Shown here one piece after another: positions 1 to 64,000 of a DNA stretch of 64,000 nucleotides. The DNA comes from Closterium sp. NIES-65. Lineage: Eukaryota; Streptophyta; Zygnematophyceae; Desmidiales; Closteriaceae. The stretch is taken from assembly GCA_948144175.1 (NCBI GenBank), contig CANXME010000305.1, positions 49,053 through 113,052 on the forward strand, in the 5' to 3' direction. The translations under genes and the position numbers were made by a program. The notes under the pieces were generated by a model. That model was not told the DNA's origin. It did no database searches and saw only the letters and a list, made by a program, of their open reading frames with translations. Positions within the stretch are counted from its first letter, which is position 1. The number at the start of each line of letters is the position of its first letter.

Positions 1-424
1 GAAATGCAGTTAGCACCTTATGAGCATGCGCTATATGCTAGGTTGGGGATCGTCACGTACTGCTTGTAAAACCGCTTCTTTCTTGCCTCGTGTTAGCGAT
101 GGCATACTACCCACCTAAAGCTTAGTTGGTCGCCGTGGCTCGTCATTTTCCAAGAACTTCCCATGCGTCCCCATCACCTGCATATAAAGCAGGTAATTCG
201 TTTCCACGTAATGCTACATTGAAAATGCGTTCGGATAATTGAAGAATGCTTTACAACTACTGTCTCGTGCTGGTTCGGAGCATAACAGCGGAAAACCACC
301 TATCTGCAGGCATTTTAGTATGACGATTTCGTCCTCTTAGAAAACTAACGATGTTTACGGTTTCTTGGGAGAAGATGGTACCGTAATTGACGGGCGCAGC
401 TCTGCAGAGAAACGAAGGTTGGGA

Positions 425-985
425 TTGCTGTGAAATGGTAAGGGGGGAAATTGGGAAAGTACATGCCAGGTCCTTAGTTTCAAACATATCTCAAATTTAC
501 ACCTGAGTTCACCCAAAAAAGTCCAACTTTGTGGAATTTCGCTCATGCGAGGCCCAGATTATGTTCAAAACTGGTCCTGCAGGGCCAAAATTTCGACACG
601 TGTCTATTTCGCACCAATATTGTATTAACAGGGTAAACAAATCATAATACTCCTAGGGTGACGGGGCACATTTCGGGAGGGATCAACCCTAAACACCGGG
701 CGGATTCCCGTGTTTAGGGTTGATCCCTCCCTAAAAGTGTCCTGGTTTCGCTAGGAATATTATGTTTTTGCCCCGTCGAGAAATTCTTGGTGCGAAATGG
801 ACACGTTTCGAGAGTTAAGCCCCGCAGGACATGTTTTGAACATGATTTGGGCCTCGCGTGAGCAAAATTCCACAAACTTGGACTGTTTGAGTAAACTTAG
901 GTGTAATTTTGAGAGAGTTCTGAAACTATGGAGCTAACATGTACTCTCCCGGGGAAATTGGAAACGAAAGCAGTCCGCGATGTCC
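425..985. repeat. Large foldback (inverted repeat) element upstream of LCIB-like copy 1
   Basis: Two arms of roughly 250 bp are reverse complements of each other with scattered mismatches. The innermost 22 bp are perfect (675-696 against 710-731) and enclose a 13-base loop. The outer arms can be followed to about 440 and 960, more weakly to 425 and 985. The paralogous promoter at 4384-4455 lacks it and has about 70 unrelated bases there. This fits an inserted foldback or MITE-like DNA element. No transposase and no clear target duplication were seen. Confidence 0.75.
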
Positions 986-1450
986 CTACAGAAAGTGTAG
1001 ATTGACGCCTTGAAATTGGGAAATTCCTCTGCGAGGCTCTCTCCCATGTGAATTGGGCTAGATTGGTTGGACAGGGCACCGGAATTCCTCTTCGAGCTTA
1101 TCTTAACCAGCTTTGGCATTGGCTCGTATCGAAGGTGAGCAGGTTAGCGCCAGCTTCGGTTCTCGGCCCTCTTTTGCGCCAATGTCACCACGCCACAGAT
1201 AATTCTGACATGGACCTCACATCGTCAGCACTTGACAGATGGCCCGTCTGAGGCCACCAGCAGATTCACACGCCCTTCGCTCAGGTAAGTTGACTTTTCT
1301 ACTAGCATGCAATCGAGTCTCGAACCCCTGAAAGCTGGATTCCTGGCTGATGGGGGACGAACAAGAAGCGCGACTCGGTGAGAGCCTGACCTGAACCCAA
1401 GGTGCGACTCCTCAATTCTGCCATAGCTTTCACCTGCTCGCTCCCACCAG

Positions 1451-1457
1451 TATAAAA
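1451..1457 (+). promoter_or_regulatory. TATA box of LCIB-like copy 1
   Basis: TATAAAA follows CCCACCAG, 110 bp before the start codon. The same context recurs before copy 2 at 4900-4906, so it is a conserved core promoter element. Confidence 0.65.
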
Positions 1458-1566
1458 TGCAACACTGGAGTCAACACTGACATCCATAGCGTTTCACTTA
1501 GCATTCATTACTTTCGCTACTCACTAGCAGCCATTAGCTCGCAAGGACGTAAATCTACAGAGCAAA

Positions 1567-2961
1567 ATGGCTGCTGTCACCAATTCCTCCCTCGCCGCCA
1601 AGGCCCCTGTCGCCGCACTGGCACAGTCGGGGTTGACTGCCGCCTCCAGCTCCGCCATTTCCAGCTTCTCCGGACTCCGGGCCTCCGCTCAAGTCAAGGC
1701 CGCCAAGAAGACCGGCTGCGCTCGCGGCTGCAAGTGCGCGCGCCATGCCGTCGTCGTGCGCGCCGCTGCTGAGTCCAACGAGGCGTCCGAGCAAGCTCTC
1801 TTCGCCAGCGTCAGCCAGTCCGTCGCCGCTCCCGCCGCTCCCGCCAACTCCGGCGTGCTCGTCCCGTCGATTCTCGGCGCCGGAATTGTCGGCGGTGCCG
1901 CCCTCGCGCTTCTTTCGAAGAGCTCCGCTCCCGCCGCTCCCGCTGCTCCCGCCCCGGTGACCTTCGACGGTGGATACGTTCCCCGCGCGAAGCGCGCCGC
2001 AGCGCCCGCGCTGGCAACAATGGCGGCGACGTTCCCCAACGCGATGCAGGAGGAGACGTTCATGCACGCCGTGGCGGAGGAGCTGCGCAACCTGGGCTTT
2101 AAGCGCGACAACTGCATCGCGCTGGTAAACACGTGCCGCGATGAGGTGTGCCGGCCGATCGTGAACCTGATTGACCGCGAGTTTGGCATGAGCTTCAACA
2201 TCGCCGGGCTGGGCGGGCTCGTGAACTGCGGCAAGACGGGATTCAAGGCTGCCATGAGCCACTCGCCTGAGTTCCCCTGCGACAAGAGCGGCAAGCCCAA
2301 GGAACGATGTAAGTACCTCGTCGGGTTCTCCGCGTCCAGACGTGAAATTTTGCAAAACGTTGTGAGAAAATAACAAAATGCAAGAGAATCATAGCTATCT
2401 GTTGGATCATGGAACTCTGACTCTATCCTTCCTCGTGTTCCCTGTCTTCGTTCAGACATCTTCTTCGGCTTCCCCCACGTGTCCATCGGCGAGACCGGCG
2501 AGGTCGGCTCGCTGCTCCGTCGCGGCCGCGGTAAGCCGGGTAACGCGTGCGGTGCGCTGATCGCCATCCGCGGCGACATTTGCGCTGGCGGTCCCATCGT
2601 GGAGGACCCTGACAACGCCGAATACGTGCTGCTTAAGAAGAAGGTGGCGGCCCGAGTTACCACCGACGAGCCTAACTTGGTGCAGGTCACCCGCGCCGCG
2701 CTCCAAGCGATCACGGACGACCTCGAGTACCTCATCTCGCAGACCGTCGACCCCGCGACCGCGGATTACGCCGTGATTACCGGTGTGCAGATTCACTCCG
2801 GCAACAATCTCCCTGGCGAGCCGTTCCAGACGGAGCGCCTTTGCGACTACATCGCGCCCAACGCCATGTACGCCGTGATAAACGGCGAGAAGCACATTCT
2901 CCACTGCGAGATCAACCAGATCAGCGCCATCAAATCGGTCCCTGCCTACAAGTTCGCATGA
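1567..2961 (+). CDS. LCIB: LCIB-like carbon-concentrating protein, copy 1 (chloroplast)
   Basis: Two exons, 1567-2308 and 2456-2961, joined at GT-AG sites (GTAAGT donor, TTCAG acceptor) that split a Tyr codon, give 415 residues. Residues 1 to about 68 form an Ala/Ser/Lys/Arg-rich chloroplast transit peptide ending near VVVRAAAES. A hydrophobic glycine/alanine segment follows (SILGAGIVGGAALALL). The conserved domain holds the LCIB family blocks NTCRDEVCRP, FNIAGLGGLVNCGKTG, AMSHSPEFPC, GEVGSLLRRGRGK and ADYAVITGVQIHSGN. In Chlamydomonas LCIB acts with LCIC around the pyrenoid to recapture CO2; the family has a beta-carbonic-anhydrase-like zinc fold. The length is close to algal LCIB. The ATG is the first in frame after the TATA box. 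The protein is almost identical to copy 2 outside the transit peptide. Carbonic anhydrase activity is inferred from the family, not shown. Confidence 0.93.
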
Positions 2962-3054
2962 GGGGAGAAATCCAGATTGGATTTATTGCTTATTGCTAGG
3001 CTTCATTCACTATTTTTTCACTCAAGATGAGTGGTTTGTGTATATTGTATCGCT

Positions 3055-3060
3055 AATAAA
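3055..3060 (+). terminator. Polyadenylation signal, LCIB-like copy 1
   Basis: AATAAA in the context CGCTAATAAA, about 95 bp after the stop codon; the identical context follows copy 2. Confidence 0.6.
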
Positions 3061-3330
3061 AAACGTAAGTTATTTTATCAATCTTTGTCCCACTTAACCA
3101 TATTCCTCTTTCAGCCCTACTGTGATTCTTGGCACCTAATTATTTCTTGCCCATAACGCTTAATGGGATAGCTGTCCCGTCTGTTTGCATAGCCGTCTGG
3201 TATATCACCTTGGAACTCTCTCTGGAAACTGCTTTCACCAGCTGTCATTAGAAGCTTATCCATAACGGACTCCCCCCTCCCACACAAAATTCTCCTTGTC
3301 TTCTAAGTGAAACAGAAACTAGCTTCCTAA

Positions 3331-4023
3331 CAGCAACTAGTTTTCTGGCGACGACTGGCAACTTCCCGCAGCTTTTTGGGTGAAGAGTCTACAAAGCGCT
3401 TGCTATGTTTCCAATCTCAGCACCTACCCTTAACCTACCCAACATCATCATACTTCAACTCCCAACGGAACCCATATCCAACCAGTTTCGACTTCCCATT
3501 GGATGAGCGTATTTTCTCTCCTTTCGACATCACCATGCTTGTGTAGGTTTATCATCAAAACGTTTTCTTCCTTTTTCGAAAAGAAACTTTTTTTCTACCA
3601 TTCCATCGAGTATGTTCAGGCACAGACGTGCTGCAACTTTTCTCAAAGGAGGTTCTACGATGTCACGTGAAGCTGACGTGACAATATAGATGTCGTCAAA
3701 GATAGGTGTAATTGTGCTAATCCACATTGAAGGATCTGCGGAGACGCTTCACAGTCAGAAGTAATGCACCAAGTTCCGACACATTTCAAATTTGTAGAGA
3801 AGCAGATTTTAGAGTACGGTACCACATCGGTAGTCTAAGTTACATGTTTCACTCAACTGCAAAGAAAATCCATGATATTGACCACATTCATTGGTAAGCT
3901 GCTAATACTGACCTGTAAGTTGTAGGGGGCTACCTGTTAGGCCTTGAGATTTCCGGTTCTTCCCGAATAGGCTGAGCCACGCTAGGGGGAACAGCTTAAT
4001 TGGACTCACATCGGGAACCTGCT
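3331..4023. other. Intergenic spacer between the duplicated units
   Basis: AT-rich sequence with only short open frames that lack coding character. I see no gene, RNA or mobile element in it. Confidence 0.5.
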
Positions 4024-4899
4024 GAAATGCAGTTACCACCTTATGAGCGTGCGCGGGTCGTCAGGTACGGTTAAAGCTCGTCTTACTTGCCTCGTGTTAG
4101 CAGTTAATAAAGGCATACCTGATAACCCACCTAAAGCTTCGTTGGTCGCATTGGTTCGTCATCCTCCAAGAACTTCCCACGCGTCCCCATCACCTGCATA
4201 TGAAGCAGGTAATTCGTTTCCACGTAATGCTACATTGAAACTGCGTTCGGATAATTGAAGAATATATTACAACTATTGTCTCGTGCTGGTTCGGAGCGTA
4301 ACAGCGGAAAGCCACCGATCTGGAGGCATCGTAGTATGGCGAAATCGTCTTCTTAGAAAACAATCGCTGTTTACGCTGTTTTGGGAGAAACTAGTCATCG
4401 AAGGATGATGCTGCAGTGCGAGAAGACGGAACTCTGGAAGCCTGCAATGCCTCGAAATTTGGAAATTCCTCAGCGAGGCCCTTTCTCGTGTGAACTGGGC
4501 TGGTTTTGGTTGGACAGAGCACCAGAATTCCTCTACGAGCTAATTAATTTCGACATTGGCTCCTAACGAAGGTTACCGCCAGCTTCGGTACTCGGCCCTC
4601 TTTCGCGCCAATGTCATCACACCACAGAAAATACTGACGTGGACCTCACATCGTCAGCATTCGCCAGATGGCTCGTCTGAGGCCACCAGCAGATCCATTC
4701 GCCCTTCGCCCTAGCAGGCTGACTCAACAATCATGCGATCACACCTCGAACCCCTGAAAGCTGGATTCCTAGCTGATGGGGGACGAACAAGCAGCGCGAC
4801 TCGGTGAGAGCCTGAACTGAACCCAAGGTGCGACTCCACAATTCTGCCGTAGCTTTCACTGATCTTCCTGTGTTTGTCAACCTGCCCACTCCCACCAGT

Positions 4900-4906
4900 T
4901 ATAAAA
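4900..4906 (+). promoter_or_regulatory. TATA box of LCIB-like copy 2
   Basis: TATAAAA in the same CCCACCAG context as copy 1, 120 bp before the start codon at 5026. Confidence 0.65.
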
Positions 4907-5025
4907 CGCAACACAGCGATCACCGCTATCATCTACGTCCTTGCATTCTGCACCCACTTCCAACGGTTCTCACTTCAGCAGGCCTTTGCTAGTTACGACG
5001 TTGTTTTAGATCATACACGAGCAAG

Positions 5026-6420
5026 ATGGCTGCTGTTACCACTTCCTCCCTCGCCGCTAAGACCCCTGTCGCCGCACTGGCGCAGTCGGGGCTGTCTGCC
5101 GCCCCCAGCTCCGCCATTCCCAGCTTCTCTGGGCTCCGGGCCTCTGCTCACGTCAAGGCCGCCAAGAAGACCAGCTGCGCGCGCGGTTGCAAGTGCGCGC
5201 GCCACGCCGTCTTCGTGCGGGCTGCCGCTGAGTCCAACGAGGCGTCCGAGCAAGCTCTCTTCGCCAGCGTCAGCCAGTCCGTCGCCGCTCCCGCTGCTCC
5301 TGCCGCCAACTCCGCCGTGCTCGTCCCGTCGATTCTCGGCGCCGGTATTGTTGGCGGCGCGGCCCTTGCTCTTCTCTCAAAGGGTTCCTCTCCCGCAGCT
5401 CCTGCTGCTCCCGCCCCGGTGACCTTCGACGGTGGATACGTTCCCCGCGCGAAGCGCGCCGCGGCCCCCGCACTAGCAACAATGGCGGCGACATTCCCTA
5501 ACGCGATGCAGGAGGAGACGTTCATGCACGCCGTGGCGGAGGAGCTGCGCAACCTGGGATTTAAGCGCGACAACTGCATCGCGCTGGTGAACACGTGCCG
5601 CGACGAGGTGTGCCGGCCGATCGTGAACCTGATTGACCGCGAGTTTGGCATGAGCTTCAACATCGCCGGGCTGGGCGGGCTCGTGAACTGCGGCAAGACG
5701 GGGTTCAAGGCTGCCATGAGCCACTCGCCTGAGTTCCCCTGCGACAAGAGCGGCAAGCCCAAGGAACGATGTAAGTAGCTGAACTTGTTTCCCGCATTCA
5801 AAGAAAATAATTAAAAACAACATAATAATATGATTGAGACGGTGATATTGATCTTCGGAAGTACACGTTTTAATAATTTTCTCCCGACTCGTTTTCCCTT
5901 CTTTCCCACACCAGACATCTTCTTCGGCTTCCCCCACGTGTCCATTGGTGAGACTGGCGAAGTCGGTTCGCTGCTCCGTCGCGGCCGCGGGAAGCCGTCC
6001 AACGCGTGCGGTGCGCTCATCGCCATCCGCGGCGACATTTGCAAGGGCGGTCCCATCGTTGAGGACCCCGATAACGCCGAATATGTGCTGCTTAAGAAAA
6101 AGGTCGCGGCCCGAATCACCGCTGACGAGCCTAACTTGGTCCAGGTCACCCGCGCCGCGCTCCAAGCGATCACGGACGACCTCGAGTACCTTATTTCGCA
6201 GACAGTTGATCCCGCGACCGCGGATTACGCCGTGATTACCGGCGTGCAGATTCACTCCGGGAACAACCTCCCTGGCGAGCCGTTCCAGACGGAGCGCCTC
6301 TGCGACTACATTGCACCCAACGCCATGTACGCCGTGATAAACGGCGAGAAGCACATTCTCCATTGCGAGATCAACCAAATCAGCGCCATCAAATCCGTTC
6401 CTGCCTCCAAGTTCGCCTAA
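5026..6420 (+). CDS. LCIB: LCIB-like carbon-concentrating protein, copy 2 (chloroplast)
   Basis: Exons 5026-5770 and 5915-6420 give 416 residues, with the same intron position and phase as copy 1. The transit peptide (MAAVTTSSLAAKTPVA and onward) differs from copy 1 at several places, while the mature domain is nearly unchanged, with the same CRDEVCRP, GGLVNCGKTG, SHSPEFPC and SLLRRGRGK blocks. One Ala is gained in the linker (APAAPAANS). The intron is unrelated to that of copy 1 away from the splice sites, so introns have diverged faster than coding sequence. Both copies appear intact. Chlamydomonas LCIB works in a hetero-oligomer with LCIC; whether these two paralogs pair with each other cannot be told from the sequence. 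Confidence 0.93.
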
Positions 6421-6564
6421 AGCCCGAGTCTAAGTTGTTCCTGCCGACCTCAGCATTTAGGGGTGAACGTTATTGAAATCCAGATAGCATGGATTGCTTG
6501 TTGCTAGGCTGAATCCCGTCTCTTTTTCCTCTCAGAATGAGTGGCTTGTGTAAATTATATCGCT

Positions 6565-6570
6565 AATAAA
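6565..6570 (+). terminator. Polyadenylation signal, LCIB-like copy 2
   Basis: AATAAA in the CGCTAATAAA context shared with copy 1, about 145 bp after the stop codon. Confidence 0.6.
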
Positions 6571-6753
6571 TGTGGTTATCCCTATCGATCCTGATCCCAC
6601 TCACCCACATTCCTCTTTCAGCCGTACCGAGTTTCCTTTTGCTCTGGTTTGGCATCTATCTCTTCCGTGCTCATAACGCTAACTAGTCGCTCTTTGACCA
6701 AATCGTCCATCCCCAACCTCTGTTTGCATCGCCGTCTGGTGAACCACCTTGGC

Positions 6754-7052
6754 TGTTAGGCCCGATGGCCTAAATCCGCTAAAGAATTAGCGGGGTCGAC
6801 TAAGTCGAGGATGAAACGCGGCGGAAGACTTAGGCGAAAGAACTATTGGCGAAATAGGCTAAGAGTTGAATGAGAATTCGTTTATAATAGCAACAACAAG
6901 CAAGGTTGATATAACATGCAAGTACTTCGTGGGACTAGGAATTGAAGGCAAGAAAGGTAGAGTGCCACGTGGCACTAGGAAATCAAGGAAGATAAGGATA
7001 AGGGTGAGCTGGAAAGTACTGTTCGGAATGAACAGTAAATCCCCCCTTAACA
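6754..7052. mobile_element. Solo LTR of an LTR retrotransposon
   Basis: A 299-bp sequence begins TGTTA and ends TAACA, the inverted ends typical of plant LTRs. It is flanked by a 5-bp target duplication, TTGGC (6749-6753 and 7053-7057). The paralogous 3' flank of LCIB-like copy 1 (around 3209-3225) runs straight through the same position without it and serves as an empty site. The insertion therefore came after the gene duplication. No coding sequence remains. Confidence 0.8.
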
Positions 7053-7057
7053 TTGGC

Positions 7058-7864
7058 TCTCTCACTGGAAATTGTTTTCAGCATTTGTAAGTGTAACTGC
7101 TCCATAACGGTCTTCACCCTTACGCACACGTATCCCTATCCATACCTGTTGAAAACACTCATGAATAAACTAGCTTTCGTTAGTGTGACAGGCCCCTTCT
7201 GTGACCCTCTGTCGTCTAGAGTTGTCCTCCTTTCGTGTAAGCTATCAGTGCATACAACATCTCTTGATAGGGTGGCTTTCCGACAGAGCGTAGCGGAATA
7301 TTATTAGAGGCTTTACCAGGAGCCCGCAGGTCTGCCTCCGAGTCTCGCCACGCCACCCTCAATGGGCACAACTGTGTGCAAGGTGGAAGTGAGAAATGAA
7401 AAGAGCAGGAATTCTGGGAGACACGAGGTTTGGGGGGGTCCCTACACTGACTAGTGGGTGGAGGTGGAATTGCAGCACATGTTTCAACGATTTAATCCAA
7501 AACACAAGGAAGCGAGGGAGAGAACCAACGAGGTTCGATGAGCTGCTTGAGGGGTGTGAAAATGCAGGAAGAATGCATGCCGTCTGGATAGGGACGAACC
7601 TTTTCATTTTGGGATTCAATTTGTCAACTTCAGAAACATTACCATATCGTAGCCCACTTGAGAAAACCCAAAAAGCAAGCGTCCATGATCCAAAAACAAT
7701 CAAGTGGAGAAAGCTTTTCTATTCTGCTGTACTATACGGCTATCTAGTAAGTCTACCTCATTGCCGGTACTGTTTCAAGCGCTAAGCATTCGTCAGTGAA
7801 CGAACCCTGAAGAGAGAGGAAAACGTGTGAAGAAATCTTGCATTGCATTGCATGATTCTCAAGT
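7058..7864. other. Spacer between LCIB-like copy 2 and TOC75
   Basis: The first ~110 bp match the 3' flank of copy 1. The rest has only short unrecognised frames. The genes converge here, so it should contain the 3' UTRs of both. Confidence 0.5.
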
Positions 7865-10800
7865 TTAGAACCTCTCGCCGAACCGGACAAACCATGAGCC
7901 AGTGCCCATGTTGCAATCCCGAGCGTACTCCGCACGCACGGTGCCGAGCCTGACACCAGCACCCACCGAGGCTCCGAAGCCGGCTCGGCGGAAGAACTCA
8001 GTAGGGTTACCAGAAACCATACCGGAGCTGCCAAGGTCAGAGGCCATCTCAGCAAAGGCATAGGCATGGGTGGTCTTGACTGGGACCCTGATCTCACCCG
8101 CAAGCTGAGAGGGATAATGGGGGCAAGTAAATAGAGAAGGCAGGGATAAGGGAAACGTTAATGAGGAGTTGAGAGAGGACGATGGAAGGAAGGCCAAGCA
8201 GGACGAGCTGGGAGAAAGATGAGAGTGGGTGGCCTCCTCCCAGATCCCAACTTTCACACACAACACATACGCACACAAGCAGGCACCCCCAAGTACCCCA
8301 AGCACCTCGAACTCCCAGGCAGCCCAGGGAGTTTTTGAGAATTCTCACCAACTCCCAGCAACGTCAAGAATTCTCAAAAATTCCCAGCAACGTCAAGAAT
8401 TCTAAAAAATTCCCAGCAACGTCAAGAATTCTCAAAAACTCCCAGCAACGTCAAGAATTCTCAAAAAATTCCCAGCAGACACCCCAAAGTACCCCAAGCA
8501 CCTCGAGCACCCAGACAGCCCCTGAGGCACATCAACACCACCATAGGCCAACCCAGCCACGCACCTCAAGGAAGCGCCTGGCGGCTCCAATCTCGCCCAT
8601 GTTGTACCCGCGGACCGAATACGGCCCGCCCAGTGCATACGCCTCGTACGACGGCAGGTCGCCCAGGCACCCCAAGGCGCACACACTTTCTCCACCCATC
8701 CCTCTCTCCCCACCCAATACACTTACCTCAAGGAAGCGCCTGGCGGCGCCAATCTCGCCCATGTTGTACCCGCGGACCGAATACGGCCCGCCCAGCGCAT
8801 ACCGCCTCGTAGGATGGGAGGTCGCCCAGGCACCCCCCGTAGCGCGCGTGCAGCACCCCCACCATGGGCGGGCGGTCAACACTCCCAGACACACAACCAC
8901 ACACACACACTAGCTCCATCCTTCCCCCCTGACCCCCTCTCCCCCCTCAAAGCACTCACCTCAAGGAAGCGCCTGGCAGCTCCAATCTCGCCCATGTTGT
9001 ACCCGCGGACGGAATAAGGCCCGCCCAGCGCATACGCTTCATACGACGGCAGGTCGCCCATGCACCCCCCGTAGCGCGCGTGCAGCACCCCCACCATGGG
9101 CGGGCGGTCCGCATGGTCCACGTCCTCCTCACTCAGCTGCATGAAGCGCGTGTGCGTCAGCTGATGCCGGTTGAAAAAGGGGAAGGCCGAACCGATGCCC
9201 AGACCCTGGTCCACCTGTGGGGCGAGGGGGAGCCGGAATGAAGAGAGAGGGGTAAGGAAATGGGAGTTGAAGCACATCGAACTGACACCGGCAGCGGCAG
9301 TTAGGGTGGGGTCAAGGCAGTGAAGCCGGTGAAGAGCGGTCCGCATGGTCCACGTCCTCCTCGCTGAGCTGCATGAACCACGTGTGCGTGAGCTGATGTC
9401 GGTTGAAGAATGGGAAGGCTGACCCGATGCCCAGACCCTGGTCCACCTGTGGCGCCAACAGGAGCCGGAAAGGGGAGAGGGGGGTTGGGAAACGGGAGTT
9501 GAAACACATCGAACGGGCACCAGCAGCTGCAGATAAGGAGGGGTCAAGGAAGTCAAGGCGGTCAAGGGGCTCCACTCGGTCCACGTCCTCCTCGCTGAGC
9601 TGCATGAAGCGCGTGTGCGTCAGCTGATGGCGGTTGAAGAATGGGAAGGCTGACCCGATGCCCAGACATTGACATTGACAACAACAGGCGTGCCATTGAC
9701 GACAAACGTGGTGTTGTTGCACTTGACACCGGCCTGCAGGAACGCCACGCGATCCACACCAGCGTCGCTGAGCGTGGTGGGCGGGCCATCGGGGGCAGCA
9801 CCTCATGACCTGTGCCTGTTTCCTGGCCTTCTCACCTGGAAAATGGTACGGTCGCCAACAGGCGTGCCGTTGACAAAGTTGGTGTTATCACGCGTCACGT
9901 TTGCCTGAAGGAATGCCACGCGGTCAACACCGGTGCCACTGAGCGTGGTGGGCGGGCCGTCGGGCGTGGGCAGGCCGGAGGGCAGCATCTTGAAGCCGTG
10001 TGTGCAGATGCTCGTGTTCTCATCGCGCGTTGTCACCTCCTCTATCACTGCGCCATAGGTGATGCGGCTCTGACGGGTGAAGTTCTGTGAGTGGACGGGG
10101 ATGGGAGCGAGGGAAAGGGACAGAGAGAGAGAGGGGGGGAGGAACGATGGGGATGGCGGGAAGTTGAGAGGCAGAGGGGTCGGCGATGCTCAAGGATAAG
10201 CAGAGTTGCTACCCATCCCTACCCTACCCCCCCCCAGCATCTCACCTCACTGACAGTGGCCTTGATGATGCCGGCACGGTCCACCCAGATGGCCAGCACC
10301 TCATCCAGCGACGGCCCGCCCGTGAACACAGCTGACACCTTGCGGTGGTTGAAGCACGTCACTCCTGCATCCCCACCTCAACTTCACCTCTGTGCACCGG
10401 TTTTTATTATTCTTAGCCCCTGTTTTCACAGCTTCTAGTCCAGTCTCACATCGCCCCTGCTCCCCCTCGACCGCACCTCACTGACAGTGGCCTTCATGCC
10501 GGCACGGTCCACCCAGATGGCCAGCACCTCGTCCAGCAACGGCCCGCCCGTGAACACAGCTGACACCTTGCGGTGGTTGAAGCACGTCACCCTTCCCAGC
10601 CTCGTTGTCACCCCTTCGCACCGGTTTTCACCATTCTTAAACCATTTTCTCACTGCTTTCCATCCTGTCCCCCACGTTTTCCTACCCATCCCTCCTCCCC
10701 CAGCATCTCACCTCACTAACAGTGGCCTTGATGCCGGCACGGTCCACCCAAATGGCCGGCACCTCGTCAAGAGACGGCCCACCCGTGAAGACGGCCGACA

Positions 10801-13204
10801 CCTTGCGGTGGTTGAAACACGTCACTCGCCCCACTCTGTTGCGGCTCGTGTCGTCCACCCCGTCGATGTACGGATGCACGTACTCCAGCTTGAACACCAG
10901 ATCGTCCTGTGGCGAGGGGGTTAAACGGGGTAGTGGGGATTGGGTGGGAGAGGGGTTATGGTTGTCCTCACTAAGGGCTCGTGTCATCCACACCGTCGAT
11001 GTAGGGATGCACATACTCCAGCTTGAACACCAGATCGTCCTGTGGCGAGGAGGTTGGGGGGGATAAAGGAGGCGGGAGTTAGGTCGGGTGAGAGAGGGAA
11101 TTATGGTCGTCCTTTCTACTATAACACGAGGCGCCTCAAAATAGACCATGAAGCTACAGCAATAACGCTCTCAGAATGGAGAGGCAGTTTGGCCAGAGGA
11201 GTGCCTGCCTCGCCACTACCACAACCATGATTCTACATGCATATGCAGATGTACATCTCACATTACATGTATACGAAATATATTTTGAACGCAAATAACT
11301 AGTAAATCATCTGCTGTGACCCCTCGCACATAACAAATGCAGTACCTGCGGCGAGAGCAGGTTGCCGGCGCTGACAGAGCCGGTGACGGAGCGATTGAGG
11401 CCGTTGATGTTGCGATGCTCGAATGACACGCTGCCCCCTGGCAGGATGGACACCTGGCATTGGGACCGGGGGAGCGGGTGGGTGGAGATGGGAGTGACAG
11501 CGGTGCATGTGAGAGGATTGCCATGAGGAGCACGGGAAGGGAGACAAGTGACAATGCCTTCAGGCGTTGCAAGGCTGAACGCTCACTCCATCTGCCCCCC
11601 ACCTTCGCCTCCATCACAATTCCACCCTCCAGCTGGTCCTCGGGGCGTCGGTTGACCTCCCGTCCCGACAACTACCCCGCACTGCAAACTCCACACACTA
11701 CCCCACACCCTACTCAACACCGTACGGTCCGTACCCCTCATCCTGCCAGCTTACCGTGGGCTTGCCAGTGTCCCCAGACTGAATGCTTCACTTGGTCTGC
11801 ACTTCCGCAGAAGTGGGCTCCTGCTCGCGGACCTTCACCTCCATCACGATGCCGCCCTCCAGCTGGTCGTCGGGGCGCGGGTTGACCTCCCAACAACTAC
11901 ACCGCACTGCACACCCCAAACTTCACCATGCACCCTACCCAACACCCTGCCAGCTTACCGTGGGTTTGCCGGTATCCCCAGGCTGGATGCTCCACTCCGT
12001 CTGCACCTCAGCGGACGTGGGCTCCTGCTCGCGGACCTTCACCTCCATCACGATGCCGCCCTCCAGCTGGTCATCGGGGCGCGGGTTGACCTCCATGTTG
12101 GCGAACAGCTGCAGCGACGAGATGCTCTGCAGCGCCTTGCGCCCCGCCTCGATGTTGAACACGTTGCCCGGCTTGATCTGCGCGGGCAGGGGGGAAGGGG
12201 GAAGAGTGGTTGGTGAATATGATTACGTTGCTTGGCTGAATCTTTGTGAGACGAAAAGCGGGGAAGGGGGGAGTGCGGAAGGTGGGTTCAACGTTGATGT
12301 TGAAACCTCCCCCCCTCACTCTTCCTCCCCGCTCTCTTCCTTCACCCTTCAATCTCCTCCTCGAACCTTCTTCCCCCACCTTCCCCATTCTCCCCACCCA
12401 CTCCTCCCTCTCTTCCCCATCACGGGAAGCTCTCGCATCACAACGCGCTCATCAGTGATGCCTTCGCACGTGCAGCGTTGTCCAGGAAACACAAACAAGC
12501 ACTTCCCTCTATCCCCACCCCACTTGTCGTCTCCCCCCCCTCTCCCCTCTCTCCCTCTCTCCTCTCTCCCCCCTCACCTCAATGGGCAGTTCTCGCATCA
12601 CAACGCGCTCGTCAGTGATGCCTTCGCAGCGCTGCCCCATCTTGTCGAGAAACTGCACCTCCACGCCCGTCACATCGCCCTCCACCACCTCGCACACGAT
12701 GTCAGGCGTGTTCAGATTGCCGAAGTTGATCACCTGTAAGCATGCGTGTGTAAGGGGAGAGGGTATTACTTGAGAATGCAATCTCTGATTTTCTGCAGCA
12801 GGCTGCAATGTCACTCACCCACATACTGACCATCCACCAACCCACCCACCCACCTATCACGCACATTCCCACACACAAGCCGCACTCACATTGGCACAGG
12901 CGTAGCCCTTGTCGTGGTACCACTTGAGGATACGATCCCGGATCTTCTGCAGCATGCGGGCAGTGAGGCGGCCCTCGCGCTGCACCATGGCGCTCAGCTC
13001 GTTCTCCACCTTGCGCGGCAGCAGGCACTGCCGCGCCTGCCTCAGCCGCTCCGCGTACGCAGCCTCCTGCTTCGCCGCGTCCTCCGACGCCTCCTGCCCT
13101 GAGGCGTCCGGCTGCACGAGCCCCATGTTCACACACCGCACCGTCTTCGCCGCCTGCCACTGCGCTTCAAGAACCTTCACCTCCAGCTGCGGAGTGCAGA
13201 AGAG

Positions 13205-13246
<42 letters not shown>

Positions 13247-16200
13247 GGAACGGGGAGTGGGGGATGTGGGAACCGGGGCAAGGGGAGGTGGGAAGGGGCG
13301 AGGGAAGGCAGTCAGGGATCAGTTACGGTGGCAAGGGCGCCTGCCTCAGCCGCTCCGCATACGCAGCCTCCTGCTTCGCCGCGTCCTCTGACGCCTCCTG
13401 CCCTGAGGCGTCCGGCTGCACGAGCCCCATGTTCACGCAGCGCACCGTCTTGGCCGCTTGCCACTGCGCCTCCAGCACCTTCACCTCCAGCTGCAACCCG
13501 CATATGGAATGAGTGGTTGTTGGGTTGGGGAAACGGGGGGCTGGGACGGGGGAACAGGGCGTGGGGAAGCGGCAGCAGGGGCAGGGAAAGGCAGGGGTGA
13601 GCCACAGCCATTCCGCACATGCGGCGTTGGGCTGCACGAGCCCCATGTTCACACACCGCACCATCTTCTCCGCCTGCCACTGCGCTTCTAGAACCTTCAC
13701 CTCCAGCTGTGGGACACACAGGGATTGCGGGGGAGCGGGAGGAAGGGGGAGTGCAGGGTTGCGGTGGGGAACGGGAAGTGGGGGATGGGGCGAACGGGGT
13801 GGGTTTAAGGTGGCGGAAGGGGCGAGGGAGGGCAGGCAGGGGTAGGTTACGGTACCGCAGTCACGGCAGGGCGGCTGCTGTGAGTGCTCCACCACCTGGA
13901 ACACGACGCTGGATGCCATGTGGCCCACCTCCGCCGCTCACGCTCCAACCAACACACCTCATCTCATCCCCGTTTTAAGCAAGTCCTCCTTCGTTGCACG
14001 CACCTTGATGGATCCATCCAGATTGGCGACGGTATCGGCCTCCACCATATGGAACATGCCACTCGACGCCATGAACGCCACCTCTGCCTCTCGACCTCCA
14101 CCCCACCTCATCCCATCCCCGTTATAAGCGAACCCGGCTTTGCCATAAGTACCTTTATCGATCCGTCCGGGTTGGCAACGGTATCGGCCTCCACCATTTG
14201 GAACATGCCGCTGGACGCCATTTTCGCCACCTCCGCCTCTAAAACCCACCCCACCTCATCTTCGTTGTTAAGCATGACTCGACTCGTTGTAACTCCTGCT
14301 TCACTACACGCACCTTTATGGACCCGTCCGGATTGGCAACAGTGTCGGCCTCCACCATCTGGAACATTCCACTCGACGCCATGTTGGCCACCTCGGCCTC
14401 GAGCTGCGCGCGCGTGCACACGGTGCCCTTGCCCACCGACACCATCTCGTAGAACCCGTCCGCCTTGGGAATGACGCGGTCGCTGCGCTGGTCAACCAGG
14501 TCAACGTCCGCCACGCGGTACCGCTTCGTCGTGCTCAGCTTGTCCACCGCCACGCGCGTGCCCGCCTGGTGTGGGGGGGAAGGGAGAGGGGGAGGGGGAG
14601 GGGGAGGGGGAGGGGCGAGAGAATGGGAGGGGCAAAAATATGAGGCAACAGAGGGCTTTATTTTGCTGCCTTGTCTACCGCCACGCGCGTGCCAGCGTGG
14701 GGGGGAGGTGGGGGGGGAGCGCGGAAGGGAGGAGGGCGAGAAGTAGGGAGGGAGGAAGGAAGATATTGAGGCAAGAAGGGCTTCGTCGTGCTCAGCTCGT
14801 CTCTGCGTTCCGCGTGCGCGCTGACACGCACGCGCAGCCTGGGGATGCGGGGAGAACGCGGAGTTCTCAACCCCCGCATGTCCGCTGGCTCCGCTGCACG
14901 CACGCGCAATGCGGGGGTCGGGGACTTTGGTATGCGGTGTGGGGCGCGGGGAATGGAGCGTGGAGAGTGGAACGAGGAAAGAGGGGAGTGCAGAGTGAGG
15001 GGCGGGCATTGTGCTATGATTGAGGCGACATGGCTAGTGAGTCGAGTAAATAATCGCAATGCGGAGTGGGGACGGCACTGGGGTGTGTTCGCAGGCCAGA
15101 GTGTTTTCGATTGCCCTCAGGATTTTTTAAAGGTGTCACCTCCTCGCGCAACTTATTCCGCTGACCTAAGACGAGGCGCGCTCCAGTCGATCGTCACACG
15201 CATGCTGTGTGCCGACTCAATTTATTCCGCTAATGATAAGGGTTGAACCCAATCTCACCCGCATGTTATAAAGGCTGAACTCAACCTCACAAGCATGCTA
15301 TAAGGGCTGAACCCAGTCTCACCCGCATGCCGTGAGGGTCGAACTCCTCCGCTTTAACCGCCGCAGCCGCCGTTTTCTTCTCCTTCTCCTTCTTCGCCTT
15401 CTCCTCTGCTTCCTTCTTCCCCGCCACCTCCTTCGCCTTCGCATCGCCCTCCTCCTCTTCCTCCTCCTCCTCCTCGTCCTCCTCCTCCTCATCCGACTCC
15501 TCCTCGTCGTCGCTCTCCTCGTCCTCCGATTCCGATTCCTCGTCATCCTCCGCCGCTACAGCCGCGTCCCACTCCCACCAGTTCCGCTTTCCCCCGCCTC
15601 GCCCCTTCCCCCCTCCGCCACCCCCTCCTCCGCCTCCCCCGCCGCCGCTACCGTCTCCCCCCCCACCTCCTCCCCCTCCTATAAGACTGTTAAGAATATC
15701 AAGACCATCTTGACGCATTAAGACGCAGCCAATGCCGCTGCCGGCTGCTAGACCCGCGCCGGTTAAAGCGGCTTTCCTAAGCCATCCGGAGTCTCCGAAG
15801 GAGACTGATCGGCTCCGGTTATGGCTGCTGTTGCTGCTGAGAGCGACGATCTGGATGGGTCGCCGTCTGGAGGAGGAGTGTGAGGCGGTGAGATGCGGCG
15901 GAGGAGCGTGGAGAGCTGCTGGTTGAGAGTGAGCGTCGGGTGTGGTCGCCGGGGATTGTGTTGCGACGAGCGATCTGATCGGGAGTGGAATGCGGAGTGA
16001 AATGCAAGGCGGAAGTATGAGATGAAGCTGAGAAACTCGATTATGTCAAGTGCCCGTTGATAGAATGTCGGCGATTATGCTGAATAGTACACTTATACGA
16101 TGAAGGGAAAAAAATAAAAAAAAAAAAAAACGTCTTAGATTGTTTGCGACTCTACCTAAAAGCGAACAGTTGAACAAGACAGAACGAAGGTCGAACGCAC

Positions 16201-16279
16201 CACACCACGAGATTGTTAAACTAAGGACGTACTTGATACTCGCATAACTAGCAGCGACGGTGCTAGCTGCTGTCGCCAT
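7865..16279 (-). CDS. TOC75: Toc75, protein import channel of the chloroplast outer envelope
   Basis: Confident exons, 5' to 3': ~16030-15323, 14565-14314, 13186-12890, 12733-12578, 12177-11959, 11453-11346, 10906-10712, 10084-9836, 9214-8960, 8104-7865. Nine exons after the first align collinearly with plant Toc75: POTRA repeats, then the 16-strand Omp85 barrel ending in the usual FGERF. Recognisable blocks include KIRDRILKWYHDKGYAC, INFGNLNTPDIVCEVVEGD, FNIEAGRKAL, FKLEYVHPYIDGV, GPPTTLSGTGVDR and LGGPYSVRGYNMGE. The N-terminal exon shows the Toc75 bipartite targeting signal: a Ser/Arg-rich transit region, a polyglycine stretch and a likely Plsp1 site (DAAVAA before EDDEE), followed by an unusually long acidic/lysine linker. 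The true start is uncertain. A candidate first exon with ATG at 16279 reads MATAASTVAAS, but its junction to the next exon is not settled. Length is about 890 residues. Confidence 0.93.
8336..8347. repeat. Junction palindrome, AATT type, with a 29-bp tandem run
   Basis: TGAGAATTCTCA lies inside GTTTTTGAGAATTCTCACC. About four tandem copies of a 29-bp unit follow, each carrying the half site GAATTCTCAAAA, up to about 8470. The cluster is bracketed by a ~35-bp direct repeat (8291-8325 and 8486-8520). Confidence 0.7.
8563..8881 (-). pseudogene. Two relic copies of the TOC75 penultimate exon
   Basis: Two partial copies of exon 8960-9214 lie in the intron that follows it. Both keep the 3' end (YSVRGYNMGEIGAARRFLE) with a splice donor at the same place. 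The copy ending near 8722 has a frame break in the SYEAYALGG region. The copy ending near 8563 holds only the last third. The full-length copy is taken as the real exon. Confidence 0.8.
9335..9800 (-). pseudogene. Relic copies of TOC75 barrel exons
   Basis: Positions 9345-9450 and 9575-9665 repeat the start of exon 9214-8960 (GLGIGSAFPFFNRHQLTHT) with diverged ends. Positions 9669-9800 are a decayed copy of the 3' part of exon 10084-9836 (LSGTGVDRVAFLQA-like). All sit inside one intron. Confidence 0.75.
10239..11046 (-). pseudogene. Relic copies around TOC75 exon 10906-10712
   Basis: Positions 10239-10361 and 10476-10590 each repeat the 3' half of the exon (FTGGP.LDEV.AIWVDRAG) with its donor. 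Positions 10971-11046 repeat its 5' end (DDLVFKLEYVHPYIDGVDDT) with the acceptor. The complete exon lies between them at 10712-10906. Confidence 0.8.
11605..11892 (-). pseudogene. Relic copies of a TOC75 POTRA-region exon
   Basis: Two fragments (around 11605-11665 and 11750-11892) repeat the DQLEGGIVMEVKV region and 3' end of exon 12177-11959; both have diverged and have lost parts. Another short relic of exon 12733-12578 lies at 12422-12475. Confidence 0.75.
13206..13245. repeat. Poly(G) run of 40
   Basis: An uninterrupted run of 40 G sits in a TOC75 intron directly upstream (on the coding strand) of an exon acceptor. It could be a real homopolymer with G-quadruplex potential or a collapsed or extended assembly region. 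Confidence 0.8.
13338..13710 (-). pseudogene. Two relic copies of a TOC75 exon 5' part
   Basis: Positions 13338-13494 repeat the first half of exon 13186-12890 (LEVKVLEAQWQAAKTVRCVN, QPDASGQEASEDAAK) almost unchanged with its acceptor. A second, shorter and more diverged copy is at about 13605-13710 (QWQAEKMVRCVNMGLVQP). Confidence 0.8.
13890..14245 (-). pseudogene. Three relic copies of a TOC75 exon 3' end
   Basis: Three tandem fragments repeat the MASSGMFQMVEADTVANPD end of exon 14565-14314, increasingly diverged with distance (the farthest reads SSVVFQVVEHS). Two of them keep a splice donor. Confidence 0.8.
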
Positions 16280-16983
16280 TGTCTTCTGACAAGGGTGATG
16301 GACAGGTTAAGAAGTTTCGTATACTATGCAGTCAGATTAGAGAGAGCGAGAGGACAAAGATATTTGATCCAGGCTCTGCTGGATTAGGGTTTCACTCGCA
16401 AGAGATGCCGTGAAGTTAGCGACAATGGCGGCCAGACTACCTCTGATCCCCCGCTCGATCAGGCTTCTGACCAGAAAGGAAGGAAACCAAGGGGGGTGAG
16501 GAAGTGATGTGTTCCACCATTCGAAGGCAGAGAGGGAGGAGAAGACGAGATGCCATGCAACGGATAGGATCAAGGTACCAGGCGATTATTGGCGAACGTG
16601 GTAACCAGTTCGATGTCCCCAAGGGTGGCTGGTGGGGGGTGTGGTGCTGGCGTAATGTCCGCCTGGGTTTTGGGCGGGTTTGTTCTAGAGATTGACTCAA
16701 ATTTTTGGAGCTTGTCGTGCTGCCACCTGGCCAGTGTTGCCAACTGGAAACTCAATACACTGGCCACTTGAATCACATGTGATGAACATATGAAAATTGT
16801 GTTGATGACATGTGATAATCCTACCTCAGAAAACCAAGGGTGAAAAAAATAACCACAATATCTTCTACAGTGCAAGTCGGTATATAGGCCACAATAAATT
16901 ACATGACTAGGAACCGAACTCAAAAACATGTCCCCCCTCTAAAATCACTTTTTTTTTTTCAAATCATGTATCGACCACTAATT

Positions 16984-17721
16984 TTAGCGAAGATCTTGTA
17001 TTCTCTTTCGATGCAAGCGACGTTGCATTCGAGCATGTGTATGCTGGCTAACAAAGAGCGAGTTTATAGGGGAAGACAGCAAGTTTCTCCCCTTCGAGTC
17101 AAGGCAGTATGGCAGATCCATTCCCAATGACTGGTCACTCTCATCACCACTCTTCACTGCTTCATACCACTCATGCATCAAGCAGCCTCCTGTTCCAGCT
17201 ACATCCCCATCTGAACCTCTTACTGGGGAACTCTGTAACGAGGGTGGCTCTGTAGTCACCGCATTCCTCTCCTGAAATGGACTGACGAGACGGGCTGTTG
17301 CCCCTTCCGTTGCAATTGCCTTCTTTGTCCCTTCGAGCACACTTTCTGCTACGGCCATTACCCCTGCTCCTGCTGGTGCTGCCGGTGCAACGACAGGTGT
17401 TGCCAGTGCAACCGCAGCAGCCATGCCCTGCCGATTAGCTTCTGCTTCACACATGAACCTGGTGGAACCAGGCAGTGCCTTGTGCCCCCTGAAACCCCTG
17501 CTTCGACCCGGCTCTGAGCTCGGTCGACGACCCTTGTGCATGCCAGCATGAGTACCTCTCACTACAGCCTGGCTCATCGGGAAGGTCCCACTGCCGCTTC
17601 TCAGCCACACCTTAGCACAGCCATCCCCTCTAGCCCCCACACTCACATGACTGCTGCTTTGTCCCATCCACGTGCCAGCCTGGCTGTCAGACAGACAGCT
17701 GCAGCTGCTGCTGCTGCTGCA

Positions 17722-17765
<44 letters not shown>

Positions 17766-20700
17766 CATGCTGCTGGTGGGGGAAGGGGTTGCTGGGAGGA
17801 GTGGGGACACATGCTGCTTCGAGAGTTGCTGCTTGCTGTGAAGATGCACGCAGCCACTCATACATCGCCACCTGGCGCACCACCTCGTAGTCCGACTCCT
17901 CATCCTCGCTATTGAGCTCCCCGGTTTCACTACTGTAGTCCGTCCCACCCAGCAGTGGGCGCCGGTGAATGTCATCATAACGAGTCTGCCCCCCAGTACT
18001 CCACCTCCTCCTGCCACGCTCTGCACGCTCTGCCCGTTCTGCCCACTCTGTACGCTCTGCATGCTCTGCACGCTCTGCAGTCAAATGCGTGGGAAGCAGG
18101 TGGTTTGCGCCGCACCTCTCGCCCCCCGCCCATTCCTGCGTCTGTCGTCCGCCTCTCGCGTGTTCCTGCATGCAGGTGTGAATATGAGCCCACATCACGC
18201 CCTCCTCCTCCTTACAAGTCGACTCAAAAGCGCCCTCCTCCTCCTCCTTACAAGTCGACTCAAAAGCGCCCTCCTCCTCCTCCTTTTGAGTCGACTCAAA
18301 AGCGCCCTCCTCCTCCTCCTTACAGTGCACCAGGGACAGATGACTCCTTTCCTGCTCCTGCTGCTGCCCCCACCGCTGCTGCTTCTCTCGTTGCTGGCCC
18401 CACTGCTGCTGATGCTGCTGTTTCTGCTCCTGTCTCTGCCCCCACTGCGGCTCGTGCTGCCCCCACTGTTGCTGCTGCTCCCGCCGCCGTTCCCACTGCC
18501 GCCGCTGTCGCTGCTGCTCCTGCTGAAGCTGCTGCTGCCATGCCACCTCCCCACCAGCAGAGCCAGAAGCATCAGAGGGAAGCCGCCACGGGCTGGCCCG
18601 TGAATGCCTGTCGCCGTCCTCAGTGCCAGCAGAACCACACGTGTTATCAGCACAGGATGCAGAGTGCTTTTGAGTTGACTCAAAAGCCACCTCCCCACCA
18701 GAAGAGCCAAAAGCATCAGAGGGAAGCCGCCACGGGCTGGCCCGTGAATGCCGGTGGCCCTTGTCAGAGCCACCAGACCCACAGGTGCTATCAGCACAGG
18801 ATGCAGAGTGACAGCCACGCCCGCGCACACAGTGATGGATGGTTTCACAGTGGTGGTGTGACCTGCAACAGCCACTCTCGTACGCGTTTTTGTCACATCT
18901 GTAGCATTCATTACAGTCACAGTTGAGGAGATGGTAGCTGCCACCACAGCTGCTGCCCCCTACACAGTCACACGAGCTGTTACAGTCAAGGTCAAAGTGA
19001 CGAGTTGGCCTACCACCGTCCACCCCATTTGCTTGAAACAGGCATCTGCTGCTGACGTTGCAGCCGTTGCTGACATGGCATCCGCTCCTGACATAGCATC
19101 TGCTGGTGATGCATCCGTTTTTGTGGGCATGACTAGTCCTGCTCCCATAGCAGCTGCATTGCCAGCTGTCCCTTCTCCAAGAGGCCAGGGAACATGCCAC
19201 GTGTCCATATGGACTGACAGCTGCCACGCCACGTGAACAGGCCACGTCAGCGGCCCTGCAGCTTCTCCTGTGGAGCAAACAGTCTCGAGGAAGAGTGATG
19301 CGGTGAACTGAAGAGTTTGCTGGAAGGCCTGTCTTGATGCACGTTGCTCCTGCCGCCCCTGCCACCCCTGCCACCCCTGCCACCCCTGCCCCCCCTGCCG
19401 CCCCTGCCACCCCTGCTGCCCCTGCCACCCCTGCCGCCCCTGCCACCCCTGCCCCCCCTGCCACACCTGCCCCCCCTGCCGCCCCTGCTGCCCCTGCCAC
19501 CCCTGCCGCCCCTGCTGCTCCTACCGCTTTGGCTGCTTCAGGTGCAGGGCGGCAGGGGTGTGAGTGGCGCATGGCGTGAGTCTGCGTGCCCACCACGCAG
19601 TGACCCTGCTCACATGCAGCACGGTACTTGTGAGAATCTTTAAAGCCACCCTGGGAGAGCACGCAATGGCTCGGCCCACAGGCACCCCCACAGGCACCCC
19701 CACAGGCACCCCCACAGGCACCCCCACAGGCACCCCCACAGGCACCCCCACAGGCACCCCCACAGGCACCCCCACAGGCACCCCCACAGGCACCCCCACA
19801 GGCACCCCCACAGGCACCCTCACAGGCACCCCCACAGGCACCCCCACAGGCACCCCCACAGGCACCCCCACAGGCACCCCCACAGGCACCCCCACAGGCA
19901 CCCCCACAGGCACCCCCACAGGCACCCCCACAGGCACCCCCACAGGCACCCCCACAGGCACCCCCACAGGCACCCCCACAGGCACCCCACAGGCACCCCC
20001 ACAGGCACCCCCACAGGCACCCTCACAGGCACCCCCACAGGCTCTCCTGAGGAGCGCGCCCACCCGCTCCAGCATGCCTCCCAACGCCGCTCCTCTTGCC
20101 TCATGCGCCCCGCTTCCCACCTCGCCCCGTCCGCACAATGCACCGCCATGAATGAACCGCTCTGCTTCTGCACCCGCCTCCGATTCCTCACACTTGTCAT
20201 CAGCATTTCCCTCTCCTTTTTCTTTCTCAAAACTATCTCCATCACTAAACCCCTCGTCGTCTTTATACTCCTCTTCCTCTGACGACATGTTTCGAGGTGG
20301 CTTTTGAGTCGACTGAGAAGTCACCTCGTCGTCTGTATACTCCTCTTCCTCTGACAACATTTTTCTTTCGATCCAGCCTCTATCGGTCCTGAGCCAAACT
20401 CCCACCCACTTCGTCTCCCCGTCTGAACACCCCTTGACCTCCATGCATCCCTCTCCTTCTGAAATCTCCTCATCATTTTCTTCTGCATACCCGTGTCCTT
20501 CACCATACCCCTCTCCTTCACCATACCCCTGTCCTTCACCATACCCCTGTCCTTCACCATACCCCTCTCCTTCACCATACCCCTCTCCTTCACCATACCC
20601 CTCTCCTTCACCATACCCCTCTCCTTCACCATACCCCTCTCCTTCACCATACCCCTCTCCTTCACCATACCCCTGTCCTTCACCATACCCCTCTCCTTCA

Positions 20701-22756
20701 CCATACACCTCTCCTTCACCATACACCTCTCCTTCACCATACCCCTCTCCTTCACCATACCCCTCTCCTTCTACATACCACTCCCCTTCCAAACACTCCT
20801 CCCCTTCAGTCAGACCCACGTCTTCCCCCACCCCTCCGTGCCAACTCCCCATGCCATCCAAGCCATCACTCCAACCGCACGTCTGGCCCAAACCATCACC
20901 TCCACACCCCACTCCGCAGCCATCACTCCAGCCCGCCCCAGGCGCATCTCCATAGGAATGTTCGGCCCCCACTGCGCAGTCATCTCCATACCCCACTCCA
21001 CAGTCCTCCCCACAGTCCTCCCCATGCCTGTCCTGCGCCTGCCCGGGCTCCTTGGCCAGTGAACAAGCAGCGCAGCAGCCAGCAGCCTCTTGTGAGGGGG
21101 AGCTCCTACCAGCCTTCCTGCACTCCGCTGCTCCCTCCTTCAGCTTGTGCAGCCGGAGCAGGGCCTGCAGTGCCTCCGGTGTCCTCACTGCCCCCCGCAC
21201 TTTCTGCAACTCCTGTGACTCCTGCGCCTGGAAACTTCCGTCCGGCTTTCCACCTTGCTTCGCTCCCTCCTTCAGCTTACGCAGCCGGAGCAGGGCCCGC
21301 AGTGCCTCCGGTGTCCCCACTGCCCGCAGCTTCTGCACCTTTGGTGTCACTTCCGTTGACTGGGTTGACTGTGTTGTCTGCGTTGACTGCATTGACATCC
21401 TTGACTGCATTGACTGCGTGGACTGCGTTGACATCATTGACTGCATTGACTGCGTTGACTGCGTTGACTGCATTGACTGCATTGACTGCACTGATTGCAT
21501 CGTGTGTGCCACCTGCTTCCTTGGCACGCCAGCCATCTCCTTCAGTTCCCGCAGCTTCTGCAGAAGCTTCCGAACCCTCTCAGACATGACGTCACCTGCT
21601 GCCACCTCACCAGCTGCAGCATAACCCGGCACAGCCTTATCAGGTGTGGTATGACCTGTCTCGGAGTGCATATCCCACATCTCGCCCTCCTTCCCCACCT
21701 CCTGCCTCGTCGCCATTTTTGACGGCTCTTTTCCCCCTTGCACCTGCACCACCTCCGGCCTCTTCCCCTCCTTCGGCCCCCCCACCTGCAGCAGCTCCTG
21801 AATCCTCGCCAGGTTCGCCTGCATGCAAGCAGCAGCTGGCACAGGCTGGTCGCTGAGAGGAACGTCACACCATTCCAGCATTCGTGACTTTTGAGTCGAC
21901 TCAGATGTCAGCCGCGGCACCTCCTTCACTCCCGGCACGTGCAGCAGCAGCTCCTGCCTCTTTGCGACCTGCGGCACCTCCTTCACTCCCGGCACGTGCA
22001 GCAGCAGCTCCTGCCTCTTTGCGACCTGCGGCACCTCCTTCACTCCCGGCACGTGCAGCAGCAGCTCCTGCCTCTTTGCGACCTGCAGCACCTCCTTCAC
22101 TCCCGGCACGTGCAGCAGCAGCTCCTGAATCCTCTCCAGGTTCTCCTTCATGCAAGCAGCAGCTCCCACAGGCTTGTCTCTGAGAGGCACGCCAAACCGT
22201 TCCAGCCGTGCCTTAACCTTGTGCAGGTGGCCCTCAATAAATGCAGGGTCCAGCGGACAAGGGATGGGAGGCAACACATTTAGTGACGATGATGGTGATG
22301 ACGTGTCACTGCCATGCTCTGACGTGTCACAGCAGCTGCTGCCTAGACTGTATCGTAACCTGCTGCTGCCGCTGCTACAGCCGGTAGAGTGCTTGCTGCG
22401 GTAGCCAAGGCAGCTACGGCTACGGCTGCTACAGCTGCTACAGCTACTCACAGTGTTGCATCGTAGCGTGTCAGTGCTACAGCTGCTACAGGTACTGGTG
22501 CAACTGCTGCCAGTGCTGCACCGTGTTGCTTTGTGCCCACTCAGATGACCATGCACGTACCCTCCCACCCTGCTGCTGCTGCTGCTGCTGCTGCTTCTAC
22601 GATTGCTACAGCTTAACATATCACTGCCGTGACCATGCTGCGCCCACCGATGCCGCACCACCTCCTCATTATAGTTGCTCCTGCCCCTGCTGCGCCCCCC
22701 TGTGCTGGGGACATCCGTGCCACGGTTCCCGAACCGCTTCCGCCATTCTGAATCAC

Positions 22757-22817
<61 letters not shown>

Positions 22818-25800
22818 CTGCTGCTCCTTCTGCTGCCTCTTTGTCAGCAGCTCTCTCATTGCTTCGTGCTGTTCCTTCTGCTCTCTCTCTCCCCACCGCT
22901 GCTGCTGCTGCAGCCAAAGCTGCTTTTGCTGCGGCTGCTCCTTTGGCTCATATCCCTCCTCTTCCCACCCAGTCCTTCCGTCCTCCCATCCATCACCTCT
23001 ATCGCACTCCTCCCGCTCTCCTCCACCTTCCCGCCCATCCTCTCCATCTCTCAACCTAATCTCTCCTTCCTCCCATTCATCATCTCGTTCCATCCTCTCG
23101 TTAACTCCTCTCCACCCATCCTCTCCCTGCTCCCAACCATCTGTCCCATGCTCTTCCCGCTCTTCTTCCCCTTCCCACCCATCCTCTCCCTCTCCCCACC
23201 TAACCTCTCCTTCCTCCCATCCATCATCTCGTTCCGCCTCCTCCTCCTCTCCTTCTTCCCACCCATTCTCCTCCCATCCACCACCTGTCTTGTGCTCTTC
23301 TCGCCTCTCTTCCCCTTCCCGCCCATCCTCTCCCTCTCCCCACCTAATCTCTCCCTCCTCCCACTTATTATCTCGTTCCACCTCCTCATTCTCTCCTTCT
23401 CTCCACCCAACCTCTCCCTTCTCCCAACCACCACCTGTCCCATGCTCTTCTCGCATACGTATAAAGTTTCGACCTGGATCCAACAGGTGACTCGTCATAC
23501 TCCAACAGGTAACTTGTCCTGTCCCATGCCCTTCTCGCTCTTCTTCCCCTCCCCATTTATCCTCCCTCTCATCCCACCCATTCTCTCTCTCCTCCCACCC
23601 ACCATCTTTTACATGCTCCTCATTCCGTCTCTCCTCCCCCCATTCATTCTCTTCCTCCTCCTTCTCTCGCACAAACTCCTCTCTCAACTCCTGCTCTCGC
23701 TCCCACTCCCGCCGACCCTCATCCTCCTCCTCCATTCGCCTCCACTCCGCCTCATCCGTCTCCTCTCCCTCTTGCTCGTCCTCTTTTCCCAACCCCCACC
23801 ACCCCCACTCGTCCTCATCCTCCCACTCGCGTTGTTCCTCCTCCTCCTCCTCCTCCTCCTCCTCCTCCTCCTCCTCCTCCTCCTCCTCCTCCTCCTCCTC
23901 CTCCTCCTCCTCCTCCTCCTCCTCCCCTTCCACATGGTCTATCCCTTGAGCCTCCTGTATTACCTCCTCTTCTTCCTCCGCTCTCCCTGCCCCTTCCTCC
24001 TCAACCATCACACACTCCTCCCCACCCCCTTCTTCCTCCTCCACCCCTTCCTCTTCCTCTTCCTCTTCCTCCTCCCCACCAGCCATACCCAACGATGGCA
24101 TGTCACATGCCTTACATGCTCGTGTGGCAGATAGCCCTGACCCAGGTATACCTGCACAGGATGTGCCTCCCTCAGAACCAGCATCTTGCACAGCAGCCAG
24201 TCCCCCTGTCCGCTCACCAGCTTGCAAATCATCGTCAGCAGCAGCAGGATCACTGCCGCCACTGCTGCTGCTGCTGCTGCTGCCACTGCAAGCCATACGC
24301 GAGTTGATGCTAGCACATGGGGCTGTCACAATCCCCAGTCGCCCCATCTGCTCTCTTACTGCCCGCTGCATCGCCACTGCCCTTGCCACAGCAGCAGCAC
24401 CACCAACAGTGGCGGCATTCCCTAAGTCGTTCAGAGGGGCACTCTCAAGGGCATGTTCACTGGCGTGCAGGCAGGCGTGCAGGAAGGCAGAGGCGCGTTG
24501 GTGGAGGAGAGGCGAGGCGAGGACGTCTGCTGCTGTGGGTCGGTGAGAAGGGGCCTGCATGGGAGAACGGGGGATACGCGTTGAGGGACAGAGGCAGAGG
24601 GAGAAGAATGGGAAACGAACACGGCAGAGAGGAGGCATTATGATGAAATCACTTTTGAGAATTCTCAAAAACGAACACGGCAAGGAGGAGGCATCATGAT
24701 GAAGGAGAGGGGAGAAGGGGATGTGTGGGGCGGCCAGAGGGGGGTGCTGTTATTAGTAAACAGGTGGGCTGCGAAGGTCTGATGTCCATCAACTTGAATG
24801 TTATTAAGACGGCAAGGAGGAGGCATCATGATGAAGGAGAGGGGAGAAGGGGATGTGTGGGGCGGCCAGAGGGGGACTTGAGAGTGTGTGAGAGGAAAAG
24901 GACGGGACTGGAAGAAACGAGGGTATGGTGAGAGAATGATGTATGGGGAAGTAGATATTGGCAGATAAGGTAGATGCATCGGAAGGGGTTCCTTATAGGA
25001 TACGACGGGTTTTATCCGAGTCACTACGTTGTGCTTCCGTCAACCATGTGGGACCAACCATGGGCGGTTTAGGCATGCAGATATGCACCTGAACCGTGCG
25101 CATGCACCCACACATGCACACGCACGCATATGTGCACATGCTCATGCAGACGCATGTACGCATTCATATATGAACACTCGAACGCACATGCTAATATTAC
25201 ACATGCGCCTGAACCCGCACATTCACATGCACATACACATGCACATGCACATGCACATGCACATGCACATTCACATGCACATGCACATGCACATTCACAT
25301 GCACATGCACATTCACATGCATATGCATATGCAAGCACACGTATGCAAGCGAACCTGCACCCAGGAATCCACACAAGACAACACACACGTTGACAAGGGG
25401 TCATTAGTGGGCACTTCCGACAGAATTGACCTCACCTGAGAGGTTTACATTCACCTGGGCTTGTTGAATTCACCTGGGATTGTTGAGTTCACCTGAGAAA
25501 GCATGCGTCTGACAAGTGCACGGAGTTCAAGAGAGTAACTGCCAGCGGGTAGAGGACAAAAGAGACAAGGGCAGGGCGAGAAGGGAAGAGTGGGTGGGAG
25601 CGTGGGACAGAAGGAGTGGGAGATAGTGGATAGGTGGGAGAGAGTGGGGAAGTGGGTGTGGGATAGGCAAGTGATGGGTGGAAGAGCAGGCTGACGAAGT
25701 TGGGGGGGGGAAGAGAAGGAGTGTGGAAGAAGAGAGGGTGAGGTTGGACACGGGAGGGTGAGGTTGGACACGGGAGGGTGAGGTTGGACACGGGAGGGTG

Positions 25801-28800
25801 AGGTTGGACACGGGAGGGTGAGGTTGGACACGGGAGGGTGAGGTTGGACACGGGAGGGTGAGGTTGGACACGGGAGGGTGAGGTTGGACACGGGAGGGTG
25901 AGGTTGGACACGGGAGGGTGAGGTTGGACACGGGAGGAAGTGTTAGCATGCGGGTTGAAACGTCCTCAGAACTCAATCAGCATGTGAAGGTGTGTAGGGA
26001 CCTGGTGACCCAAGGACCTTTCATGCTTGTGTCACTTTTGACAATGCTCAGAAGTCGATTAGAAAGTGTGCAGGGAACTGGTGAGCAAACGACAGTCGAG
26101 CACAATGCTTTCACTGGGATGGCTTCAGAGGCGGCGACAGAGAGGTGAATCATACATGGGGTCTCTGACATCTCACAAACTTTGACCAGTGTGTGAGACA
26201 TCTGAGAAGTCAGGGTCACGGGGAACAAACGCCAGAGAGCACCGCACAGCACAGCGCCGCATAGCACAGCAAAGCAGAGCACCGCACAGCACAGCACTGC
26301 ACAGCAGACCACCGCACATACCATTGGGGCAAGGAGTCATGGCAGCCGGACAGCACGAAGGAGACGAGCTCGTGGATGGACGTGGGTGGGGGTTGATGAT
26401 GGCTCGTTGACGGCTCTTGCGGCGCCTCAGTAGACGTGGCGGGGAGGCATGACTCGCTGGCGGCCATGGCTGCGTGGAGCACGCAGCCCAGCGCCCGAAT
26501 GTCTGGAAGGGAGGGTCATGGGAGGGGGGGCGAGGGTGGGGGATGGGACGGAAGAGGGGGAGGAACGGTCATGAAAGGGATGGAAAGAGAAGGGGCGCGG
26601 CTCGTGGATGGCCATTGAAGTGAGCGGAGGGTGATGGCTCGCCGACGGCCGTGGCTGCGTGGAGCAGGCTGCCCAACGCCCACTGTCTGTGCCAAGGAAA
26701 CGGGGGCTAGCCGGGTCAGTGGTACACACATGCGTGGGCAGTCGGTGCACACCCGGCTTGCTGTTGCGACGTGGGACAATAGCAGCCTACACCCCATGCC
26801 ATGTACCATCATGTAACAATAGCAGCCTACACCCCATGCCATGTACCATCATGTGACAATAGCAGCCTACACCCCATGCCATGTACCATCATGTGACAAT
26901 AGCAGCCTACACCCCATGCCATGTACCATCATGTGACAATAGCAGCCTACACCCCATGCCATGTACCATCATGTGACAATAGCAGCCTACACCCCATGCC
27001 ATGTACCATCATGTGACAATAGCAGCCTACACCCCATGCCATGTACCATCATGTGCCAATAGCAGCCTACACCCCATGCCATGTACCATCATGTGACAAT
27101 AGCAGCCTACACCCCATGCCATGTACCATCATGTGACAATAGCAGCCTACACCCCATGCCATGTACCATCATGTGACAATAGCAGCCTACACCCCATGCC
27201 ATGTACCATCATGTGACAATAGCAGCCTACACCCCATGCCATGTACCATCATGTGACAATAGCAGCCTACACCCCATGCCATGTACCATCATGTGACAAT
27301 AGCAGCCTACACCCCATGTCATGTACCATCATGTGACAATAGCAGCCTACACCCCATGCCATGTACCATCATGTGACAATAGCAGCCTACACCCCATGCC
27401 ATGTACCATCATGTGACAATAGCAGCCTACACCCCATGCCATGTACCATCATGTGACAATAGCAGCCTACACCCCATGCCATGTACCATCATGTGACAAT
27501 AGCAGCCTACACCCCATGCCATGTACCATCATGTGACAATAGCAGCCTACACCCCATGCCATGTACCATCATGTGACAATAGCAGCCTACACCCCATGCC
27601 ATGTACCATCATGTGACAATAGCAGCCTACACCCCATGCCATGTACCATCATGTGAAAATAGCAGCCTACACCCCATGCAATGTACCATCATGTGCCAAT
27701 AGCAGCCTACACCCCATGCCATGTACCATCATGTGACAATAGCAGCCTACACCCCATGCCATGTACCATCATGTGACAATAGCAGCCTACACCCCATGCC
27801 ATGTACCATCATGTGAGAATAGCAGCCTACACCCCATGCCATGTACCATCATGTGACAATAGCAGCCTACACCCCATGCAATGTACCATCATGTGCCAAT
27901 AGCAGCCTACACCCCATGCCATGTACCATCATGTGACAATAGCAGCCTACACCCCATGCCATGTACCATCATGTGACAATAGCAGCCTACACCCCATGCC
28001 ATGTACCATCATGTGACAATAGCAGCCTACACCCCATGCCATGTACCATCATGTGACAATAGCAGCCTACACCCCATGCCATGTACCATCATGTGACAAT
28101 AGCAGCCTACACCCCATGCCATGTACCATCATGCGACAATAGCAGCCTACACCCCATGCCATGTACCATCATGTGACAATAGCAGCCTACACCCCATGCC
28201 ATGTACCATCATGTGACAATAGCAGCCTACACCCCATGCCATGTACCATCATGTGACAATAGCAGCCTACACCCCATGCAATGTACCATCATGTGCCAAT
28301 AGCAGCCTACACCCCATGCCATGTACCATCATGTGACAATAGCAGCCTACACCCCATGTCATGTACCATCATGTGACAATAGCAGCCTACACCCCATGCC
28401 ATGTACCATCATGTGACAATAGCAGCCTACACCCCATGCCATGTACCATCATGTGACAATAGCAGCCTACACCCCATGCCATGTACCATCATGTGACAAT
28501 AGCAGCCTACACCCCATGCCATGTACCATCATGTGACAATAGCAGCCTACACCCCATGCCATGTACCATCATGTGACAATAGCAGCCTACACCCCATGCC
28601 ATGTACCATCATGTGACAATAGCAGCCTACACCCCATGCCATGTACCATCATGTGACAATAGCAGCCTACACCCCATGCCATGTACCATCATGTGACAAT
28701 AGCAGCCTACACCCCATGCCATGTACCATCATGTGACAATAGCAGCCTACACCCCATGTCATGTACCATCATGTGACAATAGCAGCCTACACCCCATGCC

Positions 28801-31800
28801 ATGTTCCATCATGTGACAATAGCAGCCTACACCCCATGCCATGTACCATCATGTGACAATAGCAGCCTACACCCCATGCCATGTACCATCATGTGACAAT
28901 AGCAGCCTACACCCCATGCCATGTACCATCATGTGACAATAGCAGCCTACACCCCATGCCATGTACCATCATGTGACAATAGCAGCCTACACCCCATGCC
29001 ATGTACCATCATGTGAAAATAGCAGCCTACACCCCATGCAATGTACCATCATGTGCCAATAGCAGCCTACACCCCATGCCATGTACCATCATGTGACAAT
29101 AGCAGCCTACACCCCATGCCATGTACCATCATGTGACAATAGTAGCCTACACCCCATGCCATGTACCATCATGTGAGAATAGCAGCCTACACCCCATGCC
29201 ATGTACCATCATGTGACAATAGCAGCCTACACCCCATGCAATGTACCATCATGTGCCAATAGCAGCCTACACCCCATGCCATGTACCATCATGTGACAAT
29301 AGCAGCCTACACCCCATGCCATGTACCATCATGTGACAATAGCAGCCTACACCCCATGCCATGTACCATCATGTGACAATAGCAGCCTACACCCCATGCC
29401 ATGTACCATCATGTGACAATAGCAGCCTACACCCCATGCCATGTACCATCATGTGACAATAGCAGCCTACACCCCATGCCATGTACCATCATGCGACAAT
29501 AGCAGCCTACACCCCATGCCATGTACCATCATGTGACAATAGCAGCCTACACCCCATGCCATGTACCATCATGTGACAATAGCAGCCTACACCCCATGCC
29601 ATGTACCATCATGTGACAATAGCAGCCTACACCCCATGCAATGTACCATCATGTGCCAATAGCAGCCTACACCCCATGCCATGTACCATCATGTGACAAT
29701 AGCAGCCTACACCCCATGTCATGTACCATCATGTGACAATAGCAGCCTACACCCCATGCCATGTACCATCATGTGACAATAGCAGCCTACACCCCATGCC
29801 ATGTACCATCATGTGACAATAGCAGCCTACACCCCATGCCATGTACCATCATGTGACAATAGCAGCCTACACCCCATGCCATGTACCATCATGTGACAAT
29901 AGCAGCCTACACCCCATGCCATGTACCATCATGTGACAATAGCAGCCTACACCCCATGCCATGTACCATCATGTGACAATAGCAGCCTACACCCCATGCC
30001 ATGTACCATCATGTGACAATAGCAGCCTACACCCCATGCCATGTACCATCATGTGACAATAGCAGCCTACACCCCATGCCATGTACCATCATGTGACAAT
30101 AGCAGCCTACACCCCATGTCATGTACCATCATGTGACAATAGCAGCCTACACCCCATGCCATGTACCATCATGTGACAATAGCAGCCTACACCCCATGCC
30201 ATGTACCATCATGTGACAATAGCAGCCTACACCCCATGCCATGTACCATCATGTGACAATAGCAGCCTACACCCCATGCCATGTACCATCATGTGACAAT
30301 AGCAGCCTACACCCCATGCCATGTACCATCATGTGACAATAGCAGCCTACACCCCATGCCATGTACCATCATGTGCCAATAGCAGCCTACACCCCATGTC
30401 ATGTACCATCATGTGACAATAGCAGCCTACACCCCATGCCATGTACCATCATGTGACAATAGCAGCCTACACCCCATGCCATGTACCATCATGTGACAAT
30501 AGCAGCCTACACCCCATGCCATGTACCATCATGTGACAATAGCAGCCTACACCCCATGCCATGTACCATCATGTGACAATAGCGGCCTACACCCCATGCA
30601 ATGTACCATCATGTGCCAATAGCAGCCTACACCCCATGCCATGTACCATCATGTGCCAATAGCAGCCTACACCCCATGCCATGTACCATCATGTGACAAT
30701 AGCAGCCTACACCCCATGCCATGTACCATCATGTGCCAATAGCAGCCTACACCCCATGCCATGTACCATCATGTGACAATAGCAGCCTACACCCCATGCC
30801 ATGTACCATCATGTGACAATAGCAGCCTACACCCCATGCCATGTACCATCATGTGCCAATAGCAGCCTACACCCCATGCCATGTACCATCATGTGCCAAT
30901 AGCAGCCTACACCCCATTCCCTGCGTCATCACTTGCCAGTCATCCCAAGCCGTCTCAACCATCGTTACATCTTGCGTGTCATCTCACCTGACTTGCAGTC
31001 GTACGGTTCCTGGCGTGTCGTCTCAGCGGCCACGCCCATCCCCAGCCGCACACGCGCGGGGTTGCTGTCGCACGGGGTGCAAAGGAGAACGTTCTCTGCC
31101 TGCTGCCACCAGGGGGGGGTGTGGCGAGGCGGGGAAGGGCAGGAGTTGGCGTTAAACGATGGGGAAGATCTCAGCTGCTCGCAAAGGGTGCAAAGGAGAA
31201 CGTTCTCTGCCTGCTGCCACCAGGGGGGGAAGGACAGGAGGTGATGTTGATTGGAATGAGCTTCATGCTCTCATGTGCTCTCACATGCTCTCACATGCTC
31301 TCACATGCTCTCACGTGCTCTCATATATTCTCCATGCAATGATGCATGTGCTCTAACGCCAGGACTAAGAGCGGCACATGTGCTCGTTGTACGCGCTGTA
31401 GCCTTCTGCGGTATACCTGTAACCGTGAAAACGCACCATGACACCTCGGTGTAACATGTTGTGCTCGTGCATGTGCTCTAGCGCCACTTGCAGCAATGCA
31501 TGTGCTCATTGTACGCGTTTTAGCACTCTGCAGTATACGCACCGTGACACCTCGGTGTAACATGTTGTGGTAGTGCATGTGCTCTAGCGCCAGGGCCACT
31601 TGTAGCAGCCAGTCAACAATAGACTTCTCGGGTATGCTGGGATGGGCAAGATCAAGGAGAAGAAGCAGGAGAGCCGTTTGAGAAGAGATTTTTGCACTGT
31701 TCTTGTGCGGGTGCTTGGGTCGTGAGGGAGTTATGGGAAGGGGAGAGAGGATGGCCGTAGTAGCATTGTTGTGAGGGCAGCGGAGAAGAAAAAACAAGGC

Positions 31801-33600
31801 AGCATTGTCGCGAGGGCAGCACAAACCCCTTTCACTCACAACGGCTTATTGCCTTCATGGCTTCTTATCAGCGACTTTTGGGTCGACTCAAATGTTAAGC
31901 CTCTTTCACTCACAACGACTTGTTGTCCTCATGACTTCTTATCAGCTCCGAAAGCGCGCCTTCTCCGCCACAGTGCTCCGTCACTGTATCAAACGAAGCC
32001 ATGCACGAATAGTTAGGCTCGAAGTTTGCACTCTGTCACTGTATAGATACTTGAACACACCTCAAAATACGCATATCTCTAGCAACAAAGACTCAGCACG
32101 CGAGGGATGTGGGATAGGGCTGGTCGTAAACACACCCATCATGCGCTATGCACGCACATCCAGTAACTCACCAGTGCAGAGGCTGCACGAGGCCTTGTGG
32201 ACGAATATCGCCTGCACAGCGCATCCACTCGACACGGGAAAGACTGGATTAGATACGTCTCGGCTCGACACGGGAAAGACAGCATTAGATACTCTTAGGA
32301 ACGCGTCGCTGGATAACAGTGTTTCGAGATGACGACGACGAACAATAAAAGAGTACGAGGGTGTATGAAGCTTCAAGTGCTGTCAGGAAGTTCCTGCTTT
32401 CATTCCCTGTGCGGGAAATAATTTGTGAAATCATCGAGGCATGTCATCACGTAAGTGTAAACCAGGAATGGCAATTATGTCCCATCCCCGCCTTCTGAGG
32501 GGCCTCAAAAGCCATGGCACTCACGCGCCCCATCCCCGCTTTCCCGTTTTGTTCAACCCAGCCCCCAGATGTGCCCCCGAATGCCACTTGTCTCATCCTG
32601 CAGTTCACCTTCGCACGGGTGATATCGTCCCGCCCTCCCCCACATCCTCCCTCACACGCCCCCTCACACACACCGGACACGTTATAAGGAGCCTATAGAC
32701 TTAGCCACCTCACTCGCGCCTCCCACTCGCGCCTCTCACTCGCGCCTCTCACTCGCGCCTCTCACTCGCGCCCCTGACTCGCGCCGTCTCACCCGCGCCG
32801 TCTCACCCGCGCCGTCTCATCCGCACCGTCTCACCCGCGCCGTCTCATCCGCACCGTCTCACCCGCGCCCTCTCACCCGCGCCCTCTCAACCGCGCCCTC
32901 TCACTCGCGCCCTCTCACCCGCGCCCTCTCATCCGCGCCGTCTCACCTTGCATTCAACCAGGCACGGATGGCGCAGCGGCATCATCCTCTCCGCCTCCTT
33001 CACACACGCCGCACACTGCGCCGCGCCTTCCGGCAGCGGAACCACCCGCAACACCCACGCGTCACCCGGAGCTACTCCGCTGCCAGACTCGCAAGGTCCC
33101 TCCGCAAATAGCGCTGCACCATGGCTGGCGAAGCTCGCAGCTTTACCCGCTTTAAGCGATCTATCGCTACTAGTTAAGCCGTTACTACGCGAAGCGCCCT
33201 TTTCGCGGACTAGGTAAAATTTCCCATGCGCGCCACGGCTCAGCTCTGCTACGACCTCATAGCCGTTCATAATCGGGTGGCACATGTGCGGATCCGCCGC
33301 CGCTGCTTCTAACCCGACGCGACTCGCGCTTCGATTCAAACATCTCCCATCCGCATCCGCGCCACCATGACGGCTCTGCTCTTCCGCGTCCTCCTCGACG
33401 TCGCGAGCGATTCGACGATTGACTACTCTAACCGCCACTGCCCCAAACCCAGTGCCCAAGCCTAGGCGCTCCGATAGCGTATCAGATGTCGCTTCGGCTA
33501 CCGCCTTAAGCCCGTTGTTCACGTGTTTCGCGCTCTGGTTCGTGTCAAAAATCGAAGCAGGTTCGTGGCCCCGGTGTTTCGCTACATCGAAACCATCCAT
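16984..33600 (-). CDS. Giant NEK-like protein with a degenerate kinase domain (predicted pseudokinase)
   Basis: Exons, 5' to 3': 33600-32947, 32211-32172, 31983-31914, 31636-31543, 31099-30988, 26502-26322, 25538-25493, 24554-16984; all junctions are phase-compatible and total about 2920 codons. The kinase fold is clear: YEVVAELSRGAHGKFYLV, VTEHCGGEGALSELI, LLQVALALEHMHYHNMLHR, AENVLL, EPYDCKSDIRALGCVL, LELRALVRRMLSQAPSHRPT. NEK relatives match best (CKSDIRALGCVL against NKSDIWALGCVL). The catalytic residues are missing: Arg for the beta-3 Lys (WVLRVV), HRG for HRD and GMG for DFG, and the activation segment is very short. After the domain comes a ~2500-residue region of acidic, Gln, Ser, GEGEGY, GVPV/GACG and AAG repeats. 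One 11-base unit inside the 12-bp array at 19981-19991 shifts the frame; in the frame before it the exon would stay open to 16984. Function is unknown; a scaffold or regulatory role is inferred. Confidence 0.8.
17698..17765. repeat. (CTG)n tract, polyserine-coding
   Basis: About 20 CTG/CAG units inside the giant kinase exon; on the coding strand they encode a serine run. Confidence 0.8.
18283..18302. repeat. Junction palindrome, TCGA type
   Basis: CTTTTGAGTCGACTCAAAAG is a perfect 20-bp palindrome. It is the third of three in-frame tandem units of about 36-39 bp (18199-18320), all reading EEEEGAFEST; the other two units have only the half site (AAGTCGACTCAAAAG). Confidence 0.85.
18667..18686. 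repeat. Junction palindrome, TTGA type
   Basis: CTTTTGAGTTGACTCAAAAG lies exactly between two ~125-bp tandem copies (about 18541-18666 and 18687-18811) that both contain the GGAAGCCGCCACGGGCTGGC block and end GATGCAGAGTG. It reads FESTQK on the coding strand. Confidence 0.85.
19335..19520. repeat. GAAGVAG-coding short tandem repeat
   Basis: Irregular repeats of about 9-12 bp (CTGCCACCC and variants) encode a glycine/alanine/valine run in the giant exon. Confidence 0.8.
19674..20040. repeat. 12-bp minisatellite in the giant kinase exon
   Basis: About 30 copies of GGCACCCCCACA. One unit at 19981-19991 has four C instead of five (11 bp) and switches the translated repeat from GACG to GVPV on the coding strand. 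Confidence 0.9.
20293..20328. repeat. Junction palindrome, TCGA type, 36 bp
   Basis: Two 18-base arms match at all but three positions around GAGTCGACT. Direct repeats of about 30 bp (20253-20283 and 20324-20354, TCGTC..ATACTCCTCTTCCT) flank it. The right arm (CACCTCG) is also the start of the second repeat copy. It reads SQSTQK on the coding strand. Confidence 0.8.
20495..20775. repeat. 18-bp minisatellite, GEGEGY-coding
   Basis: About 15 copies of CCTTCACCATACCCCTCT encode GEGEGY repeats on the coding strand; variants give GQ or GEVY. Confidence 0.9.
21345..21505. repeat. 9-bp repeat, MQSTQS-coding
   Basis: GACTGCGTT/GACTGCATT units in tandem encode repeated Met-Gln-Ser and Thr-Gln-Ser. 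Confidence 0.85.
21885..21910. repeat. Junction palindrome, TCGA type, 26 bp
   Basis: TGACTTTTGAGTC faces GACTCAGATGTCA (two mismatches). It lies between two copies of a ~95-bp block (about 21785-21880 and 22120-22210, CAAGCAGCAGCT and CCAGGTTC motifs) and directly before a 57-bp tandem array. Confidence 0.8.
21905..22135. repeat. 57-bp tandem repeat, four copies
   Basis: Four units of 57 bp encode the 19-residue repeat RQELLLHVPGVKEVPQVAK in the giant kinase exon, nearly identical to each other. Confidence 0.9.
22745..22830. repeat. (CTG)n tract, polyglutamine-coding
   Basis: About 20 CTG units; polyglutamine on the coding strand within the giant exon. A shorter (CTG)n is at 22569-22595. 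Confidence 0.85.
23825..23932. repeat. (CTC)n tract, polyglutamate-coding
   Basis: About 33 CTC units encode a polyglutamate run on the coding strand, inside a 1-kb Glu/Trp/Gly-rich acidic region. Confidence 0.9.
24653..24670. repeat. Junction palindrome, AATT type
   Basis: TTTTGAGAATTCTCAAAA is a perfect 18-bp palindrome between two copies of a ~36-bp block containing AAACGAACACGGCA and GGAGGCAT.ATGATGAA (24611-24646 and 24667-24703). A third copy of the block is at 24806-24837. It lies in a kinase intron. Confidence 0.85.
25080..25345. repeat. (ACATGC)n microsatellite
   Basis: Hexamer repeats ACATGC/ACATTC in a kinase intron; pure from about 25220 to 25325. Confidence 0.85.
25742..25937. 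repeat. 20-bp minisatellite
   Basis: About ten nearly identical copies of GACACGGGAGGGTGAGGTTG in a kinase intron. Confidence 0.9.
26776..30920. repeat. 4.1-kb minisatellite, 40-bp unit, with higher-order structure
   Basis: About 103 copies of a 40-bp unit (CAATAGCAGCCTACACCCCA plus TGCCATGTACCATCATGTGA) fill the intron between kinase exons 30988-31099 and 26322-26502. Unit length never varies. Variant units recur at a fixed offset: GTGAAAAT at 27653 and 29013, ATGCGACAAT at 28131 and 29491, CATGTC at 28355/29715 and 28755/30115. These are all 1360 bp (34 units) apart, so a block of at least 1.1 kb was duplicated as a whole. Confidence 0.95.
31186..31500 (-). pseudogene. Relic copies of kinase exons 4 and 5
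   Basis: Positions 31186-31232 repeat the first ~45 bp of exon 31099-30988 with its acceptor. Positions 31438-31500 and 31340-31400 repeat the LEHMH..HNMLHR part of exon 31636-31543, the nearer copy still ending at a splice donor. The copies are diverged and partly out of frame. Confidence 0.7.
31874..31895. repeat. Junction palindrome, TCGA type
   Basis: ACTTTTGGGTC faces GACTCAAATGT (two mismatches). It lies between two ~50-bp copies of a kinase exon 3' end with its donor (31823-31872 and 31900-31951; TTTCACTCACAACG, CTTCTTATCAGC). The downstream-coding copy is a relic. Confidence 0.8.
32492..32511. repeat. Degenerate junction palindrome
   Basis: CTTCTGAGGGGCCTCAAAAG is one mismatch from a palindrome with a GG centre. 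The short direct repeat CCCATCCCCGC lies on both sides (32481 and 32531). Confidence 0.6.
32705..32946. repeat. 14-15-bp minisatellite that starts at a splice donor
   Basis: Read on the coding strand, the array begins with the GTGAGACGGCGCGG that forms the donor of kinase exon 1 and repeats it about 16 times (GTGAGA/GTGAGG followed by GGCGCGG). Confidence 0.85.
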
Positions 33601-33618
33601 TAGCAAAAGGAGAGACAA

Positions 33619-34790
33619 CGCTACCTCACTACATGCGCCTGGTTCTTATATTCGGGCCTAGTACTACTACTGACAGGCAAGTTAACTTAGTACAATCGCG
33701 ACTCGGCAAGCTACTACGTAACAGGGGATAATCTGACACAAAATGGCACGTTTCAAAAACCAAGAGCGAAGTAGATTGCAGTCTGCTATAACAGTCAGGA
33801 ACCAGAATTGGCTGTTGATTTCTGCTTACTGACGTTTCCTAGTCCAATCCTACGTCCCGACGTTTCAAGTCTGACAACATTGTCGGCTACCTACTTTCCG
33901 TCTCTCCGTGTGTGACTTCAAGCGGCCGACGGCGCCTGGGATGTTACGCGTAGAAACACCCGAAACATTGATTCTCACGATACTTGCGTGGCACGTTTTG
34001 CTTGCTATCAGCGTTGCTGAGTGCACGTCCCCGAACGGGTAAAGAGTAATGTCCGAAAGCGTCAAGTCACAGATGAAGTACGCAGTCCCCGAGATGCTTT
34101 GCGCCACTTCAGATGAAGTTCGACGGGAACAGCCATTCCGTATTCTCCCGCAGCACGAAAATGACGAGAGAAAGCAGCGAATAGTCAGGAAAGTCCAAAC
34201 GAACAAACGCTTGAGTGGGCGATTCATTTGGCGAACCCTGCTGTATCAGCAAAGGAGCGGAGTTACCAGCTTCGTAAGTGTCCATTGCGAAAGACTCGGC
34301 CACAAAGCAGTACGAGGGCATAGACCCTCGACAGGCTGGGGAATTGCGATGTGTGATTGGACCTTCAGCCCCACGCTTGCGCCAAGAAATTACTCGCGGC
34401 TCGATGAATTTTCCCAGCCCTTGGCTTTCGTGCCTCCCTCTCCAAGCAAGCGGACGGGCCAATCAATTCACATAGGCAAACAGTGCGCGACCCGAAAATG
34501 CCCAGCCTTTCAGTACAAGTAGTCACACCTTTTTTCCCAGACCACTTTTGAGATGTCACGTCACGTCACTTGCGTGGCGGATGTCTTCGTTAGAGAGGTT
34601 TGGTACATTCGCGATACTACTGGGATGGTAGTGAAAAATATACCGGAGTTTGTTGCTAAGTACAGACTATGTCTCAGGAAAATGTCCTGATAAACTCACT
34701 CCTTCGGTAATTAGAAAGGCGAACATATGAGGATAATAGTTGCTGATACACGTAATATGAACATCACATGCATCATTATTGCCTAACCTT
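33619..34790. other. Intergenic region upstream of the kinase gene
   Basis: No recognisable gene. Open frames up to 157 codons at 34049-34522 have no coding character that I can support. It should hold the kinase promoter (read to the left). Confidence 0.45.
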
Positions 34791-34874
34791 TCCCACCCCT
34801 ACCTCCTCCCTCCACCAATTACACCTCCCACCAACAGTCATCTCGAAGATTATCCACAGAATGAAGGGCTCAGT

Positions 34875-35962
34875 CTAGATGGTTTGGGCGAGCTGGCACT
34901 CGGTGGTGTTGGTCATGGAGTAGCTGTTGCCGTTGCCGAAGCGCAGCTCCTGCACGCAGGGCCGGAAGTCCCACAAGTACGCATACACAATGTTGACCGT
35001 CTCCCCAGGGAGCATCTGCAGAGTGCCGCTCGCACCACGGTTCATGCGCATCTCACAGTACCCCGGCGTCGTCTGCACAAAGATTTCGCCTTGCTGGTAC
35101 TGCGAGGGGTTGGGATCGGGGTTGTCGAGGATGCCCTCCCACGCGTTGCCGAAGTTGAAGCACTGCCACACGCGCAGCGGGCTGGTGACGTTGTAGGCGC
35201 AGCCGTTGTAGAAGGTCATGTTGTAGATGTCGTTGTGCAGGTCGTACGGCCCCAGGTACTGCGAGCGGATCGTCACCGTCGTGCGCCCACACGCTGTGAG
35301 GAGGACAGGGGAAGGAGGGGAGGGAGAAAAGGGGAGAGAGGGGGCAGGAGTGAGGTTGCGTTGTGCAGGTCGTACGGCCGCAGGTACTGCGAGCGGATCG
35401 TCACTGTTGTGCGCCCACATGCTGGGAGGAGGGAGGAGATGTGGAAGGGTGGAAAGAGGAAGGTAAGCATGTAATCAGAATTCAGATTGTCACCACCATG
35501 CACCGTACACTAAGCACATAACAGAGGAGGAGGCAACGGGAGCAGAGGAATGAGAGGCAAGGGGAGCAGGGGAATGAGAGGCAAAGGGAGCAGAGAAATG
35601 AGAGACAAGGAGAGCAGAGACAGGTTGTGAGAAGAAGAAACAGCAGAGCGAAGGAACCAAGGAAGGTAAGAGAGGGAGAGTGGGGAGCAGCGTTGCGTAC
35701 AGGTGGCGAGGGCCTGGCGGCGGGGGATGTGGTCGAGGTAGCCGGGCAGAGGCTCATGGTGAGCGAAGGTCTCAGCCGCCAGAATGCGCGCGCCCTTCCT
35801 CTGCTGCCCCGCAGCGCCAGCCACTCCGCCAGGCGCGGCGCCATCCGATGGGACGAGGACCCTGGCGACCTTCATGGCGTCCCGCGCTCCACTCACCGCC
35901 GCCGCCAGCAGCCCCACCGCCAGCGCCGCCAGAACCAGCACGCGCATCCCAGCCGTCGCCAT
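34875..35962 (-). CDS. Secreted six-cysteine protein of unknown family, copy A
   Basis: Exons 35962-35701 and 35293-34875 join in phase 1 (Ser codon) to give 226 residues. Residues 1-26 are a clear signal peptide (MATAGMRVLVLAALAVGLLA, cut near SGA). A basic, Ala-rich segment with QQRKGARI could be a propeptide. The second exon encodes a compact domain with six cysteines (SCGR, GCAY, QCFN, YCEM, PCVQ, ECQL) and three N-glycosylation sequons (NMT, NVT, NTT), so three disulfides and secretion are likely. I do not recognise the family and assign no function. A TATAAAA box (coding strand) lies about 130 bp upstream. The protein differs from copy B by only about ten residues, several at the very C-terminus. 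Confidence 0.85.
35358..35420 (-). pseudogene. Relic copy of the start of exon 2, copy A intron
   Basis: An acceptor plus the first ~60 bp of exon 2 (CGRTTVTIRSQYL, PYDLHN) is repeated in the intron, with no following donor. Use of this acceptor would give a different C-terminus. Copy B of the gene lacks the repeat. Confidence 0.8.
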
Positions 35963-36087
35963 GAGGAGAGACGCGGAGATAACAGGAGAGAGGCGAGAAG
36001 CGTGAGAGGTTTGGTGAATACCTCAGTGGGAGAAGTTGTGGGAGCACTGGGCGAGCTGATGAATTGCTGACGGCCCATCACGGCTGT

Positions 36088-36096
36088 TTTATAGGT
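36088..36096 (-). promoter_or_regulatory. TATA box of secreted protein copy A
   Basis: TATAAAAC on the minus strand, about 130 bp before the start codon; conserved before copy B near 49053-49061. Confidence 0.6.
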
Positions 36097-37169
36097 GGGG
36101 ATAGACCGTGAAATGCGGTGCGTGGATGGTGCTAAGGGAGGGTTTCTCTCCTCTAGCCCGGAGGAGGAATCGCCCTTCCTGCTGCAGCTGCTGGTGTTGG
36201 TGCTGAGGAGCCATCACTGCTGCGGCAATGGAGGAGGCGAGCAGTCAGAACGGCACGGCAAGAGTCACTGTCGACTGCTATGCTGCCTACAGGAATCGAT
36301 CCTCTCACATCGCCTCTGCCAACCTGCTTCTTCTCTCCTTCCCACACCTGCTTGGAATTCCCACTCGGCATGTCCGCTTCGTGCGGCCGCTGCTGCACGT
36401 TGCGAGGTGCCGTGAGACACGGAGGGGCGACATACCAATGGTCGGTCGGCAGCGAGAGTTCCAGCGGATCTGCGAGGCTCCATATCTCGCCGACACGTGG
36501 TACACGTGGGACACGTGCGAAATGCCAATGATCGCCAAGCCGTCATGCTAAGCGCTCCAGCGGCTGTGCCGCGAGGCTCAGATCTCGCCGACGGATGTGC
36601 AGTCGGGATGCTGAGAGAACGATCGGCGGCTCAATCCGAGTCGCAACAACCATGACTGAGTCGACAGCGACACGGCGGGCGTGGAATTCCGCGCGGCAGC
36701 GGCGATGCTATGAATGGATCGCCCGACGGTTAAACAAAACGAACTCAAGCGATTTCTCGTATCAACATCAGCCACTCTCCCATGTCGTCGAAGCTCCTCT
36801 GGCAACCCAACCCTCCTTGGTAGACCTAGAGGGACGGTTAACCGACTGTCTCCGAGTCTAACGACATGCAGAAGCCGCATCGCGAGCGACATGAACGGCT
36901 GCCCTACTAGTCAACAGCTTCCCCCAGTACCTCAGACGGTTAGGCTGCTCGGAGCTGTTAGCAGACACTTGTTGCGTCTAGGGCGACTAATCAGTAGGCA
37001 ACCTAGAAAATACCACAAGCTGGTTGTGTCGCAGAGTGGTGTCTGTCAGTGTTCCTCGTGCAAATACGGTTTTTGCAGCAACGGTTCGCACAAACGAGTT
37101 GTGGCGAAATCTAAATGGTTGCAACGATTGTTATGGAACTCGTCGTCAGCAGAAACTAGTTTCGCGATG

Positions 37170-37640
37170 CATTTTTTTTTTATTGACATAAACATTAATG
37201 AGGATAATGCATACATCAAAAGCAGTCGTAACTGAGCGTGAGGGCACAGCACCATGCACTGCCCAGCAATGCCTCTAGGGCGGCAGGAACGCCCGCTTTG
37301 GCTTGTTCCAGATAGCAGCGAAGTTTGTCGACCACTTCCATTTTTTGTCACCTGTCTCCCTTATCCTCTCGAGCATTTTTTGCTCTGCTTCGAAAACACT
37401 CATGACCCGTTTTCCCTTCCCTGATGTCCCTGGCCGCAGGCTTCTGGCACCCATAGCTCTCGTGTACACTCTCGCGTGTAGCCTAAAAGCCGACCCAATC
37501 CTTCTGAGAACCCTCCGAGCTCTAAATTTCTGCCCTCGGAAAGTTGCTTCGCACCTCTCCACCCACAGCTGATGAAAAGTAATCGCTGTGAGGGTGAATG
37601 CGAACTCCTGTAATATAGCTCACTCCACAATACTGTCACG
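37170..37640 (-). mobile_element. 5'-truncated LINE remnant
   Basis: Read on the minus strand, a frame ending at 37275 contains FTLTAITFHQLWVERCEATF, which resembles the C-terminal end of LINE reverse transcriptase proteins (HQLW.ER motif). It is followed by a Lys/Arg-rich tail (GDKKWKWSTNFAAIWNKPKR), about 90 bp of 3' UTR and an A-tract, AATAAAAAAAAAA, at 37171-37183. This is the layout of a LINE 3' end with its poly(A). No target duplication was found. It could instead be the last exon of an unknown gene. Confidence 0.45.
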
Positions 37641-38214
37641 ACTCGTAATATGAAACAAGCATTGACAACACGTACAAGAGCTTCAAATGCCAATATAATC
37701 CTCAGTATCAATGTTTCAACATCCAGCAAGATCGACCAGCTTTTCAAGGAAGAAAGTGTTTCTTAAAGCCTGCAGCTAAAATAGTGACCCCCCCCCCCCT
37801 TCTAGTTGGGTCCATTTGAAAGTTGTAGTGTTGTTCTGTTTTTTCTTACTGGCGCATATGATATTGGTCGACTCTCCACATTTCTTCTCAAACATAAATC
37901 GTCGCAAGCATGTGTAAAAGCGTCGCTCCAAGTTTGCGACGTGATTTACAACCAATGCCAAATTCACATTGCGAAGCAATGAAAAACTCATGCAAAGCAA
38001 GTCCAACTCACGCAAAGCAAATGCCTTAGAGCATGTCATTGCTAGGGCGGCAATGACAACATGAGAAAAACAAGAAGCGGATAACAAAGAATATCAGGGG
38101 ATGAGCAAAGAGAAAGATAGTGCAACAGAATCGAGAACACGAAAGGAGAGATGCGTGAGCAAAATCCGCGGAATGGTAGGGAGATAGGAGGGTCATTGGT
38201 GTTGGTGGAATGAG

Positions 38215-38340
38215 AGGAGAGCATGAGGGCGACGGAAAGGGAGGGGAGAGAGCAAGGGCGACGGAAAGGGAGGGAAAAGAAAGAGGGCGACGGGAAGGGA
38301 GGGGAGAGAAAGAGGGCGACGGAAAGGGAGGTGAGAGAGC
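38215..38340. repeat. 29-bp minisatellite, left part
   Basis: About four copies of the 29-bp unit (GAGGGCGACGGAAAGGGAGG plus TGAGAGAGC). The array resumes at 43710; the LTR element has split it. Confidence 0.9.
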
Positions 38341-38474
38341 TGTAAAGAACTAAGGTAAGAATGGGGTAGATTACGCGAAGGTTTGGGTACAAGACTAGGG
38401 TATCGAGAAAGTTTGTATACCCCCTAAGGCTATCCCCAATATAGCCTAGATAATGATATCCATATATTTTGACA
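38341..38474 (-). repeat. 3' LTR of the copia element
   Basis: 134 bp, starts TGTAAAGAAC and ends GACA on the plus strand. A purine-rich tract (TATGGGGGTGTG on the minus strand) borders it on the inside. Confidence 0.9.
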
Positions 38475-41400
38475 CACCCCCATAGGCGAAATGGGGGATA
38501 GCCAGAGCAAGCAACGGTCACAAGACCAGTCAAGAGAAGAAACAAAACAAAGCTCAGGGTGGATCACAACGTCACCACACACACTGAGCACAAGCAAACG
38601 ACCACATAGCCAGTCCACATGCAGAGGTATATAAGCAACAAGAACAGCACAGTGATCTCAAGCTAGCAAGAACAAGCATGCATGAATATATATAGATCAC
38701 AGTACAAGCAGAGACTACAGCAAGTGTGGAAACGTAGGCACAAGGCCCAACAAAGTACAAAAGCGCTGATGGTCACCAGACGGAAGTGCCTTGGTGAATA
38801 TATCAGCAGTGTTGGCCCGAGTAGCCACGTAAGCAAGGCGAAGCTGACCCCGCTGCTGCAACTCTCGAGCCAAGAAGTAAAGCAGAGCGATGTGCTTCAT
38901 TCTGTGCTCCAGTCTGTGCTCCTGACACAAGGCAATGGCGGCCTTGTTGTCTACGTACAGCACTGGAGGAGAACGAGGCCGCTCTCCCAAGTCGGTCAGC
39001 AGGTAGGTGAGCCAGCGTAACTCCTGTGCAGCCATGGCAGTGGCGTAGATCTCAGCCTCACAACTAGAGCTGAGAACAAAAGATGAGCGTGTAGACCGCC
39101 AAGAAACAGAGCCGGAGCCAAGGCTGAACGTGTAACCCTGTGACGACCGCTGTGTAGCTTGGTCGTCAACCCAAGAAGCGTCTGTGTGACCAGTGAGGAC
39201 AACTGGACTCCGCCCTCCAAGCACGAGCCCCATGCCCGATGTACTGCACAAGTAGCGCAGTACCCTCTTAACAGCATCCATGTGCACCTTTCGGTGCCGA
39301 CCAGGAGCCACGTAGCGAGGCAGAAGGCCAAGAGGGTACGCAAGGTCAGGACGAGTGCAGGTCATCAGGTACATGAGGCAGGCCACTAGCTCTGGGTAAG
39401 GACCATTCGGCTCTATGGACTCGTCCGAAGGTGGAGCTGAGAGCAAGTGACCTGTAGCCAGAGAAGTGTGCTGTGTTGAGGACCAGGTGAAGCCGAAGCG
39501 CTGAAGGACCTGCTGCACCATGTGTGACTGAGTCAGTCTGATGGTGCGGCGTGCTCTGTCCCGGGTGATCTGCAAGCCAAGATAGCTGCGCAGCTCACCC
39601 AGGTCTGTGCACGTGTGTCTCTTCTGCAGCTTCGACTTCACCAGGGCGAGAGCCTCAGTGTGAGCAGTGGCAAAACCAAGTCGTCGACGTACACGAGGAT
39701 GTAGAGCGGCGGCAGTGAAGTGTCAGTGCGCAGAAACAGCGACGGGTCAGCAGTCGAATGAGCAAACCCAAGAGCCGCAAGTGTCGTCCTCCATGTGTCG
39801 TGCTACTCACGTGGTGCGTGGCGGAGACCGTAGACCGGCCGCCGGAGGCTCCACTGGGTACCAGGAGGGAACGACCCAGTGAAGCCGGGTGGGAGGCGCA
39901 GCCAGATCTCCTCGTGCAAGCTGCCCTGTAAGAAAGCAGTGCTGAAGTCAAGAGAGTGAAGCTTGTAGTCACGCTGAGCGGCAACGTGCAGCAGCACCCG
40001 AAGAGTGGTCATCTTCGGGGTGGGGGAGAAAGTCTGGAAGAAGTCAACTCCCTCTCGCTGACTGAAACCCCGAGCAACGTAACGAGCCTTGAAGACAGGC
40101 GGAGAACCTGGCGGCCGCTTCACCCTGAAGATCCACATGCCACTGATGATGTTCGCCCAAGGAGGGGGAACGTCGTCGACGTACGTGTCTGTGGACTTCC
40201 AGGATGCCATCTCTGCGTCCATGGCTGATTGCCACTAAGAGGAGTACTGAGTCGCGATCGCCTCAGCATAAGAGCGCGGGGTGGGGATGTCTGGTGCATC
40301 CGGGTCTCCCTCAGGGGCAAGCAGCATGGCCACCAGTTGAGGCGCAGCGGCCGCAACACACTCAAGGTCCTCGTGCCTGTCCTGAAGGACGTCCGTGCTA
40401 AGAGCACACTCACCCCCGACGGACGGAGGACAGACAGACTCAGACTCATCAACAAGACTCGCAGCTTAGTCTAGACGACAGGCAGCAGCAAAGTCGACAA
40501 GCTCAGTGACTAGGGAAGACGCAGCAGTGGACTCAAACGACGGATCAGTGACAACTGTGGTTAGCAGACGCGTGACAGTAGGGTGCTCAGTACGAAACTG
40601 GTCAGACTCAGGGTCTGCAACGACAGGCAGAGAAGACGCAGGAGGAGATGGCAGAGGAACATTCTGCGGAGGAGAGGAAGGACGACGGACTACAAGAGAA
40701 GGGCCGGGGACAGACGGCTGACGCTGACGAGGAACACGACGTTTGGAACGACTAGAATAGACAGGTGAGACAGGACGCGACGCAGGGTCACGACGCTCAG
40801 TAAGGCCCTCTGTCTGCTCAACGTAAGGAGAAGTAGCAGGCAGAGGTGAGCCAGGCTGTAACGGAAGACCATTAGACGACGGGAGGCTAAGAACCTGGCG
40901 AAGCATGGAGTCAGGCGGTGGCAGAGACGACGGAGACGGCGGAGCAAAGAACAGGCACGGCTGTGCAGTGCCACCAGCACCAGCAGCTCTAGCACCCTCA
41001 ACAGCTCCTGCACCTTCAGCAGCTCCAGCACCCTCAGCAGCTCCAGCACCTCCAGCAAGTCCAGTACCCTCAGCAGCTCCAGTACCTCCAGCAGATCAAG
41101 TGCCTCCAGCAGCTCCAATACCCTCAGCAGCTCCAGTACCTCTAGCAGCACCAGCGCCCTCACCAGCTCCAGCCCCTCCAGGTGCAGCACCCCTAGAACC
41201 GGCACCCCCTCTCCCAGGGTCTCCAACCGCAGTGCCACCAGCAGCAGCACCCTCAGACACACCACCGCCAGCCCCAGCATCTCCAGTACCCCCAGTCCGA
41301 GCACTTCCGGGACCAGCAACACCAGCACCTCCAGCAGGCAAAGGACCAGCACCACTCCCAGCTCCAGTGACGTCAGCAGAAGAACCCCCAGCAGTAGAGC

Positions 41401-43575
41401 CCTGAGGTGCAGAAGCGCGACGGTGACGGCGACCGTATCAATCGTGCAGCTGTTGGGAGGTGAGAGGCACACGCGGACGAAGACGGCTACTCCAAGGAGA
41501 CCGCGTAACAGCACTTTCAGAACCCTCAGACAACTCACCTCCCAGACCCAGCACCCCCAGGCTCCGCACACGGAGGTGCAGCACCCCCAGACGCAGCACC
41601 CCTAGGCTCAGGACTTCCAGGCTCCTCACGCGCAGGCTCCGCACCTCCAGGCTCCGCACCCTCAGGCTCCTCACGCTCAGCACCTCCAGACTCAGCACCC
41701 CCACGCTGCGCACCCCTAAGCTCCGCACCTTAGGGACAGCACCACTCCCAGCCGAACCGGAGTCACCAGTGACCTCAACAGGCGTAGGGATAGGAGGGTC
41801 TACCTGAGAAACACCTATAGGAGCAGGGCCTGGCACAGGGAGGGGGTCTACCTGGGGAGGACCTGGGGCGAGAAAGAGCGCTGGGAGGGGGCGAGGAGTA
41901 GTGCGGTAGGGGAAGAGGTGGTAAAAGGGGACCGACTCGTAAAAGGGGACTTGCGGCATGAGCACAGGCGGAAGGAGGCTGCAGTGGAGTGCTGCGAGGG
42001 GCCTAGGCGTAGAGCCGGGATCAGGGGGATGGCCAGCAGCCAATCTCCTGCCCCAGGCCCGAGGAGAGACTGCAGGCGCTGAGTGTGGCCAAAGAGAGGG
42101 TTCAAGGGCATTTCCCGAGAGGCATCGAGTAGCTCAATGTAACGGGCGGTATGGACTGCCAGCGACAAGGCCTGCTGTAGCTTCGGACCATCAGGGGTCC
42201 GCCGGCCGACCTGAAGCGCCTCTAGTCTGTCTGGGGGCAGCGCGGCCTCTGCCGCTGCCAGGCGCCGTGGCTCCTGCTCCTGCCACCCCTACCGCCCCTG
42301 CCACTGCGACGCTTCCCACTACGAGCGGAAGCAGCTTTGACCTCCTCAGCACCAAGGTAGTCGTGAGCAGCAGCTGCGGAGGCGTAGGAGGGGGTGAGAA
42401 GGGAGGGGGAGCACCCCTCGAAGAGGGGAGAGCGAGGAGTGCCACGAGCAGCACCTACAGCGAGGATGTTCTTCTCTACTGCGAGGAGGTGCTTCTCGAA
42501 GTCGTCGACAGTGAGAGTGGGGGGGTCTAGCACGAGGAAGTGGTCCCTGACTGAGCTAAGAGTGTCAGGGAGGCGGGTGACGAGGAAATAGAGAGTGAAG
42601 TACATCGGGGGGGGGGGGGGGGTTAGCGGCGCAGAACTCGGCTGAAAGGGCGGCACGAAAGCAAGTGTCAGTAGCGCGCAGGTGGGATATGAGGTCCTCA
42701 GCAGTGGTGAACGAGGAAAGGTCGGAAAACAGGTAGGGTAGCATGAGCTGACCTATGGCTGCAGTGGCCGGGGAGGAGTAGCGCGCAACTATAGCGTCGT
42801 ACAGCTTCTTAGCTGTGCTGGCTGAAGTGCGGGCGCTCAGTAATCGGCAGATGGCTCCTTATAGCTAGGCGTGCAGTAGCATCACGAGTTTGCCATTGCG
42901 AGCGTTCGAGAGCAGGAGCAACGACAGTGCCAGACACGTAATCGAAAAGTGAAACACCCTCTTTGGCATCGGTCAGAAGGAACAGTTGGAGATCATCTAA
43001 CCAGACAGTGAACTCTATGGGGCGACCGTCAGGCTCGAACGCGAGAACGTTAGGCGTCGTCATAATGGTAGCAGGCAGAGGCAGAAGGCAGCAGGTAGCA
43101 GACAAGAGGCAGCAGGCATCAGGCCACAAGCAAAGACCGATGCAGCACGCAGTAGGCAGGAGACAGCATGCAGCAGGCAGGAGACAGCAGGCAGTAGGCA
43201 GCAGGCAGGAGCGGCCGCACGCGAGCTCCTAAGGCAGCGCGCTAAGCAGCTGCGGGCCGCGCAGGCGGCGGACGCGACGCGCGGCGCAGCGGCGGGCCGC
43301 GCTGGCGACAGACGTGGCGCGCGGGGCGACGGCGGGCTGCGCGCGGCGTCGAGCTGCGCGGGCTCTACGCGGGCTGCGCGGGCAACGCGGGCCGGCGCGC
43401 GGCGCTACAGCAGCGGCGCACGCTAAAAACAGTGGCGCGCGCGCTAGTAAGCGAGGCGCGCGCGAAAAAAAAAAGTGACGCGCGCTGCAGCCGAGGCACG
43501 CGCGGGCAGTAGGCAAGGCAGGCAGTTAGGTGGGCCCGATTCTTAGGTCCTAGAGACCTCCTGCTCTAGTTACCA

Positions 43576-43709
43576 TGTAAAGAACTAAGGCAAGAATGGG
43601 GTAGATTAGGTGAAGGTTTGGGTACAAGACTAGGGTATCGAGAAAGTTTGTATACCCCCTAAGGCTATCCCCAATATAGCCTAGATAATGATATCCATAT
43701 ATTTCGACA
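43576..43709 (-). repeat. 5' LTR of the copia element
   Basis: 134 bp, four differences from the other LTR. Confidence 0.9.
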
Positions 43710-44475
43710 AGAGCGAGGGCGACGGAAAGGGAGGGGAGAGAGCGAGGGTGACGGAATGGGAGGGGAGAGAGCGAGGGCGACGGAAAGGGAGGTGAGAGAG
43801 CGAGGGCGACGGAAAGGGAGGGGAGAGAGCGAGGGCGACAGAAAGGGAGGTGAGAGAGCGAGGGTGACGGAAAGGGAGGGGAGAGAGCGAGGGCGACGGA
43901 AAGGGAGGTGAGAGAGCGAGGGCGACGGAAAGGGAGGTGAGAGAGCGAGGGCGACGGGAAGGGAGGGGAGAGAGCGAGGGCGACGGAAAGGGAGGTGAGA
44001 GAGCGAGGGCGACGAAAAGGGAGGGGAGAGAGCGAGGGTGACGGAAAGGGAGGTGAGAGAGCGAGGGCGACGCAAAGGGAGGGGAGAGAGCGAGGGCGAC
44101 GGAAAGGGAGGTGAGAGAGCGAGGGCGACGGAAAGGGAGGTGAGAGAGCGAGGGCGACGGAAAGGGAGGGGAGAGAAAGAGGGCGACGGGAAGGGAGGGG
44201 AGAGAGCGAGGGCGACGGAAAGGGAGGTGAGAGAGCGAGGGCGACGGAAAGGGAGGTGAGAGAGCGAGGGCGATGGAAAGGGAGGTGAGAGAGCGAGGGC
44301 GACGGAAAGGGAGGTGAGAGAGCGAGGGCGACGGAAAGGGAGGGGAGAGAGCGAGGGCGACGGAAAGGGAGGGGAGAGAAAGAGGGCGACGGGAAGGGAG
44401 GGGAGAGAGCGAGGGCGACGGAGAGGGAGGGGAGAGAGCGAGGGCGACGGGAAGGGGGGGGAGAGAGCGAGGGAA
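43710..44475. repeat. 29-bp minisatellite, right part
   Basis: About 26 copies of the same 29-bp unit found at 38215-38340. A long Ser/Pro/Arg-rich frame across it is a by-product of the repeat. Confidence 0.95.
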
Positions 44476-44639
44476 CGGTAACAAGGACCTGAAGAGGGAT
44501 CGACGGGACATGCGATGGTACGTGCGATTGGACGGGCTGACGGGACACGGAGGGTGGAGTGCGTTGGGAAGTCGATTGTGATGGAACGCGAGGGCGGCGG
44601 GAGGCAGAAGAAGAAGGGCGAGGGGGGTGAGGACTGGCA

Positions 44640-44875
44640 ATGGGAGAGAGGAAGGGCAATAAGAGAGAGAAAAGGCGACGAGAGAGAGGAAAGGCGATAA
44701 GAGAGAGGAAGGCGACGGGAGAGAGGAAAGGCGACGAGAGAGAGGAAATGACGGGACAGAGGAAGGCGACGGGAGAGAGGAAGGGCGGCGGGAGAGAGGA
44801 GGGCGACGGAAAGAGGAAAGGAGACGGGAGAGAGGAAAGGCGACGGGAGAGAGGAAAGCGATGGGAGGGCGTTTC
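44640..44875. repeat. Irregular 18-20-bp repeats
   Basis: Variants of GGGAGAGAGGAAAGGCGAC in tandem, related in composition to the 29-bp array next to it. Confidence 0.75.
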
Positions 44876-44899
44876 GTTGCGAGTGTGATGGCGACGTTG

Positions 44900-46225
44900 C
44901 AAAGAGTGACGCAGCGACGTCAGAGCGAGGCCGATTGCGACAGGGAATGTGACAATTTCACGATATGCGGAAAACCGATATTCTACTAAATAATTAGGCA
45001 ACCAAGTTAAAAACATAATCGATGCACCTAGGCAGAAAATGTCTAGGTTCTCAGCTATTCTATGCTAGGCTGAAAAATAGTCTTCAGGAGTTGAAACTAG
45101 CTACGGTAGTAGTGAACCCATGGACCGCTTGAACATGAAGCTGGGTCAAGCGATCGAAGCCATTGTTGTGCACCCGTCGTGCAAGTACACGAATGCGACT
45201 CCTTGTACAAGCGGCAAATTTTGTTTTGGCGGGAGCCAATCACGTAAGCTCGATCTGTTCAGACGGGTTGTTTGGAACAGGGTTCTTGCTTGCTTCAACG
45301 GGCTTACGAAAAAACTCATTTTCAAGTTGGGATGGGGTTCACTATTTTAGCTGCTGGCTTTAAAGCTGCGGTCTACATACGAAAATGTATTTTCGGTGGG
45401 TATTTTGGGTGCACACCCTAGGACGCATGCTGATTGGGGAACGAAATGACTCTTTCCATAAATGAGCACGCGAATGTTTCAAACAGAACTGGCGAATCCC
45501 GCCAGTTTCGTGAAAGGTTCGGTTCGGGGGTAATTATTTCCGGAGGATTGGGTTGTGTTGGCGATTTCGCCAACACGTGCAACCAATCCGAGTTGGGGAG
45601 CAGAATGGCGCGAAATTTAGAAGCCAATCCTGTTTCGCCCAATTTTCAGAGGAAAGGTTGTGCTTTTAGGGTGCAGTAACTCCACCTCGCCACTCAAGGT
45701 TGGAGCGAAGCTAAGTGCAACCGTGTTTTCAAGTGATAAACCTAGGCCTCCCGCAGGAGGTATGTAGGCGACAGCTTTAATAGGAACTCCCGATCATCCA
45801 CGCTGTTATATGTATTCTGGATAGTGTCCCTCGATTGTATCAAAGAAATCGCAACAGAAAATAGATTGTACACCACTTACCCCTGGAACTTTGTGCCGGC
45901 TTGAACTAGTGTAGTAGTTCCACACGTGAACTTGCTTGATTCCGTAACTGGTCAGCAAAGAGCTACTTCTGGCATGAATTCAACGACTAACCATTCAACT
46001 TAAACGAGTCGTAACCTGGTCGAACCGAGGAACATGGACAACTGGAAGAAGGACACGGACAACAAATTGTAGCCCGATCAGGCTTGAGAATAATCAGAGA
46101 AATTACAAGAAGGGGGAGGGGGCAGAGGGACGGGGGGTGGGAAAGCACATGAATGTTCTCTTGTCACAATCGGGAACAACCGGTTTGAAAAAAATCCAAA
46201 TTACAACATCATGCCATTGAATTGT
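44900..46225. other. Region without recognised features
   Basis: Unique sequence with short open frames only. I see no gene, RNA or element I can support. Confidence 0.45.
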
Positions 46226-46231
46226 GCCACT

Positions 46232-46515
46232 CACCATCATAGAAAGGCATGAAGATAGCAAGAACTCACCATCACCAAAGGATGGCATGAAGATAGCAAG
46301 AACTCACAATCACCAAAGGATGGCATGAAGATAGCAAGAACTCACCATCACCAAAGGATGGCATGAAGATAGCAAGAATTCACCATCACCAAAGGATGGC
46401 ATGAAGATAGCAAGAACTCACCATCACCAAAGGATGACATGAAGATAGCAAGAACTCACCATCACCAAAGGATGGCATGGAGAGAGCAAAGACTCACCAT
46501 CACCGTAGGATGGCA
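46232..46515. repeat. 38-bp minisatellite containing a splice-donor-like motif
   Basis: About seven copies of a 38-bp unit (AAAGGATGGCATGAAGATAG plus CAAGAACTCACCATCACC). On the minus strand each unit carries GGTGATGGTGAGTTC, a good 5' splice site. Confidence 0.9.
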
Positions 46516-46868
46516 TGGGGAGGGGAGTGGAGATAATTCTCCTGGCAACGGTGGCAATGGTTAGCTGCTGTCACCTCCCTCAGCTGCAGCAAGTTGTCTG
46601 CAGAGGGGAAGGGGGAGCGTTAGAAGTGAGGGGGAAGTATGGGAGAAGGGTGGGGGAAGATGGCGTTGGGGGTTGAGTGGAGAGCCCCAAGGGGAGAGGC
46701 GGCGGGAGAGGAGAGGCTCGAGTGGTCGTGCCTCAAGTCGTCTGCAGGGAGCAGGGGTGGGTGTCGGAAAGCGAGGGGGAAGAGAGGGTGTTGGGTGTTG
46801 AGTGGAGAACACGCAAGGGAGAGGCGGTGGGAGGGGTACAAGCGGTGCGTCTAGTCATATCGTGTCAC

Positions 46869-47356
46869 CTTGAGTGAACACGTGGTGTTGCCCTTCCAGC
46901 TCCCCCTCAAATCTCATCATCCGCATGCCCTCCTCTCTCTATCGCGCGCGCTCCTCTTCATACTCCGCCAGCTCGCTCCCCTCTAGCGTCCCGTCGTCCG
47001 CCTCCTCGTCCCCCACGCCCACGCCTTCGCCGTGCAGGTGGCGCTTCCGCGGGTCGTCGGAGTGTACGCGGAACGGCTTCCGCGCGCCGTGCAGGCGCGC
47101 GTAGCCACCACTCGCACGCGCGGTCGTCGTGCTGCTGCTCCACCTCTGCCAAGAGCGGATCGAACGCCACGTGGACGACGCGAGGGTTCTCCTCGCTCGT
47201 CGCATCGCCTACCGCGTCGAGGACCATGTCGTCGGCTGTCGCGCTGGCGACGCGTGACGCGAGATCCTCGATACGAAACGAATCGCTTAACGAAATTCGC
47301 CGTCTGGTAAGCTCGAGGAGTTTGCGACCGTCAGGAGCACGGGAAGCGCGGAGCAC
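46869..47356 (-). pseudogene. Broken gene fragment, family not recognised
   Basis: Coding character jumps between three frames: RVVHVAFDPLLAEVEQQHDD up to about 47130, then ARLHGARKPFRVHSDDPRK and GSELAEYEEERAR to about 46940, then DREEGMRMMRFEGELEGQHH ending at a plausible donor (CAAG|GTGACA) near 46869. Two frame changes within about 400 bp, in a sequence whose pieces read as one charged protein, suggest a decayed gene or consensus errors. I do not recognise the protein. Confidence 0.45.
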
Positions 47357-47829
47357 GGGAAGCGCGGGTGAGAATGAGAGTTATGACGAGAATCAATGCA
47401 TGCACGTTACCAGTTAGCGACAGTCGCTGAGACTCGTACCCGCTAAAGAGTCGCTATAGTGGCTGCAAACCATCGTAGGTGTCGTAAGCGGAAGTGATGG
47501 GGAAGAAAGCTTACTAGGCTGACCCAGTTTCATAGTTTTACCTGGTCACTCAGAGAAACTGAATCGGCTGGGTCCGCGCGGGACAAGCTATGGTGACTGG
47601 CGAAGATTGGAGTGCGTGTGGCGAGGCGATGCGAACGCCGCTTTCGCCCTTTTCGCCTTGTGAAGGTTGGAGGTTGGAGTTCTGTAATGAAGTGTACTTG
47701 CGAAAGTTGGATAGAGGCTATTTCGAATTCCGCGAGGCGAAGGTGTTATCACATCAACATTGAAAAGAGGTTCCGGAAGGTGGTTAGGATTGGCGAAATT
47801 TCCATTAACAATTATCCTTTACATTATTA

Positions 47830-50090
47830 CCTATCCCCCCCAACCTCCTCCCCCTACACCAACTCTCCACATCACATTTCTACTGCACCACAAGTCACAT
47901 CCATCATGTGCATGTTATCACCCCCTCAACTTTTTGAGGGCGAACCACGTGAGTCACACCAAGTCTAAATGACAGCGGCAAGCTGGCACTCGGTGGTGTT
48001 GGTCATGGAGTAGCTGTTGCCGTTGCCGAAGCGCAGCTCCTGCACGCAGGGCCGGAAGTCCCACAAGTACGCATACACAATGTTGACTGTCTCCCCGGGA
48101 AGCATCTGCAGAGTGCCGCTAGCACCACGGTTCATGCGCATCTCACAGTACCCCGGCGTCGTCTGCACAAAGATTTCGCCTTGCTGGTACTGCGAGGGGT
48201 TGGGATCGGGGTTGTCGAGGATGCCCTCCCACACGTTGCCGAAGTTGAAGCACTGCCACACACGCAGCGGGCTGGTGATGTTGTAGGCGCAGCCGTTGTA
48301 GAAGGTCATGTTGTAGATGTCGTTGTGCAGGTCGTACGGCCCCAGGTATTGCGACCGAATCGTCACCGCCGTGCGCCCGCAGGCTGGGAAGGGGGAGGGA
48401 GGAGATGTGGAAGGGGGGAAAGAGGAAGGGAATAATGTTATCAGAATTCAGATTGTCACCACCATGCACCCGTACACTAAGCACACAACAGAGGAGGAGG
48501 CAACGGGAGCAGAGGAATGAGAGGCAAGGGGAGCAGGGGAATGAGAGGCAAAGGGAGCAGAGAAATGAGAGACAAGGAGAGCAGAGACAGGTTGTGAGAA
48601 GAAGAAACAGCAGAGCGAAGGAACCAAGGAAGGGAAGAGAGGGAGAGTGGGGAGCAGCGTTGCGTACAGGTGGCGAGGGCCTGGCGGCGGGGGATGTGGT
48701 CGAGGTAGCCGGGCAGAGGCTCGTGGTGAGCGAAGGTCTCAGCCGCCAGAATGCGCGCGCCCTTCCTCTGCTGCCCCGCCGCGCCAGCCACTCCGCCAGG
48801 CGCGGCGCCATCCGTAGGGACGAGGCCCCTGGCGACCTTCATGGCGTCCCGCGCTCCACTCACCGCCGCCGCCAGCAGCCCCACCGCCAGCGCCGCCAGC
48901 ACCAGCACGCGCATGCCAGCCGTCGCCATGAGGAGAGGCGCGGAGATTATAGGAGAGAGGCGAGAAGCGTGAAAGGTTTGGTGAATACCTCAGTGGGAGG
49001 AGTAGTGGGAGCACTGGGCGAGCTGATGAATTGCTGACGGCCCATCATGGCTGTTTTATAGGAGGGGATAGACCGGGTGATGCGGGGCACGGATGATGCT
49101 AAGAGACGGTTTCTCTCCTCTGGCACGGAGGAGGAATCGCCCTTCCTGCTGCAGCTGCTGGTGTTGGAGCTGAGGAGCCATCAATGCTGCGGCAATGGAG
49201 GAGGTGAGAAGTCAGGACGGCACGGCAAGAGTCACTGTTGATTGCCATGCTGCCTGCAGAAATCGTTCCTCTCACATCGCCACTGCTAAACTGTTCCTCT
49301 CCTCGTGCCCACTTGGAATTCCCGCTGAGAACATCCGCTTTGAGCGGCCGCTGCTGCGCATAGGAAGCTGCCGTGAGACACGGAGGACGACATGCCAATG
49401 GTCGGCAGAAAGAGTTCCAGCTGATCTGCGACGCTCCAGATCTCGCCGACACGTGAGACACGTGTGCGAAATGTCAATGGACGCCAATCGTCCTGCGAAT
49501 GCTCCAAATCTGCCGCGCGGCTCAGAACTTGCGAATTGATGTGCTGTCGGGACGCAGAGATTTCAATCGGCGGCTCGATCTGCGTCAAAACAACCATGGG
49601 AACCGACAGCGACACGGGCGTGGAAGTCCGTTGCCTTGAACGGATCGATCGACGGTTAAACCAAACGACTGCATGCGATTCGCCAGATCGGAATCAGCCA
49701 CGCTCCCATTTCGTCGAAGCTCCTCTGACCAACCAGTCCCTTTGGTCGAGCTTGGGGACAGTTAACCGGCTGTCTGCGAGTCTAACGACATGCAGCAGTC
49801 GAATCGCGAACGACATGGTGGTTGCCCTACTGAACAACGGCTTTCCAGCATTTCAGACGGTTAGGCTGCTGTCTGGTCGGAGTAGTGTGCGTGTCGCTTT
49901 GTCGCTTGATGGTTCTACGAGCAACTAATTGGTTGGCTTGGCAACCTAGAAAATACCGCAAGCTGGTTTTGGTGGAGGGTGGTGTCTATTGGTGTGCCTC
50001 GGGCAAAACGGTTATTGCAGCATCACGAAGCCTAGATTCGCACAAACGAATTTCGGCGAAAGTCATATGGATACGAAGAATATCAGGGCG
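47830..50090. repeat. Segmental duplication, copy B
   Basis: Counterpart of 34790-37140, same orientation, about 13 kb away. The promoter half has diverged more than the gene. Confidence 0.85.
47965..48929 (-). CDS. Secreted six-cysteine protein of unknown family, copy B
   Basis: Exons 48929-48668 and 48383-47965 have exactly the lengths and phases of copy A and give 226 residues. The signal peptide is identical; the six cysteines and three sequons are kept (NVT is NIT here). Differences are few and conservative (SDG to TDG, TTV to TAV, NAW to NVW) apart from the last residues (AVI against QTI). The intron is about 120 bp shorter because it lacks the exon-2 relic of copy A. The strong coding conservation beside a diverging flank suggests both copies are under selection. 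Function unknown. Confidence 0.85.
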
Positions 50091-50508
50091 TTAGTCTCTG
50101 AACGAATTTTGGTTTACGACGCTGCCGACTGGAAACTACTGTAACCTTGCTCACCTTGCATATCTGACAAGCCTCATCTTTCACCGAAGTTAACTTCGCC
50201 GTAATCCATCAACCATCTCATATCGAACACGCTTGTAGGAAAAATGTTGGAACACACAGTGTTTAGCGAATCCCAACTTGAAGAGAACCAAGACTAGCGA
50301 AGCGAGAACACCTTGTATAGAGCACATGAGACAAGACAAGCACACCAACCAGATATCACACTACGTACATGAGTGGGTACTAGAACCCAGTCAGCAAAGC
50401 CATTCAGAAGCCCACCACCTGCTCAATGAGCACAGACATCTCCTCCCCTTCCTCCTCTCCCTTGCTCTTCCTGGGCGGCAGGATGCCAAACTCGCTCTGC
50501 CGGGTGGC

Positions 50509-52952
50509 CTACAGCTTCTCCAGAAGCTTCTCATCGGCGTTGAAGGCGGCGCGCTGCACGGAGGCAGGCAGCGTGCGCCACACCGAGTTAGTCCCCGCCA
50601 GGAACCCCTGCTGGAAGCGGCTCTTGGGAATCATGGCAATGCACTCCAGACCCTCCCCGTATGCCAGCTGCACATGCAATGAGGGGAGACCAGGGGAATC
50701 TGTTATCAACGGCCCTCAAAAACAGGCTCTTGGGAATCATGGCAATGACATAGGCAATCTGGGCAAAAATACAAATGGGGAGAGGGGCAGAGGGAAAGGG
50801 GACAAGATCAAGATGCTGTGCTACTGCAGCAGAACACAGCAGAGCACAGCTTCAGTGAGCAAGCAAACGTTCCTTTCCACTCATAGCAGAGTGTGGGAAG
50901 CCAGCGGGCATGACCACCAAGTCACCCTCCTTCACATCGTGCCTGCCATCCGGATACACCATCTCCACCCGCCCCTTGCCCTTGGCTTGGTCACATACAC
51001 CATCGCCGCTGCATTCGCCAGCCACGCTGGCGCCGTCATGGCGTTGCCCTCCAGGCTGAAGCACGCCACTGCAAAGCCCACTTTGCGGAATGCCGGCAGC
51101 TTGTACCCGTTGGCTGCCGTGACCGTGCCGCCGCGCTTCACGTAGATGTCCGGCTGGCGGGCCTTGAGGTTGTAGGAGAAGTCTGCAAAGATGCTCACAC
51201 CAGGTTTTGCTCCCTTGCCAAAGTGTGGCTGATCGTTTCCCCCATATGCCTCCTCCTCCTCCCACTCATTCTCCTCTGCCTCCTCCGCCTCCTCCTCCGC
51301 CTCATTCCCATTCTCATTCCCATTCCCATTCTCAGTCTCTTTCTCATTCTCATTCTCCTCCTCATCCTCCTTCCCATAGTTTTCCAGCTCTGCCCGAAGC
51401 TGCGGAGTGACTTTGACAAATACGCTTTCCTGCTGCGCCTGCAGCAGCTGCTGCACCTCCCCCTCCTCCACGTCCCACGCCTGAGCCAGCAGGTCGTGGC
51501 TGGTTAGGAGGAGGTATGCGGGGAAGGGGTGAGAATGGGAAAGGGGAGGGAGTGGGGGAGAACTGACAAAAGAACAATAACTATAATGTTACATTCACAA
51601 AGAGCTAACGTGGGAGTCAATTACCTAGTCTCATGTCACCTGAAGCCGCGGCGAACTCACCTGAAGCCGTGTAGAATGCTTCCGAAATTCTCCTTATGCG
51701 CGCCCATGAGGTGGAAGGCGGTGTAGCGGCCGGCAGCACTTGGCGCGCCCTTGGAGGTGTTAGCGGCATGGGAAGTATCGGCCACGGAGAGCACCTGAAA
51801 CGGCTGCTGGCCGTTGTTCCAAATCCACCGTGCCCACCCCCGGGGAATCGCAAAGGCGTCTCCCTCCCTCAGCCGCCTGAACAGTGCAGAACCAGGGGAC
51901 GCATGGCATGGAGCAGACAGAAACGGCTGCTGAGGTGGACGCAAACAGATGTAGGCGGAACAAGAAACGCAAGCGAGAGGGAAGGTTCGAGACAAAGAGT
52001 TGACTTGATGCACCGTTCCTACAGGTGACGGTGCTGATATGGGGTCCCATGAGACAAAGGTTCTTAAGGCTACCTGAGATTCGTTGGTGCTCCCATGGGG
52101 CTGATAAGGCCTGCCATAGCCTCGCCCTTCAACACGTAATAGGCCTGATGAATACGCACAAGGCATGGTGAGAGAAGAAGGCACGTGAGAGAGGAATGCG
52201 GGGTGAGGGCACGGTGAGGGCACGGTGAGGGCACGGTGAGGGCACGGTGAGGGCACGGTGAGGGCACGGTGAGGGCACGGTGAGGGCACGGTGAGGGCAC
52301 GGTGAGGGCACGGTGAGGGCACGGTGAGGGCACGGTGAGGGCACGGTGAGGGCACGGTGAGGGCACGGTGAGGGCACGCACCAGCAGAGCAAGTCTTCGA
52401 ATCATCCAGTGACAAACCAGCACCAGCAGAGCAAGTCATGAAGCGGGAGAGAACAAAATCACAGAGAATATGTTGCTTTGCAATGGTACCTGCGGGGAGT
52501 TGGCATATAGTGGCAGCTCAAGGAACTGGCTCTGCACTGTTATCAGCGCCGCCGCCACATGCGCTTCCTGGAAGTATGGCAGGAAGAGAAAGGGACATAT
52601 CACGAGTTCCCCTCAATTTGTCCAGCAAAGAAAAAAAAAAGAAAAATGACAAAGAAACAAGTACAGGCTTGGGTAAACAAACGAAGGCCAAGTTCCGCGA
52701 CCACATAATCACAGGCAGATTGAGAGGCGTTGCCTGCTGCTGCCTGAAAGGCGTTCCCTCACTCACCTGCAGCTGCTTAAAATCTTCGTTCCACACCTCC
52801 ACGCTCCCTCCGCTGCCCCGGACCCTCTCCCCGGGCTGCCCGGGAAGAAAATCCTGCTCCTGCTCCTTTGCGAAGGCACCCACCAGCAGCGCCACTAGCA
52901 GCGTCGCGAGCAGCGACCCCAGCAGCGCCAGCACAATCTCGAGCCTCCCCAT
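50509..52952 (-). CDS. Membrane-anchored vicilin-like bicupin protein, coding disrupted
   Basis: Exons, 5' to 3': 52952-52767, 52567-52490, 52144-52074, 51876-51661, 51499 to about 50900, and 50667-50509. The N-terminus has a signal anchor (EIVLALLGSLLATLLVALLV). The first cupin reads AALITVQSQFLELPLYANSP, YYVLKGEAMAGLISP and EGDAFAIPRGWARWIWNNG. A 45-residue Glu/Asn-rich insert follows. The second cupin reads NAAAMVYVTK, GRVEMVYPDGRHDVKEGDLV and GEGLECIAMIPKSRF, ending FLAGTNSVWRTLPASVQRAA. The order and motifs match 7S-globulin/vicilin-like proteins of plants. Two oddities: after MVYVTK (near 50990) the homology continues in another frame, and after FNADEKLLEKL a TAG is followed by open, plausible C-terminal sequence (ATRQSEFGILPPRKSK). 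The splice between the last two exons is also unclear. It may be a pseudogene or carry consensus errors. No enzymatic role is implied. Confidence 0.75.
52198..52380. repeat. 11-bp minisatellite in a bicupin intron
   Basis: About 16 perfect copies of GGTGAGGGCAC. Confidence 0.95.
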
Positions 52953-52967
52953 GCTAGCTCGGCTCGG

Positions 52968-53125
52968 CCCACTACCGCCGTTCAAGAAGCCCCAGCCCGA
53001 GTGCAAGGCGGTCGCAGAAAAAACCAGCCCGACTAGTTCGGCCCACGCCTTGCTGCTCACGCCTTCCTGCCCACTACCGCTGTTCAAGAAGCCTCAGGCT
53101 GAGCACAAGGCGGTCGCAGAGAGAA
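52968..53125. repeat. Tandem duplication upstream of the bicupin gene
   Basis: Two ~75-bp copies sharing CCACTACCGC.GTTCAAGAAG and AAGGCGGTCGCAGA. It lies just before the start codon, in the promoter or 5' UTR. Confidence 0.75.
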
Positions 53126-53129
53126 CAGC

Positions 53130-54209
53130 TCAACCACTCGATCGATGAATAAAAAAAAATGGCGCGAATTTCTCACGCAAGCGTCATCAGAATCGCTACG
53201 AAAAAGACTCCTTCCTCAAAGCGCTACAGGGTATTCCTTAGACTTCTTAAAGGATGATGGCCGGATGGATTCGCTACGAGCAAGACGCCGACCCGAAAGC
53301 CGCGCTAGGGGATGTAGACGCACGCGAGTCGAGCGTGGTGAGGAGGCGGCGCGAATCAAGTCTTATCAAGTCGAGCGTGGTCCGTCCGTCCGTCCGACTC
53401 GCTCACGGCGGACGACCTCGGGTTTCCGCCGCCATCGCCGCAGCGGAACCCGCGCAGCGGCGGGGCGGCCTCTTCGCATCCGTCCATGCAGCCCCGCGTC
53501 GACTCGCCGGCGATGCGCGCCGGGTCCGCTCCTCTCCATCTCGCCATGCGGAGGCATCTCCATACCAGCACGCCCGCCGGTCATGTGACACAATAACATG
53601 TAGAGGCTGGTATGAAAGCATGTAACATGAAGGTATGTAGAGGCTGGTATGACAGAGGCGTGTGGTGCGGAGGAATGCCTGGCGGCATGGATTGAGATGC
53701 GCGTGGAGGCACATCAAGAAACAAACTAACAGAATTGCATACGAACAAGAGTGGAAAAAATCAGTAAAGATTGTCCTCATTTTATCTTTCGTTACAAGTG
53801 CCTGAAAAGCCACAAAATCAGCCCCAGACAACTAGATAACAGCTCAGCTTTCCAAACCGTGACAGCAGCCTAACACATTATTGTTCACCCCAAGATTGGT
53901 GTAGCTGAAGCATCACCACTTCTTAATCAGCTGTACCTGCAAGTGTCCCCTGTAACTGTAACCTGCACTCATAACGAAACACTTACCCACCCGCCATCCA
54001 TGCATAGCCATCTAACGGATGCTAGCCTTCATCGCATCAAAGCCCTCAACCCAGCTGCAAGCATCACCACTTCTTAATCAAATGTAGCTAGCGGCAAGTA
54101 TACCCTGTAGCCTGCACTCCAGAAATCCTGTCAACCCCCAGACACAACCATCAAGCGGATGCTAACCATCATCACCGCATCAAACCCCTCGTGATCCCAG
54201 CAGCCTTCT
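53130..54209. other. Spacer between the bicupin gene and SEC31
   Basis: No gene recognised. It holds a short duplication (ATGTAGAGGCTGGTATGA at about 53597 and 53635) and two ~140-bp tandem copies at 53905-54058 and 54059-54195 (GCATCACCACTTCTTAATCA, ACGGATGCTA) that run into the 3' end of SEC31. Confidence 0.55.
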
Positions 54210-56338
54210 CATCCCAGCTGTTGTCTTGTCTTGATAACGCTCTTGAGCGCCGTGAGCCACACGCCACACTCCTCCCAGTCCTTGGTCGTCAGATCCACCT
54301 GTCGTTGAGTGAGCAAGTGAAGAGGAGGGAGGTGTGAGAGGGGGGAGGGGGAGCGGTAAGGGAGGGGAGCGCATGTGTGTGTTTTTTCATGCTGGAAGGA
54401 GGGGATATGTGTCTGTGCGTGTGTATACGCTGGGGGAGAAAAATGTGAGTGGTCTTGTCAAAGTGCAACACCTCACATATATCCATCCACCTCTTACCAC
54501 CGCTCTCCACCCACCTGGATGTGCAGAGCAGTGGCATAGTCCCCGGCATCCAGAGCAGCACAGAGTGGCCCCAGCTTGCCAGCTACGGAGGGCGACACAT
54601 CGCGCTGGTTGAGGCGCTGCAGCAGCAGCCCGAGCTTCTTGCTGTTGGCGTCCATCTCCCTCTTCTTCCCCGCATTGCCCTGCGCCGCCACCGCCGCTGC
54701 CACCTCCTTGTACACCCTCCCCAGCGTGCCTGCCACTGGGCGCAGCTCAGCTGGGGCGAGAGGGAGAGAGGGGGAGAGAGGGAGAGAGGGGGAGAGGGGA
54801 GGGAGAGCAGCACACACCCGGTTCAAGAGCTATCAATAGCCAGCTTGTCTCAAAGAAGCACACTCACGGGCCACGCCGTGGAGGGGGTGGGGGGGGAGAA
54901 GGAGAGACGAGAGAGGGCCGGCAAAGCAGCACATTCACAGGGCACGTTGTGGGAGGGAGGGTGGGGAGGGGGATGAAAGACGAGAGAGGGCATGCAAAGC
55001 AGCACATCCGGTTTTTTTCGAAACCCAGCTTGTCTCAAAGCAGGGAGATCTGAGAAAGCAGGCAGGGAGGCACACTCTTGGGCCAAATCGTGTGGGGGAG
55101 GAGGGGAAGACGAGAGGCGAGAGACGAGAGAGGCGGGCTGGCAATAAAAAAAGAAAACTCACGGGCCACGTTGGAGGTGTCGGCTGTTTGCACCGTGGGC
55201 GGCGGGGCGGGCGGCGCAGCCTCGGGAGCAGCGGGGGCGGGTGCAGCCGCAGCAGGAGCAGCAGCAGCAGCCCCAGGCGGACCCACAGCAGCAACACCAG
55301 GGGGGCGCACGCCAGGAGGGGGACCAGTGGGGCGCATCATGGGGGCAGCGCCAGGGGGGGGAACCCCGGGGGGAAGCACCCCAGGGGGGGGTGCGCCAGG
55401 GGGGAAGACTCCAGGGGGAGGGGCGGTGGGGGCCATGCCGGGAGGGGGGCCGGTGGGCATGCGGTGGGCAGGAGGGGGAGCTACTGGGGTGAAGGCCACT
55501 GGGCGGGGTCCCTGTGCTGCCCGTGCTGCTGGTGGCGGCTGCGTGGGCATCATCATTCCCGGCTGATGGGGGGAGGTGGGGTGGTGGTTGGGAGGGGAGG
55601 GGAGGGGAGGGGAGGGGTGGGGGGGGGAGAAGTGTTGGTTGGAAAGGTTGGGTTGAAGGCTATGGGGCGGGGTCCCTGTGCTGCCCGTGCTACTGGTGGC
55701 GGCTGCGAGGACATCATCGTTCCCGGCTGATGGGGGGAGGTGGAGGTTGGAAGGGATTAGGAGGAGTGTGGGTTGGTTGGGAAGGAGGACGTGAAGGACG
55801 AGAGAAAATACAAGCAATTGGTTAAGAGCGGTGAGAATGGGGGAAGATGGAGTGGGACGGAAAGACTTACTGGAGGGCCGGAGGGCATGTGATGTGTGGA
55901 TGGAGGCGGGGCGGCCACAGGCGGGGGAGCAACAGGCATGAAGGACGGCTGGGGAGGGGTGGTAAGGATAAGAACAGAAGCAAGCACAGCAACAGGGGTT
56001 TAGGGCAAGAGAGAGATAAGCAGAGGAAACGAAGTGCATGAGAAGAATCGAGCCCCAAACCCCTGAGCTGGTAAGGAGTACCGACACTCAGTCCAGAAAA
56101 TCACCTGCAGCTGTGACTTTCGCACGCTCCCTCCCTGCGCTACTACCCCAGCAGCAGGTGAGCAGAGGGCAGAAGCACAGCAAACCACATAGATGTATTG
56201 TCATGGCAGGAGCTCACCTGTGCGCCTGGTGCTGCCTGCCCTGCTGCCATGGGCTGCATGGGCTGCATGGGTGGGGGGTGCTGCGGCATGGCCACACCCG
56301 GGGGCGGTGCAGTGGGCATGAACATGTGTGGCCTTGCT

Positions 56339-56403
<65 letters not shown>

Positions 56404-56446
56404 ATACTGCTGCTGCTGCACCTGCTGCTGTTGCTGTTGCTGTTGA

Positions 56447-56488
<42 letters not shown>

Positions 56489-56917
56489 AGTTGCTGCTGC
56501 TGTGCATAGGACTGAGCAGGAGGAGCAACGGGCTGAGGCTGATATGTGGATGCATAGGAGGTTTGCGGATGCCGTTGCTGGGGCTGATGCTGCTGCGGCG
56601 GCTGCTGCGGGCGAGGTGGGGTGTGTGTGATCGGCTGCTGTGGCTGCTGCGGGGCCGCCTGGGCAGGTGCTGGTGACTGAAGATGGAAAACGGAGAGGTG
56701 CGAATCGTGATCAGGACATGGAAATGGGAGACAGCGGAAGGAAGAGAGGAGAGCGGAGCACGGGAAGGGGAGAACGGGGAAGGGTGAGGGGAGAACGGAA
56801 ATCGGAAAAGGGAGGAAGGAAAAGGGACACCAGACAAAAAAGGCTAACAGCTTACTAGGGGTGTAGAGCTGGTACTAAGAAGAGTGAGCATAAGCAGCAG
56901 TATCTGCTGACTAACAG

Positions 56918-56956
<39 letters not shown>

Positions 56957-57636
56957 GCAGCAGCATTGTGGCCAGTTTTTGAGTCGACTAAAAAATAAGC
57001 AGCAGCATCTGCTGCCTAACAGACAGCAGCAGCAGCATTGTGGGCAACAACAAATGCCGGGCAGGAGATGAGGCAGGTACATGCCTGATAGTACGAAGGC
57101 TGAGCAGGCGCAACAGCAAATGCTGATTGCTGTGTGGCATACGGCTTGGCAGCAGCAGCAGCAGCAGTGGTGGTGGTGGTGGAGCCAACAGGCACATCGA
57201 CAGACGTGAAGGGGAAGGGCGGGGCCGGCTGTGAGGGGTCCACGACAACTGCGGTGAGTGGCATGGCATGGACGAGGCAAGGAGTTTGGTGAGTGAACTG
57301 AATGCACAAGAGGATGCAATGCAAATGTGGCGCTCTGGTTCTGATCTCCCACCAATGAGGTGGTTTTTGAGGCGCCGCCTCAAAAACCACCTCCAAGACA
57401 GGGTTCTGATCTCCCACCAATCTGCAGCGATTGGACCTCCCCATCCCCCTCGTAAGGCACACACACAGATGAACACTGTCCTAAGGCCACACACACACAC
57501 ACGCACCCAACCACCCACCCACCACACACAGGGGCACCCACCCACCCAAACACACACACACACACACCCACACACATGCACCCACCCACCCAAACACACA
57601 CACACATACACACACACACACATGCACCCACCCACC

Positions 57637-57680
<44 letters not shown>

Positions 57681-57768
57681 CACCCACCCACCCAAACACA
57701 CACACACACACACACACATGCATCCACCCACCCAAACACACACACACACACACATGCACCCACCCATC

Positions 57769-57816
<48 letters not shown>

Positions 57817-57860
57817 CACCCACCCACCCCCACCCAAACAAACACACACACACACGCACG

Positions 57861-57939
<79 letters not shown>

Positions 57940-60900
57940 GCAGCAACCCACCGAGTCCGCTGCGGTAGATGCGCTCCTTCAAGGCAGCAGCAGCCGTGGC
58001 AGCCTCGGCCACACTCGGGTCATTCACACTCTCCTCCCACGGAGGCAGAAGAGACAACAGATGCTGTGCCGCCGCCGCCCGGCCCTGGGCCGCCAGTACC
58101 GTTGCGTACTCTGAGACGAGCGACGCCGCCCACCTGCCGCCGACCCTGCTTTGTCCTGTAGCCAAGCCCAGCACCACTGCCTTCTCAATAAGATCCTGGA
58201 TTTGATCGAGGAAATAAAAAGGGAGAAAGGGGGGAAAAGGGGGAGGGGGGGGGGGGAATGGAGGCAGCAAAAGTAGTTACGATCTACACCTTGTACTTAC
58301 AATGACCCTTCTTCCCATTCCAATCCGCTGCTTCTAGCACCACTTCAGCTTAAAACTCATCTGAAGGTGCGGCAGAGCTGGAATAATTGTTCTGGCAACC
58401 GGGGTGGGGCCAAAACGTTGACCTTGACTGCCACGGATGACAGAACACCCACACAAGGACACTAGACTCTAGACTTTGCAGGTGCAGCAAGGGTGGGGAG
58501 GCCTGGGAAGGCTGTTCGTGCAGCAGGGTGGAGGCCCAGTTGTCCACCACTCGGTCAATGGATCCCGCACACATGAAGCACAGCGTAGCCCTGGCGCCTC
58601 AAAAGCCATCCATGCATAGTAGTCCCTAGAGCGAACTCACTTGCAGGTGCGGCAGGGGCGGGGACCCCTGTGAGGGCTGCAGGCGGGAGGCCCAGATGTC
58701 GACGACTCGGTCAATGGAGCCCGCACACATGAAGCACAGCGTTGCCGCCTGCCACTGCCCCGCCGCTTCGAGCCGTGCTGCCAGCTCGTCACACAACACG
58801 GACCACTCGTGGCTTGGCGCATACTGTGAGAAGGGAAGGGGGTGGTGACACGAATGGTGAAAAGGGAAAAGAGTGGGGCGAATGGAAAGGGGTGCTTCCA
58901 ACCGCGCTGCCAGCTCGTCACACAACACCGACCACTTGTGGCTCGGTGCGTACTGTGGGCGCAGGGGAGGAGTGGGGGGGGGGGGGGGGGAAGTTGAGAC
59001 GTCCTAGAAGAAAAGAAAACAGCGTTGCCGCCTGCCACTGCCCCGGTTGCCTCCAGCCGTGCTGCCAGCTCATCACACAACACTGACCACTCATGGCTTG
59101 GCGCGTACTGTGAGGGCAGGGGCGGGAGGAAGAGTGGAGAGGAGAAGGGAGGTGGAGTGGAAACGGATGGAGAAGAGGCGAGGAGAGTGGGAGAATGGGA
59201 AGGGGGGGGCACGGAGCAGTCATGTATTCTGTGCAACAGTGCGAGGAGAGAAGCAGCTACCAGAGAGAAAAGAGAGTGTGCAATGAAGGTCAGAATTTAA
59301 TCAGCAAGAGGAGAATGAGGGGCTGACAGTGCAGCGCATGGCTTACAGTGCAGCGCATGGCTGACAGTGCAGCGCATGGCTTACAGTGCAGCGCATGGCT
59401 GACAGTGCAGCGCATGTCTTACAGTGCAGCGCATGCTTACAGTGCAGCGCATGGCTTACAGTGCAGCGCATGGCTTACAGTGCAGCGCATGGCTTACAGT
59501 GCAGCGCATGGCTTACAGTGCAGCGCATGGCTTACAGTGCAGCGCATGGCTTACAGTGCAGCGCATGGCTTACAGTGCAGCGCATGGCTTACAGTGCAGC
59601 GCATGGCTTACAGTGCAGCGCATGGCTGACAGTGCAGCGCATGGCTTACAGTGCAGCGCATGGCTTACAGTGCAGCGCATGGCTTACAGTGCAGCGCATG
59701 GCTTACAGTGCAGCGCATGGCTTACAGTGCAGCGCATGGCTTACAGTGCAGCGCATGGCTTACAGTGCAGCGCATGGCTTACAGTGCAGCGCATGGCTTT
59801 ACAGTGCAGCGCATGGCTTACAGTGCAGCGCATGGCTTACAGTGCAGCGCATGGCTTACAGTGCAGCGCATGGCTTACAGTGCAGCGCATGGCTTACAGT
59901 GCAGCGCATGGCTTACAGTGCAGCGCATGCTTACAGTGCAGCGCATGGCTTACAGGCAGCGCATGGCTTACAGTGCAGCGCATGGCTTACAGTGCAGCGC
60001 ATGGCTTACAGTGCAGGCGCATGGCTTACAGTGCAGCGCATGGCTTACAGTGCAGCGCATGGGCTTACAGTGCAGCGCATGGCTTACAGTGCAGCGCATG
60101 GCTTACAGTGCAGCGCATGGCTTACAGGGCAGCGCATGGCTTACAGTGCAGCGCATGGCTTACAGTGCAGCGCATGGCTTACAGTGCAGCGCATGGCTTA
60201 CAGTGCAGCGCATGGCTTACAGTGCAGCGCAATGGCTTACAGTGCAGCGCATGGCTTACAGGGCAAGCGCATGGGCTTACAGTGCAGCGCATGGCTTACA
60301 GTGCAGCGCATGGCTTACAGTGCAGAGCATGGCTTACAGTGCAGCGGCATGGCTTACAGTGCAGCGCATGGCTTACAGTGCAGCGCATGGCTTACAGTGC
60401 AGCGCATGGCTTACAGTGCAGCGCATGGCTTACAGTGCAGCGCATGGCTTACAGTGCAGAGCATGGCTTACAGTGCAGCGCATGGCTTACAGTGCAGGAG
60501 CATGCGAGTGTTTCCCGCCAGTCAGAGAGCGGCTGTGACGCCACGAGCCCTCTGATGTCACTCGCCACCACCGCTCCCAGGCAGCTGTGGACCAAGATAG
60601 GGTGGAAGGGGGTGGAGGGGAGGAGAGGGGACGAGGGTTAAAGCATGGGAAAGAGGGTTGAAGGAGGCTGTGACGCCACGAGCCCTCTGATTGCCGCTCG
60701 CCACCACCGCTCCCAGTAGCTGCATCTCCACCACATGGGGGGAGGGAGGGGGAGCGGAGAGGGGGGGTGGGAAGTGGAAACGAACGAGGGTTAAGAATGG
60801 GAAAGGAGGGAAAAGGGCTGCGATGCCACGAGCCCTCTAATGTCACTCGAGCACACGAGCCTCAGCACACTAGCGGCATTAGAGGGCTCGTGGCGTCGCA

Positions 60901-63900
60901 GGCCCAGCAGCTGTGATTGCTGCCAGGGATGGGCGTGTGCAGGCACAACGGTGTGGAGATGGGGAGAGGAGAAGAGCTGGTGGCAAACGGGAGAACGGGA
61001 TGAGGGGATTTGATGTGCCTGGGTGCAAGGGAGGAAGAAAGAAGAGGCACACACAGAGCAGCCCTCGCTGCGTCTAGCAGAACAGAAACCACAAGGGAGG
61101 CTAGAGCTGCGTGAAATTGGGCTGGGGTGACAGGACGAGGGGGGGGGCCTTGTGCAGGCCTGGGACCGAGTCAAAGTTGGAAGCATTGTGATAGCTTGGG
61201 GCTGTCACAGTATCATAGCCACTACTCAGAGCACATGGCAACCTCTCAAAAGCCACAAGGCGCCCACGACAGCCAGCCCACGCACCTTGAGAAAAGAGCG
61301 GCGGCGGTTGCGGCGGAAGGTACCAGCGCTGGGTGCGTGCCCAGAGGTCCGAGTTGAACCCCGCCACTGCTGCCTAGCACGAGCGCATCCGCCACCCTGC
61401 CCGCCGCCAGACACCTCTCCACTGCCGCCTCATAGTTCCCCACCACCAGCGCCCTCTGCACCTCGCCCTCCACTCCCCGCCTCCCTCCTCCCCCTCTTCC
61501 TCGTCATCTTCCTCCTCCTCCTCCGCCTCCCCCTCCCATGCTGCTTCCCTGGTGATCTCGCCGTTCTCTCCCGGAGCTTCCCCTGCTGTGGCTGCAGCAG
61601 CAGCAGCAGCAGCAGCAGCGTTGGGAGTGGTTGCTGCCAGCGAGATCGTCAAAGAAGTCAACGTCGCCCGTGGCGGACGGAATTCCCATCCAGCCCTGTT
61701 CCCGTCCCCGCCACAACCCCCCCTCCTTCCCCACCAGCACCGTCAAGAGACAGAACTCCCACTCCTGCTGCCGCCGCCTCTGCTCCCGCCTCTCCCGCCG
61801 CGGCCTCTGCTGCTGCTGCTTCGGCTTCAGCAGCAGCGGCGGCAGCGGCAGCAGGGTCTTCGGCGGGGGGCAGGGTGGGGTTGGGATGTGGATGGGCGGG
61901 AAGTCGAGATGTGCCAGCAGCTTGCGCAGGGCACGTCTTCAAAGAGCACTGTGAGGAAGTCCCACGTCTCCCTGTCCTCTGGGGCACTGGGGAGGGCGAG
62001 AAAGAGTGGTGGGAAAGAGAGTGGTGGGAGAGAGGAGTAGGAGAAGAGTGTCACCACACGGACCCAAAATCGGTTAACTCACAAACAAACGCGCTCCGCC
62101 ATGCAAGAGAGTATAGTGTCCATTCCGCCCCTCCCACCCCCTTCCCCCCTTGCCACCACCATCACCATCATAATGAACCCATCACCATCACCACCCCCAG
62201 CGCACGCCAGCGCCACTCACGTGGCGAGCTTGCGCCTTGTGTTGGCAGAAGGCTTTGAGATTCTCCTGTCGCCGCCCGCCACGGCAGCCTCAAACTCGTC
62301 AGCGCGGGCCACCACGCCCTCCTCCGTCACCACACTGTGCACCGCCACCTGCGCCCCATGCCCTGCTTGCCCCACCTTGCTTCCAAAGCACAGCAGCCGC
62401 CCGCCAAAGCCAAAGGTTGCTCCGCACGGCCGCTTCAACCACTTGGGCGCGCGGGATGTTGCTGGAGGGGAGGGGGGGGGGGGGAGGAAGGAGGGGAGGG
62501 CGGGAAGAGCAGGAAGTGATAGAGGGGTTTCCTCAGCAGTAAAAGAGGGCAGACAGTGGCTGCATGGCACGGCACATCACAATCATCGCAGGTAGAGATT
62601 TGTCAATGTGGCACATGACAGCGGCATGGATGACGTGGCATGGCATGGCACAGTCAGAACGAGGTACGTACCCATGGGCGTTCTGTTGGCGAGCGACGCG
62701 CCAAAGTCTGACTCCTTGCTGCTAGCCGACTGCTTGGGAAAGGCGGGAGCAGAACGCAAAGGAGGGAGCAAGGAAAAAAAAAAAAAAGGGAGATGTGGGT
62801 GGGGCATGGGGGGAATAGGGAAAGGGAGGGGGAAGGGCGGACACAAGAACATCTGGTATAGTCTATAGACGAAGGGCAACATCTGGTATAGTCTATAGAA
62901 GAAGGGCAAAATCTGGTATAGTCTACAGAAGAAGGGCAACATCTGGTATAGTCTATAGAAGAAGGGCAATATCTGGTATAGTCTATAGAAGAAGGGCAAC
63001 ATCTGGCGGACAAGAAGGTTGCCAGTGGCGTATGGGCAGGGAAGGGCGATTGGGAGAACGATTGAGACACCGTCACAAAAAGGGTAGAGAAACGCGGAAG
63101 AAGCATGACACACCTCGATGTTGTACAGGGAGACGTGGGCGTCGAAGCAGGATGCGGAGAGCAGGCCTGGCACCCGTGGCGACCAAATAAGCTCACGCAT
63201 GAATGCTGCGAAGCAACTTACCTTGATGTTGTAGAGCGAGAGACGCACCTCGATGTTGTAGAGCGAGACGTGGCCGTCGAAGCAGGAGGCGGAGAGCAGC
63301 CCTGGCACCCGTGGCGACCACTGCAGGTCGAAGTTCCAGTTGGTGCCCGCCGGTAGCTCGCACAACACCTGAAGGGGTGGGGGTGGGTGGGGAGGAGAAA
63401 GGGGGTTTGAGTCAACTCAAACACATTCTGGGTTGACCCAAAGCACCCGTGGCGACCACTGCAGGTCGAAGTTCCAGTTGGTGCCCGCCGGTAGCTCGCA
63501 AACACCTGGTGGAGAGGGGGGAGGTAAGGGAGGGTGGAAGGGGGTAGAGGGAGGGGGGGTGGGGGAAAGGGAGAAGAAGGAACACTGCAGGTCGATGTTC
63601 CAGGTAGTGCCCACCGGTAGCTCGCACAGCGACTGGAAGTGGGGGGACGAGAGGAGGGGAGTGGAGTTAGGCAAGAGATGTGGAGGAAACAAGGAGAAGA
63701 GGAGGAAAGGATTCGGAACTTTGAAAAGAGAGTATGGCCGTCATTGGCGCATGGAAGCAGCAAAGCAGAGTCGACACATAGTCGATCTACATGCCATCAT
63801 TGAGGTGTGTTTTGAGGCGCCTCAAAACACATCTCAATGCACGCGGAGTCGCTACATAGTCGGTTACATGCCATCTTCAAGCACATTAGACAGCATGCCA

Positions 63901-64000
63901 TCTTCAAGCACATTAGACACGCATGCCATCTTCAAGCACATTAGACACGCATGCCATCTTCAAGCACATTAGACACGCATGCCATCTTCAAGCACATTAG
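54210..64000 (-). CDS. SEC31: Sec31, outer-coat subunit of COPII vesicles (5' end outside window)
   Basis: Sec31 with Sec13 forms the outer COPII cage for ER-to-Golgi transport. Recognised from N to C: end of the WD40 propeller (63368-63249, [30 protein letters not shown]); 62729-62672; 62461 to ~62220 ([18 protein letters not shown]); ~61975-61880 ([13 protein letters not shown], then [10 protein letters not shown] in another frame); DFFDDLAGS near 61650; 61473 to ~61310 ([20 protein letters not shown], then [10 protein letters not shown] in another frame); ~58800-58650 ([34 protein letters not shown]); 58200-57950 ([29 protein letters not shown]); Pro/Gln-rich linker 57250-55150 with polyglutamine; C-terminal helices 54750-54515 and 54298-54210 ([20 protein letters not shown]). 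At least three one-base frame changes interrupt conserved blocks (near 61355, 61935 and 62262). Either the copy is decaying or the consensus is wrong. Many exon relics lie in the introns. Confidence 0.88.
56341..56490. repeat. (CTG)n tracts, SEC31 polyglutamine
   Basis: Two CTG runs (56343-56400 and 56450-56487) encode polyglutamine broken by Tyr on the coding strand. Confidence 0.9.
56976..56995. repeat. Junction palindrome, TCGA type
   Basis: TTTTTGAGTC faces GACTAAAAAA (one mismatch). It separates two copies of a ~75-bp block (ATAAGCAGCAG.ATCTGCTG and AACAGAC.GC) at 56889-56970 and 56995-57045; the first carries a (GGC)n expansion. Confidence 0.8.
57357..57393. repeat. Junction palindrome, GCGC type, 37 bp
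   Basis: Two perfect 18-base arms (GAGGTGGTTTTTGAGGCG and its complement) around a single C. The identical 20-bp direct repeat GGTTCTGATCTCCCACCAAT flanks it at 57337-57356 and 57402-57421. Confidence 0.9.
57488..57938. repeat. (CA)n compound microsatellite
   Basis: CA runs broken by TGCACCCACCCACCCAAA blocks at irregular spacing in a SEC31 intron. Confidence 0.95.
58490..59100 (-). pseudogene. Relic copies of a SEC31 exon
   Basis: Around the exon at ~58800-58650 there are diverged partial copies at ~58490-58580 ([14 protein letters not shown]) and, upstream, at ~58890-58950 and ~59025-59110 ([17 protein letters not shown]). A half palindrome, GGCGCCTCAAAAG (58593-58605), lies at the junction between the first copy and the exon. 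Confidence 0.75.
59322..60505. repeat. 1.2-kb minisatellite, 19-bp unit
   Basis: About 62 copies of CAGTGCAGCGCATGGCTTA in a SEC31 intron; a minority carry one-base changes in length. The long frames across it are by-products of the period. Confidence 0.95.
62846..63006. repeat. 30-bp minisatellite, five copies
   Basis: Unit ATCTGGTATAGTCTATAGAA plus GAAGGGCAAC, nearly perfect, in a SEC31 intron. Confidence 0.9.
63113..63640 (-). pseudogene. Relic copies of the SEC31 WD40 exon
   Basis: Exon 63368-63249 is surrounded by partial copies. Upstream at 63446-63509 and 63585-63640 its 5' end is repeated ([30 protein letters not shown]). Downstream at 63113-63195 its 3' end is repeated ([20 protein letters not shown]) with a donor, and a further LYNIK donor fragment sits at 63222-63240. 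Confidence 0.8.
63405..63440. repeat. Double junction palindrome, TCAA/TTGA type
   Basis: GTTTGAGTCAACTCAAAC (63405-63422) is followed by TGGGTTGACCCA (63429-63440). They lie between two nearly identical 65-bp copies of the SEC31 exon 5' end (63306-63370 and 63446-63509). Confidence 0.85.
63798..63839. repeat. Junction palindrome, GCGC type, 42 bp
   Basis: Two 21-base arms with one mismatch meet at GAGGCGCCTC. A ~30-bp direct repeat (GAGTCG, ACATAGTCG and TACATGCCATC blocks) precedes it at 63768-63798 and follows it at 63846-63875. Confidence 0.9.
63868..64000. repeat. 28-bp minisatellite at the window end
   Basis: Five copies of GCCATCTTCAAGCACATTAG plus ACACGCAT; the array may continue beyond the window. 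Confidence 0.9.

Follow-up and report, generated by a model that had tools for sequence, protein, structure and literature searches.

Short palindromes of one family at the junctions of local duplications in the nuclear genome of Closterium sp. NIES-65

Palindromes and direct copies in the window

The stretch analysed here, a 64-kb window of nuclear DNA from Closterium sp. NIES-65, harbours short palindromes built on a common, loopless core, TTTTGAGNNNNCTCAAAA. With up to two mismatches this sequence has 12 matches in the window, compared with 0.08 expected and a maximum of one in 100 shuffles. Thirteen palindromes of the window score at least 9, seven of which are members of the family; three other palindromes (667-739, 26468 and 45555) have no flanking copies nearby. 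A sequence-only reading of the window had described dispersed palindromes lying between direct repeats, and its coordinates proved accurate to within about 12 bases. We aligned the flanks of 14 sites, namely its 13 plus 26036. Direct copies are present on both sides at 11 of them, the others being 8333, 21885 and 32493. At those 11 sites all copies lie within 44 bp of the palindrome, and most abut it on at least one side.

Two arrangements are gapless on both sides. The palindrome at 18666..18687, whose TTGA centre is one transition away from TCGA, sits between 122-bp copies (18544-18665 and 18688-18809; 110/122 identical), and a 36-bp palindrome with full arms, CGAGGTGGC (20293..20328), between copies at 20257-20292 and 20329-20364 (33/36 identical). 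A perfect 18-bp palindrome with an AATT centre at 24653..24670 is flanked by 24615-24647 and 24671-24703 (30/33 identical), a TCGA-centred one at 31874..31895 by 31823-31872 and 31897-31946 (43/50), and the 37-bp palindrome GAGGTGGTTTTTGAGGCGCCGCCTCAAAAACCACCTC at 57357..57393 by identical 20-bp copies (57337-57356 and 57402-57421; 20/20). A 42-bp palindrome with a GCGC centre (63798..63839) lies between 63765-63797 and 63843-63874 (28/32 identical), and a TCAA-centred one (63403..63424) between 91-bp copies at 63305-63395 and 63443-63533 (83/90 identical). By eye, the latter copies take in an exon start.

Other sites are more intricate. Palindrome CTTTTGAGTCGACTCAAAAG (18283..18302) lies inside a 36-bp array (18201-18324) and has 22-bp direct copies; two further units of that array retain just the palindrome centre and right half. 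At 56976..56995 (TCGA centre), an expanded CGG/CAG run separates the palindrome from the left copy (56891-56931 and 56996-57036; 35/41 identical). Tandem arrays also separate the palindrome from its right copy at site 8333, where an AATT-centred palindrome (8327..8356) marks the left end of a 29-bp array and the 48-bp copies (8278-8325 and 8474-8521) lie outside both, and at 21885..21910 (TCGA centre), where the left copy (21767-21879) precedes the palindrome and a 57-bp array the right copy (22091-22206; copies of 113-116 bp). The half element GGCGCCTCAAAAGCCATC (58590..58610) is flanked by copies of 105-114 bp (58476-58589 and 58641-58745; 91/105 identical). A weak match with two core mismatches, of uncertain membership, occurs at 26034..26055 between 32-bp copies (25986-26017 and 26062-26093), and a decayed palindrome at 32490..32513 has only a 9-bp exact repeat (32481-32489 and 32529-32537). 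A solitary half arm, TGTGGCTTTTGAG, is found at 61245..61257; by eye, its partner arm is absent alongside.

Requiring ungapped copies on both sides within 20 bp and a score of at least 24, we found flanking copies at 10 of the 14 sites, as against 25 of 1077 random non-array positions; with tandem arrays left in, 258 of 1500 random positions qualified.

A single sequence family across the genome

The sequence-only reading had called for a genome-wide search. The exact core occurs at 30,327 sites in the 874-Mb genome, spread across many contigs, and the reversed pattern at four. These numbers clearly support a repeated, sequence-specific process, the first part of which had been suspected from the window. 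The genome mean is one core per 29 kb. Since 20 stretches of 10 kb at set coordinates in large contigs contain one exact core in 200 kb, below that mean, the copies are unevenly spread.

In the commonest subfamily, a single arm reads (GATGAAAAAGTGTCGTGTGCCATN)GTAACGAGGTGRCTTTTGAG from the outside inward. Two such arms join head to head on a four-base centre that is nearly always self-complementary (TCGA, ACGT, GCGC or AATT): one of these four kinds is present at 46 of the 50 listed genome sites, and the remaining four are one transition off. Allowing one mismatch at most, the tail-bearing arm of this subfamily has 628 matches, compared with the 30,327 exact cores. The longer tail is usually on one side, and one palindrome, L161, is two-tailed. 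Some inserts contain tandem arrays (L114, L117 and L123, 27-bp units; L162, 47-bp units), while at L081, L138, L139 and L140 the copy and the palindrome together form arrays of near-constant period. The earlier proposal included a filler derived from a hairpin, and the idea that such a hairpin formed afresh at each site does not hold: the inserts belong to one sequence family, with its longer, usually one-sided tail.

As for the origin of the family, searches of phages with a 601-base piece of the window, of IMG/VR with an 18-mer core and a 20-mer arm, of GTDB contigs with a 22-base piece (exact matches) and of plasmids with a 92-base consensus gave no match, and a phage, viral, plasmid or prokaryotic origin was rejected. 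A 15-mer arm matched 80 IMG/VR loci, by estimate about the number expected by chance, and was left unused. Rfam gave no match anywhere in the window and, on three loci, a single sub-threshold one, mir-204 in L140. We also rejected the correction of quasi-palindromes by template switching, considered for 18284 and 8333, which could explain perfect arms at these two sites but not one core at unrelated sites. Some palindrome copies keep an open frame. When the palindrome peptides were sought in 60 proteins (58 LCIB proteins and two window frames), they were present only in the window frames.

Flanking copies, empty sites and junctions

Direct copies flank 50 of the 57 cores examined; the fetched loci among them were found by means of palindrome-family patterns and hence are not a random sample of insertions. 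The copies are 17-125 bp long (median 46.5). Among random positions, 164/600, 61/600 and 111/400 (10-28%) had direct copies, under slightly laxer criteria than for the cores. Of the 57 cores, 44 are isolated exact ones drawn from 51 loci and 13 are window sites, nine of these inexact, the half element at 58593 being excluded. We left out duplicates, paralogues or arrays (L109, L110, L114, L127, L128, L129, L135, L146 and L150), 48 cores with a neighbouring core at most 120 bp away and three too close to a locus end. No direct copies were found at three of the 57 cores (L117, L134:1574 and L144), and 32493 has only its 9-bp repeat.

The two copies of a site are 75-100% identical (median 93%), in agreement with the earlier view that the events differ in age. 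This divergence, together with single mutations in the palindromes, also bears on whether a library linker or the assembly produced the pattern. The centres do resemble restriction sites (TCGA, AATT, GCGC, ACGT). Nevertheless, near-identical stretches on different contigs carry the same insert (L122/L135 and L107/L110), and at 24 of 50 sites the unit length is divisible by three, both of which speak against an artefact. Given the decay of both copies and palindromes, their differences from site to site and the existence of paralogues with empty sites, we regard this explanation as scarcely credible.

Single-copy sites free of the palindrome, another check proposed beforehand, were found for L120. 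All three paralogous sites contain a single 43-bp segment and no palindrome; relative to them, L120 has gained a 44-bp insert and a second 43-bp copy and has lost nothing. The palindrome and the second copy are thus both derived at L120, in a comparison that covers one insertion and paralogues of 75-82% identity. A second target copy arising from a single-copy site is what tandem duplication by break repair would produce. An all-against-all comparison of the fetched loci yielded mainly repeats and near-identical duplicates, with no further empty site among the matches listed. At the protein level, neither residues 850-1250 of the window's 1742-residue stop-free frame nor residues 1-112 of the L103 protein reading had homologues in other strains.

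It might be argued that the palindromes were already present and do no more than favour slippage or unequal exchange around them. Tandem arrays and local duplications do abound in the genome, and some arrays include the palindrome (L081, L138). However, the empty paralogues of L120, devoid of both palindrome and second copy, already contradict this account there, and the 30,327 cores against four, with one palindrome family at unrelated targets, make ordinary repeat biology very improbable as a general explanation.

The arms of one palindrome can begin at different points of the common sequence, as in L106, L120, L121, L126, L147 and L149. Of 70 junctions, 34 have an arm that extends as far as the target, and at these the mean microhomology is 2.9 bases, compared with 0.8 when targets are swapped between sites (none of 5000 permutations was as high); greedy junction placement alone adds an estimated 0.3-0.4 bases. 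At the other 36 junctions the arm stops short of the target in the consensus used. Such microhomology, assessed at the 34 usable junctions, is in keeping with break repair. Variable ends on both sides and microhomology together favour a repair-type insertion with a shared template.

The main rival to this repair reading is a genuine mobile element in the form of a tiny hairpin of about 34-60 bp, whose own or borrowed enzyme, a reverse transcriptase or an HUH-type nickase, would nick the two strands 17-125 bp apart, with ends often trimmed. The copy number and single conserved core are what such an element would show, as are subfamilies defined by centre and arm and a polar tail mostly on one side; at 8 of 50 sites the target copies are perfect, suggesting recent activity. 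Products of transposases or of target-primed reverse transcription are known to retain at least one fixed end, however, whereas here both ends and the length of the target duplication vary and microhomology is found at the junctions of both sides. We consider a mobile hairpin possible but rather unlikely.

The two arms of a palindrome resemble each other more than they resemble those of other palindromes (match of 0.97 within versus 0.65 between palindromes at position 2, and 0.88 versus 0.68 at position 10; none of 2000 permutations, 64 palindromes). Matching arms would also be obtained if only one side were copied and the new 3′ end then snapped back. In this scenario one break end would be extended on a non-palindromic template that ends in CTCAAAA; its tip would fold onto TTTTGAG and be extended along its own upstream arm, after which the resulting hairpin would be joined to the opposite end. 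The long tail, usually on one arm only, would fit, and polymerase theta has been reported to extend ends in cis, in a paper whose text contains the word snap-back (PMC4912351). Yet in a few palindromes the arms carry different known variants, GGTGGC and GGTGAC in L107, L119 and L122, and GGTGGT and GGTGGC in L108. Both these and the differing arm starts are as expected if each arm is copied separately. The two-variant cases could alternatively be later mutations. The two-tailed L161 also disfavours snap-back, and the four-base centre is self-complementary, which would not be required of a loop. In addition, the target extends the arm on the short-arm side at L133, L143, L147 and L159, but microhomology joining of a snapped-back end could have the same effect. 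Altogether, snap-back appears improbable.

Insertion scars and their possible origin

The palindromes are best read as the insertion scars of a sequence-specific process, and we see about an even chance that staggered breaks were closed after both 3′ ends had been primed by microhomology and extended on a shared template. Opposed nicks 17-125 bp apart would leave two single-stranded ends; each 3′ end would pair by microhomology with the same template and be extended up to a self-complementary tip. The tips would then pair with each other, and fill-in would turn both overhangs double-stranded, yielding copy, palindrome, copy. The runs of 27- or 47-bp units in some inserts might reflect several rounds of copying that slipped on stretches of T or A. 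The polymerase may be theta-like or a reverse transcriptase, and the template might be an RNA or existing genomic copies; a defined RNA carrying TTTTGAGTCGACTCAAAAGTCACCTCGTTACMATGGCACACGACAC as its 5′ end would point to reverse transcriptase. The arrays at L081, L138, L139 and L140 would need an additional step, such as unequal exchange. The sequence-only reading had opposed a palindromic element with a long duplication to a repair route with a filler, and the gains at L120, the variable ends and the microhomology make the process look like a blend of both.

General repair offers no explanation for the use of one sequence tens of thousands of times. It is tempting to speculate, with a good deal of reserve, that the family is a dedicated or selfish patch sequence: break ends in the Closterium nucleus would be tagged by a telomerase-like templated addition of a short sequence whose self-complementary tip makes any two ends sticky, so that they are rejoined and their overhangs duplicated. 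The sequence would then spread as an efficient repair filler, without a transposase. If true, both the genomic replicator and the end-joining route would be of a new kind.

To our knowledge, the mode of insertion fits no known mobile element. MITEs, LINEs and SINEs, and Helitrons or Replitrons share with the Closterium family dispersed repeats with target duplications, or terminal hairpins, but neither the variability of its ends nor that of its duplication length matches a DNA transposon, a LINE or SINE, or a Helitron. MITEs and other cut-and-paste DNA transposons have constant inverted repeats at both ends and one fixed, short target duplication, whereas the Closterium arms start variably and the duplications span 17-125 bp (median 46.5, n=50). 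LINEs and SINEs, inserted by target-primed reverse transcription, have a variable 5′ end but one constant 3′ end, usually with an A-rich or repeat tail, while here both ends vary. Helitrons and Replitrons (HUH) make no target duplication or a fixed one and have conserved termini, in contrast with the long, variable duplications (50/57) and variable termini observed here. The palindromic elements of Rickettsia are bacterial and can be inserted in frame in protein-coding genes; we know of none flanked by 17-125-bp duplications. The likeness is that some Closterium copies keep an open frame, but the Rickettsia elements are longer, and the Closterium host is a eukaryotic nuclear genome rather than a set of bacterial coding genes; this distinction was drawn by description. 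As for the templated insertions of polymerase theta, their known templates are local or varied, whereas Closterium uses one family tens of thousands of times.

In the accessible parts of the reports, polymerase theta extends break ends terminally, templated in cis or in trans (PMC4912351, PMC5068794). Staggered breaks with opposed nicks produce tandem duplications in other species, an outcome explained by CST/Pol alpha-primase fill-in of both overhangs; the accessible part of that account reports no shared inserted sequence, whereas the Closterium junctions carry one sequence family (PMC8355091). The palindromes of Volvox carteri are also short and from a green alga. According to the accessible part of the report, they are proliferated repeats, on average about 50 nt long, that form hairpins with TTTA-type loops of 3-5 nt; they have expanded in the introns and intergenic DNA of the organelles, and some also occur in the nucleus as copies judged to be inert transfers (PMC2670323). 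The Closterium family, in contrast, is nuclear, on many contigs, loopless and tied to duplications; the string 'duplicat' does not occur in the accessible Volvox text (PMC2670323).

About 30,000 scars in one genome, some of them young, would document directly how staggered breaks form and are repaired in an alga closely related to land plants. Since stretches of the target, by eye also exon edges, are duplicated and in-frame peptides can be added, the scars are a source of gene change. Should the template and the polymerase be found, the system would constitute a natural tool for joining DNA ends via a programmed sticky tip. The family also raises a testable question, namely whether a sequence can multiply in a genome merely by being a good repair patch.

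Direct copies around the palindromes

The sequence-only reading described dispersed palindromes lying between direct repeats, and this description stands for the window. Allowing up to two mismatches, we found 12 matches to TTTTGAGNNNNCTCAAAA, against 0.08 expected, most of them with the flank copied on both sides. A strict abutment test was passed by 10 of 14 window sites, compared with 25 of the 1077 positions drawn at random away from arrays. Direct copies are also present at sites 8333 and 21885, with an array in between, and at the half element 58593, with a longer gap; at 32493, only 9 bp are repeated.

The association extends to the whole genome. Direct copies flank 50 of 57 tested cores; 13 of the 57 are window sites, and the other 44 are isolated exact 18-base cores taken from 51 fetched loci. 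These copies are 17 to 125 bp long (median 46.5) and 75 to 100% identical (median 93%; perfect in 8). Three of the seven remaining cores (L112, 8333 and 21889) have copies that fall outside the limits of this count, 32493 is the site with 9 bp, and no direct copies were found at L117, L134:1574 and L144. When the score limit was relaxed from 28 to 24, flanking copies were seen at 21 of 23 groups of cores. Random positions had them in 164 of 600 cases within the window, 61 of 600 within the 10-kb stretches and 111 of 400 within locus flanks. As for L081 (1100-2350), L138 and L139, copy and palindrome are arrayed there three to about ten times with a near-constant period, and the unit itself can therefore expand.

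The exact core occurs at 30,327 places in the genome (reversed control, 4), a 34-base full-arm variant 706 times at up to three mismatches (control, 0), and the tail-bearing arm GTAACGAGGTGACTTTTGAGNNGAC 628 times (358 + 270) at up to one mismatch (control, 0). Cores are strongly clustered across the genome, perhaps along with genes. One exact core was present in 200 kb sampled as twenty 10-kb stretches (L085-L104), and contig C6 has 30 in about 98 kb among the matches listed.

Empty sites and anatomy of the insert

The single-copy sites without a palindrome that the earlier reading called for exist for one insertion event. The flanks of locus L120, whose copies are identical at 43/43 positions, were joined and used as a genome query. 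A filled site must match such a query as two overlapping pieces, as do L120 itself and its 98% identical copy on contig C2079. Four more loci, 75-82% identical, span the junction as a single piece, and the three of these paralogs that were aligned each have a single 43-bp segment and no palindrome. Relative to them, filled L120 has gained a 44-bp palindromic insert and a second copy and has lost nothing. The comparison shows that insert and duplication at L120 are derived and clean. By eye, locus L139 contains repeated related segments (GTGGCACAACCC...), only one of which has the palindrome-copy array; the others look like a diverged empty counterpart inside one locus.

In the first 50 places in contig order among the 30,327, some of which are array members, the four-base centres are TCGA (22), ACGT (12), GCGC (10) and AATT (2), the other 4 being one transition off one of these. 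As only 16 of 256 possible centres are self-complementary, the centre must be constrained to self-complementarity. In the commonest subfamily the arm, from outside to inside, is a 3' portion of (GATGAAAAAGTGTCGTGTGCCATN)GTAACGAGGTGRCTTTTGAG, a consensus that we drew up. The tail-bearing set has one long arm, the other beginning near GAGGTGAC or later. If the TCGA type makes up 22 of 50 cores, we estimate that about 2% of arms would carry the tail. A two-tailed palindrome was read at L161 and coordinates on contig C1316 indicate a second; finding two such sites in the 100 listed places fits with the arms being independent. Variable positions covary between the arms of one palindrome. L103 has a perfect palindrome, 52 to 58 bp long, with outer arms of another sequence, and L122 a perfect 56-bp palindrome within a composite insert; further subfamilies therefore exist. 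Some inserts contain runs of family-sequence units, of 27 bp (L114, L117, L123) or 47 bp (L162), joined where T or A is repeated.

Of 70 junctions, 34 show the arm meeting the target with no unexplained bases. Over these 34 junctions the target extends the arm by a mean of 2.9 bases (at least 3 bases in 14), a value that our greedy junction placement inflates by an estimated 0.3-0.4, versus 0.8 bases (at least 3 in 3.0) when targets are swapped between sites. The remaining 36 junctions hold one to some tens of bases unexplained by the simple consensus, some of which are tail variants or other subfamilies.

Genes and other repeats

We attribute the window to the nuclear genome of the zygnematophyte alga Closterium sp. 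NIES-65. It has split genes, many minisatellites and a retrotransposon relic (weak RVT_2 match), and stretches resembling the relic occur in other fetched loci. Around 1567-2370, a stop-free frame represents an exon of an LCIB-type carbonic anhydrase and has its best match in a Closterium sp. NIES-65 protein; genes of this type form an apparent tandem pair (1567-2958 and 5026-6417; last exon of the second by eye). A minisatellite at 26775-30917 has about 104 copies of a 40-bp unit with 98% matches. A 73-bp hairpin at 667-739, unlike the palindrome family, contains CCCTAAA/TTTAGGG, the plant-type telomere unit; flanking copies were looked for close by and none were found. By eye, exon pieces of one gene at 58476-63640 have undergone local duplication two or three times, the palindrome at 63405 sitting in one of these duplications. 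We presume from its appearance that the gene is SEC31-type, a name for which searches gave no match.

On the minus strand, palindromes in stop-free frames read FESTQK (18284 and 18668), SQSTQK (20302) and SESTQK (21889); the candidate gene with these peptides has no Pfam match, and no homolog was found. An ATG-initiated open frame at L103 has the 93-bp unit of copy and palindrome in frame at its start. Unit length is divisible by three at 24 of 50 sites, pooled irrespective of exon status, versus 16.7 expected (p about 0.02 by our reckoning), as if frame-keeping insertions were better survivors in exons.

A possible repair route

Any mechanism must turn a single-copy site into copy, insert and copy, with a duplication of 17 to 125 bp. 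It must leave both insert ends variable, with frequent microhomology, take the insert from one family, and have two halves copy one sequence and join at a self-complementary centre. We favour the proposal that paired opposed nicks and fill-in would duplicate the target; duplications of this kind are reported in PMC8355091 for staggered nickase-made breaks. One template copied onto both 3' ends would then give matching yet unequal arms and microhomology, and could account for the two variants found within one palindrome at L107, L108, L119 and L122. Annealing of the two new tips would produce the self-complementary core and place the palindrome exactly between the copies. The nearest rival is snap-back of one end; the broader one is a mobile hairpin equipped with a nicking enzyme of its own.

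A literature search, with most subscription papers outside its scope, found no description of this phenomenon among the papers listed on Closterium and palindromes, on palindromic elements that move and leave long target duplications, or on palindromes with duplications and filler. The term 'palindrom' is absent from the main text of the Closterium genome paper (PMC10407611).

The window also has nine other local duplications, 55-95 bp long, whose copies are separated by 44-69 bp of non-palindromic spacer (10843-11055, 21130-21340, 24674-24875, 31064-31229, 35231-35432, 46646-46836, 52967-53126, 55485-55743 and 63107-63320). These duplications may have arisen by the repair process proposed above but with different fillers, in which case the palindrome family would be one template among several.
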